Origin: a virus
Virus record (IMG/VR): IMGVR_UViG_3300046167_000825
Location: 225,015-289,014 of that record
Length of the DNA stretch: 64,000 bases
Reading direction: 5' to 3' (one strand)
The translations under genes and the position numbers were made by a program. The number at the start of each line of letters is the position of its first letter. Within the stretch, counting starts at the first letter, position 1. The notes under the pieces are model-generated. The model made no database searches. It was given only the letters and a program-made list of their open reading frames with translations, and was not told the DNA's origin. Of this stretch, positions 1-64,000 are shown in pieces.

Positions 1-84
1 GATCAAGTGGCATTACAAAGACATTTGAAAGACCACATTCATGCTCAAGGCTCATGTCCTTTATGTGGTAGCACTGTATGTTAG
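1..84 (+). CDS. 3' end of an unidentified CDS with a C-terminal zinc-binding motif
   Basis: The frame is open from the first base of the window to a TAG at 82-84, giving 27 residues that end in CPLCGSTVC. The paired cysteines look like the end of a zinc ribbon or a zinc-hook-like element. The gene starts upstream of the window, so its function cannot be judged. Its last codons overlap the ATG of the next small gene (ATGTTAG), as in a translationally coupled operon. Confidence 0.55.
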   Translation, partial: DQVALQRHLKDHIHAQGSCPLCGSTVC

Positions 85-221
85 TCCTCAAGTTTTTTGC
101 TCTAGTTTTTCTGCTGTTTTTTTCGGGTTCTTTGCTTGGGTATCTCTATGCCGATTATCGTTGGAAATCGGGGACTTGCTCCTTATGCAAAGAGAAAGGG
201 AATGATTGTCAATGTTTGTGA
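78..221 (+). CDS. small single-pass membrane protein, 47 aa
   Basis: A 47-residue frame starts at an ATG overlapping the stop of the preceding gene. Residues 2-25 form a hydrophobic Leu/Phe-rich segment (LVLKFFALVFLLFFSG), followed by a short polar tail with CSLCKEK and CQCL cysteines. It looks like a signal-anchored or lipoprotein-like small phage protein. The cysteine pairs could bind metal or form disulfides. No family is recognised. It is supported by its overlap with both neighbours and by its clear membrane segment. Confidence 0.45.
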   Translation: MLVLKFFALVFLLFFSGSLLGYLYADYRWKSGTCSLCKEKGNDCQCL

Positions 222-1123
222 TAACAAATGCAAGGGTGTATAAACCCGTCAATCTCCGAAATGTCTTATCGCTATTCGATGGGATTTCTTGTGGTCAATT
301 GGCTCTCAATCGCTTGGGGCTTTCTTACGGAACTTATTACGCTTCTGAAATAGATAAGACAGCCATATCCATCACTCAGTCGAACTTCCCAGAAACAGTT
401 CAGTTGGGAGATGTTCAGAAAGTGGATTCCAAGAATCTTACAGACATCGATCTGATATTTGCTGGGTCACCATGTCAAGGCTTTTCAAAAGCGGGATACC
501 GTCAGAACTTTGGTGACGAGAGATCAAAGTTGTTTTGGGAGTTCATTCGTTTGAAAGAAGAACTTAACCCCCGTTTTTTCTTGCTTGAAAATGTTGAGAT
601 GGATTCCTTTAGTGAGGGGGTCATCACAAAGACATTGGGAGTCACCCCCATCCGTATTGATTCCGTAGCCTTTTCAGCCCAACAACGAAAACGGATCTAT
701 TGGACGAACCTCCCCGTTCGATTGTTGCCCGTAATTCCTTGCTCTGACACTTTGGGAGATGTCCTTGATATGAGTGCCTCACGAAAGTGGGTGAAGGTGT
801 CCTCCATCAAAGGTTGGAGGTATGGTCGGAATTATCTTCAATATGATTTGACGGGAAAGGGTCATAACTCACAAGATCAGAGAGCCACCTATCTCATTAA
901 GAAATCCCCTACTGTTCTTCATAGCAATGGACACAGCAAAATTAAGTTCCTCAGAGAAGATGGTGAGATAGGGTTATTGACAGTGGAGGAGTTCGAGAAA
1001 CTTCAAACACTTCCCCTACAGTATACAAATATACAAGGGGCTTCTGATGCCAAGAGGATTTCAGCCATTGGTAACGGTTGGACAGTGTCTGTGATTGCTC
1101 ATTTGCTCTCGGGGATAAAATGA
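212..1123 (+). CDS. DNA cytosine-C5 methyltransferase (first of a tandem related pair)
   Basis: This 303-residue protein is predicted to transfer a methyl group from S-adenosylmethionine to cytosine C5. Motif I is LSLFDGISCGQLAL. Motif IV is GSPCQGFS, with the nucleophile Cys88. Motif VI is LLENV, motif VIII is QQRKRIYW, and motif X is AIGNGWTVSVI, so the catalytic set is complete. It most resembles the compact phage/Dnmt3-like class. ATG 212 is chosen; a TTG at 206 is closer to the AGAGAAAGGG ribosome site and is an alternative start. Its stop overlaps the next ATG. A related but frameshifted copy lies at 2171-3134. It probably protects phage DNA from host restriction. Confidence 0.9.
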   Translation: MFVITNARVYKPVNLRNVLSLFDGISCGQLALNRLGLSYGTYYASEIDKTAISITQSNFPETVQLGDVQKVDSKNLTDIDLIFAGSPCQGFSKAGYRQNFGDERSKLFWEFIRLKEELNPRFFLLENVEMDSFSEGVITKTLGVTPIRIDSVAFSAQQRKRIYWTNLPVRLLPVIPCSDTLGDVLDMSASRKWVKVSSIKGWRYGRNYLQYDLTGKGHNSQDQRATYLIKKSPTVLHSNGHSKIKFLREDGEIGLLTVEEFEKLQTLPLQYTNIQGASDAKRISAIGNGWTVSVIAHLLSGIK

Positions 1124-2067
1124 ATATCCCCTATGCGATTATCAACACCGACCTAGATGGTTTTCTCTCTGGGTTGCTTCTCCACCATTTTCTCGGGACA
1201 GAGATTGTGGGTTTCACTGACAGTGGTAAGACCGTTTGGAAAAGGGAGGGAGTCGCTTGGGAAGATTGTACTTTCATAGATATGTATGTCGTACCCCCCA
1301 AGATAAAAACACTTTGCAACCACATGGTTGCTGTGGATGAAGACCACGCCAAAGAGTTGTTTTGGAACACCAACAAGAGAAATCCCAACCTAGAAATTGC
1401 CACGAGGTCATTCCTAGATTCTTATACCACCAAGTTCTCCCTTGCGACTGTCCATTACATCATTGCACTTCTTGAGCAGCATGATTACCCAGTTCTAAAA
1501 GACCTCAATCTCCGAAATACCTCTATGGGTTATCGGTGTATTGATATCATTCTCCGTGCAGATGATGTGATGAATAACTCCGTTCATGCCTATCGTGAGA
1601 ACTGTCTTTTTTGGTGGGATAAAATGTACGAGATAGCCTCCGTGAATCTGCAAGGTTTGGTCACCAAATCTTTCATGAATTACACAGATGCTATTCATCG
1701 TGGAGATATTCGATTGGATGTTGAGAGATTCAAGAGGCTTTTTGCGAACTTCGTGAAGAATCGTTTTGGTTGTGATTCCCCAGATGGGGGATACAAGAAT
1801 CTTGGCTTTGGTGACACAGCCATCGGGGATAATGCGGTGCGGTTTATCAGTTGGTTGTCAGAACTAACGGGCTTGAAAGGCTTTCCTCTCCACGAGAGTC
1901 TAGTTCGCTATGAGGGGGAAGCCCACCGAACTAATGTTTCCATTGAGGAACTTCAAGAAATCAAGGGTGGGACATACCGAGGACAGAAGTTATTCTCGTA
2001 TGCGTTTGTGTGTCGTCCATCAAGCGAAAATCATTTCAGTTACACCATCAATTTGGAGAGAAAATGA
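1120..2067 (+). CDS. DHH-like phosphoesterase candidate, 315 aa
   Basis: The start ATG overlaps the methyltransferase stop (AAAATGA) and has GGGGAT upstream. The N-terminus NTDLDGFLSGLLLHHFLG resembles the DxDGxxS motif of DHH/RecJ-type phosphoesterases. It is followed by FIDMY and AVDEDH, which could supply further metal-binding acids, but a canonical DHH triplet is not present. The remaining two thirds has no motif I recognise. It sits between two cytosine methyltransferases and may belong to that DNA-modification cassette. The superfamily call is an inference from the N-terminal motif only. Confidence 0.5.
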   Translation: MNIPYAIINTDLDGFLSGLLLHHFLGTEIVGFTDSGKTVWKREGVAWEDCTFIDMYVVPPKIKTLCNHMVAVDEDHAKELFWNTNKRNPNLEIATRSFLDSYTTKFSLATVHYIIALLEQHDYPVLKDLNLRNTSMGYRCIDIILRADDVMNNSVHAYRENCLFWWDKMYEIASVNLQGLVTKSFMNYTDAIHRGDIRLDVERFKRLFANFVKNRFGCDSPDGGYKNLGFGDTAIGDNAVRFISWLSELTGLKGFPLHESLVRYEGEAHRTNVSIEELQEIKGGTYRGQKLFSYAFVCRPSSENHFSYTINLERK

Positions 2068-2189
2068 TTATTACACGAGGCAAGGTTCGGAAGCCAATGC
2101 GTATTCTCATCGCTTGTGAATACGCTAGAAGTGAAACCTTTGACGGCATCGCCCAAGCGATGGCAGACCAATGGGGTTGGATTCCGTGA
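2064..2189 (+). CDS. short 41-aa ORF, possible methyltransferase-like remnant
   Basis: The ATG overlaps the previous stop (AAAATGA) and has a good TTTGGAGAG ribosome site. The stop lies inside the next gene. Residues 12-18 read MRILIAC followed by EY, which resembles the opening of phage proteins of the MRVLVACEYSG type, but the frame stops after 41 residues. It could be a genuine small coupled gene or the stump of a displaced gene. Confidence 0.35.
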   Translation: MIITRGKVRKPMRILIACEYARSETFDGIAQAMADQWGWIP

Positions 2190-3134
2190 TTACTGTTTCC
2201 GTCAATAGAAAGGTTGAGCCGATACGGAATGTTCTCTCTTTGTTTGATGGGATTTCATGTGGGCAACTCGCACTCCAAAGAGCCAAAGTTCCCTATGAGA
2301 ACTACTACGCTTCTGAGATAGAAGATGCCTCCATCAAGGTCACCCAAGAGAACTTCCCTAAGACAAGACAACTCGGTGATGTGACCAAGATAACGGATTT
2401 CCCAAAGGTGGATTTACTCATCGCTGGGTCACCGTGTCAAGGCTTTTCAAAATCTGGGAGCAAACTGAACTTCGATGACTCTCGATCAGTTCTGTTTTTT
2501 GAGTTCTTACGGGTTCTGAAACTCACGAAACCGAAGTATTTCTTGCTTGAAAATGTCATTATGGATCAATGGGCTACCAATGTGATTTCATATTTTTTGC
2601 GAACCAGCCCCTACGAACTGAACTCCTCTTTGGTTTCAGCCCAGAACCGTCCTCGATACTACTGGACAAATCTCCCACGCCCCTCCATAACCGAAAAGAG
2701 TTTGTGCCTAGATGACATCGCTGGTCAAAGTTCCAAGAATCTCCTCTCGGATTCTTCTCTGGACTTCATTCCGTGTCCGTCTTCCAACACAGATACGGGG
2801 TTGATTTTTGTAGGGGGGTTCAAGACACGGAATCAGACCATGTGGATAGAGAATGGCAAACTGTTATCACGGAACTTTCGACAAGGCTATCGTGTGTATT
2901 CGAGTAAAGGTAAGTCTAGCACTCTCACAGCCAGTGGTGGGGGTCTAGGGGGGTGCAGTGGCTTTGTACCAGTTCGGAGATGCGATACGCCCTTTGACAC
3001 GATTGGAATGTGAAAGATTGCAGACCGTTCCCGACAACTACACCAAATCTATTTCTGAGGGTCAAGCCAAGAAAGCATTGGGGAATGGCTTCACGGTAGA
3101 TATGATTGCTGAGATTTTTAAGGGGTTGGTTTGA
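2171..3134 (+). pseudogene. DNA cytosine-C5 methyltransferase with a frameshift in a G run
   Basis: It is related to the methyltransferase at 212-1123: same LSLFDGISCGQLAL motif I, GSPCQGFS with Cys89, and LLENV. The frame opened at ATG 2171 stops at 3011-3013. From about base 2956 the next frame continues with ALYQFGDAIRPLTRLECERL, then the motif X equivalent ALGNGFTVDMIAEI, ending at TGA 3132-3134. The break coincides with six Gs at 2948-2953; five Gs would restore one protein of about 320 residues. It may be a real inactivation, a sequencing or assembly error, or frameshifting. Without the C-terminal motifs the enzyme should be inactive. Confidence 0.8.
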
Positions 3135-3142
3135 CCCCCACT

Positions 3143-3152
3143 TTCCGTATAC
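3143..3152 (+). promoter_or_regulatory. TTCCGTATAC promoter-like motif
   Basis: TTCCGTATA lies 17 bases before the ATG of the SbcD-like gene. It belongs to the recurrent TTTCGTATA family found before non-structural genes in this window. Assignment as a promoter is an inference from recurrence and position. Confidence 0.45.
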
Positions 3153-3167
3153 GCATTGGAGGAAGAT

Positions 3168-4124
3168 ATGATTAAACTACTATGGCGAACTGATATACAC
3201 ATGAGTGACAAGACCCCCGTATCTCGAACAGATGATTGGAGGGCGACACTCACAAAAAAATTGAAGAAGGTGGGGGAACTAGCAAAGGACTTCGATGCCG
3301 TTCTCGATGGAGGTGATTTCTTTGATATCAAGTCCCCTACAAGGAACTCCCACTCTTTGGTGAGGGAGATGATTGATATTCATAATGACTATCCCGTTCC
3401 CGTGTATGCCAATGTGGGCAACCACGATTGTGTCTATGGGGATTACACCTTTCTACACCAACAACCTCTTGGGGTTCTTTTTTCAAGTGGGTGCTTCAAG
3501 AGATTGTATGATGAACACGAGGTCATCTTCGAGAAGGATGGCTTGAAGGTTCGTGTGGTTGGTATCCCTTATCATGGTGTTCATTATGATATGGAACGGT
3601 TCAAGAGTATCACCAAAGGGGATGAGGACTATCTTGTGTGTGTCGCCCATGTGCTTGCTTCTGAAAAGGGTGGCTCAATGTTTGAGGGGGAGGATATCGT
3701 CAAGTATTCTGACTTGGAGAACCTCGCCCCCGATGTGTGGTGCTTTGGACACTGGCACAAGGATCAAGGCATCACAGAGATTGCCCCAAACAAATGGGTT
3801 GTGAATATTGGTTCTATGACGAGAGGTTCGCTCACACAAGACAACATCGAACGGATACCTTATCTTGGTTCATTGTGTTTTGACGAGAATGGCATCCACT
3901 TGAAGAAAATCCCACTTGAAGTTCAGCCCTCAGAGGAAGTCTTTGACCTTGCGAAGAGAGAGAAAGAAGAAATCCGAGAGGACACAATGACGACTTTCGT
4001 GGGTTCATTAAAGGAAAGCCTAGCCACTTGTAGCGAAACGGATTTGCGTGAGTCTGTGATGGCTTTGGAAATACCAAACTCCATCAAAGAGAGAGCCTTG
4101 TTGTATTTGGAGCAAGTGCAATAA
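3168..4124 (+). CDS. SbcD/Mre11/gp47-like metallophosphoesterase nuclease subunit
   Basis: This 318-residue calcineurin-like phosphoesterase has the full metal-binding set: TDIH (D9, H11), GGDFFD (D50), GNHD (84-87), VAHVL (H161) and GHWH (H195, H197). In T4 and E. coli this subunit (gp47/SbcD) pairs with an SbcC/gp46 ATPase to process DNA ends in recombination and replication. Here a partial SbcC-like ATPase lies at 6569-7198, with a nuclease and a sliding clamp between. ATG 3168 is chosen because GGAGGA precedes it at the right spacing. A TTCCGTATA motif lies just upstream. Confidence 0.9.
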   Translation: MIKLLWRTDIHMSDKTPVSRTDDWRATLTKKLKKVGELAKDFDAVLDGGDFFDIKSPTRNSHSLVREMIDIHNDYPVPVYANVGNHDCVYGDYTFLHQQPLGVLFSSGCFKRLYDEHEVIFEKDGLKVRVVGIPYHGVHYDMERFKSITKGDEDYLVCVAHVLASEKGGSMFEGEDIVKYSDLENLAPDVWCFGHWHKDQGITEIAPNKWVVNIGSMTRGSLTQDNIERIPYLGSLCFDENGIHLKKIPLEVQPSEEVFDLAKREKEEIREDTMTTFVGSLKESLATCSETDLRESVMALEIPNSIKERALLYLEQVQ

Positions 4125-4168
4125 ACCCCACTCCCTAGATAAAACCTTAACTTTTTCTTTCATGGGTA

Positions 4169-4195
4169 TTGTGTTGTAAAAACGGAGCAACACGA
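4169..4195 (+). promoter_or_regulatory. hairpin with the ribosome site in its loop (translational operator candidate)
   Basis: TTGTGTTG (4169-4176) pairs over 8 bp with CAACACGA (4188-4195), with one wobble. The 11-base loop holds the ribosome site ACGGAG, and the A of the start codon is the last paired base. The layout resembles translational operators before T4-type replication genes. Function is inferred from geometry alone. Confidence 0.45.
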
Positions 4196-5124
4196 TGGGA
4201 AGAAAAGTTAAGGTTCTCTATTGGTCAACAATGGAGAGATATGAGAAATGCCCCCAGATGTTTTTGTGGGGTCGTGGTTGGGAAGGCATCGACTTGGGTT
4301 ACGGTGTGGGTGAGCCTATCCCCCCACCTAAGCCGTCTTCTATGCACCATGCCGTGATGGGCATTGTGATTGCGAAGGCAATGGAGGATCTCTATAACGA
4401 TGAGTTGTGGCGAGACCCCACCAATCTCAAAGAAAATCTTGAGAAGAGCATTAGGAAAGAGTTCAAGTTTCTGACACACACGAAATACATTGATTGGGAA
4501 AAAGCCCCTAGCGAAGAAGAAATGCTCACGGTTTGCTTGGAAGGTATTCGTGGGTTTCTTCCCACGATGAAACACCACAAACTGTTGGGGCAGTATTCAC
4601 GGAGTGAAGTGAATATGATAGCCGAACTAGACGGTGGAGTGAAGGTGGGTGGTAGAGCAGACCTCGTGATTATCCGAAATCAAGAAGTAGGCATCTACGA
4701 TGGGAAGAACTCTTTGAGCAAAGGTAAATACACCTCTCCAGACCAGTTGAGATGGTATGCTATGTTATATCGGGCAACCACTGGTGACACTCCTCACAAA
4801 CTGGGCTTCATCTATTATAGATATCCTTACGGTATGGACAATGAGGGTGAGATGGAACAAGGGGTTGATTTCGTGGAGTTCACCCCCCACCATTTAGATT
4901 CTTTAGAGGAGCGAGCCAAAGAAACAATGATGGGTATGCACTCAAAATCTTTTGACCCCACTCCAAAAGCAAAACATTGTCAGTTCTGTGATTATGAATC
5001 CATCTGTGATGCTCGTAAAGAGCAGAAGGCAGTAAACTCGGAGAAAAGAAAGAAGAACTTCGATAAGAAATTGGGCATTGAAGGGTCGACCGAAAAGTTT
5101 GTTCAATTTAAATTGCCGAAGTAG
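4195..5124 (+). CDS. PD-(D/E)XK nuclease with Fe-S cluster, Cas4/RecB-like
   Basis: This 309-residue protein has the RecB/Cas4 layout. Near the N-terminus there is a lone Cys19 (YEKCPQMF). The nuclease core is GGRADLVII (D156), IYDGKN (D169, K171) and DQLRWYAMLY (Q184). A C-terminal cysteine cluster CQFCDYESIC (C262, C265, C271) completes four cysteines for a [4Fe-4S] cluster. Such enzymes are 5'-3' exonucleases in phage replication and recombination. It lies between the SbcD-like nuclease and the clamp. A hairpin containing its ribosome site suggests translational control. Confidence 0.85.
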   Translation: MGRKVKVLYWSTMERYEKCPQMFLWGRGWEGIDLGYGVGEPIPPPKPSSMHHAVMGIVIAKAMEDLYNDELWRDPTNLKENLEKSIRKEFKFLTHTKYIDWEKAPSEEEMLTVCLEGIRGFLPTMKHHKLLGQYSRSEVNMIAELDGGVKVGGRADLVIIRNQEVGIYDGKNSLSKGKYTSPDQLRWYAMLYRATTGDTPHKLGFIYYRYPYGMDNEGEMEQGVDFVEFTPHHLDSLEERAKETMMGMHSKSFDPTPKAKHCQFCDYESICDARKEQKAVNSEKRKKNFDKKLGIEGSTEKFVQFKLPK

Positions 5125-5142
5125 GATCGTTCTTGGGAAGTC

Positions 5143-5153
5143 TTTTCGTATAG
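5143..5153 (+). promoter_or_regulatory. TTTTCGTATAG promoter-like motif
   Basis: TTTTCGTATAG lies 17 bases before the ATG at 5170 and is one of the best matches to the TTTCGTATA class. Confidence 0.5.
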
Positions 5154-5169
5154 TAAAAAGGAGGTGTAT

Positions 5170-5421
5170 ATGACACTTGATGAAGCATTGAAAAGAAAAC
5201 AAAAACTTGAGAAAACACTCCAGCGATTGCAAGGTCGTTTGGATGTCGCTAAATCAGATAAGCAAAAACTTGATACGGAGATCCGAGATAAGGGTTATGA
5301 CCCAGAAGACCTTGAAAATGTTATTGAGAGGTTATCTTCTCAGAAAACAAAATTACTAGAACAACTCGAAATCCATCTGCACGAAGCAGAAACTAACTTA
5401 CTCACCTATATGGAGAAATAA
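5170..5421 (+). CDS. small coiled-coil protein, 83 aa
   Basis: ATG 5170 is preceded by a strong AAAGGAGGT site. The protein is charged and heptad-like throughout (EALKRKQKLEKTLQRLQGRL and following), so it is predicted to be an almost continuous coiled coil. It lies directly upstream of the clamp, with a 2-base gap. It could be a separate coiled-coil piece that works with the SbcC-like half ATPase at 6569, but no family is recognised and that link is speculative. Confidence 0.65.
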   Translation: MTLDEALKRKQKLEKTLQRLQGRLDVAKSDKQKLDTEIRDKGYDPEDLENVIERLSSQKTKLLEQLEIHLHEAETNLLTYMEK

Positions 5422-5423
5422 CT

Positions 5424-6569
5424 ATGAAAATGACTATTGCAAAAACAGACCTTGAAAAAGCCATCGGTATCACGGCTTATTCACTAGGCTCAGACGGCAC
5501 AGCCGATTGGACGAAAAATTACTTCCTTCGTCAAACAGAGACTGGCATGGATGTTCACACCACCAACCATCGTTACTGCTCAAGTACAAGTATAAACACT
5601 TGCACAGTCAATGGTGATATTGTGAATAGTTTCAATCTTCCAGCCTCCCGTTTCAAAGATATGTTCAACTACATGGAAAACAATGTGGTCACCTTGACTG
5701 TCAAAGACAGTATTGTGACTGTCCACAACAGTCGTGGGAATGTTCGTTTCCCGTGTAACAAGCAAGACTTCCCTTACTGGGATAAATCGGTTTCGTCTGC
5801 AAAATCTATGTTGACCATCAAGGCAGAGGCATTGTACGAACTAATCAATCATCACAAAAAGTTTGTGGCAAAGCCAGATGCTAAATCGGTTGTCTATCGC
5901 TATATCTCTTTTCAGAATGGTGGTGTCCTCAGTGGTGACGGTCTTAATATGTGTTTGACTGTTTCGGATGATTTGAATGATGCCGACTTTTACTTGACCA
6001 AACTAGATGTCAATCCTTTGCTTGGCTTTTTGAAATCTTGTGACGGGGATATTGCTATCACCCATTGTGATAAAATGGTTTATTTCAAGTCGAACTCCGA
6101 TGCCGTGTTCGGTATGGTGAAGCCCCCTAAACGAGTGTGTGCTGGTTTAACGGGTATTGATGTTGGGATGATGAAAAACAGCCTTACAGATGTGTTAGCC
6201 GAGTGGTCTACCTCTAAAGCGAACTTGATTAACTCCTTTGGTATGCTTGGTTTCACTATGTCAGAGGACGACAAAGTGGTCAAGTTTGAGTTCAAGGACG
6301 GGTCACTGTTCTTTAATGGTCGTTCTATGGCTGGTGGTGTTGATACTCTTGAGGTAGGTTTGACAACCTTCAAAGATGACACAAAGGTGCTTGAAAATGC
6401 TTCCTACTTCAATCGAGAGGTCTTCACAAAGGTTCTGAAACTCATTGATGGGGATGATATCACTATCAAAACACTGAAGTCCTTGAATAACTCACCCGTA
6501 GTAGATCACACTGTTTCGGGGTATTCCACCTATTCTTTGGTCGTTCCTATCCAATCTGCGAACTTTTAA
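5424..6569 (+). CDS. DnaN-like DNA polymerase sliding clamp
   Basis: This 381-residue protein is close to the usual beta-clamp length (about 366). The opening KMTIAKTDLEKAIGITAYSL, and a repeated alternation of beta-strands with helices consistent with three clamp domains, suggest a bacterial-type clamp. Nearby DNA replication genes, especially the DnaX-like clamp loader at 9885, support this. It would encircle DNA and tether the phage or host polymerase. The polymerase itself is not in this window. The stop overlaps the next start (TAATG). Confidence 0.75.
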   Translation: MKMTIAKTDLEKAIGITAYSLGSDGTADWTKNYFLRQTETGMDVHTTNHRYCSSTSINTCTVNGDIVNSFNLPASRFKDMFNYMENNVVTLTVKDSIVTVHNSRGNVRFPCNKQDFPYWDKSVSSAKSMLTIKAEALYELINHHKKFVAKPDAKSVVYRYISFQNGGVLSGDGLNMCLTVSDDLNDADFYLTKLDVNPLLGFLKSCDGDIAITHCDKMVYFKSNSDAVFGMVKPPKRVCAGLTGIDVGMMKNSLTDVLAEWSTSKANLINSFGMLGFTMSEDDKVVKFEFKDGSLFFNGRSMAGGVDTLEVGLTTFKDDTKVLENASYFNREVFTKVLKLIDGDDITIKTLKSLNNSPVVDHTVSGYSTYSLVVPIQSANF

Positions 6570-7198
6570 TGTCTCAAGACCTCCGAAATAAATACCAAAA
6601 ACTGGTAGGGAAACGAGATAGTCTACAAGATAGGCTATCTCAAATCCTTTCTCAAATCTCAAGTTTAGAGAACGAGATAGACACCCTAGATTATGTTTCT
6701 AGTGTGTTTCGCCAGTTATTGGATAGAGAGGTGGTCAGCAGTGTTCAAAGTGTTGAGAGGTTGCTCACAGAAGCCTTACAAGCCGTATTCACAGACCAAG
6801 ACTTAAAGGTTGAATCAGAGGTGGGTGAAAGTCGAGGGAAGGTTTCGGTTAATCTCACCACCGTGCAAGATCATGGTGGTGGGGTTATTGTGGGGGGTGA
6901 TACCACAGAAGGGTTTGGTGGTGCAGTTTGTACTGTTCAAAGTGCTATTCTCCGTATCTTTGTGACTCTCAACAGAGGTCTTCGTCCATTGTTATTGATG
7001 GATGAAAGTCTGCCCGCTTTCGATAACAACTATGTTCAGAATATGGGCAAGTTTTTATCTTTGTTATGTGAACGACTTGACCTAGATATTTTATTGGTCA
7101 CTCACAACCAATCTCTGGTGGACTCGGCAGACAGAGCCTATCGCATAGACAAGAAGAACGGTAAAGCCATTTTCACGGAGATAACTCATGCCAATTAG
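6569..7198 (+). CDS. SbcC/gp46-like half ATPase lacking Walker A
   Basis: This 209-residue protein begins with about 60 residues of coiled coil and then resembles the C-terminal lobe of SbcC/Rad50/SMC ATPases. It has a signature-like segment GFGGAVCTVQSAILRIFV, a Walker B-like LLLMDESLPAFD near residue 145, and the H-loop LLVTHN. There is no Walker A motif and no N-terminal lobe. It may pair with a separate N-terminal half encoded elsewhere, or act as a non-ATPase partner of the SbcD-like protein at 3168. Start and stop overlap both neighbours. Confidence 0.75.
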   Translation: MSQDLRNKYQKLVGKRDSLQDRLSQILSQISSLENEIDTLDYVSSVFRQLLDREVVSSVQSVERLLTEALQAVFTDQDLKVESEVGESRGKVSVNLTTVQDHGGGVIVGGDTTEGFGGAVCTVQSAILRIFVTLNRGLRPLLLMDESLPAFDNNYVQNMGKFLSLLCERLDLDILLVTHNQSLVDSADRAYRIDKKNGKAIFTEITHAN

Positions 7199-7418
7199 AC
7201 GAAAACCCAAGAAGCAAGCCATGAGAAAAGTTGAGGTTGAAGTTGGGGGTAAGACCTACACTCTCAAGTTCTCCTCAGATATCGATCAGATTCTCAGTGG
7301 TCTTGGTATAGCCTTGTTAAGTTTGAATGATCCAAAAGTGAACCTCATATTAAAGCAGTTCGGCTTACAGTTTTATGATGTTGAGGGTAACAAGATAGAG
7401 GCGAGCGATGAAAACTAA
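7188..7418 (+). CDS. conserved-looking small protein, 76 aa
   Basis: The gene overlaps the stop of the SbcC-like gene by 11 bases and is itself overlapped by the next gene. A basic N-terminus (PIRRKPKKQAMRK) is followed by a compact beta-strand/helix region. No family is recognised. Operon position suggests a role in replication or recombination. Confidence 0.6.
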   Translation: MPIRRKPKKQAMRKVEVEVGGKTYTLKFSSDIDQILSGLGIALLSLNDPKVNLILKQFGLQFYDVEGNKIEASDEN

Positions 7419-7800
7419 GGGACAATTAATTCAGAAGATAAAACAAGTTCGATTTCGTTATTTGAAAAAGTTCATAGATAAATGTCTAGCGAAATCTTCT
7501 AGCAACTGCGTTTACAATCGCCCCTCTTCTTTTGAAATGTCGGGTGTTCCTAGCGTGGGTCTGTGTGGACACAATATGGAAACACGGGACTGGGTTGCTA
7601 TGCCGTGTGATAAACGAATCAACCCCTTGAAGGCAGATGATTGCCCCCATTTCGTGCCTTTGAATACGAAGGAAGAACTGAAAGAGGAGTTCAACTCTTC
7701 TATTGATGCTCTTCCCATTTCTACCATTGCTTCAAAGTTCCCCGATATGGCAGCCTTGCTTTGGGTTTTATCCGAAGATTTGGAGGATGATAATGGCTGA
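7408..7800 (+). CDS. cysteine-rich protein, 130 aa
   Basis: The N-terminal basic helix is followed by scattered Cys/His residues (NCVYN, LCGHN, PCDKR, CPHF) that could form a metal site. The C-terminus is acidic and helical. The spacing resembles Cys-rich phage proteins with NCVYN-type motifs, but I cannot name a function. It lies in the replication operon, shortly before the primase. Confidence 0.6.
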   Translation: MKTKGQLIQKIKQVRFRYLKKFIDKCLAKSSSNCVYNRPSSFEMSGVPSVGLCGHNMETRDWVAMPCDKRINPLKADDCPHFVPLNTKEELKEEFNSSIDALPISTIASKFPDMAALLWVLSEDLEDDNG

Positions 7801-8044
7801 TTTATTGAAGGTTTTGAAGTTTCAGAGTCTTAAAAAAAACCCTTTGCTTTTTGAGTTCAAGGTGAATGGAGAACTAGCCCCCTTTCTTGTCACGAACTCT
7901 AAGTCTATCTTGTGGGTCGATGCCCAAAATGATGTAGTTCGTGCTGGCGTTCGATTAAATACTCATGTGAAAGATTTCTTTATGGAGATTCTTGATGAGG
8001 TGGACAACTGTTGGTTCAGAAGCGGGTTGGGGGAATGTCCATGA
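7793..8044 (+). CDS. hypothetical protein, 83 aa
   Basis: ATG 7793 is preceded by TGGAGGA and overlaps the end of the previous gene. The product is a small mixed alpha/beta protein (ADLLKVLKFQSLKK at the start) with no recognised motif. Its support is position in a tightly coupled operon and a good ribosome site. Confidence 0.55.
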   Translation: MADLLKVLKFQSLKKNPLLFEFKVNGELAPFLVTNSKSILWVDAQNDVVRAGVRLNTHVKDFFMEILDEVDNCWFRSGLGECP

Positions 8045-8063
8045 GTTTTCAAAAGAGGGTGTC

Positions 8064-8309
8064 ATGTCAGCCATCTCTTATGTTGAGGGTTACGATGTCG
8101 GTGATTTAGAGATTCTCGTTCACCCAAAATCTGCTGACAAACTAGATGTCAAATTGAAAGTTGTCAATACACATTGGCTTCCAGAGAACTGTGCTGTGGT
8201 TGTTCCTCAGAACAGAGATTTTATAGGTTTCATTGGGATGATAGGGAAGAACTTCGTGGGTGTCATTCACAATCCCTCAAGGGGTCTTTCGATTGCGAGG
8301 TCAATGTGA
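8064..8309 (+). CDS. hypothetical protein upstream of primase, 81 aa
   Basis: ATG 8064 follows an AGAGGG site. The protein is beta-rich (DLEILVHPKSADKLDVKLKV, CAVVVPQNRDF, GVIHNPSRG). No catalytic motif is visible. The stop overlaps the primase GTG start (ATGTGA), which implies coupled translation. It may be a primase accessory protein, but that is only a guess from position. Confidence 0.6.
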   Translation: MSAISYVEGYDVGDLEILVHPKSADKLDVKLKVVNTHWLPENCAVVVPQNRDFIGFIGMIGKNFVGVIHNPSRGLSIARSM

Positions 8310-9019
8310 ATTGGCTTGAGGAATCCATCTCTTTCAATCTCCCTCCTCAAGGGGAAGATTATCTTTTATCTAGGGGTGTTTCTCGAACCTTGATAAATGA
8401 ACTTCGTTTTGGTTGGTGGGATCAAATTACAGAGCCGACAGACAAGTTGGTTCTAGGACGATACCAATCAATGCTGCGTAAGTTTGATGGTCGTATAATC
8501 GTGCCTATCTTTTCCCCACAAGGTCGTATCGTTGGGGTGGAATCCCGTTGCCTAGAAGGGAAACACCCAAAATCTTTAAGGTTGCTCACGACCCAAGCCC
8601 AGTGGAATCCCTTGTTTGTGGGGCTATCCCCTTACGCTATGGAGCGAATCTGGAATGGGGCAAATGTTTGGATAGTGGAGGGCATCTTTGATGTCACAAC
8701 ACTCCAAAGGCTCTTGGGTAATGGCTCTGTGGTTCTAGGGACAATGCGAGCCTCCGTCACTAGAAAGCACCTAGACTTTTTGAAGAGAACCGTGAAGGGT
8801 TCGGTCTTTGTGGCATACGACAATGATAAGACGGGTCAAGACTCCATGAAGGGGTTCATTGATGATCAAGGTCGGAGTCGTAAAGGTGTTGTCGATAAGA
8901 TATCGGGCTTGGGCTTGTCGTGTTCCCCCGTTTATTATCGTGGTGGGAAAGACCCCAATGAGATTTGGGAGAAGGGTGGCGACCAAGCCTTGAAAAAAGC
9001 CTTCTCTCTTTATGTGTGA
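8306..9019 (+). CDS. DnaG-like primase TOPRIM protein
   Basis: This 237-residue protein has a DnaG-type N-terminal region (YLLSRGVSRTLINELRFGWW) and a TOPRIM core with VWIVEGIFDVTTL (E125) and VAYDNDKTGQDS (D172, D174). These are the acidic metal-binding residues of primases and topoisomerases. The zinc-binding domain and helicase part of full DnaG or T7 gp4 proteins are absent, so it would be a minimal primase or a split one. The GTG start at 8306 is chosen because GCGAGG precedes it and the earlier in-frame residues look non-coding. Confidence 0.8.
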   Translation: MNWLEESISFNLPPQGEDYLLSRGVSRTLINELRFGWWDQITEPTDKLVLGRYQSMLRKFDGRIIVPIFSPQGRIVGVESRCLEGKHPKSLRLLTTQAQWNPLFVGLSPYAMERIWNGANVWIVEGIFDVTTLQRLLGNGSVVLGTMRASVTRKHLDFLKRTVKGSVFVAYDNDKTGQDSMKGFIDDQGRSRKGVVDKISGLGLSCSPVYYRGGKDPNEIWEKGGDQALKKAFSLYV

Positions 9020-9042
9020 GTGCGGTTGTGTCTTTCGATTAG

Positions 9043-9051
9043 ATCCGTATA
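9043..9051 (+). promoter_or_regulatory. ATCCGTATA promoter-like motif
   Basis: ATCCGTATA lies 34 bases before ATG 9085 in a 65-base gap. It matches the TTTCGTATA family. Confidence 0.4.
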
Positions 9052-9084
9052 CCTAGCAACAATCACACCCTTCGGAGAATAACA

Positions 9085-9276
9085 ATGAACTACAAAGTAA
9101 TCACACAAAATGTTTCGACAGACCGACCCTATGACAAGGGAGAGTTTGAGAAGAAAGTCCTAGAACACTTACGAGAGGGGTACACTCTTGTTGGTGGTGT
9201 CACTGTCACAGTTGTGGCATTTAGCACAAATCAACCCAAAACATTACAATACACACAAGCCGTTATCAAACAATAG
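9085..9276 (+). CDS. DUF1737-like small protein, 63 aa
   Basis: The pattern MNYKVITQN, then FEKKVLEHLREGYTLVGGVTV and a C-terminal YTQAVIKQ, matches the short DUF1737-type proteins found in phages and bacteria. Their function is unknown. A GGAGAAT site precedes the ATG, and a TCCGTATA motif lies upstream. Confidence 0.65.
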   Translation: MNYKVITQNVSTDRPYDKGEFEKKVLEHLREGYTLVGGVTVTVVAFSTNQPKTLQYTQAVIKQ

Positions 9277-9285
9277 GAGGATACA

Positions 9286-9774
9286 ATGGCAGATATCTAC
9301 AAAGCAAACGAGGACATCGTACTGCGAGTGAAAAACATCATCAAGGACAACCACCCAGAGTTGTTCTTGATCCAAGATGAAATAGCAATTCTCATCCGAG
9401 AAAAGGCTGGTAAGCGTGGTGGTCGTATCACTTACGCAAAGACAATGAAAGCCCCCAAGATTCTTGAAATCTTAGGGGACACAGACTACAAGTTTATCCT
9501 TGAGATCGCTGGTGATGAATGGCAAAACTTGTCATCCCCACAACAGACAGCATTATTGGATCATCATCTGTGTGCTATGCGAGCCGAAGAAGAAGAAGAA
9601 ACGGGCGAAGTGAAATACTTTGTTGCTCCACCAGATATTGGGTACTACTATGACGAACTAGACCGTCATGGGAACTGGCGACCCGAACTGGATGGGGAAG
9701 ACCCAGATGAACTAGAGGGGATACCTTCTATTGATATGGCATCTATCGTCACGGGTGCTACCACAGAAGCCTAA
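9286..9774 (+). CDS. putative phage metallopeptidase-like protein, 162 aa
   Basis: The protein resembles phage proteins annotated as putative metallopeptidases. There is a central LLDHHLCAM segment with two histidines, then an acidic stretch, and a conserved-looking C-terminal block YYDELDRHGNWRPEL. A classical HExxH zinc motif is absent, so enzymatic activity is uncertain. The C-terminus is acidic. It is the last gene before a strong terminator at 9797-9833. Confidence 0.6.
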   Translation: MADIYKANEDIVLRVKNIIKDNHPELFLIQDEIAILIREKAGKRGGRITYAKTMKAPKILEILGDTDYKFILEIAGDEWQNLSSPQQTALLDHHLCAMRAEEEEETGEVKYFVAPPDIGYYYDELDRHGNWRPELDGEDPDELEGIPSIDMASIVTGATTEA

Positions 9775-9796
9775 TTTTCATATAGGGTTTCTTGGC

Positions 9797-9833
9797 AAGG
9801 CTTCGTCAGATTTTTGTCGAAGCCTTTTTTTTT
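9797..9833 (+). terminator. rho-independent terminator
   Basis: AAGGCTTCG pairs perfectly with CGAAGCCTT across a short loop, followed by a run of nine Ts. It ends the first replication operon. Confidence 0.85.
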
Positions 9834-9856
9834 GTTTGCAGTTGAAATCCTTTTCA

Positions 9857-9868
9857 TTTTTCGTATAA
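9857..9868 (+). promoter_or_regulatory. TTTTTCGTATAA promoter-like motif
   Basis: TTTTTCGTATAA follows the terminator directly and lies 17-19 bases before the clamp-loader ATG. This is the context expected for a new transcription start. Confidence 0.5.
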
Positions 9869-9884
9869 GGGTTAGGAGGATATT

Positions 9885-11168
9885 ATGTCACTAGATACAA
9901 AATACAGACCAATGGTATATGCCGATGTGATCGGTCAGCAAAGTAATGTTGAGGTTCTCACCAACATTGTGAAGAAGGAAGCGGGGTTTCATCAATCCTA
10001 TGTCTTCTGTGGCCCACACGGTACGGGGAAAACAACACTGGGGCGAATACTCGCTAGGGCTTTATTGTGTGATTCCCCCGTGAATGGCGAACCATGTGAT
10101 GAATGTTCCTCGTGCAAGACTATCCTTGAACACGGTAATAGCGAATGTTTCATTGAGATCGATGCTGCCACGAACAGTGGGAAAAGTGACATCAAGGATA
10201 TCGTGGACTCCCTTGAGTATGTGGCTGTGAGTGGTCGTAAGAAGATTTACCTTTTTGATGAGGCACATGAACTTTCTCGTCAAGCCCTTGATGGTCTCTT
10301 AAAACCAATGGAAGACACCGTCTATGGAACACAAGAGAAGAAACTCATTTGTATCTTCTGTACCACAGAGCCAGAGAAAATGAGGAAAACGATCTTCTCA
10401 CGATGTGCTCCAGCATTTGTTGTGCGTTCTCCGACACCTCAAGTGATCGCAGATCGCCTTCAGTATATCTGTGAGCAAGAGAAGATTGAGTTTGATTATC
10501 CAGCCCTCACAGCCATAGCAGAATATGGTGAGTGTCATGTCCGTGATGCCATCAAAGCAGTGGAAGGGGTTTCAATGGTTGGGAGGGTGTCCTCTGAATC
10601 CGTGAACCACTATTTAAGGCTAGATACAACCTTCAAAGCCCTAGACATCCTTGAGAACCTACACGGAGATTTCAGCAAGGTTTTGGAAACCCTAGACACT
10701 TTATCCACGATGGCTTCAGCCAGTGCAATGTACGAGATGTTGGCAAAACTTTCAATGACGGCTTTTCGTTATTCAATGGGTTTCCAAAAGTTACCCTCTT
10801 ATTTGAACGAAGAAAGAGTGTCGAAAATTGCAGAGAAGAAAGGGGTTTTACTGCAATTAGTGAAAAGTTTATTGTCACCTCCCTTCAATCCGACATATAA
10901 TATGTTGATTTGCGACTTGGCAAACTATTATCATAACCAACACACTATCAGCACTCCACAAAAAAACGAAGCATTCCCGAACCAAGTCCAGTCTTCAACG
11001 GTATCATACACCGAAGATACGACAAAGGTACTAAATGGGGTCTATCGAGAGCCAAAGGCTGTCAATAATGCCCCAAAAAAAGACATTCCTTCAATGGGGT
11101 TGTCTTTGGATCAATTCCGTTCCTTTGTCCTCACAAGATTAAAGGAACTGGAAACCAATGGCAGATGA
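9885..11168 (+). CDS. clamp loader large subunit, DnaX (gamma/tau)-like
   Basis: This 427-residue AAA+ ATPase has Walker A CGPHGTGKT (43-50), zinc cysteines at 62, 71, 74 and 77 as in DnaX, Walker B LFDEAHEL (DEAH 125-128) and the SRC arginine-finger motif (172-174). It would load the sliding clamp encoded at 5424 onto primed DNA. The C-terminal 100 residues are low in motifs and may contact polymerase or clamp. TTAGGAGG precedes the ATG. The stop overlaps the NusG-like gene. Confidence 0.9.
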   Translation: MSLDTKYRPMVYADVIGQQSNVEVLTNIVKKEAGFHQSYVFCGPHGTGKTTLGRILARALLCDSPVNGEPCDECSSCKTILEHGNSECFIEIDAATNSGKSDIKDIVDSLEYVAVSGRKKIYLFDEAHELSRQALDGLLKPMEDTVYGTQEKKLICIFCTTEPEKMRKTIFSRCAPAFVVRSPTPQVIADRLQYICEQEKIEFDYPALTAIAEYGECHVRDAIKAVEGVSMVGRVSSESVNHYLRLDTTFKALDILENLHGDFSKVLETLDTLSTMASASAMYEMLAKLSMTAFRYSMGFQKLPSYLNEERVSKIAEKKGVLLQLVKSLLSPPFNPTYNMLICDLANYYHNQHTISTPQKNEAFPNQVQSSTVSYTEDTTKVLNGVYREPKAVNNAPKKDIPSMGLSLDQFRSFVLTRLKELETNGR

Positions 11169-11691
11169 TAGAGACCAAAAAACTTGGGTTGTCCTAGAAC
11201 TCACTTCAAAAGGTGAATACCTTGTTCGTGAGGGAACACTAGAGAAATATCTCAGAAGACATCTAGGTATAGATGAAGATCACTCCATCTATATTCCTCT
11301 CCATACTTATAAAAAGGGTGGGAGAGAAATCCAACTAGAAGGGATACAAGGATACGCCTTTATAGCCAGTGGTTTGATGGATTATGATTATTTCGCTCTT
11401 GAACAACATGACTACACTCGCAGTGTTCTTTCGATAGATAGAGGTAAATACAGAACAATCACAACACTACCAGATAGTTCCATTCAACATATCCGAGATA
11501 AGATTCGAGAAGAAATCTCGACAGACCTTGATGAGGGTATGTTTATTCGTGTCATTCTAGGGAACTACATCTCCTTAGAAGGTGAAATTATTGGGTTCGA
11601 TGGTGATAAAGCATTGGTGGAAGTCGGTCTGAGATCGATTCACGCTATTGTTCCAATCCCAAGAATCTGTTGTGACCCTATTAAGGAGTGA
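11158..11691 (+). CDS. NusG-like transcription elongation/antitermination factor
   Basis: The 177-residue protein has a two-domain NusG layout. The N-terminal half (TWVVLELTSKGEYLVREG, IYIPLHTYKKGGREI, GYAFIASG) looks like an NGN domain. The C-terminal half (EGMFIRVILGNYISLEGEI, ALVEVGL) looks like a KOW domain. Such factors bind RNA polymerase and modulate pausing and termination. It sits directly before a sigma/HTH-like factor, so the pair may redirect host RNA polymerase to phage operons. The family call is from motif pattern only. Confidence 0.7.
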   Translation: MADDRDQKTWVVLELTSKGEYLVREGTLEKYLRRHLGIDEDHSIYIPLHTYKKGGREIQLEGIQGYAFIASGLMDYDYFALEQHDYTRSVLSIDRGKYRTITTLPDSSIQHIRDKIREEISTDLDEGMFIRVILGNYISLEGEIIGFDGDKALVEVGLRSIHAIVPIPRICCDPIKE

Positions 11692-11693
11692 AT

Positions 11694-12296
11694 ATGTGGT
11701 GGAGTGGACATAAAATACTAGAGCCTCACGAGTTGGAGAATCGCTTTTCTACTGAGGATTGTATCTTCAATAATGGGATTACCTTCACAGAGGTGATGTC
11801 TGAGGAGATGAAAGCACAAGTTGATAAGATTAAATCGTTTTTGGATATGATTCCTAGACGGGAAGCCGATTTTGTTGAGTTGTACTACTTCCAACACATG
11901 AAGCAAACGGATATCGCAAACTTGTTTTGTGTGACCCAACCGACTGTCTGTTATCGTCTTCAAAGGGCTTCTGCTCGGATTAAGTTCCTTGTAGAACTCC
12001 CCGATTTAACCATAGCACAGATTCAGAATGACCTTGAAGAAGTCTTGGTTGACCCTCTCGATGTGAAGATCATGGTGCAAATGTATCAAACGACATGTCA
12101 ATCAGAAGTGGCGAAGAATCTCAATGTTTCTCAAGGGCTAGTTCGACATAGATTTATTAGGTCTATCAAACGATTGGGTTGTGACGGCTACGATGAACTG
12201 GTTGCCGTTTATAAAAAAATCTCCGAAAACTTGAACATCCTCAGAGAAGTGCAACGACCCTCTCTTTCCGAAACTTCTTTCATTGTCTTACACTAA
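11694..12296 (+). CDS. sigma-70 region 4-like / HTH transcription factor
   Basis: Residues about 44-92 resemble sigma region 4: SFLDMIPRREADFVELYYF then KQTDIANLFCVTQPTVCYRL, a clear helix-turn-helix. A second HTH-like unit follows (QSEVAKNLNVSQGLVRHRFI). Region 2 (core binding and -10 melting) is not apparent, so it could be a divergent late sigma factor or a DNA-binding activator. ATG 11694 is preceded by TTAAGGAG. It follows the NusG-like gene by 2 bases, suggesting a transcription-control pair. Confidence 0.7.
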   Translation: MWWSGHKILEPHELENRFSTEDCIFNNGITFTEVMSEEMKAQVDKIKSFLDMIPRREADFVELYYFQHMKQTDIANLFCVTQPTVCYRLQRASARIKFLVELPDLTIAQIQNDLEEVLVDPLDVKIMVQMYQTTCQSEVAKNLNVSQGLVRHRFIRSIKRLGCDGYDELVAVYKKISENLNILREVQRPSLSETSFIVLH

Positions 12297-12333
12297 TCCG
12301 TTTATAGACGGACACATTTATTGAGGGACACAA

Positions 12334-12645
12334 ATGTCAGACAAGAAAGAACATCGTATTTTAATGACCAAGCGACTGGCTAGGCGGTGGGTGTTATCCC
12401 ATATTCGTCCAGAGAGCCGTATTACGGTTTATTATGGTGCAACGGATGTTAGCCGTATCCCTTCTCTTTTGCGTAGTTTCCGAGATGGGAAAGTGAAATT
12501 GACGGGTGTTGATATCAAGATTCCCGATTTGGGTGTTCAAGAACGCTTTGATGCCTTTGAGGTTTGGTCTTCCGATAAAGAGTCTATGATTGTTCTTAAT
12601 AAATGGCTTGAAGATCGTGGATTTCAGACATCGGGAGTTTGGTAA
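12334..12645 (+). CDS. hypothetical protein, 103 aa
   Basis: A basic N-terminal helix (KRLARRWVLSHIRPESRI) is followed by an alpha/beta region ending in LNKWLEDRGFQTSGVW. The pattern looks like a conserved phage protein, but no function is known to me. An inverted repeat CCGT-TTATAG-ACGG (12297-12312) lies just upstream. The stop overlaps the next start. Confidence 0.65.
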   Translation: MSDKKEHRILMTKRLARRWVLSHIRPESRITVYYGATDVSRIPSLLRSFRDGKVKLTGVDIKIPDLGVQERFDAFEVWSSDKESMIVLNKWLEDRGFQTSGVW

Positions 12646-13076
12646 TGTCATCACAAAGAATTGAGAGTGCCTTCAAATATAAGTATGTGACGGTAACGGC
12701 AGACACTTATTATTACGAAATTGTGGCAGACACCCAACTTAATATCTCAGTTCGAGATATCGTAGCCCCCAACGGTCAGTTGATAGACTCCATGACACTT
12801 CTCCCAGCAGAAGTTGTTTCTGATATAGCCGCAAGTATTCTTGTGGTGAAAGATTTATTAGGTCTTGCTACTCGTCTTACGGGTGAGGCAGATTTCGTTT
12901 CGGCTACCTCCGTTACGGTGGAGTTCGCAGAAGCCCAGAACTCCACAGATTATTCTGTTCTTCTTGACCCTTCTGTTTTCTTAGATTTTCGTGTCACAGC
13001 GAAAACTACGGTGAGTTTCACTATTGAATCCTCGACAACATATACGGGTTCAGTTCGCTGGTCTTTATTTGTGTAG
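12645..13076 (+). CDS. probable virion protein, 143 aa
   Basis: ATG 12645 overlaps the previous stop (TAATG). The protein is rich in Thr, Ser and Val with regular beta-strand patterning (YVTVTADTYYYEIVADTQL, TVSFTIESSTTYTGSVRW), typical of jelly-roll or fibre proteins. No cysteines or catalytic motifs are seen. It begins the structural module. Confidence 0.6.
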   Translation: MSSQRIESAFKYKYVTVTADTYYYEIVADTQLNISVRDIVAPNGQLIDSMTLLPAEVVSDIAASILVVKDLLGLATRLTGEADFVSATSVTVEFAEAQNSTDYSVLLDPSVFLDFRVTAKTTVSFTIESSTTYTGSVRWSLFV

Positions 13077-13085
13077 GGAGTTGAT

Positions 13086-14282
13086 ATGGGTCAAAGTAAG
13101 TTTTCAAAATTAGATGGGGTGTCGTTCGACCCAGAGAACTACGCCAATACTCAGATAACCATCAATCATGTTGATGGGACATTGGTGTTTCAAGACGAAG
13201 AAATAACCGCTTTGAAACTATCTCAATTGGTGGGCTTCGAGAATATTGATAATGTTTTTCTCGTGGGCAAAACGGGTAGTGGTGCTAGATATAAGACCAT
13301 CCAAGATGCTGTTGATGCAGTTTCCGTGACGAGTTCTTATTTAGAACCGTCTGTTATAATCGTTACGGCTGGTGTTTATCAAGAATCTTTGACTATCCAG
13401 AAGGATGGGCTTCACATTATTGGAATGGGGCGAGTCGCTCTCAAAGGTGACGATGGTTCTCCCTCTGTTTTGATTGATGACTTGGGTGTTGTTATCCCTC
13501 AAGTTCTCCACATAGAAAATCTTATCATTGAGAAAGACCAAGACGGTGAATCTTGTGTCGAAGTATCTGGTTCGTTGGATTCAACTCTCCTTCAAAAAGG
13601 GTTGACTCTTAAAAATTGTTCTTTAGAGGCTACTGGGATTGGGTCATACCCAATCAAAGCCGATAAAGTCAATTCTATCACTGTGCTTGACGGTACTTGG
13701 GGGGCTAGTCGCCTAGACTCCATTTGCTTTATTTCACAAGTGGCATATTTCCATTGTGTTGGTTTGCAACAAGGTACGGCTTTTCAGATGTCTTATGATG
13801 ACTCTGCTGATGCTCCCCTCACAAAAACCTCCGAGTATATTATTTCTAGTATGCTTGGGAGTGGTAACTTCTTGATTTCTTTGTTGGGGACGGGTTCTTT
13901 GACTGTCAACCGTAGCACCATTGGTGATTTATCCATTACGGGAGATAGACTACTGTCAGTGTCGGACAGTAAGACAATGAACCTTACGGTACAAGGGACG
14001 ACAGCGTGTTCTGTGGATGCGACAAAGCATGGGACAATCGGTGGAGATATCACTGCCACTCTTTCCCTCAGTGAACTTAGGGATTCTGTGGATTTAATAG
14101 GAGTGGTCAGCGTTAGCGTGCCGTTGCCTTTGCCTTACCCCAACTCTTTTTATATGGTCAATCTCGATGGCTATGATGGGTCAGCCCCTTATGTCACCAA
14201 TAAGACTACCACGACTTTTGATGTGGTCTTTCCCGATGGGTTGGTTCACACCACAACAGTGCAGTATCAAGTTATTCTTTGA
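13086..14282 (+). CDS. beta-helix (pectin-lyase-like) fibre or spike protein
   Basis: The 398-residue protein opens with a short lead and then GARYKTIQDAVDAVS and IIVTAGVYQESLTI, the typical entry of right-handed parallel beta-helices of the pectin-lyase/pectinesterase type. Short beta-repeats with hydrophobic ladders continue to about residue 330. The last 40 residues (LDGYDGSAPYV to the end) look like a small C-terminal cap. Phages use such folds in tailspikes and receptor-binding fibres. No clear catalytic residues could be assigned. Confidence 0.65.
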   Translation: MGQSKFSKLDGVSFDPENYANTQITINHVDGTLVFQDEEITALKLSQLVGFENIDNVFLVGKTGSGARYKTIQDAVDAVSVTSSYLEPSVIIVTAGVYQESLTIQKDGLHIIGMGRVALKGDDGSPSVLIDDLGVVIPQVLHIENLIIEKDQDGESCVEVSGSLDSTLLQKGLTLKNCSLEATGIGSYPIKADKVNSITVLDGTWGASRLDSICFISQVAYFHCVGLQQGTAFQMSYDDSADAPLTKTSEYIISSMLGSGNFLISLLGTGSLTVNRSTIGDLSITGDRLLSVSDSKTMNLTVQGTTACSVDATKHGTIGGDITATLSLSELRDSVDLIGVVSVSVPLPLPYPNSFYMVNLDGYDGSAPYVTNKTTTTFDVVFPDGLVHTTTVQYQVIL

Positions 14283-14329
14283 TCGTGGTAATATGCCTAT
14301 ATTTTCAACAAAGATAATAGAGGTGTCTT

Positions 14330-14914
14330 ATGAGTACGGATAAATATGACTTTTGGAACGGCTTGATGTCGGGTGCATACATGAATGTGAAAGGTGCATC
14401 TGACGGGGTCGATATGTTTTTAGAGGAAAGCCTTGATAAAGAAGCAACCGATAGAACCTTATCAGATTTGACTGATAAAGGTAGAGCCAACAATGCTTTG
14501 AGTTTGCCCGTTTCCGATGGAACACGGGTGGCTTTCGTAGCGAACTTGGGTTCGATTCTGTCTTTAGATGACGCTCCCGAAAACAATGCCAAAGGGACAG
14601 TTGTTACTGTTAAGTCTGCTGGAGGGGCTATCACTTCCCACGATGGTCGTGTTTTTGTGAAATGGGATGATGGTCAGTTTCGTGCAGTCCACCAAAATCA
14701 TCTTCGTTTGGCGAGTGGACACTCCAAGACACAAAAAGCCGCTGGTAACACAATGCGAGTTGCTTCTCTTGGTGACTTGACAGACTTCTTGAGAATTAGT
14801 TCGGATACTCTTATCCATAAAGCCACAGAAGATATCTGGTCATTCAAAAAAGATGCTGACGGTTTCGTCATAGAGCGTTTGCTCGGTGAAGACGGTAAGC
14901 CTTTGAAATTATAG
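14330..14914 (+). CDS. probable virion protein, 194 aa
   Basis: The central part has an SH3-like pattern (GTVVTVKSAGG, GRVFVKWDDGQFRAVHQNHL). The C-terminal 55 residues start TMRVASLGDLTDFLRI and end FVIERLLGEDGKPLKL, a block that looks conserved in related phage proteins. AGAGGTGTC precedes the ATG. Placement among structural genes suggests a virion or assembly role. No enzyme motif is seen. Confidence 0.6.
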   Translation: MSTDKYDFWNGLMSGAYMNVKGASDGVDMFLEESLDKEATDRTLSDLTDKGRANNALSLPVSDGTRVAFVANLGSILSLDDAPENNAKGTVVTVKSAGGAITSHDGRVFVKWDDGQFRAVHQNHLRLASGHSKTQKAAGNTMRVASLGDLTDFLRISSDTLIHKATEDIWSFKKDADGFVIERLLGEDGKPLKL

Positions 14915-14923
14915 GATTGTATA

Positions 14924-15562
14924 ATGAAGAAAATATCATTTAAGAAGAAGCAACGGTCTTTTCTGGAAGAAAAGTGGGGGGCATCCTTAGAACCGAAAAG
15001 TCAAATGACTAGAACGGCTGGTGAAGTTCGTTTCGTTAAGGATAACTCGAATGATGCTAGTTCGTGGGCTTGGAAACAAGGCCCCTCCGAACGCTCAATG
15101 CAACCCGATTACAACTTTAAGCCAAAGCGAAAGAAAGCATTAGCCAAAGTTCTCAGAAGCACAACTGCTTCTATGGGACACGCTATGAGTGCCTACAACT
15201 CTTTCACGAAAATCAAGAGTGCTGATGTATCCCCCGATGGGGCATTGGGTGGGAAAGGGTACATACAAAAGATTATGGATATGCGAAAGCAGTACATGAA
15301 TGTCGTTGAGGCGTTATCTGCTTTGAGTGACACCATTTATGACGAGATTCAAGCCCCACATTGGGCTGCGATTTCCCGTCAAGAAACGCCCGAAGACAAA
15401 GCAGAGGTCACCCAAATCATACAAGATGCCGAGAGCATTAAAGAAGACCCAGAGAGTTGGGCAGAAGAACAAGAGGAAACAATGGATGAAGATCACACCC
15501 CAATGGGCAAGACTGCTTCTTCAAAATCTATTCCTAAAAAGTATTTAAGAGGTGACAAATGA
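14924..15562 (+). CDS. probable virion/assembly protein, 212 aa
   Basis: The protein has a very basic N-terminus (KKISFKKKQRSFLEEKWG), a helical middle and an acidic C-terminal stretch (EEQEETMDEDH) with a final basic patch. The pattern is compatible with an internal head or assembly protein. No family is recognised. Its stop overlaps the next start (ACAAATGA). Confidence 0.6.
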   Translation: MKKISFKKKQRSFLEEKWGASLEPKSQMTRTAGEVRFVKDNSNDASSWAWKQGPSERSMQPDYNFKPKRKKALAKVLRSTTASMGHAMSAYNSFTKIKSADVSPDGALGGKGYIQKIMDMRKQYMNVVEALSALSDTIYDEIQAPHWAAISRQETPEDKAEVTQIIQDAESIKEDPESWAEEQEETMDEDHTPMGKTASSKSIPKKYLRGDK

Positions 15563-17631
15563 GTTCAAAAATACCATCAGACCATCTAGTTCCTAGAGGT
15601 CTAAACGGCTTGATCGATACCTACCCCGATATGAACTACGGCTTGGGGACATTGGAGAAGACTTTCATGACAGATGGCACAGCCGACTTCACTTCGGGAC
15701 TCCCCGATGGGATAGTTCGTGGTGAGGATGAAGGTCTTGGTGATCTTGGTGATTTTATGAAAGAAGGGAACATTGCTGATATGTCTTTCATTGATATTGA
15801 AGGCGATGCTCACATCCAAAGTCTGCCCGAATATGGTGAAGCAGACAGTTCGCTCGAATCTGCTTGGGGAGAACTACAAACTCCAGCCATATATGCTGAA
15901 CACCAAAAAGATTTGACAGCCATTCCCCGTGCCATAACTCAGACTGAAGTAGAAGAAGATGTCCTAGAAGAAGTCGCCATGAAATGTGCGAGGTTGTTGC
16001 ATAATGGTGCGAGCATGAAGAATCTCCAGCGAATCGCTTTCGACCGATTGGGTTCTGATGTTACGGAACTTCGTGAGGATTTTGAATACCTCACGGAAGA
16101 AAGAGGCTTGATGGGAAATGTTTATGTCCTTGCGAGTGCTTACCCACAAATCGAAACGGGGCATTGGAATAAAGCCATTAAGAAGGCTTCCCCACACGCT
16201 CAGTACTTGTTGATTGATGACGGTCACGCTCTATCAAGCCAAGAGACATTCAATGGAATGAAAGTGGTTTTGGATGTTCCTTACAAGCAAGCCTTTGAGG
16301 TCTATAAGCCTTTACTTGAAGCCTCTGGTCGTAAACTAGCCTCTGGTGATTCAAGGGCTGTCCTCAAACAAGCCTTCCTAACTACGCCTCAGAAGAAAAT
16401 CCAAGAGGTATTCCATGAGAAGGCATACAGAGTCGTTGACACTGTTTCCATGAAGGAAGCCCAACAACAGTTCGGGGAATACACCCCAGAAGAACAAAGA
16501 GTTTATCAAGATAGTGAACGCCAAGATAGAATCGCACTCAAAAAAGCCCACAAGAAACTAGCCAGTGCTTACCGTGCTGGGATGATGAGCCGAGATGAAT
16601 TGAAGAAATTGGCGGGTCTGCGTAGTCACACTCAAATCGAACTAGAACTACATAGGCTGAAACTCAAGAGTCACGCTGCCTCTGAATCTTATTCTGGTGC
16701 AAAAAACTCTATCGCCAATCAAGAATCTTTGAAGCATGAACAAGGAGATATCACTGGGCGAGTTAAGAAAGCGAAAGAAGAAAAACGAGTTGCTTCCGTG
16801 AGGGCAAAAGTTGCTGTTATTAAACAAGCAATCGACAGAGGTGTTCGTGGGAATGAACTAGCCCGTATCATTAAGCAGAAACTCAACAAAGCAGACCTCC
16901 GTATTGCTTCTCCGATATTAAATCCCATCTTGAAAGAAACCAATGCACTCGCTCTCCCTTCTGCTCAGACGGAAGAATATAGTGGTGCTTCTTTCACAGC
17001 CCACCAAGAACATCGAAGAACCGCCCATGTCGAGAAGTTATCTCAAACTGAGATAGCCATCGGTAAAATGGCTCGTTGGACTAGACAACAGATGACAGAA
17101 GGGACAATCGGAAAAACTCTCACGGCTATGCTAAAGACCAAGTTCGCTTCCCCCTTCTTGAAGAAAGCCTCAACCACAATCCAAGAAATCCGAACATCCC
17201 ATGAAGGCTTGTCTGGGCATCTTTATGTGGATGCTGAGGCGTATGCCTCTCCCGTTGGGACAAAAGGTTGTGATGAAGGTGGCTTGAAGCACCGAGCCAA
17301 TCAGTTGCCTTTCGTTATGGGGATGGACAGATGTGGTTCTTGTTCTTTTGCCAGTCGTAAAGCCGATGGTACTTCTGTTTGTCAGAAATACAACAAGCCG
17401 ATTATCACCGAACTCCCTTCTGAGTCTAAAGACTACCAAGCAGAGAATATCCGAATGGCAGATGCCAGTGATGCTGAAATAACGGCTTCTATTTTTGCTT
17501 CTCGATACGAACCCTCAGAGTTCAATCTAGCGAACTCCGAACTAGATAACTTTTCCTTTGAAGAAATGGCGACAGCAGAAACTCTCTCAAATGTCTTTTT
17601 CGGTGGGATGGAGATACACGATGACGAATAA
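15559..17631 (+). CDS. large structural protein with C-terminal zinc-binding region, 690 aa
   Basis: The N-terminal 130 residues are acidic and loop-rich. The middle (250-520) is strongly helical and basic (SRDELKKLAGL, KRVASVRAKVAVIKQA). Near residue 560 there is a cysteine region: KGCDEGGLKHRANQ, then MDRCGSCSFASRKADG and VCQKYNKP, probably one zinc site. It lies between virion-type genes and the Dps-like gene, upstream of terminase, so a structural or head-associated role is likely. No specific function is recognised. Confidence 0.6.
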   Translation: MSSKIPSDHLVPRGLNGLIDTYPDMNYGLGTLEKTFMTDGTADFTSGLPDGIVRGEDEGLGDLGDFMKEGNIADMSFIDIEGDAHIQSLPEYGEADSSLESAWGELQTPAIYAEHQKDLTAIPRAITQTEVEEDVLEEVAMKCARLLHNGASMKNLQRIAFDRLGSDVTELREDFEYLTEERGLMGNVYVLASAYPQIETGHWNKAIKKASPHAQYLLIDDGHALSSQETFNGMKVVLDVPYKQAFEVYKPLLEASGRKLASGDSRAVLKQAFLTTPQKKIQEVFHEKAYRVVDTVSMKEAQQQFGEYTPEEQRVYQDSERQDRIALKKAHKKLASAYRAGMMSRDELKKLAGLRSHTQIELELHRLKLKSHAASESYSGAKNSIANQESLKHEQGDITGRVKKAKEEKRVASVRAKVAVIKQAIDRGVRGNELARIIKQKLNKADLRIASPILNPILKETNALALPSAQTEEYSGASFTAHQEHRRTAHVEKLSQTEIAIGKMARWTRQQMTEGTIGKTLTAMLKTKFASPFLKKASTTIQEIRTSHEGLSGHLYVDAEAYASPVGTKGCDEGGLKHRANQLPFVMGMDRCGSCSFASRKADGTSVCQKYNKPIITELPSESKDYQAENIRMADASDAEITASIFASRYEPSEFNLANSELDNFSFEEMATAETLSNVFFGGMEIHDDE

Positions 17632-18397
17632 AGAAGCGGGTATGCCTCAGAACCCAGAAATACTAGGTCAAGTTTTGCATGATGTCCTTTGTACTTTGCG
17701 AACTATGTATGTTCATTATCAGAACTTACATTGGGAGAGTAAAGGCGATTCCTTTTACAGCGACCATCTTTTGTTCCAACGCTTGTATGAAGGCGTGGCA
17801 GAAGAAACAGATGCACTCGCTGAGAAGATTCTTGGCTTGACGGGACAGACCAAATGGGTTTCTGACCTCCATACTTTCCAACACGGTCATGATACTTTAC
17901 AGATATGGTACGAGTTCACTAAAGGTGACGATTCAACTAGCCGTGCTTTCTTCTCTGAGATGTACTTCCAAGAACAACTCGATTATGCTCGTGCTGTCCT
18001 AGAAGAAAGCAACAATATGACTTACGGTTTGGATGACTTTCTAGGAGGTCTGGCTTCAAAACACGAGGAACATGTTTATCTTCTCCGTCAAAGATGGGGC
18101 AAAGTAGAACATGAATCACGAGTGGCAAGTGGTGCTGGACATCATTTCCATGACAACCCCGAAAAGAGAGAGGTTCGTCAACTTCAGCAGAGCAAAGCGA
18201 AAGGCAATGCCATCACAGACAAACCCTCCGATGCACCACCGACTCCCTCTGATATCTTGGAAGATAAGGGTAAAGAGTTCTCTACTCTATCTCGTTATGT
18301 TATTAACACGGCTCAACCGACCAAGAAGCCGATGCCCTCATCTCGTGCCGAACTCCCAAAACAAGCCAAGCGAGTTCGCCTAACAAGGAGTAAGTAA
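17621..18397 (+). CDS. Dps/ferritin-like protein with an extra C-terminal tail
   Basis: Residues about 12-165 match the Dps four-helix bundle: RTMYVHYQNLHWESKG (H37-W38) then SDHLLFQRLYEGVAEETDAL (D64, E68), the conserved ferroxidase positions. Dps proteins bind iron and often DNA and protect against oxidative damage. The C-terminal 90 residues are a low-complexity tail beginning ESRVASGAGHHFHDNPEKR; its RVAS could be a degenerate copy of the RVAxRYL tag described below. ATG 17621 overlaps the previous stop and has ATGGAG upstream. Confidence 0.75.
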   Translation: MTNKEAGMPQNPEILGQVLHDVLCTLRTMYVHYQNLHWESKGDSFYSDHLLFQRLYEGVAEETDALAEKILGLTGQTKWVSDLHTFQHGHDTLQIWYEFTKGDDSTSRAFFSEMYFQEQLDYARAVLEESNNMTYGLDDFLGGLASKHEEHVYLLRQRWGKVEHESRVASGAGHHFHDNPEKREVRQLQQSKAKGNAITDKPSDAPPTPSDILEDKGKEFSTLSRYVINTAQPTKKPMPSSRAELPKQAKRVRLTRSK

Positions 18398-18999
18398 TGA
18401 AAATCATTAAACCACCCTTCACACAAGTAGTTGCTGGTGTTGTTAAATCGGGTGACCCTTCTGTTGGTGTGAATCCAACTGTTCAAGGTCAACTGCGAAC
18501 TACCCAATGGATTATGGATGGGGCGAATAAGAACCCTAAGTCTTTCCCTCCAAATGCCAGTCATTTTACGGGTTTCAATACCAATGGGCATGTCGTAGGA
18601 GGATTCAATCCTTCTGTTGCTACATTGACATTTGACCTTGTGACTTACAATAAACTGTTTGAACTACACATCGGAAGTCATGTTTTGAAAGCGGGCAACT
18701 CCCTCACTTACACATCTTCTGCTGTCATCGTGGGTGACTTCTTGAACAATGTGGGGATACTCATAGCAGATATGTTAGATAATCTTGTGGATGCCATCAA
18801 TCGTATCCCAGAGTTCTCAGCCACCAATGACGGTGCTGCTATCATCACTATTGAACATAAAGCCCAAGTGGGAATCAATTCAGATTCTCTTGCCATCTCG
18901 TATCGAAATATCGACCCGACTGTCACAACCTCACCTTTCGTAGAAATAATAGGGTTTGATGGTGGCTCTCCTACTGTTGGTTCGGTACTAATTAACTAG
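18397..18999 (+). CDS. probable virion protein, 200 aa
   Basis: Beta-rich with many Gly/Asn/Ser residues (GFNTNGHVVGGFNPSVATL, SSAVIVGDFLNNVGI). It starts at the stop of the Dps-like gene (TAATG overlap). Position directly before the terminase genes and the composition fit a structural protein. No family is recognised. Confidence 0.6.
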   Translation: MKIIKPPFTQVVAGVVKSGDPSVGVNPTVQGQLRTTQWIMDGANKNPKSFPPNASHFTGFNTNGHVVGGFNPSVATLTFDLVTYNKLFELHIGSHVLKAGNSLTYTSSAVIVGDFLNNVGILIADMLDNLVDAINRIPEFSATNDGAAIITIEHKAQVGINSDSLAISYRNIDPTVTTSPFVEIIGFDGGSPTVGSVLIN

Positions 19000-19009
19000 G
19001 GGGTGATAA

Positions 19010-19750
19010 ATGAGTTCTGGAATACCTAAACCAAATGTCAACAAACAAGAGATTCTTGAAGCCTTACCTTTGGAGATCAGCCGAATTGCGGTGACGACCA
19101 AAGAAGGGGAAGTCAAGTATCGGAAAGTCGAAGAAGTCGAACTAGAAGACATCTTGATGTTCAACAAGAGCAATCAACCCGTTGTGATGAGAGGCAAGGC
19201 TGGGAGACCCTCCGATCTCCCCACATTGGATTTGCCCTCTCTCCAAGACACAAGCAACTTTGTCCCTCTGCCAAATCGTCTGCAAAAACGAAAAGACTTG
19301 GCTGTTGCACAAACACCTCAGCCAACGGCTCTGAACTATCAAAATGATAGGGTTCTCGCACAAGTGAGTCAAGACCCCGAATCCTTAGATGTCCTCCATT
19401 CCGTGATGATGGGCTTGGCAGAAGAAGCAGCCGCTATGGCTCAAGCGAGAGTTTCACTTGAAGCACAAGGGAAGAACACCTCCAATGTGTCATCAAAGCG
19501 TGTATCGGCATTGCGAGCCATTGGTGATACATGGATGAAGCGAAAGGAACAGTTGGGGGGTAAGGGAATCGACTTGGAGGGTTTGGCTTTCAAGAGAGTT
19601 TTCGGATTCACAATGGAAACTTTTCGTAAAGCACTCACTCAATCCAACATTCGTCCAGAACAGATTGAGGTTATCTTCGCAAAACTAGCGAACTTGATGG
19701 GTGATGATTGGGTAACTGAAGCGAAGAAAAGAGCAGATGGGGATGACTAA
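19010..19750 (+). CDS. possible terminase small subunit
   Basis: The 246-residue protein lies immediately upstream of and overlaps the large terminase gene, the usual place for a small subunit. It has a disordered Pro-rich middle and a helical C-terminal half (RVSALRAIGDTWMKRKEQL, EQIEVIFAKLANLMGD). I do not see a convincing N-terminal helix-turn-helix, so the call rests on gene order and helical content. A different packaging accessory protein is possible. Confidence 0.45.
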   Translation: MSSGIPKPNVNKQEILEALPLEISRIAVTTKEGEVKYRKVEEVELEDILMFNKSNQPVVMRGKAGRPSDLPTLDLPSLQDTSNFVPLPNRLQKRKDLAVAQTPQPTALNYQNDRVLAQVSQDPESLDVLHSVMMGLAEEAAAMAQARVSLEAQGKNTSNVSSKRVSALRAIGDTWMKRKEQLGGKGIDLEGLAFKRVFGFTMETFRKALTQSNIRPEQIEVIFAKLANLMGDDWVTEAKKRADGDD

Positions 19751-21588
19751 TGTCTGGATTTCTTTCCGACATCGTGATGGGTGCTGGTCGTGTAAAAGGG
19801 ACTGAAAGTCGCTCCGTTGTTGACATCATCACTTTCATCGAAAGTGCATGGGGTTTGCAAATGCGATTATTCCCCGTTCAGAAAATCATACTGAAAGCAC
19901 ATTACGGTATCCCCCTAGATGACACAGAAAAGACAGTCCCTTATTCCGATTGGAGAAGGGAGAATGTCCAGATGCTGACAGAAGCCGAATACCTCCGATT
20001 ATTGCATAAAGAGGGTCGGTGTAATATCTCTGAGGTGACGGAAGGACACGAAAGACGAGAGATGATTTTATCTGTGGGGAGACGGAGTGGGAAGACAACA
20101 ATATCTGCTTGTATCGCTGCCTATGAAACATACAAGTTGATTTCCAAAGGTGACCCACAAGGGTTCTATGGTTTGCCTAGTTCCAACGTTATTCAGTTAA
20201 TAAGTGTTGCGACAGACAAAGACCAAGCGGGATTACTCTACAACGAGGTGAGTGGTCACTTTCGCAATTGCTCTTTCTTCACTCCCTACTCTGCTAACAA
20301 CACCATGTCCTATGCGAGATTTCAAACCCCTATGGACATTGAAAGATATGGCTCTTATTCAGAGGACAACAGTGCCAACGCCAATATCAAAGTGACCTTC
20401 CGTTCTTGTGTTGCGAAGGGGCTTCGTGGGGCTGGTAATATCTGTGTTATCCTTGATGAGGTCGCTCACTTTACAGACAAGGGACAAAGTGGTGCAGAAG
20501 CCGTATATAACGCTGTGACACCTTCTACCTCAGCCTATTCACAGAAAGACCCCAACAATAAATCAAAGCCCATAGGTGAGGTTGAGGGGCGTATTATATC
20601 CATCTCCTCTCCATTGGGGAAACAAGGGTTGTTCTACAAATTGTTTAATACAGCATTTCGTGGTGGAGCAGCCAGTGCTAATATGTTGGCTGTTCAAGCA
20701 CCCACTTGGGAAGTGAATCCCACTGTTCCAGCCACCGAGTTCGCTAAACATTATGTTAAAGACCCTCGTGTGTTTTTCACGGAATATGGGGCTGTGTTCT
20801 CTGACCGAACAAGAGGTTGGATAGAGGATTCCAAAGACCTCTTGGCGTGCGTGGATGACTCCCGAAAAGAAGTTAAAAAAGGCAAAACACGAGTTCCCTA
20901 TTTCATGGGAATCGACTTGGCTCTTGTTGGTGATGGCACGGCTGTGGCTATTGGGCATCTCGAAGAGATTGATGGGGAGAATAAGATAATCCTCGATCTC
21001 ATAGCCCATATTAAGGCTGGAGAAGGGGATTATGCTGATAGGGAACGCTTGGAGTTCGATGATGTGGCTGATTGGATACTCGGTTGGACAAAGAAGTTCT
21101 ATGTGAAAGAAGGTATCTTCGATCAATGGGCTGGGATTCCTTTTGAGCAAGCCCTCGCCAAAAGAGGTTTGAAGAATATCAAGTCTACACACTTCACCAA
21201 GAATCTCACATCACAGATATTTCAGAACTTCAAAGATTTGATGTTCGACAAGAAAATGATTCTCTATAATGACCCAGTACCCAAAGACGGTGAACTGTGT
21301 CCCTACTTAGAGGAAATTATGGAACTCCAAGCCGAGATCCATAGCAAGCACATCATCACGGTGGCTGCCCCTCAAGTCGAAGGAAAGCATGACGATATGT
21401 CGGATGCTTTAGTTCGGATGGTTTGGTCGGCTTCCCAGAATATCACAAAGCAACTGCGTGTTTCTATGGCGAATGGTCGTAATGCCTTCGGTCATCAAAC
21501 CACCACAAGTGACCTAGTTCGTAGGCGAACTAGAGCCTTACAAAAGGGGTCACACCCATCCCGTCAATCACGCAAATGGCGAAAATAG
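19750..21588 (+). CDS. terminase large subunit (DNA-packaging ATPase/nuclease)
   Basis: The 612-residue protein has Walker A GRRSGKTT (110-117), Walker B VILDEVAHF (D236-E237), a coupling motif SISSPLG near residue 285, and a C-terminal RNase H-like nuclease: GIDLALVGDGTA near 389, GIFDQWAG near 455, and KHDDMSDALVRM near 548. It cleaves concatemeric DNA and pumps it through the portal (22167). The start overlaps the previous stop (TAATG). All catalytic motifs appear intact. Confidence 0.95.
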   Translation: MSGFLSDIVMGAGRVKGTESRSVVDIITFIESAWGLQMRLFPVQKIILKAHYGIPLDDTEKTVPYSDWRRENVQMLTEAEYLRLLHKEGRCNISEVTEGHERREMILSVGRRSGKTTISACIAAYETYKLISKGDPQGFYGLPSSNVIQLISVATDKDQAGLLYNEVSGHFRNCSFFTPYSANNTMSYARFQTPMDIERYGSYSEDNSANANIKVTFRSCVAKGLRGAGNICVILDEVAHFTDKGQSGAEAVYNAVTPSTSAYSQKDPNNKSKPIGEVEGRIISISSPLGKQGLFYKLFNTAFRGGAASANMLAVQAPTWEVNPTVPATEFAKHYVKDPRVFFTEYGAVFSDRTRGWIEDSKDLLACVDDSRKEVKKGKTRVPYFMGIDLALVGDGTAVAIGHLEEIDGENKIILDLIAHIKAGEGDYADRERLEFDDVADWILGWTKKFYVKEGIFDQWAGIPFEQALAKRGLKNIKSTHFTKNLTSQIFQNFKDLMFDKKMILYNDPVPKDGELCPYLEEIMELQAEIHSKHIITVAAPQVEGKHDDMSDALVRMVWSASQNITKQLRVSMANGRNAFGHQTTTSDLVRRRTRALQKGSHPSRQSRKWRK

Positions 21589-21597
21589 GAGTTTTTT

Positions 21598-21861
21598 ATG
21601 TCATCCCCACACAGAGCAGACTATCGTTTAATTCATCGTTTTATGTTGCAATACTCAAAGAGTAAAGCCTCAAAAAATAACCTCGTGTCACCCACTGATG
21701 CTGACATTGAGAAAGTTCTCCGTGCTTTCCATCATTTTGGGGGTTCTTGGGAGAGATTGTTCAAGGGAAGCATTAAAGATATGGTTGTCTTGAAGAAGAT
21801 TGTCAAAGTTGGGGTCAAAAAGAAACTCTTCAACCTTGCTCCATCTTGGGATAGGGTATAG
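21598..21861 (+). CDS. hypothetical protein between terminase and portal, 87 aa
   Basis: A small basic helical protein (ADYRLIHRFMLQYSKSKASK; KGSIKDMVVLKKIVKVGVKK). It has its own spacing within the packaging operon and a GGAG site. No motif is recognised. A head-assembly accessory role is possible. Confidence 0.6.
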   Translation: MSSPHRADYRLIHRFMLQYSKSKASKNNLVSPTDADIEKVLRAFHHFGGSWERLFKGSIKDMVVLKKIVKVGVKKKLFNLAPSWDRV

Positions 21862-21870
21862 TGATTCACT

Positions 21871-22170
21871 ATGGGAAGATACAGAGCAAGAAACACAGAC
21901 CCCGTTGAAAGGGATGTTCATAAGAACATAGCCGAAGCCGAGCGTTATCTGAAAAGAGCGTTGTCGGTTCTTTCTTCTGTTCGTGGGAATCCCTCTATAC
22001 GGAAAGCACGGTATAATCAACTAGAGCAAATGCTCCAAGAATCCGTGAAGGTTTTATCTTCTCCTCCTCGATTGACACATGCTCATGATAAAAACGACCC
22101 CGACTTGAATCCAAAGGTCGCAGAGGAACAACGGAAAAAACGAATGGAACGGAAAAGAGGTGATAAATGA
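21871..22170 (+). CDS. hypothetical helical protein, 99 aa
   Basis: Predicted helical in its first two thirds (RDVHKNIAEAERYLKRALSV, YNQLEQMLQESVKVL), with a charged C-terminus. The stop overlaps the portal start. No family is recognised. Confidence 0.6.
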   Translation: MGRYRARNTDPVERDVHKNIAEAERYLKRALSVLSSVRGNPSIRKARYNQLEQMLQESVKVLSSPPRLTHAHDKNDPDLNPKVAEEQRKKRMERKRGDK

Positions 22171-23849
22171 CAAAAAAATCTGGTGTGGCAGTCGGTAAAG
22201 TTCCTTCTCGTGCGAAAGTACACACGGGAAAACCTCGTAAAGTTGTGGCTAGTTCAATGAAAGTTGGTGGGTTACAGACCTATTCTGGTGGCGAAGGGTC
22301 TGGTGGGAACTTCTATTCTCCCGAACTGAGTACCGATTTCCTTGAACTCCCACAGAGTATGCACGAGAGATGGAATTACTTCCGTTTCTTCTATCGTTCA
22401 GAACCTTTCGTGGGTCAAGCGATTGATCTTCACACCGAACTTCCCCTTTCAAAAATCCGTCTGGGTTTCCCGAACTACATCAAAGACAGAGAGATGGCGA
22501 AGGAGGCATTGGACTTCTGTCAGAAGTGGTCTAGGAAAATCGGATTACTTCACCGTTTGATTGAGATCGTCCATGAATACAATCTCATTGGTGAAGTGTT
22601 TATCTTCATGGAAGATGTGACTTCAGACCCACCCGATGATCTTAAATATGAAGTCAGACGAGAACTGCTTGATGATGGGACAGTCCAAGAGGAACTTGTA
22701 GAACGAGAGGATGCCAAAGAACTGCAAGTGAAATGGTTGAAAAAGAACTACAAGGGTTGGACAGCCCTCCGAGTTCTCCCCCCAGAGCAAACCCATGTTC
22801 AATCGTTTCCATTCACGGATGAGAAGATTATTGAACTTATCCCCGATTCTAAAACAAAGGACATTATCTCACAAGCAGATAGTGGTGACCCAACAGCAAA
22901 GCGTATTGTGGACTCCATGCCTAGAGGTGTGGTGGAAGCCGTCCTTGAAGGGAAGAATATCCCCTTGAACACCGATCCAGATGCGGGTTCTTTCGTCTGC
23001 TATCTCGCTCGTAAGAAATCACAGTATGAGGACAGAGGGCATTCCATCCTTGAGAGATGTATCCGAACTCTCGTGTTCCGAGATAAACTTCGTCAAGCCA
23101 ACACTTCTATCGCTTCAAGGCACATGACCCCCATCCGTTTGGTCTATGGTGAAGATATGGATCAAGCCGATGTGGAAGCATTGAGAGAGCAAGTGGATTT
23201 GGCTCTTGCTGATCCCGACTTCTCTATCATAGCGAACTTTGAAATCCGATGGGAGGAAATGGGTTCTGACCAACGCCTCCTTGATCTTGGTTCTGAATAT
23301 GACCTCACTGATCGTCAGTTGTATGCTGGTCTTGGTGTGACAGAAGGCTTACTCTCTGGTGAGAGTTCTTATAGTGGTGACCGTATCAACTTGGAAGTCA
23401 TCAACACGAGGTACATGCTTCTCCGAGAAATCCTACAAGACTTGGTTGAGGAGAAAATGCTCAAACCAATGTGTGCTAGGATGGGTTTCATTGAGGAAGA
23501 TGAATACGGAAATGAACATGTGGTTTATCCCACACTTTCTTTCACAAGACTTGCACTCAGAGATAACAATGACACTTTCGATGCCTTGTTCAATCTCTAT
23601 CAGAAGGGTTCATTGGATGTGGATATCATCTTGGAACTCTTGAACATTGACCCAGTAGCAACCAAAGAGAAACTAGAACGAGATATGTTCACACTCAACG
23701 ATAGTCAGTTCAATGAGGTTCTACGAGGTATCTATGGTGAGGCTGGTCGTGCATTAGCCGAGAACTCAGATGCCCTTGAAAAGATAGCCGAGAATCTAGG
23801 TCTGACCTACGAGAAGCCCGAAGAAGAAGGTGGCGGTGGTAGATTCTGA
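22167..23849 (+). CDS. portal protein
   Basis: The 560-residue protein follows the terminase. It contains the portal-type segment RWNYFRFFYRSEPFVGQAID, a helical stem-like region around ERCIRTLVFRDKLRQ, and an acidic Gly-rich C-terminus. Portals form the dodecameric channel at the capsid vertex to which terminase docks. Size and order fit myovirus-like portals. It is the last gene of this operon; a hairpin at 23908-23941 separates it from convergent minus-strand genes. Confidence 0.8.
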   Translation: MTKKSGVAVGKVPSRAKVHTGKPRKVVASSMKVGGLQTYSGGEGSGGNFYSPELSTDFLELPQSMHERWNYFRFFYRSEPFVGQAIDLHTELPLSKIRLGFPNYIKDREMAKEALDFCQKWSRKIGLLHRLIEIVHEYNLIGEVFIFMEDVTSDPPDDLKYEVRRELLDDGTVQEELVEREDAKELQVKWLKKNYKGWTALRVLPPEQTHVQSFPFTDEKIIELIPDSKTKDIISQADSGDPTAKRIVDSMPRGVVEAVLEGKNIPLNTDPDAGSFVCYLARKKSQYEDRGHSILERCIRTLVFRDKLRQANTSIASRHMTPIRLVYGEDMDQADVEALREQVDLALADPDFSIIANFEIRWEEMGSDQRLLDLGSEYDLTDRQLYAGLGVTEGLLSGESSYSGDRINLEVINTRYMLLREILQDLVEEKMLKPMCARMGFIEEDEYGNEHVVYPTLSFTRLALRDNNDTFDALFNLYQKGSLDVDIILELLNIDPVATKEKLERDMFTLNDSQFNEVLRGIYGEAGRALAENSDALEKIAENLGLTYEKPEEEGGGGRF

Positions 23850-23907
23850 TAATCTATCTATATCGTCTTATAGATGAATAAGAGAGAAGTCGTCAAAAAC
23901 TTCAACT

Positions 23908-23941
23908 AAAAAAGAAAGGGGAGTCCCTCAACTCCCCTTTC
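23908..23941 (-). terminator. terminator for the minus-strand block
   Basis: GAAAGGGGAG pairs perfectly with CTCCCCTTTC. On the minus strand it is followed by TTTTTT; on the plus strand there is no T run. It would end transcription of the 23965-25069 block and may also slow readthrough from the portal operon. Confidence 0.7.
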
Positions 23942-23964
23942 AACCACAAACTTGGCTTAATGTA

Positions 23965-24219
23965 CTACTTGGGTTTCCCTCCCCGACAAGGAGTACACCA
24001 ACTTTGTGGAATCGTTTTACCCTTGATAACTCGCAAACCAAAAGACTCTACAACTTTCCCTATCTTTTTACATTTGGGGCATGCCTTGTATTCTAGTTCA
24101 TATTGGTCAATGGCTTCAATGAGCGTGTTTTTCGATATTTTCCCGTTGCCAATTCGGTGATCAAGTACAAGCACCATACCATTGGGTGTGTTTATCCTTT
24201 TACATATTTCGTCACTCAT
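23965..24219 (-). CDS. zinc-ribbon protein, 84 aa
   Basis: The N-terminal half is beta/helical, and the C-terminal half has CPKCKK and CTPC pairs spaced like a treble-clef or zinc ribbon. AGGAGA precedes the ATG at correct spacing on the minus strand. It lies 8 bases downstream of the SWIM gene in a three-gene minus block. Function unknown. Confidence 0.6.
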   Translation of the reverse strand: MSDEICKRINTPNGMVLVLDHRIGNGKISKNTLIEAIDQYELEYKACPKCKKIGKVVESFGLRVIKGKTIPQSWCTPCRGGKPK

Positions 24220-24227
24220 GTCTTCTC

Positions 24228-24611
24228 CTATGCAGATTTGCGTTGTTGTGAAATGATTTGATGAGTACCAACTAGGGAGTTGTTGAGGGCATGCTCTATG
24301 GCTCTTTGGTCTATATCAAGACGGTCATCAAGCCATCGACCTAAAGCGATGGTGTGCTTACATAAGCGACCGAAACCACCAGCCTCACAAGTGCAACGAA
24401 CACTCTTTGTTTTGAGATTCACTCTCGTGGTATAAACTTCCGAGCCAGATATGGGTGTGTGGGTCATCCCCGTAATCAATCCCGCATCGACATCGAATGA
24501 CGGTGACATCACAGCCACCTTTGATGCTTTTATTCGGGTGTCCTTTGACACTTTGCTCTCAAGCCGTTGGATGGTTTCTCGTAATATCGTAGTTTGGTTC
24601 AGTATATTCAT
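24228..24611 (-). CDS. SWIM zinc-finger protein, 127 aa
   Basis: The motif CTCEAGGFGRLCKH (C73, C75, C84, H86) is a SWIM finger (CxCx(n)CxH), found in DNA- or protein-binding proteins of bacteria and phages. The N-terminal 30 residues are helical. AAGGAG precedes the ATG. A TCCGTATAT motif lies about 20 bases upstream on the same strand. A second SWIM-type protein, with a different insert and a C-terminal tag, is at 44563-44958. Confidence 0.75.
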   Translation of the reverse strand: MNILNQTTILRETIQRLESKVSKDTRIKASKVAVMSPSFDVDAGLITGMTHTPISGSEVYTTRVNLKTKSVRCTCEAGGFGRLCKHTIALGRWLDDRLDIDQRAIEHALNNSLVGTHQIISQQRKSA

Positions 24612-24630
24612 AGCAATCTCCTTGTGCTTT

Positions 24631-24640
24631 ATATACGGAG
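24631..24640 (-). promoter_or_regulatory. CTCCGTATAT promoter-like motif (minus strand)
   Basis: Read on the minus strand, CTCCGTATAT lies 20 bases before the SWIM gene. Its presence in the matching orientation supports the TTTCGTATA family as directional. Confidence 0.5.
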
Positions 24641-24682
24641 AAACCTTTTCGATGCGATCCCTTTACGGCATTATTTTATAAA

Positions 24683-25069
24683 TTAGTTCTCTCGGTTTTC
24701 TAGTTCCATCTCAAAGAGTTCAACGGCTTCTGTCAAGCCATGCTTTTTCAATAGTTCGATGGCGTACTCATCACACATATCTTCATTGAGAGAACGGAAG
24801 TGTATATGCCCTAGTTCGTGTGCTAAGATAATAAAGAGGTGGTCAGCCGAGAACCAGTCACTGCTAAATAATCTCCTATCAAGTAATATCAGAGGCTGAG
24901 GTACATCTTCCCAAGCAGCAAAAGCGTGAGAGGTTTCAAACATCGACATTTCAAAGTGCCACTTGGAATCTTCGGGGAGGACGAAGGTATCAGTGGCTGG
25001 ATCTAGACATAGAACTAGCACCTTTTCGTCAAGGGGGCAGATAAACTGTTGGTATTGTGCTAAATCCAT
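24683..25069 (-). CDS. HELGH zinc metallopeptidase-like protein, 128 aa
   Basis: The sequence ILAHELGHIHF (H84, E85, H88) is a zinc-protease HExxH motif, and CDEYAIELL about 12 residues later could give the third ligand (E101). The compact size resembles ImmA/IrrE-like or minigluzincin-type peptidases. Possible targets are host regulators or phage proteins; none can be named. It is transcribed divergently from the 976-residue gene with a 50-base shared gap. Confidence 0.7.
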   Translation of the reverse strand: MDLAQYQQFICPLDEKVLVLCLDPATDTFVLPEDSKWHFEMSMFETSHAFAAWEDVPQPLILLDRRLFSSDWFSADHLFIILAHELGHIHFRSLNEDMCDEYAIELLKKHGLTEAVELFEMELENREN

Positions 25070-25119
25070 AATCTCTTTATAGAACTCCTATATCAAACGC
25101 CTTATTGAAGGAAAATCGA

Positions 25120-28050
25120 ATGTATGTCTTTTTGAAAAAAACGTGGAATGGTGCAGTTTATAGTCTCTCTCTGAGAGATGATGCTTTCATTCATTTCACA
25201 CCCCAAAGTAGAGCGAGAGAGATACTTGCCTCTGGTCGGTTACTGTTCAACCCTCCTTATAAGAAGTTTGGGATAGATTCCGTCACAGCCATCTCAACCT
25301 CTTTCGGGAGTGCTGTCGCTGGTGTGCAAACAACACACATTAAAGAAACACCCGATGACCCCATCGTTGCCCTTTGGTTCAAAACGAACACCCTCCCCCC
25401 GAAAATAAACTATCCCGAAGAAGTCTATTGGAGTTCGGACGTGGTTTTCACAAAGGTCAAACTTCTCACCAAGCGGGAGGGTCTCTCTATTCTCAGTCGG
25501 TCTAAGCCCCCAACAAAGGACGACTTCTCAGTGGTGTATGAAGGTTCACCTTCTCATAAACAACTACGGACAGCCAAATACAAGAACAAGAAGACCGTCA
25601 AAGACCAAGACGGGAAAGACATGATCGTCTATGAGTATTCAGACCAGCAGATCAATAAGCGACATAAAGAGAAATCCCAAAAGGTCGAGAAAATCCGTCA
25701 GAATATAAACTCTTTGGAAACGCAAGTTCTCAAAGACCTCAAAAAAGAGGATACCCGTCAAGTAGCACTGGCGGTCGCCCTCATCAATCACACATACGAG
25801 CGTGTAGGGAACGATGATAGTGCTTCCAATGGTCACTATGGGGTAACGGGGTGGAAGAAGAAACATTTGTCTTTCAAGGGAAGCAAAGCCTTCCTCTCAT
25901 ACACGGGTAAGAGTGGTGTTCGTCATAATAAAGAGGTCGATGACAAGGTGTTGGTGTCAGCCCTCCGAGAGATATCGAAAGGTTTGAAAGATGACGATGT
26001 TCTTTTGTCAGACATTAAAGCCCCCGATGTCAATGAGTATCTCAACCAGTATGGGATCACAGCGAAAGACATGCGAGGTTACCATGCCAACAGAGAAATG
26101 CAAGAACGCTTGAAAGCCCTCCGAGAGGAAAGGGGCGAACTACCGAAGGACAAGAAAGAGAAGGACAAGATTCTTAAAGAGGAGTTTAAGGAAGCCCTCA
26201 ATGGAGCAGCGAAAGCCGTTGGTCATGAAGAAGCAACATTAAGAGGGCAGTACTTAGTCCCCCATTTGGAAGATACCTTTATGAAAGATGGCACAGTGAT
26301 AACCACTTTGAAGAAAGCACATATATCAAGAATCGCCACGAGAGTCTTCGGTACAAAAACAGAAAATGAAAAGATGGATGAGGAAGCCGATAGATTGGTG
26401 AAGAAACAACCCAAAAGTAAACCACCTCGCAAAGACCGTCAGCGAAGAAGAATCGACATAGGGGATAAGGACACCACTGAGGACAAGGATTTGAACTCAA
26501 AGGATATGTCGATGAACTACAAGGTGATTGGTGGTTCGTTGGGTGGTGTCATAACGAGAGTTGCTTCTCGTTATATGCTGCTCTCTCGGCTATCCGAGAG
26601 ATATCTGTCAGCGACCACTGAAATTGTGGAAACACCCAATCAAAAAGACACCGATAAGAAGGAAAAAGAGGACAAAAAAAAAGAGTTAGTTCGGAAGAAA
26701 GAAACCGAAGCGTGGGATAAGTTCACGGGGGAAAAAATCAAAGACCCCGAATCCAAAAGAGAAGTTTCGTGGGGTACTTTCCAGAAGAAACACCCCAAAG
26801 ATGCTCAGAAAATCCGTAACAAGTTTCGGACAGACTTTGAGGAATCCTTTAAGGAAGACCAAGTCAATAAAGAAAATGAACAAGCCCAGAAACTAGATAG
26901 ACGGCTCACCGAAGAAGAACTGGCAGAAGTTGATAATATGGTGGAGGAGGTGGTTAACCTCAATGGGCGTGAGATACGCCTCCCATTCGACACAGATGAC
27001 CGTGTTCGTAGTGTTTCGATGGCTCTTGAAGAACCAAAAAGAGATGATGAAACTGTTGAGGACTACAACTCTCGTAAGGCAGAAGAGATTTCTAAGTCTA
27101 TTAGAGGGATGGATACCAAAGCCCTCCAGCAGTTGTGGGATAGTGGGATGATTGATAAGAGTGACCCTCGTGTCAATGATGCGATAGATACCATGATGTC
27201 TATGGATGCAATGGGGGATGTTGTGGGTCGTCCTTTATCGGAGTCTGAAGCCAAAGCCATAGAAGATTTCTATTCTGCTATGCTGACGGAAACCATTAAG
27301 GTCGAGCATTTTGGTAGCGATAAAGAGGAAGGGAAGAGTTTCATTGCTGATTTCGTGGAGGGAGCGAAGAACTCAGCAGTGGAGGCTCTTAAAGAATCTG
27401 AGGATGCCGATTTAGGTGCAGTCATGAAAGATTATCTGTCTAATGCTACGACCAACAAGGAAAAGAAGACACTCAAAATCCACCACATCACAAAAGAGTT
27501 CATGTCAAAGGAACAGAAGGAGGCATTGAAAAGCCTAGAAGAATCTCAGAAGAAAGTGGAGTCCATTCGGAAAGAGAAGCAAACCCAAATGGATCAACTA
27601 TCCGAGATTGATAAAACTCTCTCGACTGAAGATATCAGTGATGAGGACAGAGAACAACTAGAAACGGATAAGGCTTCCCTTCAAAAGAGTGTTGATAGCC
27701 AAGAGGGGCTTCTGAAATCTGAGATGGAAAATCAACAATCCCTCACAGAAAAAACACAACCTAGTTCAGAGAACTTACAGAAGGCACTGGATAAAATGAT
27801 TCAGAAACTCCCAAAAGAAATCCAAAAAGAATATAAGGATTTCGGGAACACAGAGGAAATGATTGAAAAGGTCTTTGAACTCACTCAAGCAGAAGCCTTG
27901 AAGAAGTATGAGGAGATAATTGAAAACTCTAGCATGCCCCCCGAAGAAAAAAAGAAAGCCCTAGAAAGAGCCAAAGACCCTAATTTTGATCCAGAGGGAG
28001 CGTTGGCTGGTATGATGTCAGAGAGTGACGACATCGAAAATGAGATATAA
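25120..28050 (+). CDS. topoisomerase IB fused to long coiled-coil region, 976 aa
   Basis: Residues about 1-125 form an unassigned N-terminal domain (FIHFTPQSRAREILASGRLL). Residues about 200-390 match the type IB topoisomerase core: TYERVGNDD (R228), SYTGKSGVRH (K264), AKDMRGYHAN (R319), and GHEEATLRGQYLVP (H369, nucleophile Y378). The H-to-Y spacing of 9 equals that of the vaccinia enzyme. After that comes a highly charged linker, the tag-like RVASRYMLLSRL (from residue 480), and about 480 residues of acidic coiled coil. It should nick and relax DNA. Its size, its tag and its place before capsid assembly genes suggest a virion or head-core protein. ATG 25120 follows GAAGGAA. Confidence 0.8.
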   Translation: MYVFLKKTWNGAVYSLSLRDDAFIHFTPQSRAREILASGRLLFNPPYKKFGIDSVTAISTSFGSAVAGVQTTHIKETPDDPIVALWFKTNTLPPKINYPEEVYWSSDVVFTKVKLLTKREGLSILSRSKPPTKDDFSVVYEGSPSHKQLRTAKYKNKKTVKDQDGKDMIVYEYSDQQINKRHKEKSQKVEKIRQNINSLETQVLKDLKKEDTRQVALAVALINHTYERVGNDDSASNGHYGVTGWKKKHLSFKGSKAFLSYTGKSGVRHNKEVDDKVLVSALREISKGLKDDDVLLSDIKAPDVNEYLNQYGITAKDMRGYHANREMQERLKALREERGELPKDKKEKDKILKEEFKEALNGAAKAVGHEEATLRGQYLVPHLEDTFMKDGTVITTLKKAHISRIATRVFGTKTENEKMDEEADRLVKKQPKSKPPRKDRQRRRIDIGDKDTTEDKDLNSKDMSMNYKVIGGSLGGVITRVASRYMLLSRLSERYLSATTEIVETPNQKDTDKKEKEDKKKELVRKKETEAWDKFTGEKIKDPESKREVSWGTFQKKHPKDAQKIRNKFRTDFEESFKEDQVNKENEQAQKLDRRLTEEELAEVDNMVEEVVNLNGREIRLPFDTDDRVRSVSMALEEPKRDDETVEDYNSRKAEEISKSIRGMDTKALQQLWDSGMIDKSDPRVNDAIDTMMSMDAMGDVVGRPLSESEAKAIEDFYSAMLTETIKVEHFGSDKEEGKSFIADFVEGAKNSAVEALKESEDADLGAVMKDYLSNATTNKEKKTLKIHHITKEFMSKEQKEALKSLEESQKKVESIRKEKQTQMDQLSEIDKTLSTEDISDEDREQLETDKASLQKSVDSQEGLLKSEMENQQSLTEKTQPSSENLQKALDKMIQKLPKEIQKEYKDFGNTEEMIEKVFELTQAEALKKYEEIIENSSMPPEEKKKALERAKDPNFDPEGALAGMMSESDDIENEI

Positions 28051-28111
28051 TCTCATGTCTCATTCAAAATATATTCAAACAAAATAAATAATCATTCTAT
28101 ATCAAACACTA

Positions 28112-28122
28112 TATTGTCGATA
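28112..28122 (+). promoter_or_regulatory. TATTGTCGATA late-promoter-like motif
   Basis: TATTGTCGATA lies about 52 bases before the acidic core-protein ATG. It is a member of the TTCGATA family that recurs before structural genes. Confidence 0.45.
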
Positions 28123-28173
28123 GCCCTCAGAGGGGTTCTTATGACAATTTTATCTTATTGGGAGGCTTATACC

Positions 28174-28839
28174 ATGAAAAAATTCGCTACACGGGCAATT
28201 GTTGCTGATCTAGACAACCTTGCTGATCTTTTCCAAAACGCTGGTTCTGAACTCGGTGTTCCAACTCGTATCGCTATGGATTTCGCATATCGTTGTGACC
28301 TTTTGTCTGATGTCATCGAAAAATTGGCTGGTGACGAAGAAGCAGAAGAGGAAGAGGAAGAAGAAGAAGTAAAAGAAGAAGAAACTGAACTAGAAAAGAA
28401 GGCTTTTGCTGCATTACAAACTTTATCTCGTCTTGCTTCTGAAGAAGAAGAAAAGGAAGAAGAGAAGGAAGAAGAGAAGGAAGAAGAAGCAGAAGAAGAG
28501 GCAAAGGAATCTTCTAAAAAGGCTACTTTGAAAGAACTTTCTCGTTTAATCAATCGTCTTGCTGGCGATGATGAAGAAAGCGAAGAAGAAGAAAAGGAAG
28601 AAGAAGCAGAAGAGGAAAAGGAAGAAGCAAAAAAAGAGGCTCGTCAAATAACAAAACGCCAAGCCCTTGCTACCCTTCTTCGTATTGCTGAAGAAGAAGA
28701 AAAAGAACTGGGACAACAAGAGGATCAAGCCCTTGAAACTGAAACTGATGAGCCTTATATGAAGGGCTTTTCTGAAGGTTCAAAGGATGTAGCCGAGGTT
28801 GCTAAGGCTGCTGCGACTTACCGTAAACGTCTTAAGTAA
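28174..28839 (+). CDS. Glu-rich head core/scaffold-like protein, 221 aa
   Basis: ATG 28174 is preceded by GGGAGG. The first 50 residues are helical (KKFATRAIVADLDNLADLF), followed by several poly-Glu runs separated by short helices (FAALQTLSRLAS, TLKELSRLINRLAGD, RQALATLLRIAEE). Extremely acidic proteins next to the prohead protease are typical of capsid scaffolds or T4-like internal core proteins cleaved during maturation. The repeated helix-acidic modules suggest internal duplication. No exact family is recognised. Confidence 0.65.
   Translation: MKKFATRAIVADLDNLADLFQNAGSELGVPTRIAMDFAYRCDLLSDVIEKLAGDEEAEEEEEEEEVKEEETELEKKAFAALQTLSRLASEEEEKEEEKEEEKEEEAEEEAKESSKKATLKELSRLINRLAGDDEESEEEEKEEEAEEEKEEAKKEARQITKRQALATLLRIAEEEEKELGQQEDQALETETDEPYMKGFSEGSKDVAEVAKAAATYRKRLK
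28340..28740 (+). repeat. GAA/GAG low-complexity tracts encoding poly-Glu
   Basis: Four GAA/GAG-rich blocks within the acidic core-protein gene encode Glu runs separated by short helical modules. They are coding low-complexity repeats, not a CRISPR array: there are no conserved repeats with unique spacers. Confidence 0.8.
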
Positions 28840-28852
28840 AAAGAGGTCTCCC

Positions 28853-29437
28853 TTGAAGAAACAATCTGCAAGATATGATCTTCTCGCTGAGGAGTTGTCC
28901 GTTGGGGATGCTGTCATCCCCATCGGTCAGCCCATTGGTGGTGTTGGTCGAATTACGAAAATCTATGTCGGCATTGGCATGGCAGATGTTCAATTCAATG
29001 GGGGTAATCGTAGGATTCCCGTTGAGGACTTGAAGTTTGTTGCTGAGGAGGGATATTCTTTTGCTCCCGATCACGACACAACTGCTGGTGGAGAGATTGA
29101 TGAAGAACCCTTTGGTTCTCGTGAACTCTCAGTTCAACCACCTCATGAGGCTTTCACACCCGTGTTGAATGATATGTTCTATGAACAGACTCTTCCAACA
29201 AAGGTCGCCCAACGCTTTGTGAAAAAAGCATTGTATTGGGCTGGTCGTGATCGTAAATATCGAGCCACGAGATCCGAGTGTGGTGCTTCCTATCTATGTC
29301 CAAAGTGTGTAGACCCCATTGTGATGAAGAAAGCCATCTACAAACGGTTAGAGGGTGCTTCCGAGCGTCTGTGGGGTTGCCCCTCTTGTATGTTCTTAAT
29401 CAAGGACACTGACATTGTGCGTTGGGGGGGTGAATAA
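28853..29437 (+). CDS. virion-type protein with SH3-like region and zinc cysteines, 194 aa
   Basis: The first in-frame start after the previous stop is TTG 28853, with AGAGG upstream. Residues 15-60 (LSVGDAVIPIGQPIGGVGRI, MADVQFNGGNRRIPVEDLKF) look SH3-like. A helix TKVAQRFVKKALYWAG resembles the RVAxRYL tag. Two CxxC pairs (YLCPKC and WGCPSC) form a likely zinc site. It lies between the acidic protein and the prohead protease, so an internal head role is plausible. Confidence 0.65.
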   Translation: MKKQSARYDLLAEELSVGDAVIPIGQPIGGVGRITKIYVGIGMADVQFNGGNRRIPVEDLKFVAEEGYSFAPDHDTTAGGEIDEEPFGSRELSVQPPHEAFTPVLNDMFYEQTLPTKVAQRFVKKALYWAGRDRKYRATRSECGASYLCPKCVDPIVMKKAIYKRLEGASERLWGCPSCMFLIKDTDIVRWGGE

Positions 29438-30849
29438 TGGCATTTATGAAATATGCTTCTGCTCTTGTGGTTTCTCCCGAAGCCAATCAAAGAACTTGGG
29501 GTGGTGTTCGCACTGCCTCTAGTAATACAGCCAATCTGGTTGGTCAAGCCGAGAAGATTTTCGGTGGGAAGTTCAATCCCTCTGATTATCTTTTAACACA
29601 TTGTACTATTGTGGCTTCTGTTGATACAGATGATGCTCCCAATGTAAAACTCGGTTCTGTCACTGAGAATGGTAAGAAGATCAATCGTAAGTATTCTAAC
29701 TATCTCATAACTCCTTCGACATCTAAGTATGTGAATAACAACGGAGATTCTTGGGATCGTGATGTTCTGTTGAAGTCTTATCAAACATTTGTTGGTAGTC
29801 ATAACTTCCAAGAGCATGTTCAGATTGAGGACTTGTCGAAGGGTCGTATCATTGATGCCGTTGCTCGTGATGTCGGGGAATCTATTTATGTGGATATCCT
29901 AGTTGCGACAGACCGTAAGCACGCCCAGTTGGTTGAAGATATCCAGAGTGGTCGTTTAGGCACATTGTCTATGGGATGTACAGTCGATAGCACCATTTGC
30001 ACCAAGTGTGGGAATGTGGCAGTCGATGACACTGAGTTCTGTGACCATGTGAAGTATGAAAAACGAAACACTTTTATTGATAACAGTGGCAAGAAAAGAA
30101 TAGTGGCTGAGTTGTGTGGTCATACCGATATGGGCGACACGGCTGGAGTGACATTCATAGAAGCCTCTTGGGTTGCTGTACCCGCCTTTACTGGTGCAGT
30201 AATGCGAAATATTTTAACGGCAGACGAGGTTAGTTCGGATGTAGTTCGTAAAGCGAACGAGATTCTTTCAGTGCCTCCAGCCGAATGGTCAGACGAAGCC
30301 CAAAAGAAAGTCGCACGGAATGTGGTGTCTTTCGGTTTCGATGACGAAGAAGAAGATGAGGGTGGCGATAGCGAACCCACATCCCCTATTGATGAATTAG
30401 AAGATGAGATGGTATCAATGGTGAAGAAACGAGTTCTTCAACGGCTTAAATCCGAAATGTCCCCCAAAGAGGAGGCAAAGAAAGATGCACCAAAGCCCGA
30501 AGATAGTACCACTTATCAAAATGATACAGTGATCAAAGAAGGCACACTAAGAAAGGCTCACGCTATGGGTCAAAAACTTGGTGTTCTTCAAGGGATCGCA
30601 AAGGTTTCTCACACCAGAGAAGATTTTATTGATGGTATTGCTCTCCTTGATTATGAGAGGGGTTCAAAAACATCGGTATCTGTTTATCGTGCCAGCCTAA
30701 AGGTCGGTTCGGTATCAAAGTACGCCACACTGAAAGGTTTCTTGCTTGCTAGTAAGAAGGCTCTCGGTGGTACGATGACTAAATCTGAGGTTACTCAGAT
30801 GATTCGACTCGCTCGATTGCTTGACTTTTGGTCAGCACAAAAACATTAA
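29437..30849 (+). CDS. prohead core/maturation protease
   Basis: The 470-residue protein has a conserved-looking core with FVGSHNFQEHVQ (candidate catalytic His122 or His127), IYVDILVATDRKHAQL and LGTLSMGC (candidate Ser178), followed by a zinc-like motif ICTKCGNVAVDDTEFCDH (C188, C191, C202, H204). The pattern matches large-phage prohead proteases related to T4 gp21, which cleave scaffold and capsid proteins during head maturation. The acidic middle and basic C-terminus may be self-processed. Acidic core proteins flank it on both sides. The start overlaps the previous stop. Confidence 0.75.
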   Translation: MAFMKYASALVVSPEANQRTWGGVRTASSNTANLVGQAEKIFGGKFNPSDYLLTHCTIVASVDTDDAPNVKLGSVTENGKKINRKYSNYLITPSTSKYVNNNGDSWDRDVLLKSYQTFVGSHNFQEHVQIEDLSKGRIIDAVARDVGESIYVDILVATDRKHAQLVEDIQSGRLGTLSMGCTVDSTICTKCGNVAVDDTEFCDHVKYEKRNTFIDNSGKKRIVAELCGHTDMGDTAGVTFIEASWVAVPAFTGAVMRNILTADEVSSDVVRKANEILSVPPAEWSDEAQKKVARNVVSFGFDDEEEDEGGDSEPTSPIDELEDEMVSMVKKRVLQRLKSEMSPKEEAKKDAPKPEDSTTYQNDTVIKEGTLRKAHAMGQKLGVLQGIAKVSHTREDFIDGIALLDYERGSKTSVSVYRASLKVGSVSKYATLKGFLLASKKALGGTMTKSEVTQMIRLARLLDFWSAQKH

Positions 30850-30882
30850 CCCCTTCACACTTAAAACACAAAGGAGAGTATT

Positions 30883-31911
30883 ATGCGTAGAAGCAGACTT
30901 ACTTGGAATAAAAAGGCAGATAATGCCCCCGCTACCCCAAATGAGGGGTATGACCATCCAGCAGATCAAGGACAACAACCCGTTGAGAAATACTTCATTG
31001 ACAACGATGGAAACGGTGTTGGTTCAGAACCTTCAGATTTCGCAGAAGATGTTCACCAACCACCTTATAACAAAGGTGACCACCCAGCGACTCCACACGA
31101 GGGACACGATCACCCAGCGATGAAACAAGCCGCTCGTGATATCCGTGCTTCTGTTGAGCGTAAAGCATCTAAATGTATTCGTATCGCACAAGCAACACTC
31201 GGAAAAGGTGCTTCTATTGAAGACTTAGAAGATCAAGCATTGGCATTCATGAATATGGCTGATGATGATGTTGCTGCAACTTTGGATCGTATGTCAGAAA
31301 TGGAAGCGTACCAAATGGCAGAAGAACCAACTGCTACTTCAATGTTCGCAGAAGAAGATTCTGAACTAGAAGGTTTGATGGCTGAGTTCATGGCAGAAAT
31401 CGAATCAGATGAACACGAAAGTACAGAAGAAGCAATGCTTTCTGAAATGCTTGCTCAAGAAGAAGCCGAAGAAACAATGGGCGAAGAAGAAATAATGCTT
31501 TCTGAAATGCTTGCCGAAGAAGAAATGGCTAACCAAAATGCTCCAGAACACTTTGAAGCAGAAGAAGAAGAAGCAATGGGTGATGAGTTAATGCTTGCCG
31601 AAGAAGGTCTTGATGCTATGGGACTTGATGACGGTATGGGCGATGACGAATTGCTTGCTGGATTGTTCGCTGGTAAGTTCGCTGGTGAAGAAGAAGCCGA
31701 AGAAGAAGAAGCAGAAGAAGAAGCAGAGGAAGAAGAAAAAGAAGCAGAAGAAGCAGCCGCTTCTAAGAAAGCATCTCGCCTTCGTCCCCGTGCTCGTAAA
31801 GCATCAAAGGGAGTTAAGACTCTTGGAAATGTTTCTAAAACAGCCTCTTCAGAAATGAACGAACTGTCAAAGTTGTGGGAAAGTGCTCCTAACATCAGTG
31901 ACTTGTTCTAA
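30883..31911 (+). CDS. acidic scaffold/internal core protein, 342 aa
   Basis: AAGGAG precedes ATG 30883. After a polar N-terminus with HP-rich motifs (EGYDHPADQG, EGHDHPAMKQ) the protein becomes strongly acidic. It has repeats of the type MLSEMLAQEEAEE and MLSEMLAEEE, a poly-Glu tract, and a basic C-terminal tail (SRLRPRARKASKGVKTL) that could bind capsid or DNA. This is the expected pattern of a phage scaffolding protein, and it sits directly upstream of the capsid genes. A terminator follows. Confidence 0.7.
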   Translation: MRRSRLTWNKKADNAPATPNEGYDHPADQGQQPVEKYFIDNDGNGVGSEPSDFAEDVHQPPYNKGDHPATPHEGHDHPAMKQAARDIRASVERKASKCIRIAQATLGKGASIEDLEDQALAFMNMADDDVAATLDRMSEMEAYQMAEEPTATSMFAEEDSELEGLMAEFMAEIESDEHESTEEAMLSEMLAQEEAEETMGEEEIMLSEMLAEEEMANQNAPEHFEAEEEEAMGDELMLAEEGLDAMGLDDGMGDDELLAGLFAGKFAGEEEAEEEEAEEEAEEEEKEAEEAAASKKASRLRPRARKASKGVKTLGNVSKTASSEMNELSKLWESAPNISDLF

Positions 31912-31937
31912 TCTTCCCGAAGATTCTTGAATGATTG

Positions 31938-31971
31938 AAATCCATCTAGTTCGCTAGGTGGATTTTTTTTT
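31938..31971 (+). terminator. terminator with TTCG tetraloop
   Basis: AAATCCATCTAG and CTAGGTGGATTT enclose a TTCG tetraloop, followed by nine Ts. It is the strongest terminator in the window and ends the scaffold/protease operon. Confidence 0.9.
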
Positions 31972-31992
31972 GCTTATCTGAGATAAAATCTC

Positions 31993-32007
31993 AATAATGT
32001 TTCGATA
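31993..32007 (+). promoter_or_regulatory. AATAATGTTTCGATA late-promoter-like motif
   Basis: AATAATGTTTCGATA follows the terminator directly. It is 118 bases before the decoration-protein ATG, giving a longer leader than other members of the family; a CTCCCT-AGGGAG hairpin (32081-32099) lies in that leader. Confidence 0.45.
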
Positions 32008-32124
32008 ACTTGACCTATTGTATGATTGCCATCTTTGTTTCTGGAGGGGGTAGTCATTTTAACCTAAACTTTCAAACTCTCTCCCTTGTAAACAGGGAGT
32101 ATTGCCTAAAAAAGGAGAAATCTT

Positions 32125-32775
32125 ATGGCTTTACTTGGACAAGCGAGTGGTGCGTTTACAGAAAGTTCTTCATCTTTACGGATTCTACATGTTGGTATCC
32201 GAAACACTGTCGGTGTTATTACAGATGAGGCTTTCGAGCAAACTAACCCTCCCGTACTTTCTGCATCTGGTGCTGGATCTACCATCTCAGATCAAGTATC
32301 TACAACAATCTTCGGAGTTCTCTCTGGATCTGTTGCTTTCACTCGACCAGACATTGACGAAAATGTAATCGGTGGCCCAGCGGCTACTGCTGCTTTGTTG
32401 CTTTCTGCTGGATGTCGACCACTTGGTGTATTCATTAACCACGCTGCTGGATATTCTTTCGAGAACACACCCGCGGCTGCTTCTAACAAGTGTCCTTATG
32501 TTTCTGCACAAGGTTGCTATGCAAACTCTTTGTTTGAAACCAACATTATCACTAATGGTGGAACTACTGGTACTGCCGTTGCTGCTGTTGCTACTGTACC
32601 AGTTACTGCTTATGCTGCTGGACAAAACTTGGTTGCTTCTGTTAATGGTTACTTGACCAACGAAGCCGCTGACGGATATGAAGCGACACAAGGTGGAACT
32701 AATACTATTATCGGAATCGTGAAGATGGCCCCAGATAATACTCAAGATGAACTCGTTTACGACCAACGCATTTAA
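32125..32775 (+). CDS. probable capsid decoration/head protein, 216 aa
   Basis: AAAGGAGAAA precedes ATG 32125. The protein is Ala/Thr/Gly-rich and beta-patterned, without charged clusters, as in head decoration or stabilisation proteins. It lies 13 bases before the major capsid gene, with a terminator and a late-type promoter motif upstream. Codons are strongly skewed to GCT for Ala and GGT/GGA for Gly, as expected for very high expression. The exact family is not recognised. Confidence 0.65.
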   Translation: MALLGQASGAFTESSSSLRILHVGIRNTVGVITDEAFEQTNPPVLSASGAGSTISDQVSTTIFGVLSGSVAFTRPDIDENVIGGPAATAALLLSAGCRPLGVFINHAAGYSFENTPAAASNKCPYVSAQGCYANSLFETNIITNGGTTGTAVAAVATVPVTAYAAGQNLVASVNGYLTNEAADGYEATQGGTNTIIGIVKMAPDNTQDELVYDQRI

Positions 32776-32788
32776 GGAGGAGACTACT

Positions 32789-33658
32789 ATGAGCGTATCA
32801 AATGCTGTGAAGCAAAAAATCATTTCTGATTATATCAAGACTCCTCAAGGGCGTGCGAAACTTGCAGCGTCTATGACTCAACCATTACGTTTGCGTAGAG
32901 ATTACGCATCGGTTGGTCGTAAGACATTTCTTGTTGAACAACTGCCAGACGGAGCGTTGCCAATTTATGACAAAGATCCAGATGTAACTGCGTATGTGGT
33001 TGGTGAAGAAGGACAAAACATCCTTGCAATCACTAAGCCAAGACGTGTTATCTTTCCTTTGTTTGAGATTGCATCTAACCCCGAAATCCCTTTGACACAA
33101 ATCAAAGAAAGACGATTCGACCTTATTGAGCGTGCTCAAGATTTGGCTCGTGCCCAAATCCAAGCGGCAGAAGATGAGCGAGTATTCTCTACTCTTGATG
33201 CTGTTGCTCAGAACGGTTTCGATTCTGTTGGAAACCAAAACCCAGACATCCCAGTTGTTGCTCCAGTTACTGGTGCAGTCCTTGCTGATGCTTTTGCGTT
33301 AATCGAACGCCATGACCTTCGTGTTGCACGAATCTTCATGAACGCTCGTGACTATGCAGATTTGCGTAAGTTCGGTCGTGACATCTTGGATATCGAATCT
33401 CAGCGTGACTTGTTGAAGACTGGTCTTATGGCTACTCTTTGGGGTGCTCAGATCATCACTTCTCGTATCGTTCCCGTTGGAACAGTATATGTTGCTTGTG
33501 AGCCAGAGTTCTTTGGTCGCATGCCAGTTCGTACTGAGTTGACTGTATTGTCTGCTGATGATCCAAAGGCTCGTACTATTGGGTTCTCTGTATTCGAGAA
33601 TATCGGTATCGGTTGTTTCAATCCTCGTGGATTGGTTCGATTGTCTATCACTCGATAA
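32789..33658 (+). CDS. major capsid protein, HK97 fold
   Basis: ATG 32789 follows TTAAGGAGGAG. The 289-residue protein has an N-terminal helical part (NAVKQKIISDYIKTPQGRAK) and a core that fits the HK97 fold: a spine-like helix ERRFDLIERAQDLARAQI, then DAFALIERHDLRVARIFMN and a C-terminal FSVFENIGIGCFNPRGLVRL. It lies downstream of scaffold and protease, and a strong terminator follows. It would form the icosahedral shell. Confidence 0.8.
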   Translation: MSVSNAVKQKIISDYIKTPQGRAKLAASMTQPLRLRRDYASVGRKTFLVEQLPDGALPIYDKDPDVTAYVVGEEGQNILAITKPRRVIFPLFEIASNPEIPLTQIKERRFDLIERAQDLARAQIQAAEDERVFSTLDAVAQNGFDSVGNQNPDIPVVAPVTGAVLADAFALIERHDLRVARIFMNARDYADLRKFGRDILDIESQRDLLKTGLMATLWGAQIITSRIVPVGTVYVACEPEFFGRMPVRTELTVLSADDPKARTIGFSVFENIGIGCFNPRGLVRLSITR

Positions 33659-33684
33659 TTGACTTAGAAACTTAGGTTTCATTG

Positions 33685-33718
33685 AAAGCCTCTTTCCGAA
33701 AGGAAGGGGGCTTTTTTT
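33685..33718 (+). terminator. terminator after major capsid gene
   Basis: AAAGCCTCTTTCC and GGAAGGGGGCTTT pair around a GAAA tetraloop (one wobble), followed by seven Ts. Confidence 0.85.
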
Positions 33719-33746
33719 GTGTCCCCACATGGGGTAAAAAGTCATT

Positions 33747-33840
33747 ATTTTCGGTCGCCTCCCCTAATGTTTTGAACATCACCCCAAAAATGAAAGGGGA
33801 AACAACCGAAAATGGAGAGCAAGGAAGAACTAGGGGAGGC
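33747..33840 (+). ncRNA. H-type pseudoknot sequestering a ribosome binding site
   Basis: Two perfect helices interleave. ATTTTCGGT (33747-33755) pairs with ACCGAAAAT (33805-33813). GCCTCCCCTA (33757-33766) pairs with TAGGGGAGGC (33831-33840). Because the order is a-b-a'-b', they form a pseudoknot. Two small hairpins lie inside: ATGTT-TTG-AACAT (33767-33779) and CCCC...GGGG (33782-33799). The last strand contains GGGGAGG, the ribosome site for ATG 33847, so folding would block translation. It may be a riboswitch or a protein-binding autoregulatory site like the T4 gene 32 pseudoknot; the ligand is unknown. Confidence 0.65.
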
Positions 33841-33846
33841 TATACT

Positions 33847-34068
33847 ATGTGGTATCGGGATGGTTTGAGAGGGCAAGTACCCACCGAACACTTAAAAGTG
33901 CCTCCTATGGCTGTTTTTGAGAGCCTCAGTGACCGTCCTTTGATGGGGGCTGTTCTTTATACGATTTCCGATTTGATATATAATTTTCCGACAGAGTTTC
34001 ATGACAAGATAGAGGGGCATTGGTCTTCCCACCTAACAATGAAAAGGATGAATTGTTGTCTTCTATAA
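33847..34068 (+). CDS. hypothetical protein under pseudoknot control, 73 aa; possibly truncated by a frameshift
   Basis: ATG 33847 has GGGGAGG seven bases upstream inside the pseudoknot. The first 58 residues (WYRDGLRGQVPTEHLKVPPM and following) look coding. At 34014-34017 (GGGG) a -1 shift opens a longer frame that continues as LVFPPNNEKDELLSSINRSS and KEILIKNLYSLWHKQIAYCP and could run to 34250. This suggests a lost G or true truncation; the last part of the extension looks less coding-like. No function is recognised. Confidence 0.45.
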   Translation: MWYRDGLRGQVPTEHLKVPPMAVFESLSDRPLMGAVLYTISDLIYNFPTEFHDKIEGHWSSHLTMKRMNCCLL

Positions 34069-34243
34069 ACCGTAGTTCGTTGAAGGAGATTTTGATAAAA
34101 AATCTCTATTCTCTGTGGCACAAGCAAATAGCCTATTGCCCTAGTTCAAACTGGCATATTGGTTTTTCTTTGCTTTTCTGTTCCACTTTTTTTCCCGATA
34201 ACTGCTCTATATTCTCATACTTAAGGTACAAGAGAGGTGTTGA

Positions 34244-34477
34244 ATGGTAGTAGAACTAACAGATTTTAGATTGGCTGGATACTTGGTGGCAAGAGGCGTG
34301 AAGTTTCTAGGCACTTCAAAGAATGACAGACGGGAAGTTGTCTTTTCATTTGATGACAGTGATGGTGAAGCCACAAGAGTCTTGACGGCATACCCAACTT
34401 CTCCAGAGCAGAGATATGACTCATCATGTAAGACAATGTATGACTTGGTTAAGGTCGAACTAAAAAAACGAGGCTAG
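34244..34477 (+). CDS. DUF5659-like small protein, copy 1 (77 aa)
   Basis: The pattern LTDFRLAGYLVARGVKFLG, REVVFSFDDSD and a C-terminal YDLVKVELKK matches DUF5659-type proteins, which are common in phages and have unknown function. The next gene is a clear paralogue (FRLAG, SPEQRYD and SCKTM are shared), so this is a tandem duplication. AGAGAGGTG precedes the ATG. Confidence 0.7.
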   Translation: MVVELTDFRLAGYLVARGVKFLGTSKNDRREVVFSFDDSDGEATRVLTAYPTSPEQRYDSSCKTMYDLVKVELKKRG

Positions 34478-34479
34478 AT

Positions 34480-34734
34480 ATGGACTTACCATTGACGGAT
34501 TTCCGTCTTGCTGGTTTTCTATTGTCGAGGGGAATCACTTTTATCCGAACGGAAGAGCAACCTAACGGTGAAATACTCTTTCTATTTGATAATACAGATA
34601 ACCTCGCACAGAACACTTTGAATGAATACCCCAACTCGCCAGAGCAACGGTATGATACATCTTGTAAGACAATGCACAATTTCATCTCTGCTATCAAACG
34701 CAGTAAATCTTATCAAAAAAGGAGGACTCAATGA
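34480..34734 (+). CDS. DUF5659-like small protein, copy 2 (84 aa)
   Basis: Paralogue of the preceding gene: LTDFRLAGFLLSRGITFI, then EILFLFDNTDN and NSPEQRYDTSCKTMHNF. It starts 2 bases after the first copy. A basic C-terminal tail (KRSKSYQKRRTQ) is unique to this copy. The stop overlaps the next ATG. A third, more distant relative is at 47271-47534. Confidence 0.7.
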   Translation: MDLPLTDFRLAGFLLSRGITFIRTEEQPNGEILFLFDNTDNLAQNTLNEYPNSPEQRYDTSCKTMHNFISAIKRSKSYQKRRTQ

Positions 34735-35168
34735 GTACCGAAGAAACAGAAACCCCAGAAACACCTACTGAAGAGGTCACAGAAGAAGCATCAGAAATGA
34801 CAATCTTGGAAACCAAGATTCTTCGATTCGCTAAACTGCGTGATGTCCTCTTAATGAAAGACAAAGATTGGGTGGATGAACACAATCAAACACGCAAAGA
34901 CCTTTTGGAAGAAGCGGGTCTCCTAGAGAAGTTCATGGAACTCGATAAAGAGTTGCAAGAACACCGTGTCCAGTTGAAAGCCAATGTAGAGCCTATCAAT
35001 GCTTGTGTTCAAGTTCTCGCTAAATATCGTCAATCTAAGATTGATGGTGTTGAGTTTGAAGGCATGGAAACTCTTGAAAAGGTTTGGATCTTTGAAGAAC
35101 AAATCTTCAAAGGTGTGGAAAAGACGGCAGAAAAAGAAGAAAAAGAAGAAGAAAACTCAGAGGAGTAA
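34731..35168 (+). CDS. acidic helical protein, 145 aa
   Basis: Acidic low-complexity ends (TEETETPETPTEEVTEEASE and EKEEKEEENSEE) bracket a helical core (DLLEEAGLLEKFMELDKELQ). It resembles small coiled-coil phage chaperone or assembly proteins. Overlap with the previous stop (AATGAG) and a following terminator mark it as the last gene of this operon. Confidence 0.6.
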   Translation: MSTEETETPETPTEEVTEEASEMTILETKILRFAKLRDVLLMKDKDWVDEHNQTRKDLLEEAGLLEKFMELDKELQEHRVQLKANVEPINACVQVLAKYRQSKIDGVEFEGMETLEKVWIFEEQIFKGVEKTAEKEEKEEENSEE

Positions 35169-35202
35169 TCCCTAGATTATTTCTGAGAGGCTAGTTCGAT
35201 TG

Positions 35203-35237
35203 AACGACAAGGTGAGAAATCCCTTGTCGTTTTTTTC
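35203..35237 (+). terminator. rho-independent terminator
   Basis: AACGACAAGG pairs with CCTTGTCGTT, followed by a T run, ending the DUF5659 operon. Confidence 0.85.
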
Positions 35238-35328
35238 GTTTATGGGTTTATACCAAAGCCTATATAAGTCACAAAGCCCACGCATAAATATTGTTCGATT
35301 GTTGTGAAGGCGTGGCTCATATCTATTG

Positions 35329-35343
35329 TTATTATTGTCGATA
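35329..35343 (+). promoter_or_regulatory. TTATTATTGTCGATA late-promoter-like motif
   Basis: TTATTATTGTCGATA lies 58 bases before the fibre ATG, after a terminator; a member of the TTCGATA class. Confidence 0.5.
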
Positions 35344-35400
35344 CAACTGTTTTCTCAACGGGTTTTATACCCAATCTAATCTTTAATTAAGGAGTGAATT

Positions 35401-38121
35401 ATGCCTAATTCTGGTGTATTTTACAAAAGTGGTAAGTTCCACATTTCAAAACTTTCAACTGACCTCGTAGAGTTTGCTGGTAAGGTTGAAGCAACTGGTA
35501 TCACACTCATTGACGAGATGAAAACCAACTCTCCTCTCACTGGTGCTGCTACCTCTATCGTTCTTCCTACTGCAACTCAAGTAGTAGATTACGTACAACA
35601 AGTATCTAGTGGTGCTACTACTTACCAACTGGATGCTGGTTCTGCTAGTTCTGGTGAAGGAGAAGCATTTGCTTACACATTGAAGCCAGACACAGATTCT
35701 GAAAAGAAACGCCTTGACGATATGTTCGATGATTTTGCTGGACTGATCGCACAAGCGGCTTCTTCTTCTGAAGTTCGTGACAATGTAATCGAAGCATCTG
35801 CTGGACTTGAAACAGACGGTTCATATGCACAACACAGTGGTTCTAACTACATTGATAGTGGAACAACTCTGAAAGCAGTTGATCTTCTTCTTGACGTTCA
35901 AGCAAAAGCAAACGCTGATGCAATCGTTACTGAAAGAAGTCGTGCAATGGGTGTTGAATCTGCAATTCAAGCAGAACTTGACGCTACTCAAACTGGTGCT
36001 GGTTTGGGAACGGCTGGTGCTTACGCTGCACATACTGGTGCGAACTACATCGCTGGTGCTAGTGATCTTCATGGGGCTGACTTGCTTCTTGATACACAAG
36101 CAAAAACAAACGCTGACGGTATCGCTCAAGAAATCGTTGATCGTTCAAATGCTGATGCTCTTTTGCGTTCTGATGTAGATTCTGCTCTTGGGACTTCTGT
36201 TCCAAACTTTTCTGTAACTGCTAGTGGTCTTTCTACTGCCAATGGTTACAACACTGCATTTAATGGTGCTGGTGATGTTGTAACTGCTCTTGAAGCATTG
36301 GATTCTGCAATCTTCGCTATGCTTGACGGTTCTACTGTCAATCTTGACAACTTGGCACAGTTGGTTTCGGCATACGAGAATATGGATGATGATGTCTTCG
36401 CTATGGTCAATGGGATTTTCGGATTCACTGGTATGACTGCATCACCAACTTTGAATGCTGACGGTGTTGCTAATGAAGTAATTGCTTTCAGTTATTCTGG
36501 AACAAACTACATGGACAGTGCTGTTACTTTGAAAGCGGCTGATATCCTTTTGGATTCTGCACTTAAAGCAGAAGAAACTGCTCGTATCGCTTCTGATGGT
36601 AACTTGAGTTTCACTTATGTGGATTCAAATGGTGCGGCTGCAAGTGCTACTGATTTGACTGCTGCTATCAATGAACTTGGTGCTGCTGTTGCTTCTAGTA
36701 ACACAACTGTTCAAGCAGAATTGGATGCTACTCAGTCGGCTCTTGGTATGATTGCTGATGCTTCTGCTTCTGCTGGAAACGGTGGATACTACATGCCATC
36801 AGTTACTGCTCCAGCGGCTTCTGGGGCATACTTCAAGGTTGGATCTGACATCAATGCTGGTTCTTCTTTGGTTGCTATGTTTGGTTCAGTTCAATCTGAC
36901 ATGCAATCAATGTCTGAGGCTTTCGAGCAAGAAGATATTGATATCAACGCTGAGTTGACTGCCACACAATTGGGTGCTGGCTTAAACGCTGACGGTACTT
37001 ACAGTGCGAACGCTAGTGCGGACTACATCTCTGCTGCTACTTCATTGCAAGATGCTGACGACAAGTTGGATGCGGCTCTTAAAGCAGAAGAAGTTCGTGC
37101 AACGGGTGTAGAAGCAGCGATTCAAGCAGAACTTGATGCAACTCAATCTGCTCTTGGTGCAAGTATTTCTGGATTGGGTGTTTATGCTCCTCATTCTGGA
37201 AAGAACTACATCAATGGTAACGCTGACTTGACAGAAGACATTATTGATCTTGATGCTAAGTTGAAGGTTGAAGAAGATTCTTTGGATGCTTCTCAAGCCG
37301 ACATTTTTGCTTCTGGTGAAACTCTTGCTGCTGACTTCTCAATCAATGGTAACCAATATTCTACTATTGAAGGTGCAATCATCGCTATTGGTTCTTCATT
37401 GGGTGACTCTGATATGGACTTCAGTGCTGATTCTGGTGCTGGATCTGTTGATTTGGCTTCCGAAGTTATGGCTATTACTAGTGCTGCTACTGGTAATACC
37501 TTGCAAGCCCCAGCGACTAACCTTGTCACTGCTGCATCTGCTCAGTCTTTGACAATCAAGTTGAAGCCAGAGATTCAAGTTGATGAAGTTCGTGCTCAGT
37601 TTGTACAAAGTGCCGTTGTTGGTTCTAGTATTTCTGTACAACATGCTCCTTTCGTTGCTGATGAAGCAATGGATTCTGGTGCTATCGTTTGTGTTCAGAA
37701 AGGTGGAACTCGTAAGTACGGAATCGAGAATGCAGACATTGGAGACAGTGCTAAAATCGAGATTCTTGGAATGGCGTTCGATCCAGCATCTACTTCTGGT
37801 GGAATCACTGCTCACACTTTCGCTGCTGGAGATGCTGTTGCAATCGTCAAGAGTGGACAGAATGTTGAAGGTGTTTCTTTCGGTGTGAAAGATCAAGGTG
37901 GAAATACTTTGACCTACGCTGTCGGAGATGCTTTGTACATGGGTGTTGATGATCAAGGGAACTCTTGTATCACTAAGGCTATCCCATCTGATGATAGTAA
38001 CTTTGGTTTCGATGCTAAGGCAGTTATCTCTCTTGGTTTCGTTTCTGCTCTGAGTGGGACAAATGGTGCTACTGCTGATGCGATGTGGTTTGAAGTCAAA
38101 CTTGTTGCTATGGAAGCATAA
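35401..38121 (+). CDS. repeat-containing tail fibre/appendage protein, 906 aa
   Basis: ATG 35401 follows TTAAGGAG. The protein is Ala/Ser/Asp-rich with several degenerate modules of about 60-70 residues built on AHTGANYIAGASDLHGADLL-type and GVESAIQAELDATQ-type motifs, seen near residues 130-235, 360-400 and 515-630. This is the architecture of long trimeric phage fibres. The last 150 residues (beginning near IKLKPEIQVDEV) form a different beta-rich domain, possibly the tip or a capsid/neck anchor. Ala codons are overwhelmingly GCT, consistent with strong expression. The receptor is unknown. Confidence 0.7.
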   Translation: MPNSGVFYKSGKFHISKLSTDLVEFAGKVEATGITLIDEMKTNSPLTGAATSIVLPTATQVVDYVQQVSSGATTYQLDAGSASSGEGEAFAYTLKPDTDSEKKRLDDMFDDFAGLIAQAASSSEVRDNVIEASAGLETDGSYAQHSGSNYIDSGTTLKAVDLLLDVQAKANADAIVTERSRAMGVESAIQAELDATQTGAGLGTAGAYAAHTGANYIAGASDLHGADLLLDTQAKTNADGIAQEIVDRSNADALLRSDVDSALGTSVPNFSVTASGLSTANGYNTAFNGAGDVVTALEALDSAIFAMLDGSTVNLDNLAQLVSAYENMDDDVFAMVNGIFGFTGMTASPTLNADGVANEVIAFSYSGTNYMDSAVTLKAADILLDSALKAEETARIASDGNLSFTYVDSNGAAASATDLTAAINELGAAVASSNTTVQAELDATQSALGMIADASASAGNGGYYMPSVTAPAASGAYFKVGSDINAGSSLVAMFGSVQSDMQSMSEAFEQEDIDINAELTATQLGAGLNADGTYSANASADYISAATSLQDADDKLDAALKAEEVRATGVEAAIQAELDATQSALGASISGLGVYAPHSGKNYINGNADLTEDIIDLDAKLKVEEDSLDASQADIFASGETLAADFSINGNQYSTIEGAIIAIGSSLGDSDMDFSADSGAGSVDLASEVMAITSAATGNTLQAPATNLVTAASAQSLTIKLKPEIQVDEVRAQFVQSAVVGSSISVQHAPFVADEAMDSGAIVCVQKGGTRKYGIENADIGDSAKIEILGMAFDPASTSGGITAHTFAAGDAVAIVKSGQNVEGVSFGVKDQGGNTLTYAVGDALYMGVDDQGNSCITKAIPSDDSNFGFDAKAVISLGFVSALSGTNGATADAMWFEVKLVAMEA

Positions 38122-38181
38122 TCTTATAACTTGTAGGGTAGACTCTCTTTGAGGGTCTGCTCTCTTGTGAGAGATTTCCCT

Positions 38182-38222
38182 AGCCCTCGTATTGAGTATT
38201 TTCTCTATACGAGGGCTTTTTA
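38182..38222 (+). terminator. terminator overlapping the leader of the next gene
   Basis: AGCCCTCGTAT pairs perfectly with ATACGAGGGCT around a 14-base loop, then TTTTTAT runs into ATGGAGG, the ribosome site of the gene at 38235. Two weaker hairpins precede it (from 38140). Confidence 0.8.
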
Positions 38223-38234
38223 TATGGAGGTTCT

Positions 38235-38573
38235 ATGGAATTAGCAAATCGTAAAGAAATGAAACTTGGTTTGGGTGAAGCCATTCGGAGGATTATTAAG
38301 TTGCACGCAAGGAGTGTGCAAGGGGCAGTAACGCCAGCACAAAAAGAGGAACTGACACTCTTGATGGAGGCACTCAATGAGATTGAAATCGATCTTGGTT
38401 TCGATTGTAACGATGACGGAGTGGCTGACACCATCGAGATTTTTGCACAGACGGCAAAGACATCATGTTGTCGCTTGACCCCCACCAAAGGGAAATCGTC
38501 TAGTCGGTCAGATTTCACAGAAGAACGGAAGACTTCTTCCCGAAGAAAATCATCACGAAAGAAAACTAAATAA
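38235..38573 (+). CDS. hypothetical protein with Asp-rich motif and basic tail, 112 aa
   Basis: Helical N-terminal half (GEAIRRIIKLHARSVQGAV), a central DLGFDCNDDGVADTIEIF that resembles a calcium-binding Asp-rich loop, CC at residues 79-80, and a very basic Ser/Lys tail (SSRRKSSRKKTK). The Asp loop plus helix is similar to hypothetical proteins of other large environmental phages as I remember them. Function unknown. Confidence 0.65.
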   Translation: MELANRKEMKLGLGEAIRRIIKLHARSVQGAVTPAQKEELTLLMEALNEIEIDLGFDCNDDGVADTIEIFAQTAKTSCCRLTPTKGKSSSRSDFTEERKTSSRRKSSRKKTK

Positions 38574-38584
38574 GGAGTTTTATC

Positions 38585-38863
38585 ATGGAAATGTTCATCA
38601 TTCTTTTAACGGCATCTGGAATCTGTTTCGGTATGCAACATAAGGTCAAGTTCTTACACGGGAAAACTGAGTTCACGGACTCCCTTCTTGCTTGCACTTA
38701 CTGTTCGGGTTTCCACGCTGGGTGGTTGTCGTACCTCCTTTGGTCGTTGCCAATATTCAACCCACAACACATGGTGGGGTTCGCCCTCGCTAGTGCTATG
38801 TTCTGTTATGCTTTAGACGAGGTCACCAAGTATCTCGAAGAAGCACGCTTTGAGGAAGAGTGA
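38585..38863 (+). CDS. DUF1360-like membrane protein, 92 aa
   Basis: Hydrophobic segments at residues 3-17 and about 45-80, with a LLACTYCSGFHAGWLSYLLW core, resemble DUF1360-type small membrane proteins, which carry a CxxCxxxHxG-like motif. It probably inserts in the host membrane. AAGGAG precedes the ATG, and the gene is in an operon with virion-type genes. Confidence 0.65.
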   Translation: MEMFIILLTASGICFGMQHKVKFLHGKTEFTDSLLACTYCSGFHAGWLSYLLWSLPIFNPQHMVGFALASAMFCYALDEVTKYLEEARFEEE

Positions 38864-38866
38864 ACT

Positions 38867-39271
38867 ATGCCTATCGCTAGAAAGAACACAGCGATTCTCA
38901 CAGAGGAGTTCCCATTCTCGTTACCAGCGAGTGAGGATATTCCTCTTGGGGCATTAGTGTCCCTCACCCGAAACGATCAAGATATCGTTGAAGTGGTTCT
39001 CACAAATCCACAGAACGCAGACCGTTTGTTAGGCTTTGCCAAGTTTGGTGTGGTTTCGGGTAATGAAGGGAAGTATCTCGTGACACGGGGTTCTCGTGTC
39101 ACACCCCTTACGGATGCCCCTCTCGTACCGAACACAGCCGTTTATGCCATAGATGGGGGTAAGGTGTCCAACACGCCACCAAACAGTGGTGTGGTTGTAT
39201 CTGTCGGCTTTGCTGTCTCTCCCACTCAGATGGTGTTTATTACGGATCAACAGATTTTCAATGGTGTTTGA
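38867..39271 (+). CDS. probable virion protein (DUF2190-like beta protein), 134 aa
   Basis: Beta-patterned protein (LPASEDIPLGALVSLTR, GKYLVTRGSRVTPLTDAPLV, GVVVSVGFAVSPTQMVFI), similar in style to small capsid-associated DUF2190 proteins. This is a style-level resemblance only. It follows the membrane-protein gene by 3 bases. Confidence 0.55.
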   Translation: MPIARKNTAILTEEFPFSLPASEDIPLGALVSLTRNDQDIVEVVLTNPQNADRLLGFAKFGVVSGNEGKYLVTRGSRVTPLTDAPLVPNTAVYAIDGGKVSNTPPNSGVVVSVGFAVSPTQMVFITDQQIFNGV

Positions 39272-39318
39272 CTTTGATGGGTATATTGCATTGTACAACA
39301 CTCGCATAGGAGAAAACA

Positions 39319-40071
39319 ATGCAATTCATGAAAGGAAACTTTATATCTTTGCGTGCCACCACCAAAATCCATCTCGGTCAAATCGGAGAGGATGTTTTAG
39401 AAGATGATGTCATTGAGTTCGATGGTCAGACTCTAAAACTAGGTGGACACGAACATCAGTTGAGTGCTTTGAAAGGAGCAATTCGTGCTGGTTGGTTTGT
39501 CGTGGCTACGGACACCACTTCAAAATACGCCCCAAAGCCCTCGGGAGTTCGAATTAAGACAGCCCTCACACAAGAGGAAGATTCAGATAGAACTGAAATG
39601 GTTGTTCAGACAATCGCTGACGAAGAACGGGTGGTTGGGACAGTGCAGAGTAGCACCCAGACCGCCAATCGGAATGTTGAGGCACAAGAAGCCATCTCTG
39701 TTGGGACAATCAAAACCCAAGCCAAGCAGAAGGTCAATCTTGCTGACACTCAAGCCGTTCAAGAACAACTCTCTCGTTTGGAGAAACCTCTCCCGAAAGC
39801 CGATATCAAGAAAATCGCCACGCCCGTAGCCACTGGTGATGTTCAAGAGGCAATCGTAGGTGAGAAACTCACTGAATTACTCCCCAATGCCGCTACCCCA
39901 GAGACCCCAGTTCAAGAATCTTCTGCTTTGAACTGGGATAAGAAACTCCATTACACCAAGCGAGTCAAGTTGGCTCTCGAACTAGCGACAACCAATCCCA
40001 CCAAGTTCGCTAAAGTCATGGATATCGAAACTGACTCCGTCAAAAAACGCATCAACGATGCTCTTGCATAG
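39319..40071 (+). CDS. probable structural protein, 250 aa
   Basis: The N-terminal 70 residues (GNFISLRATTKIHLGQIGED, HQLSALKGAIRAGWFV) form a compact beta domain of the type repeatedly seen in phage virion proteins. The middle is a disordered Gln/Thr-rich linker. The C-terminus (HYTKRVKLALELATTNPTKF, SVKKRINDAL) is helical. A TTCGATA motif and terminator follow. No function assigned. Confidence 0.6.
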   Translation: MQFMKGNFISLRATTKIHLGQIGEDVLEDDVIEFDGQTLKLGGHEHQLSALKGAIRAGWFVVATDTTSKYAPKPSGVRIKTALTQEEDSDRTEMVVQTIADEERVVGTVQSSTQTANRNVEAQEAISVGTIKTQAKQKVNLADTQAVQEQLSRLEKPLPKADIKKIATPVATGDVQEAIVGEKLTELLPNAATPETPVQESSALNWDKKLHYTKRVKLALELATTNPTKFAKVMDIETDSVKKRINDALA

Positions 40072-40080
40072 AACCTCTCG

Positions 40081-40094
40081 TTATTCATTCGATA
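40081..40094 (+). promoter_or_regulatory. TTATTCATTCGATA late-promoter-like motif
   Basis: Nearly identical to the motif at 46132-46145, including preceding TCTCG. It lies 44 bases before ATG 40138, but the terminator at 40099-40134 sits between, so it may be regulated by attenuation. Confidence 0.5.
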
Positions 40095-40098
40095 TATT

Positions 40099-40134
40099 CC
40101 TCTCATTGAGTATTATCTTGATGAGGGGTTTTTT
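40099..40134 (+). terminator. terminator whose 3' arm holds the next gene's ribosome site
   Basis: CCTCTCAT pairs with ATGAGGGG (one wobble) around a 14-base loop, followed by six Ts. GAGGGG in the 3' arm is the only ribosome site for ATG 40138. The loop TGAGTATTATCTTG resembles that of the terminator at 38182. Confidence 0.75.
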
Positions 40135-40137
40135 ATT

Positions 40138-40524
40138 ATGAAGAAAAAAGCAACAAGTTCCTACGCTTCTTGGGCGTTATTAAGTGAGGGTGTTTCCTCT
40201 GCGAGAGTTGAAGCCTATCGGTTAAGACACCTCGTCAATCGTGCTATGGCTCTCATTGAGCAATCTGTTGCCAAAGACCATCTGTATCAAGTGGCTGGAG
40301 ATATCATTATGGGTGTGCCTTCCCGTCTTGATAGGATAGAACAAACACTTGATAGAACTTCTTACGCTTTAGCGAAGATGGGGGATGCTCATCTCAAACA
40401 ACGCCTTCCTATCCACGATAGAGAAATGGTGGAAGAAAGTATCCAACGGGCTGACTTATTGAATCCGTCTTTTTCAAAGATGTCTTCTAATGTCGCTCAA
40501 AGATTCTTGGATACCGATAAATGA
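40138..40524 (+). CDS. helical protein with C-terminal NVAQRFL tag-like end, 128 aa
   Basis: The start lies four bases after a terminator T-run. The protein is helical (RVEAYRLRHLVNRAMALIEQ, DRIEQTLDRTSYALAKMGD) and ends in SSNVAQRFLDTDK, a variant of the recurring RVAxRYL peptide. It overlaps the next gene. Probably an internal virion protein. Confidence 0.6.
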   Translation: MKKKATSSYASWALLSEGVSSARVEAYRLRHLVNRAMALIEQSVAKDHLYQVAGDIIMGVPSRLDRIEQTLDRTSYALAKMGDAHLKQRLPIHDREMVEESIQRADLLNPSFSKMSSNVAQRFLDTDK

Positions 40525-41537
40525 AAAAAGAAGCCCTTTCTAAATTACCCAGCGAACTGTCGGGTCAGAGAACCTTTGTACGGGATGAATCTAGTCGTGG
40601 GACACCCACAGACACAGATAGAACCCCTCAGAGTGTCTTGCCTCCCGATAAGGCGACACCTCGTTCTCCTTCTCGTGAAGATAGTAATAAGAAAGACAAT
40701 GTTTCTCATCTCGGCCCCACTTATTTCAATGTTCCCGATGGGACAGCCAAAGAAATCAAGCATAGGACTGTTCCAGCAGAGGGTGAGCAGTATGGGCATC
40801 CTTATCAGAATGGAGTGAATACTCTCAGACATCGTGTCGATCAGCGAACTGGCTCAGAGGAACTAGCCGAATCTATTGAAGCCATCTCCGATGTTTATCT
40901 CGGAGAGTTTGACGAACTAGATGACGACTTTGATGATGAAGGACTCACAGCCGAAGAAATAGAGGCGACTTCTCGGAGATGGAAAGGGAAACGCAGACCA
41001 TCAAAAGGTCGTGTGAGAACACGCCCTAGAAATGTCCGAACTAGATCAAAAAGATTGAGAAATCGTTCGAGAGGCAACAAAAGAAACAAGTATCAATACA
41101 ACTCCAAAACTAAGAAAGTAGAGAGAGTTAAACGGAAGCCGAAAGAGATACTCAATCGTCAGAAATATGACAGAGATTATAATCGAAGACAACGGAAACG
41201 GAATCCATCCACTCGAAAAAGACAGAGAGGATATTACAAAAAGAGAGCCACTGATATGAACTTGGAAGCAATACAAAGTGTGATGGCAGACATGGGTTTG
41301 TACGAAATCCGACCACCGAAGACAGACGAGTTGTATGTCCCAAGTGGTGTGCCTTACTCCCCCTCTGGTGGGAATGGCTATTGGAAAAGAGACCTCCCCA
41401 ATAGAAACCGAAAGCCCAGTGAGAGGCAAGACACCTCAAGAGAGCCGTCAGACATCGGAAACTCATCGAGAGTCGTACCTCAAGGGCAGTATGTCAAAGC
41501 GAGTATACGAGTGGCTTATCGCTTCTTGAATGGGTGA
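40521..41537 (+). CDS. basic virion-type protein with C-terminal RVAYRFL tag, 338 aa
   Basis: The N-terminal 110 residues are polar and disordered. An acidic patch (EFDELDDDFDDEG) is followed by an extremely basic Arg/Lys segment (RRWKGKRRPSKGRVRTRPR and following) that should bind DNA. The protein ends ASIRVAYRFLNG, a clear copy of the RVAxRYL tag. A DNA-binding internal head protein packaged through the tag is a reasonable guess. No named family. Confidence 0.6.
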   Translation: MKKEALSKLPSELSGQRTFVRDESSRGTPTDTDRTPQSVLPPDKATPRSPSREDSNKKDNVSHLGPTYFNVPDGTAKEIKHRTVPAEGEQYGHPYQNGVNTLRHRVDQRTGSEELAESIEAISDVYLGEFDELDDDFDDEGLTAEEIEATSRRWKGKRRPSKGRVRTRPRNVRTRSKRLRNRSRGNKRNKYQYNSKTKKVERVKRKPKEILNRQKYDRDYNRRQRKRNPSTRKRQRGYYKKRATDMNLEAIQSVMADMGLYEIRPPKTDELYVPSGVPYSPSGGNGYWKRDLPNRNRKPSERQDTSREPSDIGNSSRVVPQGQYVKASIRVAYRFLNG

Positions 41538-41560
41538 ATAACCCCAACAAGGAAGAAACA

Positions 41561-41896
41561 ATGGGTACTAATTTTTATATGAAAGTTGCCATTGATACTC
41601 CACACAATTGTGAGTTGCACCACATTGGGAAGAGATCCTATGGTTGGTGTTTCTCGCTACACGCAAATGCAAAGTATGCCCTTATGGATCTAGGGAGATG
41701 GACTGCTTTCCTAATGGGGGATAGCGTGGTGCGTATCTTCGATGAGTATGGGAATGATTACACTTGGACTGAGATGGTGCAGATAATCATTGATGATAAG
41801 ACTTGGGAGGGGAAAGAGCCACAAAGACACAACAGAGAAGAGGTTCTATTCAATGGTGAAGAACACTATGATGTTATCACTGGGCATTTTCGCTAA
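41561..41896 (+). CDS. conserved phage protein with HIGKRSYGWCFSLH motif, 111 aa
   Basis: ATG 41561 follows AAGGAAG. The sequence CELHHIGKRSYGWCFSLHAN resembles a small phage protein family with HIGK...GWCFSLH motifs and a preceding Cys; function unknown. The first of an accessory group with no obvious virion role. Confidence 0.65.
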   Translation: MGTNFYMKVAIDTPHNCELHHIGKRSYGWCFSLHANAKYALMDLGRWTAFLMGDSVVRIFDEYGNDYTWTEMVQIIIDDKTWEGKEPQRHNREEVLFNGEEHYDVITGHFR

Positions 41897-41923
41897 GAAT
41901 CTCAAGGTAGCCTTTTTACCACG

Positions 41924-41933
41924 AACGGTATAG
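41924..41933 (+). promoter_or_regulatory. AACGGTATAG promoter-like motif
   Basis: A CGGTATAG variant of the TTTCGTATA class, about 31 bases before the methyltransferase ATG at 41964. Confidence 0.35.
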
Positions 41934-41963
41934 TAGAATATATCTTTGAAACTCGGTGGAAGA

Positions 41964-43163
41964 ATGATTATCACTCACGCAAAAAAACCAACGGATAAAA
42001 AAGCCTATAAATATCTCTCTTTGTTTAGTGGTATTGAGGCAGCAAGTGTCGCTTGGAAGGACTTCGGATGGTCTTGTGTCGGTGTCAGTGAAATTGACCC
42101 CTTCCCTTGCGAGGTCTTAAAGAATCGTTTCCCCAATGTACCTAATTTGGGTGACATCACAAAAATCACAGAGGAGCAATTAAATGATCTCAAACATAGA
42201 CACGGAGGAATTGACATCGTGGTTGGCGGAAGTCCTTGTCAATCCTTCTCTCTCGCTGGAAAACGACTTGGACTCAAAGATCCGAGAGGCAATCTTATGT
42301 TTGAATATTGCCGAGTTGTTCGAGCCGTACTCCCGAAGTACTTCATCTGGGAAAATGTCATTGGAGCACTTTCAAGCAACGGAGGAAAAGACTTTTCTTC
42401 CCTCATCGGGGAAATGGTTGACATCGGGTATAGTTTGTGCTGGAGAGTGTTGGATGCACAACACTTCGGAGTCCCCCAAAGAAGGCGTAGAGTCTTCCTT
42501 GTCGGAAGTCTTGGAGAAAACAACCGTGCCTTCGACATATTATTTGAGCAAGAGGGCATCACAAGGGATCTTGTCTCGTGCCGAAAAGCGAGGGAAAACA
42601 ATCCCCACCCAGTTGAAGGAAGCATTGGAAACGATAGCCCACAAATAGCCTACAATATCACATTCAATGATGCGAACGGCAGAAGGAAAGATAGACCACA
42701 CGGTGGCTGTTATATCAATGAAACAAATACAAGTAATGCCATAACAACTGGTGGTGTGTCTGACACTCGCATTGTAGAGAGTGTTGGTGAATACTATGAG
42801 CATCACCAACAAGATAGTAGAATTAAGGGGCCAAAAAATATTGGTAGCACTGTCACGGCAATGTATGGGACTGGTGGTGGGAATACCCCCCTTGTACTAG
42901 AATCTCAATCAGAGATGGCTGGCATTGCTCCTTCCGTGAATGAAATGAGGGGTTCTGATGCTGTTCGTCTAACCGCAAAAGTTCGCAGACTCACCCCCCT
43001 AGAATGTGAAAGACTTCAAGGCTTCCCCGATAACTGGACTGAGATTTCTTATCGGGGCAAGAGCAAAGAGAAATGCCCCATGAGTTCTCGATACAAAGCA
43101 TTGGGAAACAGCATGGCAGTTCCCGTGATGAGGTTTATCGGCTTGGGGATAATGGGGCAGTGA
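41964..43163 (+). CDS. DNA cytosine-C5 methyltransferase (Dcm-like)
   Basis: The 399-residue enzyme is of a different type from the pair at 212 and 2171. Motif I is LSLFSGIEAASVAW, IV is GGSPCQSFSLAG (Cys92), VI is WENV, VIII is PQRRRRVF, IX-like is LTPLECERLQGFPDNW, and X is ALGNSMAVPVM. The set is complete. It probably methylates phage DNA against restriction. No cognate restriction gene was seen; the next gene encodes an HNH nuclease but with a homing/free-standing look. ATG 41964 follows GGTGGA. Confidence 0.9.
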   Translation: MIITHAKKPTDKKAYKYLSLFSGIEAASVAWKDFGWSCVGVSEIDPFPCEVLKNRFPNVPNLGDITKITEEQLNDLKHRHGGIDIVVGGSPCQSFSLAGKRLGLKDPRGNLMFEYCRVVRAVLPKYFIWENVIGALSSNGGKDFSSLIGEMVDIGYSLCWRVLDAQHFGVPQRRRRVFLVGSLGENNRAFDILFEQEGITRDLVSCRKARENNPHPVEGSIGNDSPQIAYNITFNDANGRRKDRPHGGCYINETNTSNAITTGGVSDTRIVESVGEYYEHHQQDSRIKGPKNIGSTVTAMYGTGGGNTPLVLESQSEMAGIAPSVNEMRGSDAVRLTAKVRRLTPLECERLQGFPDNWTEISYRGKSKEKCPMSSRYKALGNSMAVPVMRFIGLGIMGQ

Positions 43164-43251
43164 TCGATCTTCAGTCGTTCTTTTATATGACGACCCAATA
43201 TGGAGAGAGAGGGGTTTGCCCAAATCTTTTTTATTCCATACAGAGGTGTTT

Positions 43252-43785
43252 ATGATCAGCAAGATTGAGAAAGACTGTTTGAACTGTGGTGAGAAGTTCA
43301 TGGCAGTTAAGACCGAAGTTAAACGAGGCAACGGAAAGTTCTGTTCCCGTAGTTGTTGTTCGCAACATCGTGTAGCCCAAAGAGAAAAACCCCAGCCCAA
43401 TGTTTCTTGTGCCAACTGTGGGAAAGAGTTCTATAAAAATGCTAGTAAGAAACGGAACTCAAAATCGGGTTTGTTCTTCTGTGAACGAAAGTGTAAAGAT
43501 GAAGCACAGCGTATGGGTGGGATCAAAGAGATTATGCCAGACCATTATGGCAAGGGTACAAGAACTTATGTTTCTATTTGCAAAGCACACCACGATATGA
43601 TTTGTGTGGTCTGTGGTGAGGACAAAATTGTAGCCGTTCATCATTATGATAGAAATCACCACAATGACGACCCAAAGAACCTTGTGCCTCTTTGCCCTAC
43701 ACACCATTATTATGTTCATAGTCGATACGAGTATTTGGTCGCTGATGTGATTGATGATTATGTTAAGACCAAGTGGTCTGAATAG
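43252..43785 (+). CDS. HNH endonuclease, 177 aa
   Basis: ATG 43252 follows AGAGG. The N-terminus has two zinc-type motifs (CLNCGEKF...CSRSC and CANCGKEF...CERKC). The C-terminal HNH core is MICVVCGEDKIVAVHHYD, then NLVPLCPTHHYYVHSRY, with the catalytic HH and metal ligands. It sits between a methyltransferase and a tRNA, a common site for phage homing endonucleases. A restriction role beside the methyltransferase is possible but less likely. Confidence 0.8.
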   Translation: MISKIEKDCLNCGEKFMAVKTEVKRGNGKFCSRSCCSQHRVAQREKPQPNVSCANCGKEFYKNASKKRNSKSGLFFCERKCKDEAQRMGGIKEIMPDHYGKGTRTYVSICKAHHDMICVVCGEDKIVAVHHYDRNHHNDDPKNLVPLCPTHHYYVHSRYEYLVADVIDDYVKTKWSE

Positions 43786-43816
43786 TTCGTCTATAATCAT
43801 ATATAGAGAAGAATAT

Positions 43817-43889
43817 GGGGGCATAACTCAGTTGGGAGAGTGTCACCCTTGCAAGGTGAAAGTCGTGAGTTCGAATCTCACTGTCTCCA
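43817..43889 (+). tRNA. tRNA-Ala(TGC)
   Basis: The acceptor stem GGGGGCA pairs with TGTCTCC, including a G3:U70 pair, the identity element for alanyl-tRNA synthetase. The anticodon stem TCACC/GGTGA holds CTTGCAA (anticodon TGC). The T-stem GTGAG/CTCAC encloses TTCGAAT. The discriminator is A, and CCA is not encoded. The only tRNA seen in the window. Confidence 0.95.
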
Positions 43890-43921
43890 TTTTCTTCTAT
43901 CTTTTCAAGGACTTACACTGT

Positions 43922-44566
43922 ATGTTAACGGCTATGGGCGATGTAATGAGGACTGCTTACGAGCGTGGTTGGATAACCACCCGTGATGGCAATATCTCAG
44001 TGATGATGAAAGAGAGAGATACTTTATACATCACACCGTCTGGTTGGAGAAAGACTATTCTTCATCCCGAACATATTGTTCGTATCAAGACCAATGGTGA
44101 CCTTCTGAATCTGTCTGAGTCACAGAACGCAAGTGGCGAACTAGAGATGCACTGGCTTCTCCAAAAGTCTTACGCCAAGACCAGATCAGTAGTCCATCTT
44201 CATCCGACATATACAATTGCGGCTATGTTGAGGGGTTTCGATCTCCAAAAACTTTCAAATCATTTCCCAGAACTATCAAGATATACGAGGGTTGGTCGGA
44301 CAGTGCCTATTCTTCCCGTGATATCCCCCGAACTAGCCGTTGCGACAGCCCAAGCCTTTAGGGTGACCGACAAAGGGGGTGTTTCTTACGACATCGTTGG
44401 TCAGAGGGGTCATGGTGTTTGTGCAGTGGCGAAGAATCCTTGGGATGCCTTTGAACACATTGAGAGATTGGAACACATTTGTCAGATTACATTGGCGAGT
44501 GGGGTCGAACCTAGTTTTTTTGAACCCATCCCTCCTCAGAGAAATGCCACGAGTACCTTCTTATGA
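43922..44566 (+). CDS. class II aldolase/adducin-family protein
   Basis: ATG 43922 is chosen because an upstream in-frame extension would read through the tRNA. The 214-residue protein has TRDGNISVMM, YITPSGWRK, NASGELEMHWLL and the zinc ligands VVHLHPTY (H92, H94) and RGHGV (H164), the pattern of fuculose/ribulose-phosphate aldolases and epimerases. It could act as an auxiliary metabolic enzyme on host sugar phosphates; the substrate cannot be told. Its stop overlaps the next start. Confidence 0.8.
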   Translation: MLTAMGDVMRTAYERGWITTRDGNISVMMKERDTLYITPSGWRKTILHPEHIVRIKTNGDLLNLSESQNASGELEMHWLLQKSYAKTRSVVHLHPTYTIAAMLRGFDLQKLSNHFPELSRYTRVGRTVPILPVISPELAVATAQAFRVTDKGGVSYDIVGQRGHGVCAVAKNPWDAFEHIERLEHICQITLASGVEPSFFEPIPPQRNATSTFL

Positions 44567-44958
44567 AAATCGCTAAAACCATCCCAGAAATCCTATCTCA
44601 AACCGACAAGAAGATTCTTGGTCGTGCTAGGGGTGTGAATCCAACACTCAAGGGTCAAGAGGGGAAAGTGGTTCAGTATGAGGTGAAGGGTTCAAAGGCT
44701 TACACTATTGATGTGGAGTTTCGAGGAAATCATGTGAAGGTTCGGTGTTCGTGTGATGCTTTTGTTTTTCAAGGGAGTGAATATCACGCCAACAAGCAAA
44801 AGTTTCTGTATGGCAAAGCGAAGGGGAACTTAGCCGAACCCACTAAGCGTGACCCAGAGGGAAAGAACTTGGTATGTAAGCATATCGTGGCAGTATTTGA
44901 TAACATTGTGGGTAGTAGTATACAGCGAGTCGCTTCTCGTTATTTGTTTGATACTTAA
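44563..44958 (+). CDS. SWIM zinc-finger protein with C-terminal RVASRYL tag, 131 aa
   Basis: VRCSCDAF (C62, C64) and LVCKHIVAVF (C105, H107) form a SWIM finger with a 40-residue insert. The last 12 residues, SIQRVASRYLFDT, carry the RVASRYL peptide, identical in six of seven positions to the one inside the topoisomerase IB fusion. The start overlaps the aldolase stop (CTTATGA). SWIM domains bind DNA or protein. The tag suggests that the protein enters the virion. Confidence 0.75.
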   Translation: MKIAKTIPEILSQTDKKILGRARGVNPTLKGQEGKVVQYEVKGSKAYTIDVEFRGNHVKVRCSCDAFVFQGSEYHANKQKFLYGKAKGNLAEPTKRDPEGKNLVCKHIVAVFDNIVGSSIQRVASRYLFDT

Positions 44959-44978
44959 ATACTCATAGGAGAACCTTA

Positions 44979-45368
44979 ATGCCCACATATACATTTCATT
45001 GTAAATCTTGTGATACCGACTTCGATTTGAAACTCCGAATGGGTGACCGAACGACACACCCTTGTACTTCGTGTCAAAGTTTGGATAACACAAGGGTCTT
45101 TTCACCTATGAGTGTTGTCCTAGAGGGTGACGGTTGGACTGGCAAGAACATCAAGATTCGTGGGCAGATGAAAAGAAAGAATGCTCGCATTGCTCCTAAA
45201 GAGCGTGAGTTCGTTCGTGATTCTAATGAAATGAAAACAATGACAATCCAACCCAATGTAGATGGGGAACGGACTGACACTTGGGTTGAGGCGAGAGAAC
45301 TTGCTCGGTCGAAGGGCAAGGACACATCTGGTTATGACACTTATGTCAGAAAGGAGAAAAGCAAATGA
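44979..45368 (+). CDS. FmdB-type zinc-ribbon protein, 129 aa
   Basis: YTFHCKSCDTDFDL and HPCTSCQSLDNTRVFS match the FmdB/CxxC_CxxC_SSSS zinc-ribbon start of regulatory proteins. The rest is basic and helical. AGGAG precedes the ATG; the stop overlaps the next start. Role unknown. Confidence 0.7.
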   Translation: MPTYTFHCKSCDTDFDLKLRMGDRTTHPCTSCQSLDNTRVFSPMSVVLEGDGWTGKNIKIRGQMKRKNARIAPKEREFVRDSNEMKTMTIQPNVDGERTDTWVEARELARSKGKDTSGYDTYVRKEKSK

Positions 45369-46072
45369 TTACATTATCCGAAAGAAAGAAAAACTATATC
45401 AATGTGGTGATCCCTCTCCGTGAAGGGGTTGGCTCGTACAAGGTGTTCCTAGCAAACACATTGGATAATGCCTATGACCCAACAGCCCTCGTTGAGATAT
45501 TTGAAGTTCGGCACAACAAAACCTTCTTGTCGCCCAGTATCAAGAAGTCTCGTAATCCTAATTACGAACTAGGGGTCAATAGTAAGATCACTCGGTTCGT
45601 CTTTGACCCAATGGATTATTATGACCCAACTACGAACACAGCCACCGATGAACAACAGATGTATGTCCGAGTGCAAGAAGTAGATAAATCTGGCACGGCT
45701 CTATCTTTATCTGAGATTCTTATCATCCCTCCCCCGAACTTTTTTATGTATCCAAGTGGGGCGATCACCGTGACATCTGACACAGTGGATAATCACGGGA
45801 GTGTATCCGTTGGTTCTCTCCCCCACCCGACAGACATGACCTTCGTAGTTCCGAACTATCTGAACTTCTTCCGATTGCATGTCCCTTCAGCAGCAACACA
45901 CGATTTACTGTATTCCCCCAATAAAGGGATGCCTTATGTCCTAGTTCCAAAGGGACAGATATTCAATCTCTTTTCTATCGCCAACAATCAGTTGTACTTC
46001 GCTTCGGCTGGTGCTGGTGCAACGGAGTTCAATCTGTTCCTCACTTGTTCGCTTGACCCCATAGATGGATAA
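45365..46072 (+). CDS. probable virion protein, 235 aa
   Basis: The pattern is beta-rich (KNYINVVIPLREGVGSYKV, MYVRVQEVDKSGTALSLSEI) with a C-terminal half of short strands and Pro/Gly turns. It overlaps the FmdB-type gene and precedes the tandem 46197/46694 virion-type proteins. No known domain is recognised; structural by context. Confidence 0.55.
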   Translation: MITLSERKKNYINVVIPLREGVGSYKVFLANTLDNAYDPTALVEIFEVRHNKTFLSPSIKKSRNPNYELGVNSKITRFVFDPMDYYDPTTNTATDEQQMYVRVQEVDKSGTALSLSEILIIPPPNFFMYPSGAITVTSDTVDNHGSVSVGSLPHPTDMTFVVPNYLNFFRLHVPSAATHDLLYSPNKGMPYVLVPKGQIFNLFSIANNQLYFASAGAGATEFNLFLTCSLDPIDG

Positions 46073-46131
46073 TCTTTCTATATTCCTTTTTAATTGCCTC
46101 CTTGTTTGATGGGGGCGAAATCTTAATCTCG

Positions 46132-46145
46132 TTATTCGTTCGATA
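46132..46145 (+). promoter_or_regulatory. TTATTCGTTCGATA late-promoter-like motif
   Basis: Near-identical to 40081-40094 including the upstream TCTCG, 52 bases before ATG 46197. Confidence 0.55.
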
Positions 46146-46196
46146 AAGTACTCTTATTAACGAATACCCCTATCAAAAATATTCTAGGAGAAAAAA

Positions 46197-46680
46197 ATGG
46201 CTGAAATCTTTGTTGTAAATAAATCAGCGGGACTTAATGGAGCGTTGGTTTCTGACCTTCCCGTAACCAATTCTGCCCCCGTTGCTCGTCAAATCCAATT
46301 CTATATCGCTTCTTTGTACAGTGGTTACGAAGCAGAAATCACTGAGTATCTGACTGCTGTCGGTGCGACTGCTGTTTATGCAGACATCGCTGGTGCAGTT
46401 GCTGCTGGAACTGCTCTTGATGCTGCTTCAATTGGTAAGGAACTACGGAACTGGTTCTGTTGAAGATGTTCTTCGTATCCTTGTTGGTGCTAACAGTTCT
46501 GATGGTATGATTGAAGAATCTGCAAATCTTGGTAACCACCGAATCTTGGGTGGAACTACTCGCAGAATCTATACCCGTGACCGTGTTGATGCTTCAATTC
46601 ATGAAGGCTTCCTTCGTGCTCAATTGGATGCTGGATCAATCATTATCTATTCACTTGACGGCTCTGTCGCTCACTCATAA
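46197..46680 (+). pseudogene. virion-type protein with a +1 frameshift (paralogue of 46694)
   Basis: Residues 1-80 (AEIFVVNKSAGLNGALVSDL) and the rest (NYGTGSVEDVLRILVGANSS, GNHRILGGTTRRIYTRDRVD, GFLRAQLDAGSIIIYSLDGS) both align with the intact neighbour at 46694-47203, but in different frames. The shift is next to GGTAAGG at 46434-46440; removing one G would restore a 160-residue protein. AGGAG and a late-promoter motif are intact, so this may be a sequencing error, recent inactivation, or frameshifting. Confidence 0.75.
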
Positions 46681-46693
46681 TTAGGAGAATCCA

Positions 46694-47203
46694 ATGGCTG
46701 AGATTTTTGTAGTAAATAATAGTTCTGCTCTTGTAGGGCAATATGTGTCTGACCTTCCAGTTGTCAATGAGACACCCGTATCTCGCCAGATTGGGTTCTA
46801 CTTGCCAGCAGTGGCTTCATCTTATCAAGCGACTTTGAGTGCATATCTTACTGATACTGCTGCTGTTTTCGGTGCTGATGCTGCTGATGCAGACGCTGGT
46901 GCGACTGCTATCATCGGATTGATTGGTGGGGATATCACGGAAGCCACAATCAACACTGCGTTCGGTCTTGGTGGGGATGTTCTTAACGGAACAGCAAGCA
47001 TTGAAGAGATCATTCGTATCCTTGTGGGAACAGACAGTGCTTTCACTGAAACTGGTATTGTTGGGAATCACCGTTTACTCGGTGGGAAACGCAGAATATA
47101 CTTGCGTGACCGTGTTGAGGCTTCTCTTGGAGAAGGTTTCCTCCGTACATTCTCGGATGCTGGTGACTTGGTAGTGTATCTTGCAGACGGTACTGTTGTG
47201 TAA
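46694..47203 (+). CDS. probable virion protein, 169 aa, intact tandem copy
   Basis: Paralogue of the preceding broken gene (AEIFVVNNSSALVGQYVSDL, GNHRLLGGKRRIYLRDRVEA, DAGDLVVYLADGTVV). The N-terminus is beta-rich, the middle Ala-rich. TTAGGAG precedes the ATG. It has no known domain, but GCT/GGT-biased codons and a terminator downstream suggest an abundant virion protein. Confidence 0.65.
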   Translation: MAEIFVVNNSSALVGQYVSDLPVVNETPVSRQIGFYLPAVASSYQATLSAYLTDTAAVFGADAADADAGATAIIGLIGGDITEATINTAFGLGGDVLNGTASIEEIIRILVGTDSAFTETGIVGNHRLLGGKRRIYLRDRVEASLGEGFLRTFSDAGDLVVYLADGTVV

Positions 47204-47208
47204 GGTTC

Positions 47209-47222
47209 AATAACCATTCGAT
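47209..47222 (+). promoter_or_regulatory. AATAACCATTCGATA late-promoter-like motif
   Basis: A family member with CATTCGATA, 49 bases before ATG 47271, again with a terminator between it and the gene. Confidence 0.4.
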
Positions 47223-47226
47223 AAAC

Positions 47227-47256
47227 AAAGGGTGTTGAGAAATCAACGCCCTTTTT
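47227..47256 (+). terminator. rho-independent terminator
   Basis: AAAGGGTGTTG and CAACGCCCTTT (one wobble) plus a T run end the tandem virion gene pair. Confidence 0.85.
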
Positions 47257-47270
47257 TGTGGAGAAAATAC

Positions 47271-47534
47271 ATGTACCCCAACAAACGACAACAAGTACAA
47301 GACGGACGATATCGAACAAGTGACCTATACTATGCAGCCTACTTGAAGGTGGCTGGTGTTCAATTGATAGACACCGAGAGGGAAGGTCATCGTGTTTTCT
47401 TTGTGTTTGAACACACCCCCACAATCAAAGACCTCAAAACCGAATACTTCAATCGCACCTCGAAAGTTCCAGCCCTCACATACGCTGACGAAATCCGAAC
47501 GATGAAATCATTAACCCACATGGGTTCTCGTTGA
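47271..47534 (+). CDS. DUF5659-like protein, third relative, 87 aa
   Basis: YRTSDLYYAAYLKVAGVQL, RVFFVFEHTPTI and a C-terminal YADEIRTMKSL follow the DUF5659 pattern also seen at 34244 and 34480, with lower similarity. GTGGAG precedes ATG 47271. Function unknown. Confidence 0.65.
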   Translation: MYPNKRQQVQDGRYRTSDLYYAAYLKVAGVQLIDTEREGHRVFFVFEHTPTIKDLKTEYFNRTSKVPALTYADEIRTMKSLTHMGSR

Positions 47535-47927
47535 ATCCTTTGTCGCAGACGGGTATCCAGTGGAGTTGAAACGCTAGACCCACTATCCCCCTACCAAGAA
47601 TCTAGGAATTAAGTCTTAAAAAAGACCCTTGATATTCTAGTTCGCAAAAAACCCTTTCTGGCTCATCAGAAGGGGTTTCTTTTTTGTGGGAAATCTTAAA
47701 TGCACATGGACAGTTTTTGACCTTGAGAAAAACCTCGCAACAATGCCGATTCTTTCGTGGTAACCTCAGATTCCAGATGGAAACAATGTCTTTCGGTTGG
47801 GACTTTAGTTCGCACCCCCTTCAGACACTCTAGGAGGCAGATATCTCTCGTGGATAGTTCGAGGATTCACCTCAAATAAATATCAGAACTGACACTGGGA
47901 ACTTGGAAGATAAACTCTGAGGAACAT
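47535..47927. other. non-coding region of about 390 bases
   Basis: No credible gene is visible on either strand. It includes a long hairpin terminator (47649-47685), a possible bulged hairpin around 47550-47590 (AGTGG/CCACT plus GGG/CCC), and small inverted repeats such as TTCC-AGAT-GGAA (47771-47782) and GAGG-ATTCA-CCTC (about 47861). It could encode a small RNA. No promoter of the described classes is seen. Confidence 0.5.
47649..47685 (+). terminator. rho-independent terminator
   Basis: AAACCCTTTCTG and CAGAAGGGGTTT (12 bp, one wobble) and a T run. It lies 115 bases after the DUF5659 gene, so it could end a small RNA or that operon. Confidence 0.85.
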
Positions 47928-47962
47928 AAAAAAAAGGTGGGAACTAGAAGCCCCACCTTTTT
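47928..47962 (-). terminator. bidirectional terminator
   Basis: AAAAAGGTGGG and CCCACCTTTTT pair perfectly, with A and T runs on both sides. It lies directly after the minus-strand membrane-peptide gene, which it would terminate. Confidence 0.85.
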
Positions 47963-47972
47963 AGAAAATCAA

Positions 47973-48113
47973 TCAACCTTTTCTCGCTCTAATTATTTCA
48001 ATCAAAATAATCAAAATGAGCATTGTGGTGAAGGGGTGCTTATGGAAGCACCACCCCACCACTGAAACCACAAGGAAAGTCACTATTAGCAACACTAGGA
48101 GAATAACATACAT
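47973..48113 (-). CDS. small membrane protein with two hydrophobic segments, 46 aa
   Basis: Reading the minus strand from 48113 gives a Val/Leu/Ile-rich peptide (YVILLVLLIVTFLVVSVVGW), a short loop with His/Cys, and a second segment (TTMLILIILIEII) ending in basic RARKG. A weak AGGTGA site precedes the ATG. It lies between the HAD gene and a terminator on the same strand. It may be a holin-like or other host-membrane peptide; no family is recognised. Confidence 0.5.
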   Translation of the reverse strand: MYVILLVLLIVTFLVVSVVGWCFHKHPFTTMLILIILIEIIRARKG

Positions 48114-48137
48114 CACCTAGTGTGGGAAATAAAATAA

Positions 48138-48719
48138 TCATTGAAGTCCTTTAATAAAATCTTTCAATGCCGTGAGGTCTCCTCCTTCGACCCCCGTCCA
48201 AAGGAAACCATGCCCCCCAGCCTTGTTCCATTCTTTTATGGTGGTGTGGTGATCATCAATCAATACGGCATTGGGCTTACAGAAAGAAACCTTCTCAGAA
48301 CGAGGAACGACATTAACAACAGCCTCCGACCCCAACACCTCACGGACATATCTCGTCTTGTCCTCCTCAGCATACATACCAATGGGAGCAGTGAGAAACT
48401 CATAATAGAAGCCACTGTTCCTCACCCAATCCCATAGCCCATTGTGTTCCATTGTTGGGAGGTCGTAGAACCACCCCTCTTGACACCCTATCTTATAGAG
48501 TAGGGGTAAGACTACTTTATGATTTAACTCGTCTTTCTGGAGGGGGTAAGCCTTTCCGAAGACCTCAATGTATTTCCGTAATCCTTTCTTGAGGCTCTTG
48601 CTTTCAAGGGCTTCCATCTCTGTGTCGGTAAGGGTCGCCAGTCGTTTAATCTCTGTGACCATAGCCAAGCCAAAGTCACAGACACAGCCATCCATATCTT
48701 GATAAATTGTGATAGACAT
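48138..48719 (-). CDS. 5'(3')-deoxyribonucleotidase-like HAD hydrolase
   Basis: The 193-residue protein starts with the HAD nucleophile motif YQDMDGCVCDF (D8, D10). It has a long helical cap and the late motif AVLIDDHHTTIKEWN near residue 160. This pattern matches the NT5C-type deoxyribonucleotidases that phages use to manage dNMP pools. GGAGGA precedes the ATG 48719 on the minus strand. A TTTCCGTATATG motif lies upstream. Confidence 0.8.
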   Translation of the reverse strand: MSITIYQDMDGCVCDFGLAMVTEIKRLATLTDTEMEALESKSLKKGLRKYIEVFGKAYPLQKDELNHKVVLPLLYKIGCQEGWFYDLPTMEHNGLWDWVRNSGFYYEFLTAPIGMYAEEDKTRYVREVLGSEAVVNVVPRSEKVSFCKPNAVLIDDHHTTIKEWNKAGGHGFLWTGVEGGDLTALKDFIKGLQ

Positions 48720-48746
48720 AAAAAATCCTCCTTTGTTTGTCCAAAT

Positions 48747-48757
48747 CATATACGGAA
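48747..48757 (-). promoter_or_regulatory. TTTCCGTATAT promoter-like motif (minus strand)
   Basis: Read on the minus strand, TTTCCGTATAT lies about 28 bases before the HAD gene, in the same orientation. Confidence 0.5.
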
Positions 48758-48806
48758 AAAACTACTTCAATCAACCGTAATCTAAAACACTTTACCACCC
48801 CCATTA

Positions 48807-48864
48807 AAATAGGAATCTCTTCCCAATTCCCATGAATCCTTTTATATTCCTATTTCAATAGGAA
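48807..48864 (+). promoter_or_regulatory. mutually exclusive hairpins upstream of the 48878 gene
   Basis: AAATAGGAAT (48807-48816) can pair perfectly with ATTCCTATTT (48846-48855). The same middle strand can instead pair with ATAGGAA (48858-48864) to make a TTCCTAT-TTCA-ATAGGAA hairpin next to the ribosome site. Two alternative structures with shared sequence are typical of RNA switches or attenuators. Confidence 0.4.
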
Positions 48865-48877
48865 CAAGGAGATAGAC

Positions 48878-49318
48878 ATGGGGAACTCAAGCATTCGTGT
48901 GGCATATAGATATTTGACAGCACGAGGGAAAGCCAAGAAAGATGTTGGACACGGTGGGTTAGACGAATGGTTTTCTGGTCATGGCACTGGGAAGAACAAG
49001 AGTGAGGGTGAAGCCACTTGGGGTGATTGGGTGTCAATATCTCCCGTAGATAAAACCATAGAGAAAGAAGACGGCACAAAGAAGAAGATACAGAAAGGGG
49101 ATATCGTGGGGGACTGTGGTATCAGCAAAGACCCCGAATGGAAAGACACCACCAACAATGGCAAATCACCCTTGAAGTGTATGCCTCGTCAGAAAGCCCA
49201 CAAGATGGATAAGAAGGAAAGAGCCGAACTAGCCAAAGGGAAGCAGAAAGCAGAGAAGGGGAGCAAAGGGAAGAAACCCGTGAACACCCCCACTTTCAAG
49301 AAAGAAGATAAGAAGTAA
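48878..49318 (+). CDS. phage protein with N-terminal RVAYRYL tag, 146 aa
   Basis: ATG 48878 follows AAGGAG. Residues 5-12 read SIRVAYRYL, the tag motif. The main part (GGLDEWFSGHGTGKNKSEGE, WGDWVSISPVDKTI, GDIVGDCGISKDPEWKD, PLKCMPRQKAHKMDKKERA) is a distinctive conserved phage protein with two Cys, of unknown function. The C-terminus is Lys-rich. It ends only three bases before the convergent 311-residue gene, which carries an internal RVAYRFL. Confidence 0.7.
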   Translation: MGNSSIRVAYRYLTARGKAKKDVGHGGLDEWFSGHGTGKNKSEGEATWGDWVSISPVDKTIEKEDGTKKKIQKGDIVGDCGISKDPEWKDTTNNGKSPLKCMPRQKAHKMDKKERAELAKGKQKAEKGSKGKKPVNTPTFKKEDKK

Positions 49319-49321
49319 ATA

Positions 49322-50257
49322 TTACTTCCACCCCCCACCGAGTTCTTTGTATTTCGCCAAAGCCCACCCATTGGCGTAGGCTGAAGGATACTTGTTGAAG
49401 CCTTTACCCTCATTGGGGGCATTGACGGTTTTCCCACCTTCAGTGACCGACTTCAGTTCGCCCTTCGCCATCTGAATCATTTTATCCCACAGTTTCTGAT
49501 TGGTCGCTTCTGGTTTCTTTTCTTTCGACACCAAGAATCTGTAAGCAACTCGGACAGAGGCTTGTTTAACTTTGGGAGTGGCTTCCTTTGCGACCTTCTC
49601 TCTTGTTTTCAACCACTTGACTCCTTGTTGGAGATCCGTGAAGAAAATCCTATCCTTTCGCAGTAAACCTCTCGATTTTTTTGCTCTTATCTCAACATTC
49701 TCAAACTTCCGACCCGTCCATTCCCAAAGGTATTGGTTGCTCACAACAAGTTGGCGGGTGACCCTTCCATTCTCCCACACGGGGAGGCGAATAGATATGC
49801 TCCCTCCAGTTTTCTTGGCTTTCGCTTTGGATTTCATGATGGCATCTTTGTTGGATTTCTTCCATGCTTTGTACTTGGAGTTCGCTGAAGAAGAACTAAG
49901 TGCTGGATCATGACCCCAGTTCCGTAAAGATATCTCCCATTTGGACATCCCCGTGCTACCAACGGGTTGTCCGATTTTCCCACCGAGCATTCTCCCATTG
50001 AAACCATTCTCTTGGGCTGCATTATCAAAGTCGACATCTGACCACTCTTTAACGGGCTTTGATTTCCGTCTCTTGATACGATGAAGGGAATCCAAACCAC
50101 TTTGAATACCACCCTCATCTTTCGCTTTCGCTCTATTGAGAGAAGCCTCCAAACGGGCTGGGTTCTTCGCCCACTCATCGAGAGCATCTTGACTCATATT
50201 GATAAGCCCTTTCCATTTGTCGTATATCTCTTTTTTCTCTTTGTCAGATCGTGCCAT
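49322..50257 (-). CDS. 311-aa protein with internal RVAYRFL tag
   Basis: N-terminal part (MSQDALDEWAKNPARLEASL; GNGR-type VGSTGMSKWEISLRNWGHDP) resembles domains in phage and bacterial DNA-associated proteins but is not recognised with confidence. Residues about 160-225 are beta-rich. The tag ASVRVAYRFLVSKEK lies about 75 residues before the C-terminus, and the last block (WDKMIQMAKGELKSVTEGGK, NKYPSAYANGWALAKYKEL) is a conserved-looking motif. GGGAGA precedes the ATG. A cluster of three tagged proteins lies within 9 kb. Confidence 0.65.
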   Translation of the reverse strand: MARSDKEKKEIYDKWKGLINMSQDALDEWAKNPARLEASLNRAKAKDEGGIQSGLDSLHRIKRRKSKPVKEWSDVDFDNAAQENGFNGRMLGGKIGQPVGSTGMSKWEISLRNWGHDPALSSSSANSKYKAWKKSNKDAIMKSKAKAKKTGGSISIRLPVWENGRVTRQLVVSNQYLWEWTGRKFENVEIRAKKSRGLLRKDRIFFTDLQQGVKWLKTREKVAKEATPKVKQASVRVAYRFLVSKEKKPEATNQKLWDKMIQMAKGELKSVTEGGKTVNAPNEGKGFNKYPSAYANGWALAKYKELGGGWK

Positions 50258-50325
50258 TTCGGTATTCTCCCTTTATCTAAAACACAGATATAGAATGGTT
50301 ATTATCCTATAAGGTGAGGGTAGAT

Positions 50326-50628
50326 ATGACAGACAAAGAAAAACACAAGATTATGAAGGAAGCCTTCAATGCTCAGAACATTCGTGTCTATGAATATATA
50401 GATGACGAAGGTCGTGTTTTTTGGTCATTCGTGGAAACAAAGAAGCGTGTCGATATGTATCGCCTCCGTCTAGTTGATCGTGTGGGATTACAGTTCGTTC
50501 GTTGGGTCTTTGAACTCCGAAACCTCATCAAGAAAAAAGTCGAAATACAAAAGGACGACTCACTCGGTGAGGAACAGTTGGTACGTGAGTTCAACTGGGG
50601 TACAACCAACAAATTGAAGAAAAAATAA
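50326..50628 (+). CDS. hypothetical basic protein, 100 aa
   Basis: ATG 50326 follows AGGTGAGG. The protein is charged, with alternating beta/helix (YEYIDDEGRVFWSFVETKK, RLRLVDRVGLQFVRWVFEL). No motif recognised. A TCCTATAA sequence upstream may be its promoter. Confidence 0.55.
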   Translation: MTDKEKHKIMKEAFNAQNIRVYEYIDDEGRVFWSFVETKKRVDMYRLRLVDRVGLQFVRWVFELRNLIKKKVEIQKDDSLGEEQLVREFNWGTTNKLKKK

Positions 50629-50696
50629 CTCCTCCCCTGCCCCTTTGAGAGAATGGTGGGTATCATACAACGCAACAGATAACTAAGGAGTCAACC

Positions 50697-50969
50697 ATGT
50701 CTGAAACTACTGTAATAGGTGATGTTGAAGAAACCACAATCACACAACTTAACTCTCTCCGTCAAGCAGCGAAGGATATCACTGCCGAGATCGGAAGCCT
50801 CGAAATCCGTAAAGCCCGTATTATTGGGTCAATGGGTGAAATCGAAACGAAAGCACAAGAACTGCTCGCCAATGAAGCAAAGCGTTTGAACATCCCAGAA
50901 GGTACTGCTTGGCAAGTCACTCCAGAAGGGAAAGCCATTGCTCTCTCAACAGAAGCCAACAACGGATAA
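50697..50969 (+). CDS. small helical protein, 90 aa
   Basis: TAAGGAG precedes the ATG. ITQLNSLRQAAKDITAEIG and KARIIGSMGEIETKAQELL are helical, and IPEGTAWQVTPEGKAIAL resembles the end of short phage tail or head proteins. Unknown function. A terminator follows. Confidence 0.6.
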   Translation: MSETTVIGDVEETTITQLNSLRQAAKDITAEIGSLEIRKARIIGSMGEIETKAQELLANEAKRLNIPEGTAWQVTPEGKAIALSTEANNG

Positions 50970-50996
50970 GCCTCCCAATAATAGGTTTATATTCAG

Positions 50997-51024
50997 AGGG
51001 CTGTGAATACACAGTCCTTTTTTT
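50997..51024 (+). terminator. terminator abutting the next ribosome site
   Basis: AGGGCTGTG and CACAGTCCT (one wobble) with AATA loop and a T run that continues into ATGGAG, the ribosome site for ATG 51036. Confidence 0.8.
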
Positions 51025-51035
51025 ATGGAGATTCT

Positions 51036-51614
51036 ATGTCTAACTTACGGAATAAAGTCATTCGTTTGGCACATCAAAACCCCGATTTACGCCCTCATCT
51101 TCTTCCTTTGCTTAAAGAAGCCTCAAAAGGACAAGCAAAAGCCGTTATCCAAAGCATCTTGAAAAGTCTTGACTTGAACGGTCTTGACCTTGAGGACTGT
51201 GTAGATGCTGTTCAACTCGACTCTCAGTGGCAAGCCTTCCTAGAAAGTCAGTACAAAATCGAGTTCAAGAAATCATACAAACTCTTGTCAAATGCTTATT
51301 CAAGAGATAATATAAGGGCTTTTCAAGAAACCTTCCCTCGCTCTAAGTTTTTCCAAAATGTGGATAGCACCAAAACGAGTAAATATGCTCTGGCTATCGT
51401 CAAGACGATGAAAGAAATCCTTCGGAGCAAAAAATCGTGGGAGTTCGGTGTTATGTTCGATGATATCGTTAAATATTGGCAAGGAGATGCTGCTGGGCGA
51501 ACTGCGTTGGTACAATCCGATGGTTTTCGTACAGATGTGATGTTCTTAACCACCGAGAAGAACTACGAGTCTCTTATCTGGGAAGAAACAGAGAGGTATT
51601 TACGTTCTCTCTAG
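51036..51614 (+). CDS. virion-type protein with KVIRLAHQNPDLRPHLLPLL leader, 192 aa
   Basis: The N-terminus MSNLRNKVIRLAHQNPDLR and PHLLPLLKEA is a helix-loop-helix-like leader that I recall from the starts of many large environmental phage virion proteins. It may be a second kind of virion tag. The rest (RSKKSWEFGVMFDDIVKYWQ and before) is helical with no catalytic motif. TATGGAG precedes the ATG. Confidence 0.55.
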   Translation: MSNLRNKVIRLAHQNPDLRPHLLPLLKEASKGQAKAVIQSILKSLDLNGLDLEDCVDAVQLDSQWQAFLESQYKIEFKKSYKLLSNAYSRDNIRAFQETFPRSKFFQNVDSTKTSKYALAIVKTMKEILRSKKSWEFGVMFDDIVKYWQGDAAGRTALVQSDGFRTDVMFLTTEKNYESLIWEETERYLRSL

Positions 51615-51640
51615 TCGCATCAATAAAAATCTTATATTTG

Positions 51641-51669
51641 AACCTCCTATGTACATAGGGGGTTTTTTT
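51641..51669 (+). terminator. terminator whose 3' arm is the next ribosome site
   Basis: ACCTCCTAT and ATAGGGGGT (one wobble) enclose GTAC, followed by seven Ts that touch the ATG at 51670. AGGGGG in the 3' arm is the only ribosome site for that gene. Confidence 0.75.
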
Positions 51670-52566
51670 ATGTCTGTTGCTTTCAAACAAGGGGACACTA
51701 TCGGGAGAGGGGATCTAGATATCTTCCTCTCAAACTCAAACGGAAATGTCGCTAATGCCTACGAGATTTTCTTCGGACTATATTATGTCGACCCAATAAC
51801 GACAGCAGAAGTTCTCATTGGGGGAGATAAACGACAACCAATGAACCCCTCTGTCGGGGAATACTATGCCGCACTCGCTATACCTATGGGTAGTACAGTA
51901 GGCGATTATCGCATCCGATGGACTTTCAAAGAGTTCTCTAGTTCCCCCTACCAACAAGTTGTACAAGAGTTCAATGTCGTGGGAGAAGCACTCATCACAA
52001 CCACAACCAAATACACTCAGTGCGAACAAGACATGATTCACAAACTAAGAATCTTACTCCGTGACCAAAACCCCGACAAGTTCTACCACTTCAGACCACC
52101 CGAACACGAAGGAAGCATCGGAAGATACAACCAAGTCTTCGGTTACATCTGGGAAGACGAAGAACTCCTAGAATACCTCGAACGCTCTCTCGACTGGTGG
52201 AACATGATGCCACCCGAAACCGAAATGCTCTCCGATATCGACAAACTCGTCCGTTCAAAACCAGCATGGCGTACTGCAATCCTATGGGGAGCAATCGTCC
52301 ACGCTGCAACTGCTCTCGCCTTCAACTGGGTCGCTGATGAGTTCGACTACTCCATCGGAGGTGTTTCACTCTCCATCGAAAAATCATCCAAGTACGAAGG
52401 ACTCAAATCCAACGCTGAAGGACAACTCCAAATCGCAACTGAAGCCAAACAAAGAACAACTAAGTACATGAGGTCTTTACAGCAGCCCCGCTTTGGAAGA
52501 GGTGTGCGGTCAGCCTTCGGCCCACATGTTGGTTCTGGTGTTCTTTCTCCCAGAAAGTTCGTTTAG
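51670..52566 (+). CDS. probable neck/head-completion or tail protein, 298 aa
   Basis: ATG 51670 is adjacent to the terminator T run. The N-terminus (FKQGDTIGRGDLDIFLSNSN, YEIFFGLYYVDPITTAEVLI) is a beta-rich virion domain. The middle (EQDMIHKLRILLRDQNPDKF, EDEELLEYLERSLDWWNMMP) is helical, and the C-terminus (FGRGVRSAFGPHVGSGVLSP) is Gly-rich. Its size and style suggest a neck, connector or baseplate protein. No family is recognised with certainty. A complex terminator follows. Confidence 0.55.
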   Translation: MSVAFKQGDTIGRGDLDIFLSNSNGNVANAYEIFFGLYYVDPITTAEVLIGGDKRQPMNPSVGEYYAALAIPMGSTVGDYRIRWTFKEFSSSPYQQVVQEFNVVGEALITTTTKYTQCEQDMIHKLRILLRDQNPDKFYHFRPPEHEGSIGRYNQVFGYIWEDEELLEYLERSLDWWNMMPPETEMLSDIDKLVRSKPAWRTAILWGAIVHAATALAFNWVADEFDYSIGGVSLSIEKSSKYEGLKSNAEGQLQIATEAKQRTTKYMRSLQQPRFGRGVRSAFGPHVGSGVLSPRKFV

Positions 52567-52591
52567 CAAGGTTAAAACTGGCTTTTCGACT

Positions 52592-52639
52592 AGTTCGCTC
52601 ACTCTGTAGTTCGCTACTCGGTGGGCGAGTTTTGTTTTT
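52592..52639 (+). terminator. branched hairpin terminator
   Basis: TTCGCTCAC pairs with GTGGGCGAG (two wobbles). Within the loop GTAG-TTCG-CTAC forms a second perfect hairpin. TTTTGTTTTT follows. It separates the structural gene from the endonuclease cluster. Confidence 0.7.
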
Positions 52640-52734
52640 AGTGCATCTACTGGGTTTGTGGGTTTTTCTCCCTTTACGAACCACGAAGTTTGTGCTATTC
52701 TATTCAAGAACACCTAGAAAGGAGATTCTTGGAT

Positions 52735-53973
52735 ATGAAAGTTTGTCAGCATTGTGGTCAGTCGTTTAAGGGAAGAATAAGTCGGGAGCATAAGGTCAAG
52801 TGTGCTGGTTGGGAGAACCCACCACCGTTGATGTGCTTGTGTGGTTTTTACACAGAGAGCCAGAGGGAGGACAAAGCCCACAAGAAGACTTGCTATGTTT
52901 GGCAGACGAGGGATAAGAAAGCGATAGCCCAAGCAAGGAGGAAACAACGAGCATTGGAGGTCTATGGTACGACCTCTCCCGTGAGCAAGTCAGCCTTAGC
53001 CCAGCAAGGAGTCAAGTCTGGTCGAAAGGGTTTGGATACTAGCACGGTGATAGAACGCTTCAAGGCGAAGCACGGGGGTGCGTATGATTATTCCAATGTG
53101 GTGTATGTTAATGCTCACACGAAGGTTGAGATAACTTGTCTTGCTCATGATTATACATTCAAGCAGAGGGCGAGGGATCATTGGGATGGGAATGGTTGTT
53201 CTTTGTGTGCTAGGGAGGCTATCTCTATTAGTCGTTTGGTTTCTTTTGATGAGTGGGAGGCATCGTGTGTGGCACGGCATGGTGCTATCTATGATTATTC
53301 CAAGATTGTTTTCTGGCTTGGCACTAACGAAAAGTATGTGATTGGTTGTAAGACTTGTGGTTCAGACTTTGAGCAGAGGGCGAGTAGTCATTATCAGCAT
53401 GGTTGCCCCAAGTGTGGTCAGAAACAACGAGAGATTTCTTGCACCAAGACTCACGATCAGTTCCTTTCCGAAGCAGAGATGGCACACGGGAGTGATAAGT
53501 ATGAATATCTGTCAGAGTACAACCATTCCAAAGAAAAGGTGACCATTCGTTGTATCCCTTGTGATTATGTCTTTGAGCAAGAGGCGAGTGAGCATACTAG
53601 GGGTAGTGGTTGTCCGAACTGTTGTAAGGGGAAGTCCGAAAGATTGTTCGGTGAGTGTCTGGCTGAGTTGCTTCCCGATGTGGAGATATGGGATGCACGG
53701 AAGTACGATTGGTTGATGAACTCCAACACGGGATATCCTCTTGAACTAGATTTCTTTATCCCTTCCTTGAAGATTGCTTTCGAGGTACAAGGCAGACAAC
53801 ACTATGAAGAAATTGAAAAGTGGGGTGGTTCAGACAAACTGTCCTCCCAGCAAGATCGAGATGACATCAAGCGAACCCTTTGTGAATCGGAGGGGGTTAC
53901 CTTGTATGAGTATGACTTGCGAGAGGGTCGTGACAAATCTTCTATGGAGTCATGGCTTAAAGGAGTGCTTTGA
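52735..53973 (+). CDS. Vsr/EDxHD-like endonuclease with three zinc repeats, 412 aa
   Basis: The N-terminus has a C2H2-like motif (VCQHCGQSFKGRISREHKVKC) and a second one. Then three units of the pattern YDYSxVxY...KVxIxC...CxxC follow (ending CSLC, CPKC, CPNC). The last 110 residues are nuclease-like: LELDFFIPSLKIAFEVQGRQ, HYEEIEK and RDDIKRTLCESEGVTLYEY, as in the Vsr-related EDxHD homing endonucleases such as I-Bth0305I. It is likely a free-standing mobile endonuclease. ATG 52735 is chosen, with GGAG upstream. Confidence 0.75.
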   Translation: MKVCQHCGQSFKGRISREHKVKCAGWENPPPLMCLCGFYTESQREDKAHKKTCYVWQTRDKKAIAQARRKQRALEVYGTTSPVSKSALAQQGVKSGRKGLDTSTVIERFKAKHGGAYDYSNVVYVNAHTKVEITCLAHDYTFKQRARDHWDGNGCSLCAREAISISRLVSFDEWEASCVARHGAIYDYSKIVFWLGTNEKYVIGCKTCGSDFEQRASSHYQHGCPKCGQKQREISCTKTHDQFLSEAEMAHGSDKYEYLSEYNHSKEKVTIRCIPCDYVFEQEASEHTRGSGCPNCCKGKSERLFGECLAELLPDVEIWDARKYDWLMNSNTGYPLELDFFIPSLKIAFEVQGRQHYEEIEKWGGSDKLSSQQDRDDIKRTLCESEGVTLYEYDLREGRDKSSMESWLKGVL

Positions 53974-55469
53974 TGGTGAGGTTGACAACACAAGATATAA
54001 TAGATCAATTGGTCGCTTTGAATGGTGAGGCACACTTTGATTATTCGAGAGTGTTGTGGCGAGGGAAATCCGTGAAGGTCACTATTGGTTGTAAGGCTTG
54101 TGGTGGTTGGTTTGATATGTTGACTCGCTATCACAAGCAAGGGAAGGGTTGTCCCTCGTGTGAACTTGATACTTTTGTTCAGACCAAACTGATCCCAAAG
54201 TTCCGAGAGGTTCATGGGGATAACTACGACTATTCTGCTATGGTTTATATGGGCTTAAACACAAAGGTTTCTATAATCTGTTCAGAGCATGGGGTGTTCC
54301 ATCAAAAACCAAATAAGCACCTCAAAGGTCAAGGGTGTGTTCGATGTGCTGGGACTCACCGACACACAACAGTCGAGTTTATATCCAAAGCCCAGCAAGC
54401 ACATCAATTTCGTTATACTTATGATGTCTGCAATTATGTGTCAGCCCACAAAAAAGTCCAAATAACGTGTCCCACACACGGGGTGTTCTCACAAACTCCA
54501 AGTAAGCATCTCAGAGGTGCTGGTTGCCCCTCTTGTGCAAACAATGTGAGGCTTTCTCACGCTGTGATCTTATCTCGGATTGAGCGATGGCATCCCAATA
54601 AGTTTGAGGTATTGCCCTTTTCTTATGAGAATACCAAAAGCAAGATATCTCTTGTTTGCCGAGATTGTACTTTGGTGGCTTCAAAAACTCTCTGTGGTTG
54701 GGAGTTGGGTTGTGTTTCATGTAATAGGAAAACACAGTCAGAGGCTTATTCTAATAGGAAACTGACAGAGTTCAAGGCTTTTTGGGGTGATCTATTTGAT
54801 TACACAGACACCAAAATCCTAGATAGTTCATCCCGAATGATTGTTCGTTGTCGGAAACACGACTATGTCTTTGAACAAGATGTGAGTCTTCATTTGCTTT
54901 ACAATGGTTGTTCTCTTTGTCGGGGGGAGAAGATTTCTCTGTCTAAGATGAAAACCCGAGAGGAAGCCCTACATGAGATGTCGGAAACTCATAAGGATTC
55001 TTATGATTACACTCATTTTGAGTATCTTGGTGTGACCATTCCTTCTTGGATTGGTTGTAGGACTTGTGGGGGTAGATTTAAGCAAAGCCTAGATAATCAT
55101 AAGAGAGGACACGGTTGCCCCAAGTGTTCAACGGGGAAATCCGAAAGATTGTTTGGAGAGTGCCTCAAAGAACTAGGGTACAAGGCGAACAAGGTGCGAC
55201 CACAGTGGCTACGCAACCACGAAACTGGCTATCCCCTCGAACTGGACTTTTACATCCCAGAACTCAAGATTGCCTTTGAAGTGCAAGGACTCCAACATTA
55301 TGAACCCGTTGAATATTTTGGTGGTGTAGAGAACTTCAAGAAAGTGCAGAAGAGGGACAAACTCAAGAGGTTCTTATGTTACATGAGTGGGGTTATTCTC
55401 CATGAATATGATCTACGGGATGGAAAGGATAAAGAATCCATCAAGAACTATCTGAACAGCATCCTTTGA
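53973..55469 (+). CDS. Vsr/EDxHD-like endonuclease with six zinc repeats, 498 aa
   Basis: Paralogue of the preceding gene, starting in its stop (TGATGG) with AAGGAG upstream. Six zinc repeats end in CPSC, CVRC, CPSC, CVSC, CSLC and CPKC. The nuclease domain (SERLFGECLKELGYKANKVR, LELDFYIPELKIAFEVQGLQ, KRDKLKRFLCYMSGVILHEY) is closely similar to that of the first. The doubled repeat number suggests that repeats were gained or lost as modules. Catalytic acidic and His residues look preserved in both. Confidence 0.75.
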   Translation: MVRLTTQDIIDQLVALNGEAHFDYSRVLWRGKSVKVTIGCKACGGWFDMLTRYHKQGKGCPSCELDTFVQTKLIPKFREVHGDNYDYSAMVYMGLNTKVSIICSEHGVFHQKPNKHLKGQGCVRCAGTHRHTTVEFISKAQQAHQFRYTYDVCNYVSAHKKVQITCPTHGVFSQTPSKHLRGAGCPSCANNVRLSHAVILSRIERWHPNKFEVLPFSYENTKSKISLVCRDCTLVASKTLCGWELGCVSCNRKTQSEAYSNRKLTEFKAFWGDLFDYTDTKILDSSSRMIVRCRKHDYVFEQDVSLHLLYNGCSLCRGEKISLSKMKTREEALHEMSETHKDSYDYTHFEYLGVTIPSWIGCRTCGGRFKQSLDNHKRGHGCPKCSTGKSERLFGECLKELGYKANKVRPQWLRNHETGYPLELDFYIPELKIAFEVQGLQHYEPVEYFGGVENFKKVQKRDKLKRFLCYMSGVILHEYDLRDGKDKESIKNYLNSIL

Positions 55470-55569
55470 ACGAACTAGAACTAGAGATACACAAACTAGA
55501 CAGTCCAAAAACAAAAAAACCACCCTGAGACTAATCTACAATTTCGGATGAAAATCTTTCTTAAAGTTC

Positions 55570-55580
55570 TTTCGGTATAG
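55570..55580 (+). promoter_or_regulatory. TTTCGGTATAG promoter-like motif
   Basis: A CGGTATAG variant, 24 bases before ATG 55604, in the gap after the endonuclease genes. Confidence 0.35.
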
Positions 55581-55603
55581 TCTTTCGTAACTAAGGAGGT
55601 TGT

Positions 55604-55843
55604 ATGCCAGCGAAGAAGATATCTCAAGAAGTTGTCATTGCGAGATTTAAGGCAGCCCACGCTCACGAACCCGACCGTTATGACTATTCGAGAGTGGTTT
55701 ATGATAGGGCAATTGGTAAAGTGGAAATCAAATGTAATAAGTGTGGGAACTGGTTTTTCCAAAAGGCTAGATGGCATTGGAGAGGGCATGGCTGTGCGAA
55801 GTGTAACTTAGGCACGGAGCATCTTCGGAAGCCGAAGCGATAA
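55604..55843 (+). CDS. single zinc-repeat protein, 79 aa
   Basis: One repeat unit of the type found in the two endonucleases: FKAAHAHEPDRYDYSRVVYD, then KVEIKCNKCGNWFFQKARWH and GCAKCNLG, without the nuclease domain. It has its own AAGGAGG site and a promoter-like motif. It could be a repressor or DNA-binding remnant of a third endonuclease. Confidence 0.7.
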   Translation: MPAKKISQEVVIARFKAAHAHEPDRYDYSRVVYDRAIGKVEIKCNKCGNWFFQKARWHWRGHGCAKCNLGTEHLRKPKR

Positions 55844-55920
55844 GTTCTCTATATCTTTGTGGTATTGATAACCTATCTATATCTATGTATAGTCAGACCG
55901 TATTTGAAAGGGTGGATAAT

Positions 55921-58900
55921 ATGAGTAAAAAGTATTGGGATAAGAAAGTCAGCACATCAGACAAGAAAGATTCTTGGCAAGAACCGTTCAGTAGGGATTC
56001 CAATGTCTCTGCGAAGGCAATCCAAGCGATTGATACTTTGCTGGGTTTTTCTGGTTCGTGGATGGGTGCTTACGGTGAGCCGTATGTTTCGACAGAAGAT
56101 CAGAGGAGAACCAATGACGCTCCTAGTTCTAATCCCAACTGGCGAGTAAGCAATCTTGGTCGTTTTGGTTACCCCGAACTGAACTTCATCCCTTACAATT
56201 ATCGTACGAATACGATGGGTTCAAAGGGTGGTTCACTTGTAGGTCATCCGATTTCTTTTTCGATTGTGGGTTCGACTGTAAAGAACTCCGATCATTATTG
56301 GTCAATAGGGAATCCCACGACACTTGTTTTGACTAGTACTTCCACACTGACAGATATCTATGGTGATTTGTCCTTGTTGGTTGCAGAGGGGCTTTATTTT
56401 GTCGTTTCTGAGACTGGTGCAGAAAGAGGTGGGAAAGAGTTTGTTATAGACAGCATCTTCCCGAAGGAAGAATACGGTCAGAGTGCCAAGTTTGAAGTTT
56501 TCCGTGTGACGGGAGTGGACAATGCTCTCGGTCGTATCACTTTCGATAAGCCCATCGACAAGTTCTTTGAACTCCCAGCCAAGCCTCAGTTGGAGGGCAT
56601 CACTCTTTTCAAGCCTTATGTTTCTCGTGTTGTGGCTGTTCCAGAGAGTGGTGACAAAGGTGCAGAGAAGACCTTCGTGGTCATTACCCCCGAACAATCA
56701 GCCCATAATGACTTGAACCCAAGCAGTGACAATGTGGCTTTCGATTCATTGGCAAATGTTGGTGCAGCGAACGATAGAGGTTTCTTACTTCCCATTCCCA
56801 TCCCTCTCAAGAATCTTAATGGTCGCCTCGAAAGAGTTGCCGCGAAGACAGACGGTCGTGGTGTTTGGCGAATAGACAATGTTCCGACTGGTCATGGTCT
56901 ATCTGGTGGTGAGATCATTCATATCACATCTGTTGATATCACGGGTTTCACATCTGAAGCCCCTTTCAAAGCCAACTCTATGTTGGGGTGGTTTGAGGTC
57001 ATTGAGAATATTGGGGCTACGGGTCTTATTTTATCTCGTGCAATAGAGATCAATGCCAACACGGGTGAGATTGTTGACGACAGTGTTTTGTTCGTGGATT
57101 CAGTTGCCGAGCCAACGGCTAGTGTCTTGCTTGAGTTCAGTGTCCATGAAGCCGTTTCTGAGATTTTTAAGGGTGATTACAATGCCGACAAAGTGTCAGC
57201 GTGTCGTTTAACGAATCTCATTGACCCGAATTGGGTTGACCGAACTACCAAGCAAGTCAATGACGATGTGTCTGGGACTTTATTTGGTGGTTCTCCAGCG
57301 AAAGCAGACCGTTCGATTATCACAACGAACAAAGATGGTAGTTCGTATGCCGATGCTGGAAATCTTTTAGATTTGGGCTTCCGAATGGTTGTCTTCCCCG
57401 CCAAAGAAGTGGGTGGTAATGCCGTACCCGATTTTGAGAAGCCAATCACTTCCAATGAGGTGATTATAGACCCTAGCCTTTCTGAGAAACAGACTCTCGA
57501 TATTGATTACAGTGCTGGTACAATCACATTGTCCCACGCTCCCGTTAGTGGTGGTCAAATCGCTCCCAATGGCATTGTCGGTACATCTGTTGGTGGTAAC
57601 AACCCTCGTGGTGAGGTTGTCTTATTTGTTTCTTGTGTTCCTTATTCAATGGAGAGAGGTCAGACTGGTGCTGGGGTATCCATAACGGGTGGTGATTTAC
57701 GCTTTGCTGATCATGGCGTTGAGCAAATCTCTTACGCATCGACATTGGGTCAGACTGTCACGATGGAACTCGTACACGATTCTGGTGGTGGTGTTTACGC
57801 TGTTGAGACCAACGAGAAGATTCCGAGTAGTGGTTATTTCTCAGTGGTGGAGAAGGATGAAACCAATCCCCTAGAGAGTTCTTCTTGGTCATCTCGTCCA
57901 GAACGCCTTGATTTAACCATTTTGGGTGAAGGTCTTTTCAAGTCCATTGAGTTTCTAGGTTCATCTGCCACTCCCAATGGTTACCGTCACACTTACCGTC
58001 TTGTGGGTACAAGTTCTCTCACACCATTGATTTTGAATGACCACAACTTAATATTGCGTAAGCAGAACATCCATTTTGTAGCCCCAAAGGGGGATAACAC
58101 CTATGGTTCGGCTTGGAGAAGTGATAATGTTCGTTTTGCCTTCGCTGACATTGAGGTCAATGTCGATGGGAGTACCACTGTTTTCCCGACAGCCGTTAAA
58201 GGCCCAGCCCAAGAACTCCGTTCGCAGTTCCCACTCGGAAGCGAACTAGACTGGGGTCGTGTTGCTTTCAATCGAACTTCTCAGAGATGGACAATCAGTT
58301 CTCCCACTCACAAAGACACCGATGAGTACCAAATAGGCTTGGAAGTTTTACGAGGTAAGGCATTTATCACGGATTATTTAGAAGGCGACACAGACATTAA
58401 GACTGTGACTTTCGGTATTGATACCATCACCCCTCAATTGAGTCACACTCTCGATGTGTTGGATGTGAATATCGCTGAGAGTGATGGAAGTAAAGCATTG
58501 CAGATGGTGAAACTTTTCCTAGTGTTCCCTCATTTGCGAACACTTTGTTTTGGTGAATCCCTTGTGTCTCAAGATAAGACTTGGACGGCAGAAACCTTTG
58601 GGGATAATCGTTTGGTTCTCGCCTTGCGTTCTTATGAGGGAGGCATCCTTAAAAATGATTCAAACAACCCCGTGAACTGGTTGTCTGTCGGTGTCCCCGA
58701 CAATCAACCCCTTGCTACGACAGTGTTAGCCATAAATACAATGGCATCGGGATTAGGCTTTGGTGCTATCGCTCAAGAGATGACTGGTACAAACGAGGGA
58801 CGTATTCTCCTCACAGAGCGTTGTGTTGAGGTCATGCCTTCAAACCCAATGTTGTTCTCTGATGAAATCACCGTTGGTTCTCCTTTCATTGCTGGGGATA

Positions 58901-61900
58901 ATGCAAGATTCTTTATCACAGTTCGGTCAGCCAGCCCTAACTATCCAGACCGTTGGGTCACTTTCCCAATCCAAACAGAAAGTCTTACGACATCTGACCC
59001 CTTAGAAGCAGCCGCATTTCTGACTCGTAGCCTCTGTGACAGAAACTACGACAATTGGGTGGGTGACTCTTTAACTCAAGCGGGCTTTTACCGTGCAGAC
59101 GATACCATCAATCCTTATATTGCTGGTAGCACCTCTTACGCCTCAGCCCCCCTTCTTGACCCCAATGACCGTTTTGAGTTCCCCATTCTTTTTGCTGGAC
59201 ATGATGACCCTCGTCACCCAGCCAATGGGAATCCAGCCCACCCCGATTACAACAAGGTCATGCTTATTTGTGGTGGTCGTGGTTTCGGTGATATCGCAAA
59301 TGACAATATCGTAAATAGTCGTACTGATTATATGGGCGAGTCGACACCTCTCACAGATGGTGAGGGGAATGTTATTGGTTACAACTCCTTACATAATGTG
59401 TTGGTTGAAGTAGCCGAGGATAATGGTGATAATAACCCGAATCTCGTTGATGTTCTTGGTGGGGACTTCAAAGGTCTTCCCAATGATGTAGTTCGCTGTG
59501 GTCTTTTCTATCATGCTAGTGGAACTGGAATCAGTTCTGACCCTAATGCAAAGGTCTTGATTGCTCCCACCCCTCTTGACGAGCGTTGGTATGCGAAGGT
59601 GGGAGAAGTTTTCGAGAGTTCTGGTTACGGGACTATCACGACCTCAAGATTCTTGGGTTCTTCAAAGGTTGCCAATGTAACACCTTTGGGTACGGGTTTC
59701 TCAGCAGAACTCACATCTGATAAAATTAGCCCTATTTTTGGTGCTTCTTCTGTCAATGAGCGTTTTCTTTCAAAACCATCCACCGATTTCTCAAGGCGAA
59801 CTAGTCACCAGAAGAACTATGTTGGGGCAGACTTAACAGATCCCAACTCTCTAGGGTTCTATCGTCTTTGGTTCAATGTCTGTGCCAAAACCATTGAGGC
59901 ACATGAGTTCTCACAGAATCTCTCCCAAACACAAAAGATCATGACACCCATCTTGTATTCATTTACGGGGCTTCCCTCTCAACCAATGCGTGACCGAGAG
60001 TCCATAAGTGGTTCTTCCTTAAAGATTAACGAAAAGACGGGGCCGAACTGGTTCGTGGGGTCTGTTGTTGCTGCTGACACTGCCCTTTTGATGGGTCTAG
60101 CCTATCCTAATGTCTTTGACCCTCTTGATCTTGACCCAGTGACGGCTGATCTTTCTTATGAGATTTACCCAAAAACCTCAGCGTCTCATGAGAGTCATAA
60201 AATGACTTTATCCTTGATGCGTGCTAGAGGTCTTTTAACCCGTGAGGATTCAAGGATTCCAAGTGCCACTTATGTTTCTGGTGGTCACATTGATCTATTT
60301 TCTTCGACTCACAGAGATGCCCCTTCGGGGATATCCTTTGGGACTACTGTCGAGGATGGGTCTAATAAGACACATACCTTTTTGACACACATGGAACACG
60401 GTATTTTCCGAACTAAACTTTTGGGCGATACCTCCGAGTTGTATTGGGGTCTTGACACTTACGACACCCTCACTCAAGAGAATAAAGATTATAAATTATC
60501 CAATGGAGTTTATTCTTCTGACAACACATCTCTTATTGGTGGTGTGGCTGGAGTTCGGTTTTCGGGTGACACTCAGATTTGGATGAAGGATGCGAAAGTT
60601 CTTTCTTCCAACGGGCAATACACTGCCGCCATCATGAAAGAAATAGACAAAGATATCCTAGCCTCTCTTCCTCCAATCGCTGATTTCGGGCTAGGCTTTT
60701 CTAGTTCGATGACGGATAAAAGTGCTGTTTATGCTGATCCTTCTTATGGTGGACATTCTCCGTACAATGTACGAGGCAGTCAGAATCCCGATGGGGATGT
60801 GCTTCAAGAGACAGTCGTCTTTCTTGGGCTGACCAACAAAGACTTCTCTGCTTGGGAGAACTTCATCTTGGCTACCGATGGTGGTTTTGACCCCGCTTTC
60901 GATCTTGTGGGGACATCTCTCAATGAGAAAGAACAGTTTAATTATGCTCAATCACTCTCTGAAACGAATCTAGTCAAGAATCTTCAAGGTAAATGGCTCG
61001 ATTTACGCTTGCCTTCAAAAGGTGCTACTATTTTTGAAGAGCCTCCTTATACCTTCGAGGAAAATGTTGGTCGATGGCGTATTGTGGCATCCCCCGTGTT
61101 GCACTCTGGTTTGACTTTAATTGGTCAGACACAGTTACAACAAGTTCTAGGTTCTCAGAGTCGTTCTTTCGTTGCTGTCGTTGCCGTGAAAGTAGAACGC
61201 TGGGTCAAGCCTAGTGTTGGTTTCACAGCCTCAAGGGTTTCTTGGGTTGATACTTCTGGTGATGGTCTTCGTGATAGAAATGGTTACTCGTGGGCAGTCT
61301 ATGATTCACCCACTGGAAATGACCTTGTCTATACCGCCACTGTCCTTGAAACGGGTGGAGTTCCAACGGGAGTTCCCTCTAGTATTCGTGGTATGACAAT
61401 TGACCCCGTAGCCCTCAGACGGGAATACCTCCCGATGACTCTAGTTCGGGAGTCCAATGGTGATACTTCAGAAGGAAAACTCTGGGGTGTCTTCCCCCAC
61501 TCGGATTCGGCTGGGATACCTAAGACAGTTGCTTTCTTCACTTTGCCCGTGACTGATGAGACTGTCATCACAAGTTCGTTCAGAGGTGTTATTCAATCTT
61601 GGGAAGAGGAATATTTCTTATCTGAGGTATCCGATGACTTCCCTTACGATTTCACCGTAGACCAACAAGGGAAGACTTCTTACAAAATGAAGAAGCGATT
61701 GGGTCTTGGTGTTGTTATTGATGGTGGTTTGGGTGTAGTTCACGCAACGGGTTTCCGTTCCAACCCTAGACCTATCCAGCAAGAGTCTATCGGTGGTCTT
61801 CAAGTCTTCGGAACTGGTGGTTATCCTTACACTCAGACAAACAACAGAAAAGCCTCTGTTCTTGTCACGAATATCTTAGACACCACCGAGTTCGTTGATG

Positions 61901-64000
61901 ATGTCTATGTGATATCCCCGAAAGGTCGGATGGTATTCGAGGATGCGAGAGCCATAAGTGGTCTTGCTTCTCGTATGAAGGAAAACGCTTGGGTTTCTGA
62001 GTTCGGTTCAGACAAGGACTTCACAGCCTACGATACTTTACTGCCATACAACATGGGTGGAGTTGTCTTTAAGGGTTCGGGTGGAGTTGTTTATGCTCGT
62101 CCTTTCAGTCCTCTCAATTCGGTTGCTTCCAAAGCAAGGAAACTGATGGGTAAGCCCTTAGATTCTGGTTTGAAAGGTATGGGTGTTCCGAACTACGGTG
62201 GCTGTCTTCTTTTACCGAAAGGCCCCCCAACACCAGAGGGAACTGGAACTCCAAACTGGAACAATGGTGTTCCCTCGCTATCGGGAAAAACACCTTTGGA
62301 TGTTCCTTTGTATGAGTTCGTACAAGGAATTAATATCACTCTCTCTGCTACGGGTACAAATGAGAACTCTCTTATTGGTATTCAAGGTATCCACTCCTCT
62401 GCTTTCACACCCGTTGCTGGTGATGCCATTCAAGGAACTACTGATACTCACGAAGCCAACAGTGGTTCTATTATGCAAAGTAATGTTCCTCCCTATTCTC
62501 GTATGTCAGCCCCATACTCAGCCTCCGAACTTGTTAATCTCTTGGAGGGGATGATTGTTGAGGATATCACCAATGGGACTTTCTATACGATAGGGGAGAT
62601 CGGTCGAAACTGGATCGAATCTGCTTATCAAACATCGGGTATTCCCTCAACGGGTTCGACTGGTATTGGCTCAAGAACTTCTGTTCAAGGTTCAGTTATT
62701 GTTTATTCTGGGGCGGGTTATGAATCTATTAACTTTGACCTCAACCCTCTTGTTGGGTACAAGAACTCATTGGGCGACCCTTGTCACGGTTTCGGTGATA
62801 GAACGGACACCTTCACAGCCGATGACCCAACAACCACTTACAATGCCTTGTATTATGGCACTGAAAGAACTCATGTGAGAAATGTGGCTCTAGGTCACAA
62901 ACTTCGTATCACACCTAATGTGGAGTTTGTTCCTATTCTAGGAGAACACGGTGTGGATGGTGGACTTCTCCCTCCTAGAAGTGCTACGGGTGGCATTATC
63001 AATGATGCTGATGCTATATTCTATTCTTTATCACACCAATTCAAAAAGGCTGGCTTGGAACACGGTGCTGGAGATATTGGGAAGTTCCTTTATCTTTGTG
63101 GTACAGATTCCTATCAATACACGGGTTGGTGGGTTATCATGGATGTCTTTGAGGATTATCTTGTTCAAGGAGGTGACCCTAATCATCCCGATTACACTGC
63201 GATATATCGGAATGTGGCTGTTCTCCGTAAAATGAAACGAGGTACTGGTCGTGTTGGTGACTCCGATACGAACATGAACGCCTTGCCATTACAAGATCGA
63301 TCCCCGATTCTTCGTATGACGGGTTCTCCACATCTTAAAGATATCACGGGAGGTCTTCCTACATGGTTTGATAATGCCAACTGCTCGGATTTGATTTTGA
63401 CAATCACAAATCGAGTGGGTGCTCAAACAGTCCTCACTGTTCCAGCCGCTTTTTTCGCTGGGAAAACCTTACAGACTGCCGTGACTGCCTTGAACGCTGA
63501 CCCCTTATATAACGGTCAAGCAACTTTTGGTTCTGTTGGTTTTCTGAAATGGGGCTTTGAAGGAACTTCTGATTTTTCGGGTGCTATCACGGTCACTTAC
63601 GATAAAAGCGTGAACCCCGTTTCGATCATTGCATGGGAACAGTTTGTTGGGAATCATGCCACACTTCATGGTTATTTCCAACCAAACAACTCGGTGACCA
63701 ACCCCACCACCAATGACCCCCTAGCCGATTCGCAAGTTCTCGGTCAATCGGGCTTCTTTTCATTCCCTGGCGTCAACTCAGCCGTAGATAGAGGGGCGGG
63801 TGACCGAAATAACGCTGCTGTTATGGTTGGGAAGGGTGAGTTCAAATCGTATTCTGCTTCTCGTGGTCTTCGATGGGTGTTCTCACATCCTCTCACAGAA
63901 GAAAACACTGGTTCGTATCTCCATTTGACTCGACCTCAAACAAGATTCTTTGATAGAGATGTCGAAGGCTTCACAAAACCGACAGACGATGCAGCACCTC
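55921..64000 (+). CDS. giant virion-type protein, at least 2,693 codons, incomplete at window end
   Basis: From ATG 55921 (AAGGGTGG upstream) the frame stays open to the last base with no stop. The sequence is beta-rich, Ser/Thr/Gly/Asn-heavy and low in cysteine and lysine clusters (GFSGSWMGAYGEPYVSTEDQ, GTSVGGNNPRGEVVLFVSCV, LGHKLRITPNVEFVPILGEH), like very large phage tail, baseplate or adhesin proteins. No repeat unit or catalytic motif was identified. The shape and position suggest a tail-associated or capsid-external protein. Confidence 0.85.
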   Translation, partial: MSKKYWDKKVSTSDKKDSWQEPFSRDSNVSAKAIQAIDTLLGFSGSWMGAYGEPYVSTEDQRRTNDAPSSNPNWRVSNLGRFGYPELNFIPYNYRTNTMGSKGGSLVGHPISFSIVGSTVKNSDHYWSIGNPTTLVLTSTSTLTDIYGDLSLLVAEGLYFVVSETGAERGGKEFVIDSIFPKEEYGQSAKFEVFRVTGVDNALGRITFDKPIDKFFELPAKPQLEGITLFKPYVSRVVAVPESGDKGAEKTFVVITPEQSAHNDLNPSSDNVAFDSLANVGAANDRGFLLPIPIPLKNLNGRLERVAAKTDGRGVWRIDNVPTGHGLSGGEIIHITSVDITGFTSEAPFKANSMLGWFEVIENIGATGLILSRAIEINANTGEIVDDSVLFVDSVAEPTASVLLEFSVHEAVSEIFKGDYNADKVSACRLTNLIDPNWVDRTTKQVNDDVSGTLFGGSPAKADRSIITTNKDGSSYADAGNLLDLGFRMVVFPAKEVGGNAVPDFEKPITSNEVIIDPSLSEKQTLDIDYSAGTITLSHAPVSGGQIAPNGIVGTSVGGNNPRGEVVLFVSCVPYSMERGQTGAGVSITGGDLRFADHGVEQISYASTLGQTVTMELVHDSGGGVYAVETNEKIPSSGYFSVVEKDETNPLESSSWSSRPERLDLTILGEGLFKSIEFLGSSATPNGYRHTYRLVGTSSLTPLILNDHNLILRKQNIHFVAPKGDNTYGSAWRSDNVRFAFADIEVNVDGSTTVFPTAVKGPAQELRSQFPLGSELDWGRVAFNRTSQRWTISSPTHKDTDEYQIGLEVLRGKAFITDYLEGDTDIKTVTFGIDTITPQLSHTLDVLDVNIAESDGSKALQMVKLFLVFPHLRTLCFGESLVSQDKTWTAETFGDNRLVLALRSYEGGILKNDSNNPVNWLSVGVPDNQPLATTVLAINTMASGLGFGAIAQEMTGTNEGRILLTERCVEVMPSNPMLFSDEITVGSPFIAGDNARFFITVRSASPNYPDRWVTFPIQTESLTTSDPLEAAAFLTRSLCDRNYDNWVGDSLTQAGFYRADDTINPYIAGSTSYASAPLLDPNDRFEFPILFAGHDDPRHPANGNPAHPDYNKVMLICGGRGFGDIANDNIVNSRTDYMGESTPLTDGEGNVIGYNSLHNVLVEVAEDNGDNNPNLVDVLGGDFKGLPNDVVRCGLFYHASGTGISSDPNAKVLIAPTPLDERWYAKVGEVFESSGYGTITTSRFLGSSKVANVTPLGTGFSAELTSDKISPIFGASSVNERFLSKPSTDFSRRTSHQKNYVGADLTDPNSLGFYRLWFNVCAKTIEAHEFSQNLSQTQKIMTPILYSFTGLPSQPMRDRESISGSSLKINEKTGPNWFVGSVVAADTALLMGLAYPNVFDPLDLDPVTADLSYEIYPKTSASHESHKMTLSLMRARGLLTREDSRIPSATYVSGGHIDLFSSTHRDAPSGISFGTTVEDGSNKTHTFLTHMEHGIFRTKLLGDTSELYWGLDTYDTLTQENKDYKLSNGVYSSDNTSLIGGVAGVRFSGDTQIWMKDAKVLSSNGQYTAAIMKEIDKDILASLPPIADFGLGFSSSMTDKSAVYADPSYGGHSPYNVRGSQNPDGDVLQETVVFLGLTNKDFSAWENFILATDGGFDPAFDLVGTSLNEKEQFNYAQSLSETNLVKNLQGKWLDLRLPSKGATIFEEPPYTFEENVGRWRIVASPVLHSGLTLIGQTQLQQVLGSQSRSFVAVVAVKVERWVKPSVGFTASRVSWVDTSGDGLRDRNGYSWAVYDSPTGNDLVYTATVLETGGVPTGVPSSIRGMTIDPVALRREYLPMTLVRESNGDTSEGKLWGVFPHSDSAGIPKTVAFFTLPVTDETVITSSFRGVIQSWEEEYFLSEVSDDFPYDFTVDQQGKTSYKMKKRLGLGVVIDGGLGVVHATGFRSNPRPIQQESIGGLQVFGTGGYPYTQTNNRKASVLVTNILDTTEFVDDVYVISPKGRMVFEDARAISGLASRMKENAWVSEFGSDKDFTAYDTLLPYNMGGVVFKGSGGVVYARPFSPLNSVASKARKLMGKPLDSGLKGMGVPNYGGCLLLPKGPPTPEGTGTPNWNNGVPSLSGKTPLDVPLYEFVQGINITLSATGTNENSLIGIQGIHSSAFTPVAGDAIQGTTDTHEANSGSIMQSNVPPYSRMSAPYSASELVNLLEGMIVEDITNGTFYTIGEIGRNWIESAYQTSGIPSTGSTGIGSRTSVQGSVIVYSGAGYESINFDLNPLVGYKNSLGDPCHGFGDRTDTFTADDPTTTYNALYYGTERTHVRNVALGHKLRITPNVEFVPILGEHGVDGGLLPPRSATGGIINDADAIFYSLSHQFKKAGLEHGAGDIGKFLYLCGTDSYQYTGWWVIMDVFEDYLVQGGDPNHPDYTAIYRNVAVLRKMKRGTGRVGDSDTNMNALPLQDRSPILRMTGSPHLKDITGGLPTWFDNANCSDLILTITNRVGAQTVLTVPAAFFAGKTLQTAVTALNADPLYNGQATFGSVGFLKWGFEGTSDFSGAITVTYDKSVNPVSIIAWEQFVGNHATLHGYFQPNNSVTNPTTNDPLADSQVLGQSGFFSFPGVNSAVDRGAGDRNNAAVMVGKGEFKSYSASRGLRWVFSHPLTEENTGSYLHLTRPQTRFFDRDVEGFTKPTDDAAP

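Follow-up and report, generated by a model that had tools for sequence, protein, structure and literature searches.

In the excerpts consulted, the T4 capsid targeting sequence (CTS) is described as an N-terminal peptide of ~10 residues (10-20 in PMC5694885) that is removed by gp21 (PMC9958956, PMC5694885). One of these two sources assigns it to IPII and IPIII only and the other to internal head proteins generally. The packaging signal of P1 DarB lies within the N-terminal 30 residues and sends anti-restriction cargo into the head; for the Dar proteins the authors report no consensus in the sections available (PMC9024508). Inner-head proteins of SPN3US are described as carrying long propeptides (PMC9024508, PMC5694885), and packaging and injection have been proposed for polyvalent proteins that contain ART domains (PMC5512222, PMC7824862). 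On these partial accounts, with no Dar consensus and long SPN3US propeptides, the choice of the many injected proteins of jumbo phages is largely open. Encapsulin cargo-loading peptides and microcompartment encapsulation peptides are short and terminal, often C-terminal, and load cargo into a protein shell.

The window is a 64,000-nt stretch (positions 225,015 to 289,014) of the 289-kb virus record IMGVR_UViG_3300046167_000825. The same short peptide, or a variant of it, occurred at the following positions of the window.

26557..26577, plus strand: tag RVASRYM, residue 485 of 981 in a topoisomerase IB and coiled-coil protein (ORF 25105-28050)
29201..29221, plus strand: tag-like KVAQRFV in a conserved head-cluster protein (ORF 28799-29437)
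40489..40509, plus strand: C-terminal tag variant NVAQRFL, stop 4 aa downstream, in a predicted helical hairpin protein (ORF 40138-40524)
41508..41528, plus strand: C-terminal tag RVAYRFL, stop 2 aa downstream, in an Arg-rich protein (ORF 40521-41537)
44926..44946, plus strand: C-terminal tag RVASRYL, stop 3 aa downstream, in a SWIM zinc finger protein (ORF 44563-44958)
48896..48916, plus strand: N-terminal tag RVAYRYL at residue 7 of a small basic protein (ORF 48878-49318)
49532..49552, minus strand: tag RVAYRFL at a domain joint, residue 236 of 311 (ORF 49322-50257, minus strand)

The five clear RVAx(R)(Y/F)(L/M) copies given in a preliminary description (26557, 41508, 44926, 48896 and 49552-49532 on the minus strand) were borne out, all in open frames, with the start of the N-terminal copy corrected from 48895 to 48896 and that of the topoisomerase ORF from 25120 to 25105. 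Three weaker copies had also been proposed. Those at 40489 and 29201 (both plus strand) held; the third, RVASG in a Dps-like protein at 18119, is not a tag copy because the sequence reads RVASGAGHH.

The strict motif [RK][VI]Ax[RK][YFWH][LM] was searched in eight related huge-phage records (the window's own record, LR745208, G002, G005, G007, G008, G010 and G011) and gave 56 matches in 54 of 2,487 ORFs, a total that is biased upward because three of the records (G008, G010 and G011) were added once their pattern matches were known. Across the same records 400 permuted-class motifs gave a mean of 0.93 and a maximum of 7 matches; the residue classes are partly fitted to the data because W and H were added after the first matches had been inspected, and the permutations share these classes. 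The own record, in which the motif was first noticed, together with LR745208 (picked as nearest relative), G002, G005 and G007 holds 32 of the 56 matches, G002 contributing only 2. The last three were fetched after a DNA-pattern scan of seven records but not by its matches; two records near-identical to that of the window, a presumed duplicate of G005 and one 4-kb record were omitted from that fetch. ORF calling was greedy, by length, and worked on pieces no longer than 50 kb; starts, and a small number of ends, are therefore approximate, and proteins that span a piece boundary are truncated. Among 80 capsid-gene loci, a redundant set that was not de-duplicated, 22 matches were found against a permuted mean of 0.66, with one of 300 permutations reaching 55.

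DNA-pattern scans were narrower than the protein motif (R and Y/F only). The first version gave 2 matches in the own record, and 3 matches were obtained in LR745208. The seven-record scan gave 13 matches (control, 0) with five records positive, and 21 further records gave 33 (control, 6) with 12 positive and nine, one of them of 205 kb, lacking any match to the pattern. The DNA pattern did not match in phage G, I3, Rctr197k or Tunturi_5 (control matches 0, 0, 2 and 1, respectively). A scan of genome contigs matched three MAG contigs and pointed to no clear host.

That a permissive helix pattern was simply matched by chance is extremely improbable, and for the set as a whole this explanation is already refuted: it is opposed by the 56 matches where 0.93 are expected, by the terminal bias and agreeing flanks described below, and by the strict motif having 0 matches in Bacillus phage G and Tunturi_5. 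A few single matches do look accidental, namely those in a 105-aa minus-strand ORF and in a 1,772-aa protein; the copy in the latter, RVADKFL, is not retained in two relatives and is probably accidental. Chance is also favored by a de novo count of terminal patterns, which did not single out the tag. In the N-terminal zone C..CG ranked first and R.AS second; in the C-terminal zone metal-binding patterns led, with R.A.R and M...VA in the top ten. The greedy ORF set used as input contains repeated families and, for GC-rich records, spurious frames. The count separately revealed another C-terminal motif in phage G.

The peptide, a basic amphipathic helix of ~12 residues, had the consensus K-[S/L/M]-A-S-R-V-A-S-R-[Y/H/F/W]-[L/M]-K-A. 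By position the 56 copies divided into 19 N-terminal, 16 C-terminal and 21 internal, with called starts approximate. The N-terminal copies lay in the first 20 residues (a zone with 7.4% of all residues) and the C-terminal copies no more than 12 residues from the end (4.5% of residues). Flanks agreed beyond the pattern, with A at -2 in 22 of 51 and A at +8 in 16 of 51. In a codon comparison of G008 with G010, tags showed 16 synonymous and 7 amino-acid changes, and the flanks showed 52 and 60, respectively (p = 0.066); of 11 strict G008 tags eight were aligned to G010, one of these being a 29%-identity paralogue, and three were not. This result is no more than suggestive that the tag is constrained at the protein level more strongly than the residues around it.

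The tag is predicted as a separate short helix within low-confidence stretches. It is improbable that it is instead a helix recurring in a small domain that domain shuffling has distributed, with a structural or oligomerising role rather than a targeting one. In favor of such a domain, fusions are common and the family of the 28799 protein includes a conserved copy. Residue preferences fade within ~5 residues of the 7-mer, however, and the helix is predicted to be detached from the folded part. The domain reading is further weakened because C-terminal copies often leave just 2-6 residues before the stop, too few to make a domain.

There is good support for the preliminary description of the peptide as a movable address carried by non-homologous proteins. 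Masking the tag left no mutual homology among 16 tagged proteins of the window's phage (best E 0.01), and the 54 tagged proteins of the eight records fell into 28 groups, 18 of them single. The record does contain one related pair, formed by 14648-16771 of L004, with the degenerate end RIATLWL, and the tagged protein next to it (E 2e-6). Tagged families often include homologues without the strict tag. The tag also switches ends within a family, being C-terminal in the HAD_SAK protein of G005 and N-terminal in those of the closely related G008 and G010, and it lies at fusion joints. An N-tagged stand-alone protein of G010 is fused in G008 behind nucleotidyltransferase-like domains, with the tag at the joint, and a single G011 protein, tagged once at its C-terminus, contains parts that match two window proteins, each with its own tag.

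The individual window proteins were compared with their homologues. Topoisomerase IB was identified through the LR745208 homologue (46% identity; Pfam Topoisom_I, 2e-26), the window protein itself having no Topoisom_I match, and the tag at 26557 sits at a probable fusion joint because that homologue ends near there. The 28799-29437 protein has a predicted Tudor/SH3-like barrel, a motif-bearing linker (helix 133-140 predicted in a low-confidence stretch) and C-terminal CxxC pairs; [RK]-V-A-x-x-[FY]-[VM]-K was present in 8 of 12 aligned sequences and V-A in all 12. A fold search with its barrel gave Tudor/PWWP/KOW-like matches, none at E 0.001 or better, and a search with the helical hairpin protein (40138-40524), whose tag is predicted with low confidence as a separate short helix (118-125), likewise gave no match at that threshold. 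Other members of the hairpin family end in RIANRYM, KVAHRYL, RVTERYL or RVGARFL, and 3 of 11 aligned members lack a C-terminal tag variant. Residues 2-101 of the 40521-41537 protein are related to residues 59-176 of a 787-aa C-tagged G011 protein (E 5e-5). The SWIM match of 44563-44958 (E 0.00085) lies just below the cut-off, at 19.3 versus 19.6 bits. Homologues of 48878-49318 in G008 and G010 are also N-tagged (KVAERYL and KVAQRYL). In the minus-strand 49322-50257 protein, the part behind the tag (residues 252-311) matches another tagged protein, from G010, at residues 7-67 (E 5e-18).

DNA-binding cargo, as first proposed, proved too narrow a description. Tagged domains include ART-PolyVal (ADP-ribosyltransferase), HAD_SAK_1 (RNA repair), 2'-5' RNA ligase and PolyA_pol (nucleotidyltransferase); topoisomerase IB and C39 were assigned by homologue only. 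The motif was found on 0 of 83 other annotated homologues (replication, shell, tail and others). A sliding-clamp (PIP-box-like) or replisome-binding motif would agree with the terminal position and aromatic-hydrophobic end, with the sliding clamp and clamp loader encoded by the phage, and with topoisomerase IB and nucleotidyltransferase being DNA/RNA enzymes. This very unlikely reading was rejected because DNA polymerase (0 of 5) and clamp loader (0 of 7) homologues lack the tag; a C39-peptidase-family protein, ARTs and helical hairpin proteins, moreover, carry it.

The window holds a head-gene cluster, all on the plus strand.

19750..21588, plus strand: terminase large subunit, without tag (phrog_2, 3.8e-21)
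22167..23849, plus strand: portal protein, without strict motif (phrog_16240, 4.1e-32)
29437..30849, plus strand: head maturation protease, without tag (phrog_18299, 1.7e-13)
30883..31911, plus strand: candidate scaffold protein, Glu-rich with a conserved C-terminus, a possible docking partner
32747..33658, plus strand: major capsid protein, without tag (49% to Tunturi_5 major head protein)

The genome encodes a prohead protease and a candidate scaffold, as expected for T4/P1-type capsid targeting. The scaffold was assigned on position, acidity and conserved C-terminus; it is present in six relatives and absent from the G007 fragment, and no homologue was found in phage G or Tunturi_5. Many of the 59 scaffold matches from the 80 capsid-gene loci have at the N-terminus a helix, ERKAAKCIRIAxxMLG, that resembled the tag. 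Mimicry of the tag by the scaffold was rejected, as the best stretch for the tag profile lay elsewhere in four of four scaffolds.

Strict copies in the entire record numbered 14, in 14 of 326 ORFs. Five lie within the 25-kb span in which the peptide was found, around the head genes, from the portal gene to ~17 kb beyond the major capsid gene. The other nine lie outside the window and count against a prohead role. They would suit an address that tethers proteins to a shared phage complex inside the cell (at a replication factory, the host polymerase, the ribosome or a membrane), which the same sequence facts fit; membranes and acidic surfaces are frequent binding partners of basic amphipathic helices. 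We consider this intracellular address unlikely, though the most credible of the rivals. It is opposed by the presence of several tagged genes and the conserved 28799 protein in the head cluster, and by the resemblance of ART and RNA-repair cargo to injected proteins, as far as these are described in PMC5512222 and PMC7824862.

We favor, with moderate confidence, a prohead (capsid) targeting sequence that would work at either end, with packaging inferred from gene context and cargo. The earlier term virion tag is plausible in the same conditional sense, given the five strict copies near head genes and cargo like known injected proteins. The logic of the proposed T4 analogy stands: a short peptide is common to several unrelated proteins in this clade, a candidate scaffold and a prohead protease are encoded, and, in the portions of the T4 literature available, an ADP-ribosyltransferase (Alt) is among the head proteins. 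Unlike the T4 CTS, the tag is N-terminal, C-terminal or internal, is present on 14 proteins of the window's record (strict) and shows no cleavage site by eye. Known CTSs are N-terminal, whereas 37 of the 56 copies are not, which counts against the prohead reading. So do the two strict matches of G002, the nine records that the DNA pattern did not match and the homologues of tagged families that lack the strict tag. Visual inspection of 51 sequence windows revealed neither an acidic residue that was constant behind the tag nor a constant protease site beside it. Like the P1 DarB signal, the tag would direct cargo to the head, and unlike the Dar proteins as reported in the available sections it has a clear consensus. 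The cargo domains are of the same kinds as in polyvalent proteins (ART-PolyVal and others), for which the accessible text of PMC5512222 describes no common packaging peptide. The literature searched yielded no earlier description of the tag and, for the clade, no virion proteome or packaging assay; six 7-mers were absent from the available text of the papers searched. Encapsulin and microcompartment peptides are similar by description and belong to bacterial compartments.

Many unrelated proteins of one huge-phage clade are thus tagged N-terminally, C-terminally or internally, several at the joints of fused domains. The helix may dock on a part of the immature head that is specific to the clade; the acidic scaffold, or else another protein of the core, is the most plausible partner. 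The docked protein would be enclosed as the shell forms. Judged by cargo type and by T4 Alt and the P1 Dar proteins, the cargo would stay in the head alongside the packaged DNA, would be ejected into a new host cell and may act there ahead of phage gene expression. Because the label is short and would work at either end, new cargo could be recruited by simple fusion.

It is quite possible, as a tentative generalization, that a widespread clade of uncultured huge phages loads proteins into the head by one short, position-independent peptide code. Such a code would make the choice of injected proteins directly testable, would give a candidate list of injected effectors from the genome alone (14 strict copies in this record), and would provide a loading peptide usable in C-terminal fusions. 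If true, ~12 residues acquired at either terminus or where two domains are fused would be enough to bring any gene into the injected set, and that set, including many proteins of unknown function, could be read straight from the genome.

The whole virus record (289,014 bases; window at G000:C1:225015-289014) was scanned with the strict motif [RK][VI]Ax[RK][YFWH][LM]. 14 copies were obtained, spread over 14 of 326 ORFs. The five strong copies of the preliminary description, which had proposed a virion tag, all sit in open frames, with one coordinate wrong by one base; its Dps-like RVASG was no copy of the tag. The 14 include these, at record positions:

79108, RVASRWL, C-terminal, 3 aa before stop
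142460, RVANRFL, C-terminal, 3 aa before stop
183838, KVAYKWL, C-terminal, 6 aa before stop
201538, minus strand, RIAHRYL, N-terminal

ORFs were called greedily in this record and seven related huge-phage records (2,487 ORFs, 668,365 residues in all). The strict motif gave 56 matches in 54 proteins (own record 14, G008 11, LR745208 9, G010 9, G005 4, G011 4, G007 3, G002 2), against a mean of 0.93 and a maximum of 7 for 400 motifs in which its residue classes were randomly shuffled. The classes had been broadened following a first look at the matches. G008, G010 and G011 were picked after a DNA-pattern search, so the total of 56 is inflated; 32 of the matches lie in the other five records. No match was found in Bacillus phage G (NC_023719) and Tunturi_5 (243,688 residues, 1,029 ORFs), whose capsid proteins are related to those of the tagged clade. 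80 capsid-gene loci, not de-duplicated, gave 22 matches against a mean of 0.66 over 300 permutations, although a single permutation gave 55. A narrower DNA pattern was matched in 12 of 21 further records and absent from nine (33 matches, 6 for the reversed control). With a tag profile, 80 proteins of the eight records outscored the best of the 1,029 control proteins, comprising the 54 strict proteins used to build it and 26 additional ones. The tag was not singled out by an unsupervised tally of terminal three-residue patterns. A few strict matches are probably due to chance; the observation stands, on a greater scale than first reported.

Nineteen of the 56 matches begin in the first 20 residues (7.4% of residues), 16 finish no more than 12 residues before the stop (4.5% of residues) and 21 are internal. 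Among 51 dissimilar sequence windows, alanine was found at -2, a position outside the search pattern, in 22 (background 7.2%, p = 2e-12) and at +8 in 16 (p = 4e-7), with further agreement at -3 (S, 14), -1 (S, 13) and -4 (K, 12). The consensus was K-[S/L/M]-A-S-R-V-A-S-R-[Y/H/F/W]-[L/M]-K-A. No constant protease site was seen beside the tag, and a codon comparison of the tags was only suggestive (p = 0.066). The tag was predicted as a short helix separate from the folded part, with low confidence there, as expected of a tail or linker.

With the tag masked, no homology was detected among 16 tagged proteins of the own phage (14 strict, 2 weaker; best E 0.01). A protein of locus L004 (14648-16771), whose end RIATLWLA lies outside the strict pattern, is related to its tagged neighbour (E 2e-6). 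The 54 tagged proteins of the eight records fell into 28 groups, 18 of them single; the largest (n = 16) takes in the five strict window proteins, joined only via other phages' multidomain proteins. In HAD_SAK_1 RNA-repair proteins the position of the tag differs: it is C-terminal in G005 and N-terminal in G008 and G010, the opposite end being free of tag in G005 and G008. The G010 tag lies at residue 66 in the longest frame reading and at residue 7 from an inner ATG. The N-end tag may represent one event, because G008 and G010 are closely related. A small N-tagged G010 protein is fused in G008 behind two nucleotidyltransferase-like domains, with the tag at the joint. A G011 protein with a single C-terminal tag matches window ORF 40521-41537 at its front (E 5e-5) and the SWIM protein 44563-44958 at its rear (E 5e-12), each of which has its own C-terminal tag.

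Proteins of the 40138-40524 family consist of a conserved helical hairpin, a variable linker and a tag variant directly before the stop (KVAHRYL, RVTERYL, RVGARFL, RVSERWL; RIANRYM in G002). The L081 member has RVAQRWT followed by ~130 more residues, and three of 11 aligned members (L128, L132, L133) have no tag. Proteins at G008 L160 1617-2650, G010 L167 879-2314 and G010 L175 6306-6881 share a near-identical start, MKPYQRVA[S/L/T][R/K][Y/H], with divergent bodies, reminiscent of internal-protein families.

Pfam matches on tagged proteins were to ART-PolyVal (LR745208, G008), HAD_SAK_1 (G005, G008), 2'-5' RNA ligase (LR745208, G005), PolyA_pol (G005) and, slightly below cut-off, SWIM (own phage). 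A tagged G007 protein belongs to a C39-peptidase-like family, the family-defining protein of the own record being without a strict tag. Topoisom_I was matched by the LR745208 homologue of the window topoisomerase IB (2e-26) but not by the window protein. Most remaining tagged proteins scanned had no Pfam match. Among 86 best matches to annotated Tunturi_5 proteins, two carried the motif (an ART-like and a SWIM protein), and none of 83 in other families did (terminase, portal, protease, capsid, sheath, tail, polymerase, clamp loader, nucleotide enzymes, others). The protein at LR745208 L022 34201-35727 is a fusion of a HAD_SAK_1 domain, in front, and a topoisomerase IB domain; degenerate sequences resembling the tag lie at the domain joint and the C-terminus.

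The head module of the window was assigned as follows:

19750-21588, terminase large subunit
22167-23849, portal
29437-30849, head maturation protease
30883-31911, candidate scaffold, Glu-rich
32747-33658, major capsid protein

The major capsid protein shares 85-86% identity with its counterparts in three relatives and about 49% with the major head protein of Tunturi_5. The gene for the topoisomerase IB protein, tagged internally, lies between portal and protease, the region occupied in T4 by core genes. Between portal and topoisomerase are minus-strand genes 24228-24611 and 24683-25069, SWIM-like (0.0028; a second such protein) and M48 peptidase-like (0.0012), both slightly below Pfam cut-offs and with no homologue found in the nine other records compared. 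At residue 314 the portal has a conserved internal T-S-I-A-S-R-H-[M/L], also present in G002, G005 and G007 (S-M-I-S-D-R-H-M in LR745208). It surfaced through the first loose tag profile and holds no strict copy; its likeness to the tag may be coincidence. Scaffold candidates (30883-31911 and 59 matches among the 80 loci) are highly variable in length and often retain a helix at the N-terminus (ERKAAKCIRIAxxMLG) and a tail at the C-terminus (KTLGxVSKxASSEVxELSKLWESAPDVSKFF). Elsewhere, 52690-55469 encodes two tandem HNH/homing-endonuclease proteins with PHROG families in common.

A C-terminal signature distinct from the tag is present in phage G, where 35 proteins (352.5-371 kb and 26.1-33.1 kb; L205, L206, L189) have a Y-W-K-E-N-D-R-Y-L-x-K-I-L-like stretch, at most 8 residues from the stop in 33. 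When masked, 33 formed one cluster; most of its members are arrayed in tandem, and a few lie directly downstream of the capsid gene. The stretch had no match in the tagged clade or Tunturi_5.

In the literature searched (bioRxiv preprints and most subscription papers outside scope), six tag 7-mers were printed nowhere, and topical searches gave, in the texts covered, no description of such a tag. Four papers describe head-targeting signals in T4 and P1, with a packaged ADP-ribosyltransferase in T4 and anti-restriction proteins in P1 (PMC5694885, PMC9958956, PMC9024508, PMC5512222). By function, the tag is best placed with the capsid-targeting sequences as a novel form, with membership unproven because the T4 and P1 signals are N-terminal whereas most tag copies lie elsewhere.

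We infer packaging of the tagged cargo and a docking partner for the tag. Docking candidates were proteins of the tagged clade with no homologue found in phage G and Tunturi_5:

30883-31911, scaffold, in six of seven relatives (G007 fragment without the region)
28799-29437, in six of seven relatives (G007 fragment without the region)
32125-32775, in six of seven relatives (G007 fragment without the region)
15559-17631, in seven of seven relatives

The opposite charges of scaffold (strongly acidic) and tag (basic) would be well suited to docking. A scaffold helix considered as a tag look-alike failed its test of sequence likeness. Relatives of the capsid protein are encoded in at least 531 IMG/VR stretches, and the clade of tagged phages is common. 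In these phages the tag would act as a signal carrying cargo into the prohead, which fits the adjacency to head genes, the kind of cargo and the absence of the tag from shell, tail and replication homologues.

Follow-up and report, generated by a model that had tools for sequence, protein, structure and literature searches.

A leader predicted to mask the ribosome binding site of a small orphan gene behind the capsid gene of a phage G-like jumbo phage

Does the leader in front of a small gene of a large phage hide its own ribosome binding site, and what decides whether that site is exposed? The locus lies in a 64-kb window, which is the whole stretch of DNA analysed here and makes up the 3'-terminal part of a 289-kb virus record from a phage that is kin to Bacillus phage G. 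We characterized the leader by folding, shuffling and comparative searches, and weighed regulatory readings of it against chance.

The leader and the gene behind it

In the window, the major capsid protein gene (32747..33658, + strand; phrog_2522 major head protein, E=1.4e-55) is 86% identical to that of a 485-kb uncultured phage and 40% identical to Bacillus phage G gp27. Directly behind it stands a strong intrinsic terminator (33684..33715, + strand) with a 14-pair stem and a T run, so that RNA from upstream reaches the leader only by read-through. The leader (33716-33846, + strand) extends from this terminator to ATG 33847 of a 73-aa ORF (33847..34068, + strand), behind which are a 76-aa ORF in the -1 frame (34020..34250, + strand), which has a weak coding signal and runs into the start of the following gene, and two DUF5659 genes on the + strand (34244..34477, PF18903 E=1.3e-5; 34480..34734, PF18903 E=2.8e-8).

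Searches of Pfam, PHROGs and phage records found nothing that matches the product of the 73-aa ORF, in keeping with the original prediction, which had described it as a protein of unknown kind. In a dicodon model trained on this genome, the ORF scored above 97% of spurious ORFs and its first 58 codons above 99.8% of them; its single-codon score was weak. Judged from its coding statistics, the ORF is probably a real orphan coding gene, at least over the first 58 codons, and its place after the capsid gene suggests late expression. Note that the 73-aa and 76-aa ORFs (33847-34250) overlap in the -1 frame and are identical in all three assemblies. A programmed -1 frameshift fusing these two ORFs was considered and rejected, as no slippery heptamer was seen by eye.

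Interleaved helices and a competing hairpin

The leader contains two perfect helices that interleave in the strand order a-b-a'-b' (all strands on the + strand), and the coordinates and pairing originally predicted for them were exact. In helix a, the 5' strand ATTTTCGGT (33747-33755) pairs with its exact complement ACCGAAAAT (33805-33813) over 9 bp, or over 11 bp (33745-33815) if G-U pairs are allowed. In helix b, the 5' strand GCCTCCCCTA (33757-33766) pairs with its exact complement TAGGGGAGGC (33831-33840) over 10 bp. The latter strand, b', contains a good Shine-Dalgarno (SD) sequence, whose core GGAGG (33835-33839) lies 7 nt 5' of ATG 33847, helix b itself ending at 33840; it had been proposed as the ribosome site of this start, and our results agree. 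The proposal that strand b mimics the anti-SD sequence was also supported, and the b/b' duplex (-19.9 kcal/mol) was calculated to be more stable than the SD:anti-SD duplex (-11.2 kcal/mol). Two small hairpins that had been noted between the helices, ATGTT/AACAT (33767-33779, + strand) and CCCC/GGGG (33782-33785 / 33796-33799), are both present, but weak.

Within the 64-kb window, a and b were the sole interleaved pair in which both helices reach at least 9 bp. When the 127-nt leader was shuffled 20,000 times, pairs of at least 9+10 bp appeared in 3 cases, which agrees with the original statement that chance was unlikely; dinucleotide-preserving shuffling of the whole window also gave such pairs in 3 of 100 cases, which tempers it. 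A chance origin of the pair is unlikely, but conceivable at the scale of a whole-window reading. We consider somewhat unlikely the explanation that the pairing arose by chance in a CCCC/GGGG-rich leader and has no regulatory role. In its favour, the earlier reader had scanned the entire window, where comparable pairs occur in 3% of shuffled windows and about 24 perfect helices of at least 9 bp are expected; the folding energy of the whole leader was ordinary (z -0.68 for 33720-33860 and z -1.43 for 33720-33848), and conservation was not seen outside near-identical contigs. On the other hand, a helix sits exactly on the SD 7 nt from the ATG in an intergenic leader, and the p value of this masking helix for that start, about 0.003 for helix b alone, was the floor of a 300-shuffle test. 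The genome also shows an excess of SD-masking cases, as described below.

The original prediction had overlooked a second partner of strand b, namely AGGGGA at 33795..33800 (+ strand), inside helix a, which pairs in the nascent fold with TCCCCT (UCCCCU in RNA; 33760-33765, + strand) within the 5' strand of helix b. This pairing belongs to an inverted repeat, I1, of 19 nt with 84% complementarity. Helix a, TCCCCT/AGGGGA and an apical stem together form a long imperfect hairpin (33745..33815, + strand) that leaves the SD free and that is the leader's most unusual single fold (-21.3 kcal/mol and z -4.15 for 33747-33813; -24.6 kcal/mol and z -3.99 for 33742-33818). In nested folding of the nascent RNA, the long hairpin at a 3' end of 33834 (-25.4 kcal/mol) gave way to b/b' at 33840 (-27.0 kcal/mol). 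The long hairpin and helix b are mutually exclusive in TCCCCT, and helix a could in principle stay in both. The leader is better described as two competing folds that have the strand UCCCCU (33760-33765) in common.

The prominence of the hairpin is also what speaks for a different role of the inverted repeats, in RNase III-type processing, as a 5' stabilising hairpin or as a DNA-palindrome protein site, with masking as a secondary effect. We regard such a role as very improbable, since neither a site nor a protein of this sort is known at the locus, and the 64-nt spacing of the 10-bp arms of b does not resemble that of a DNA operator.

Helices a and b formed together would make a pseudoknot, which the original prediction had put forward as the structure of the leader. 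Using a crude pknotsRG-like model with a penalty of 9 kcal/mol and a further 0.3 for each unpaired base in the loops, we obtained a score of -23.8 kcal/mol, beyond 99.7% of shuffles and yet some 4.5 kcal/mol less favourable than the nested optimum, so that in this crude model the pseudoknot was not the favoured fold. Nested helix b alone suffices to mask the SD; the a-b pseudoknot is possible as an intermediate or final form in these models and would be unneeded for masking. The further claim of a riboswitch or phage protein operator found no Rfam match and no ligand support: neither the window, searched against Rfam 15, nor the leader, searched permissively, gave a match at the gathering score, and the best sub-threshold matches were at chance level. 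An HDV-like ribozyme, which has a similar strand order, was also considered and rejected, as no P4-like hairpin between a' and b' was seen by eye and Rfam gave no match.

A more elaborate reading joins both folds in a bistable device, in which helix a serves as a constant clamp while UCCCCU swaps partners. Pairing with AGGGGA would be the ON state and pairing with the SD strand, which closes the a-b pseudoknot, the OFF state; a protein or small ligand would favour one or the other, as in an autoregulatory operator or a riboswitch. Each fold is improbable alone (z about -4 for the hairpin, p=0.003 for b), the two have exactly one strand in common and lie near in energy (-25.4 to 33834 versus -27.0 to 33840), the pseudoknot scores better than 99.7% of shuffles, and the hairpin is able to form before b' exists. 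Against these points stand the lack of an Rfam family and of a homologue with changes, the 4.5 kcal/mol by which the pseudoknot exceeds the nested optimum in the crude model, the ease with which the CCCC/GGGG runs of the leader make rival pairings, and a loop of about 29 nt, too little for a typical metabolite aptamer. Overall, we consider a bistable device somewhat unlikely. Its fullest version, a jumbo-phage switch with clamp a, an anti-SD strand swapped by toehold displacement, closure of the pseudoknot and a phage protein or ligand that tips the balance, we consider distinctly less likely again; if true, it would be a rare viral pseudoknot governing translation initiation.

Known pseudoknots offer partial parallels. 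In the SAM-II, SAM/SAH and preQ1-II riboswitches, the SD strand is part of the 3' helix of an H-type pseudoknot or adjoins it. The strand b' resembles this arrangement in being the 3' strand of an interleaved helix; unlike those riboswitches, the leader has no sequence or covariance match to them, has helices of 9-10 bp with an inner loop of 38 nt, and precedes a phage gene of unknown function. The pseudoknot of the SAM/SAH riboswitch is described in PMC7367207. In the mRNA of T4/T2 gene 32, a pseudoknot situated 67 nt before the start nucleates the binding of gp32, and none of its helices includes the SD (PMC3014915). The present leader likewise has a candidate pseudoknot tied to translational control, but neither a gp32-like gene nor a sign of protein binding was found here.

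RNA start points, promoters and masking arms

In nested ensembles with several 5' and 3' ends, the mean unpaired probability of the SD was 0.002-0.12 in most RNAs starting at or before 33756, the exception being RNA 33740-33870 (0.37). It was 0.17-0.26 for start 33760 and 0.57-0.81 for starts at or after 33764. The accessibility of the SD varies with the 5' end, indicating that the start point of the RNA decides the outcome: in these models, starts before ~33757 would hide the SD and starts at or after 33764 would expose it. The original proposal of an on/off translation switch thus stands in so far as the SD is mostly masked in upstream-started RNAs, but a switch operated by a ligand or protein is unsupported.

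We put at about even the chance that the leader is a cis-acting SD-masking element that silences read-through RNA. Silencing of read-through mRNA is also the most economical explanation, as masking arms recur upstream of this phage's promoters. Under this masking model, b would pair with b' in RNA entering from upstream, either by terminator read-through or from a start before ~33757, and the hidden ribosome site would leave such RNA silent or poorly translated for the 73-aa ORF. Translation would occur when b is absent or occupied. The main translated form would be RNAs starting inside or after b, following the logic of T4 gene e; as a lesser route, the long hairpin (33745-33815), finished before b' is transcribed, could hold UCCCCU. 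A path to the pseudoknot might keep a in place while b' displaces UCCCCU/AGGGGA via an exposed GCC. We infer that b is active in the cell, that RNA starts inside b, and that the arrangement serves the timing or silencing of a late gene. Several findings run counter to the masking model: the long hairpin (z about -4) is superfluous for simple masking, which does not account for it; the 73-aa ORF has no confirming homologue; and, as described below, b holds no clear promoter, post-capsid leaders in general are not enriched for masking, and most of the top-scoring masked starts of this genome are terminators.

Masking of this kind is already known in phage leaders, and the present leader would be a further example of it. 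T4 genes e, soc, 49 and I-TevI and Aeh1 mobE have SD-sequestering leaders, and in T4 gene e the 5' arm contains the late promoter, which leaves late RNA without this arm (PMC3014915). As in the T4 gene e-type leaders, the SD of a phage gene is predicted here to be concealed in long transcripts by an RNA helix with an upstream strand, the perfect 10-bp b/b'. Unlike in those leaders, the arm lies 64 nt away and a second hairpin competes for it; in addition, the arm yielded no convincing promoter, and phage and gene are unrelated to those systems.

The phage's own promoters surfaced from over-represented intergenic words. They consist of GCGGTTG (class A) or GGGATCG (class B), each ~16 nt 5' of CCGTATA; tens of intergenic regions contain them, at a distance of 25-50 nt from the start that follows. 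Such bipartite promoters occur throughout record G000, e.g. at window positions 3145, 9045 and 24639, and in loci L086-L097. In the structural region, a late-type motif, (TTATT/AATAA)-N-TCGATA, was found at window positions 28117, 32002, 35338, 40089, 46140 and 47218. The class A and B motifs were absent from the leader, no clear promoter was found inside b, and the sole + strand match to a sigma-70-type promoter (33956-33984) lies inside the 73-aa ORF rather than in the leader. A weak and speculative candidate late promoter, TCATTATTTTCGGTC (33742..33756, + strand; matrix match 33735-33759), scored 3.7 and ranked 597 of 577,980 positions with a matrix from six late-promoter sites; it reads TCGGTC for TCGATA, and several better or comparable matches are nearby. 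RNA from this candidate would begin near 33763, inside b, which is suggestive only.

Of 52 starts behind recognised phage promoters, 9 showed at p<0.05 an arm that masks the SD and lies upstream of where the promoter's RNA begins, against 2.6 expected; for 4 of the 52 this held at p<=0.01. In L096 (17623), the promoter GGATCG...TCGTATA overlaps the 5' arm and loop of the masking hairpin, and in L089 (10976) the 5' arm of the masking hairpin contains CCGTATA, so that in both cases only read-through RNA would be masked. T4 genes e and I-TevI follow the same logic as this upstream-arm layout, and Aeh1 mobE does so as regards SD masking (PMC3014915). As a genome-wide pattern, SD-masking arms upstream of phage promoters provide a testable rule. 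If b masks the SD in the cell, T4-type read-through silencing also occurs in jumbo phages of the phage G kind, in which the timing of genes has received little study, and if the competing hairpin also matters, strand exchange has a compact model in this leader.

Among the five masked starts that score highest in this genome, three were terminators overlapping an SD. Terminator hairpins with a T-run stand directly before the ATG in L089 (10976), in L086 (4735) and at window position 40138, and also at 47218 and 50969; some of these hairpins hold the SD inside or a promoter motif in the 5' arm. Such hairpins are at once the upstream terminator and the 5' leader of the next gene.

Leaders of related phages

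The leader was found in only two other carriers, near-identical IMG/VR contigs in which it is unchanged. Searches for relatives of the 73-aa protein, and for DNA patterns from the SD region and helices a and b, retrieved the same two contigs only. Covariance models of both folds found no homologue among 62 loci, nor did a hairpin covariance model in 8 whole records. At 80 loci of capsid-gene relatives, the post-capsid leaders were mostly unrelated.

DUF5659 as a bridge to leaders gave 11 loci, of which only L100 was informative; genome contigs gave none. This locus, with 94% capsid identity, is the closest relative with a different leader, a short one before DUF5659. There, a TTCCCC/GGGGAG hairpin (-8.8 kcal/mol) lies over the orthologous-looking SD TAGGGGAG of the DUF5659 gene, just behind a promoter-like TCCTATA, and the promoter-like region matches the window before CCCC, at the weak candidate late promoter, at 10 of 19 bases (P about 0.012). 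Judged by its sequence, L100 lends weak support to masking and is silent on helix a.

Leaders behind the major capsid protein gene showed no general enrichment of SD masking (KS p=0.15), and only the present leader and that of L027 stood out. In L027, the SD of the gene that follows the capsid gene is masked by a perfect helix of 16 bp, TGACCTCTTTAGGTTC/GAACCTAAAGAGGTCA (~7040-7110), and a promoter-like pair, TTGACC...TACAAA, overlaps the 5' arm of this helix.

Two further conserved elements were observed in these searches. Upstream of DUF5659, L020 (3732-3800) and L010 (2666-2735) share a conserved leader in which CTATC/GATAG interleaves with a second helix whose two sides both differ, CCACAG/CTGTGG versus CATAAG/CTTATG; it had no Rfam match and is possibly a covarying pseudoknot in a syntenic slot. 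After the capsid terminator, L053 (~6930-7200) and its homologues in L063 and L064 have an RNA-like element, also without an Rfam match, whose core GAGGGCGATCAAGACCCGTTGACCA is conserved; one helix of it shows apparent compensatory changes, and its 3' end resembles a terminator.
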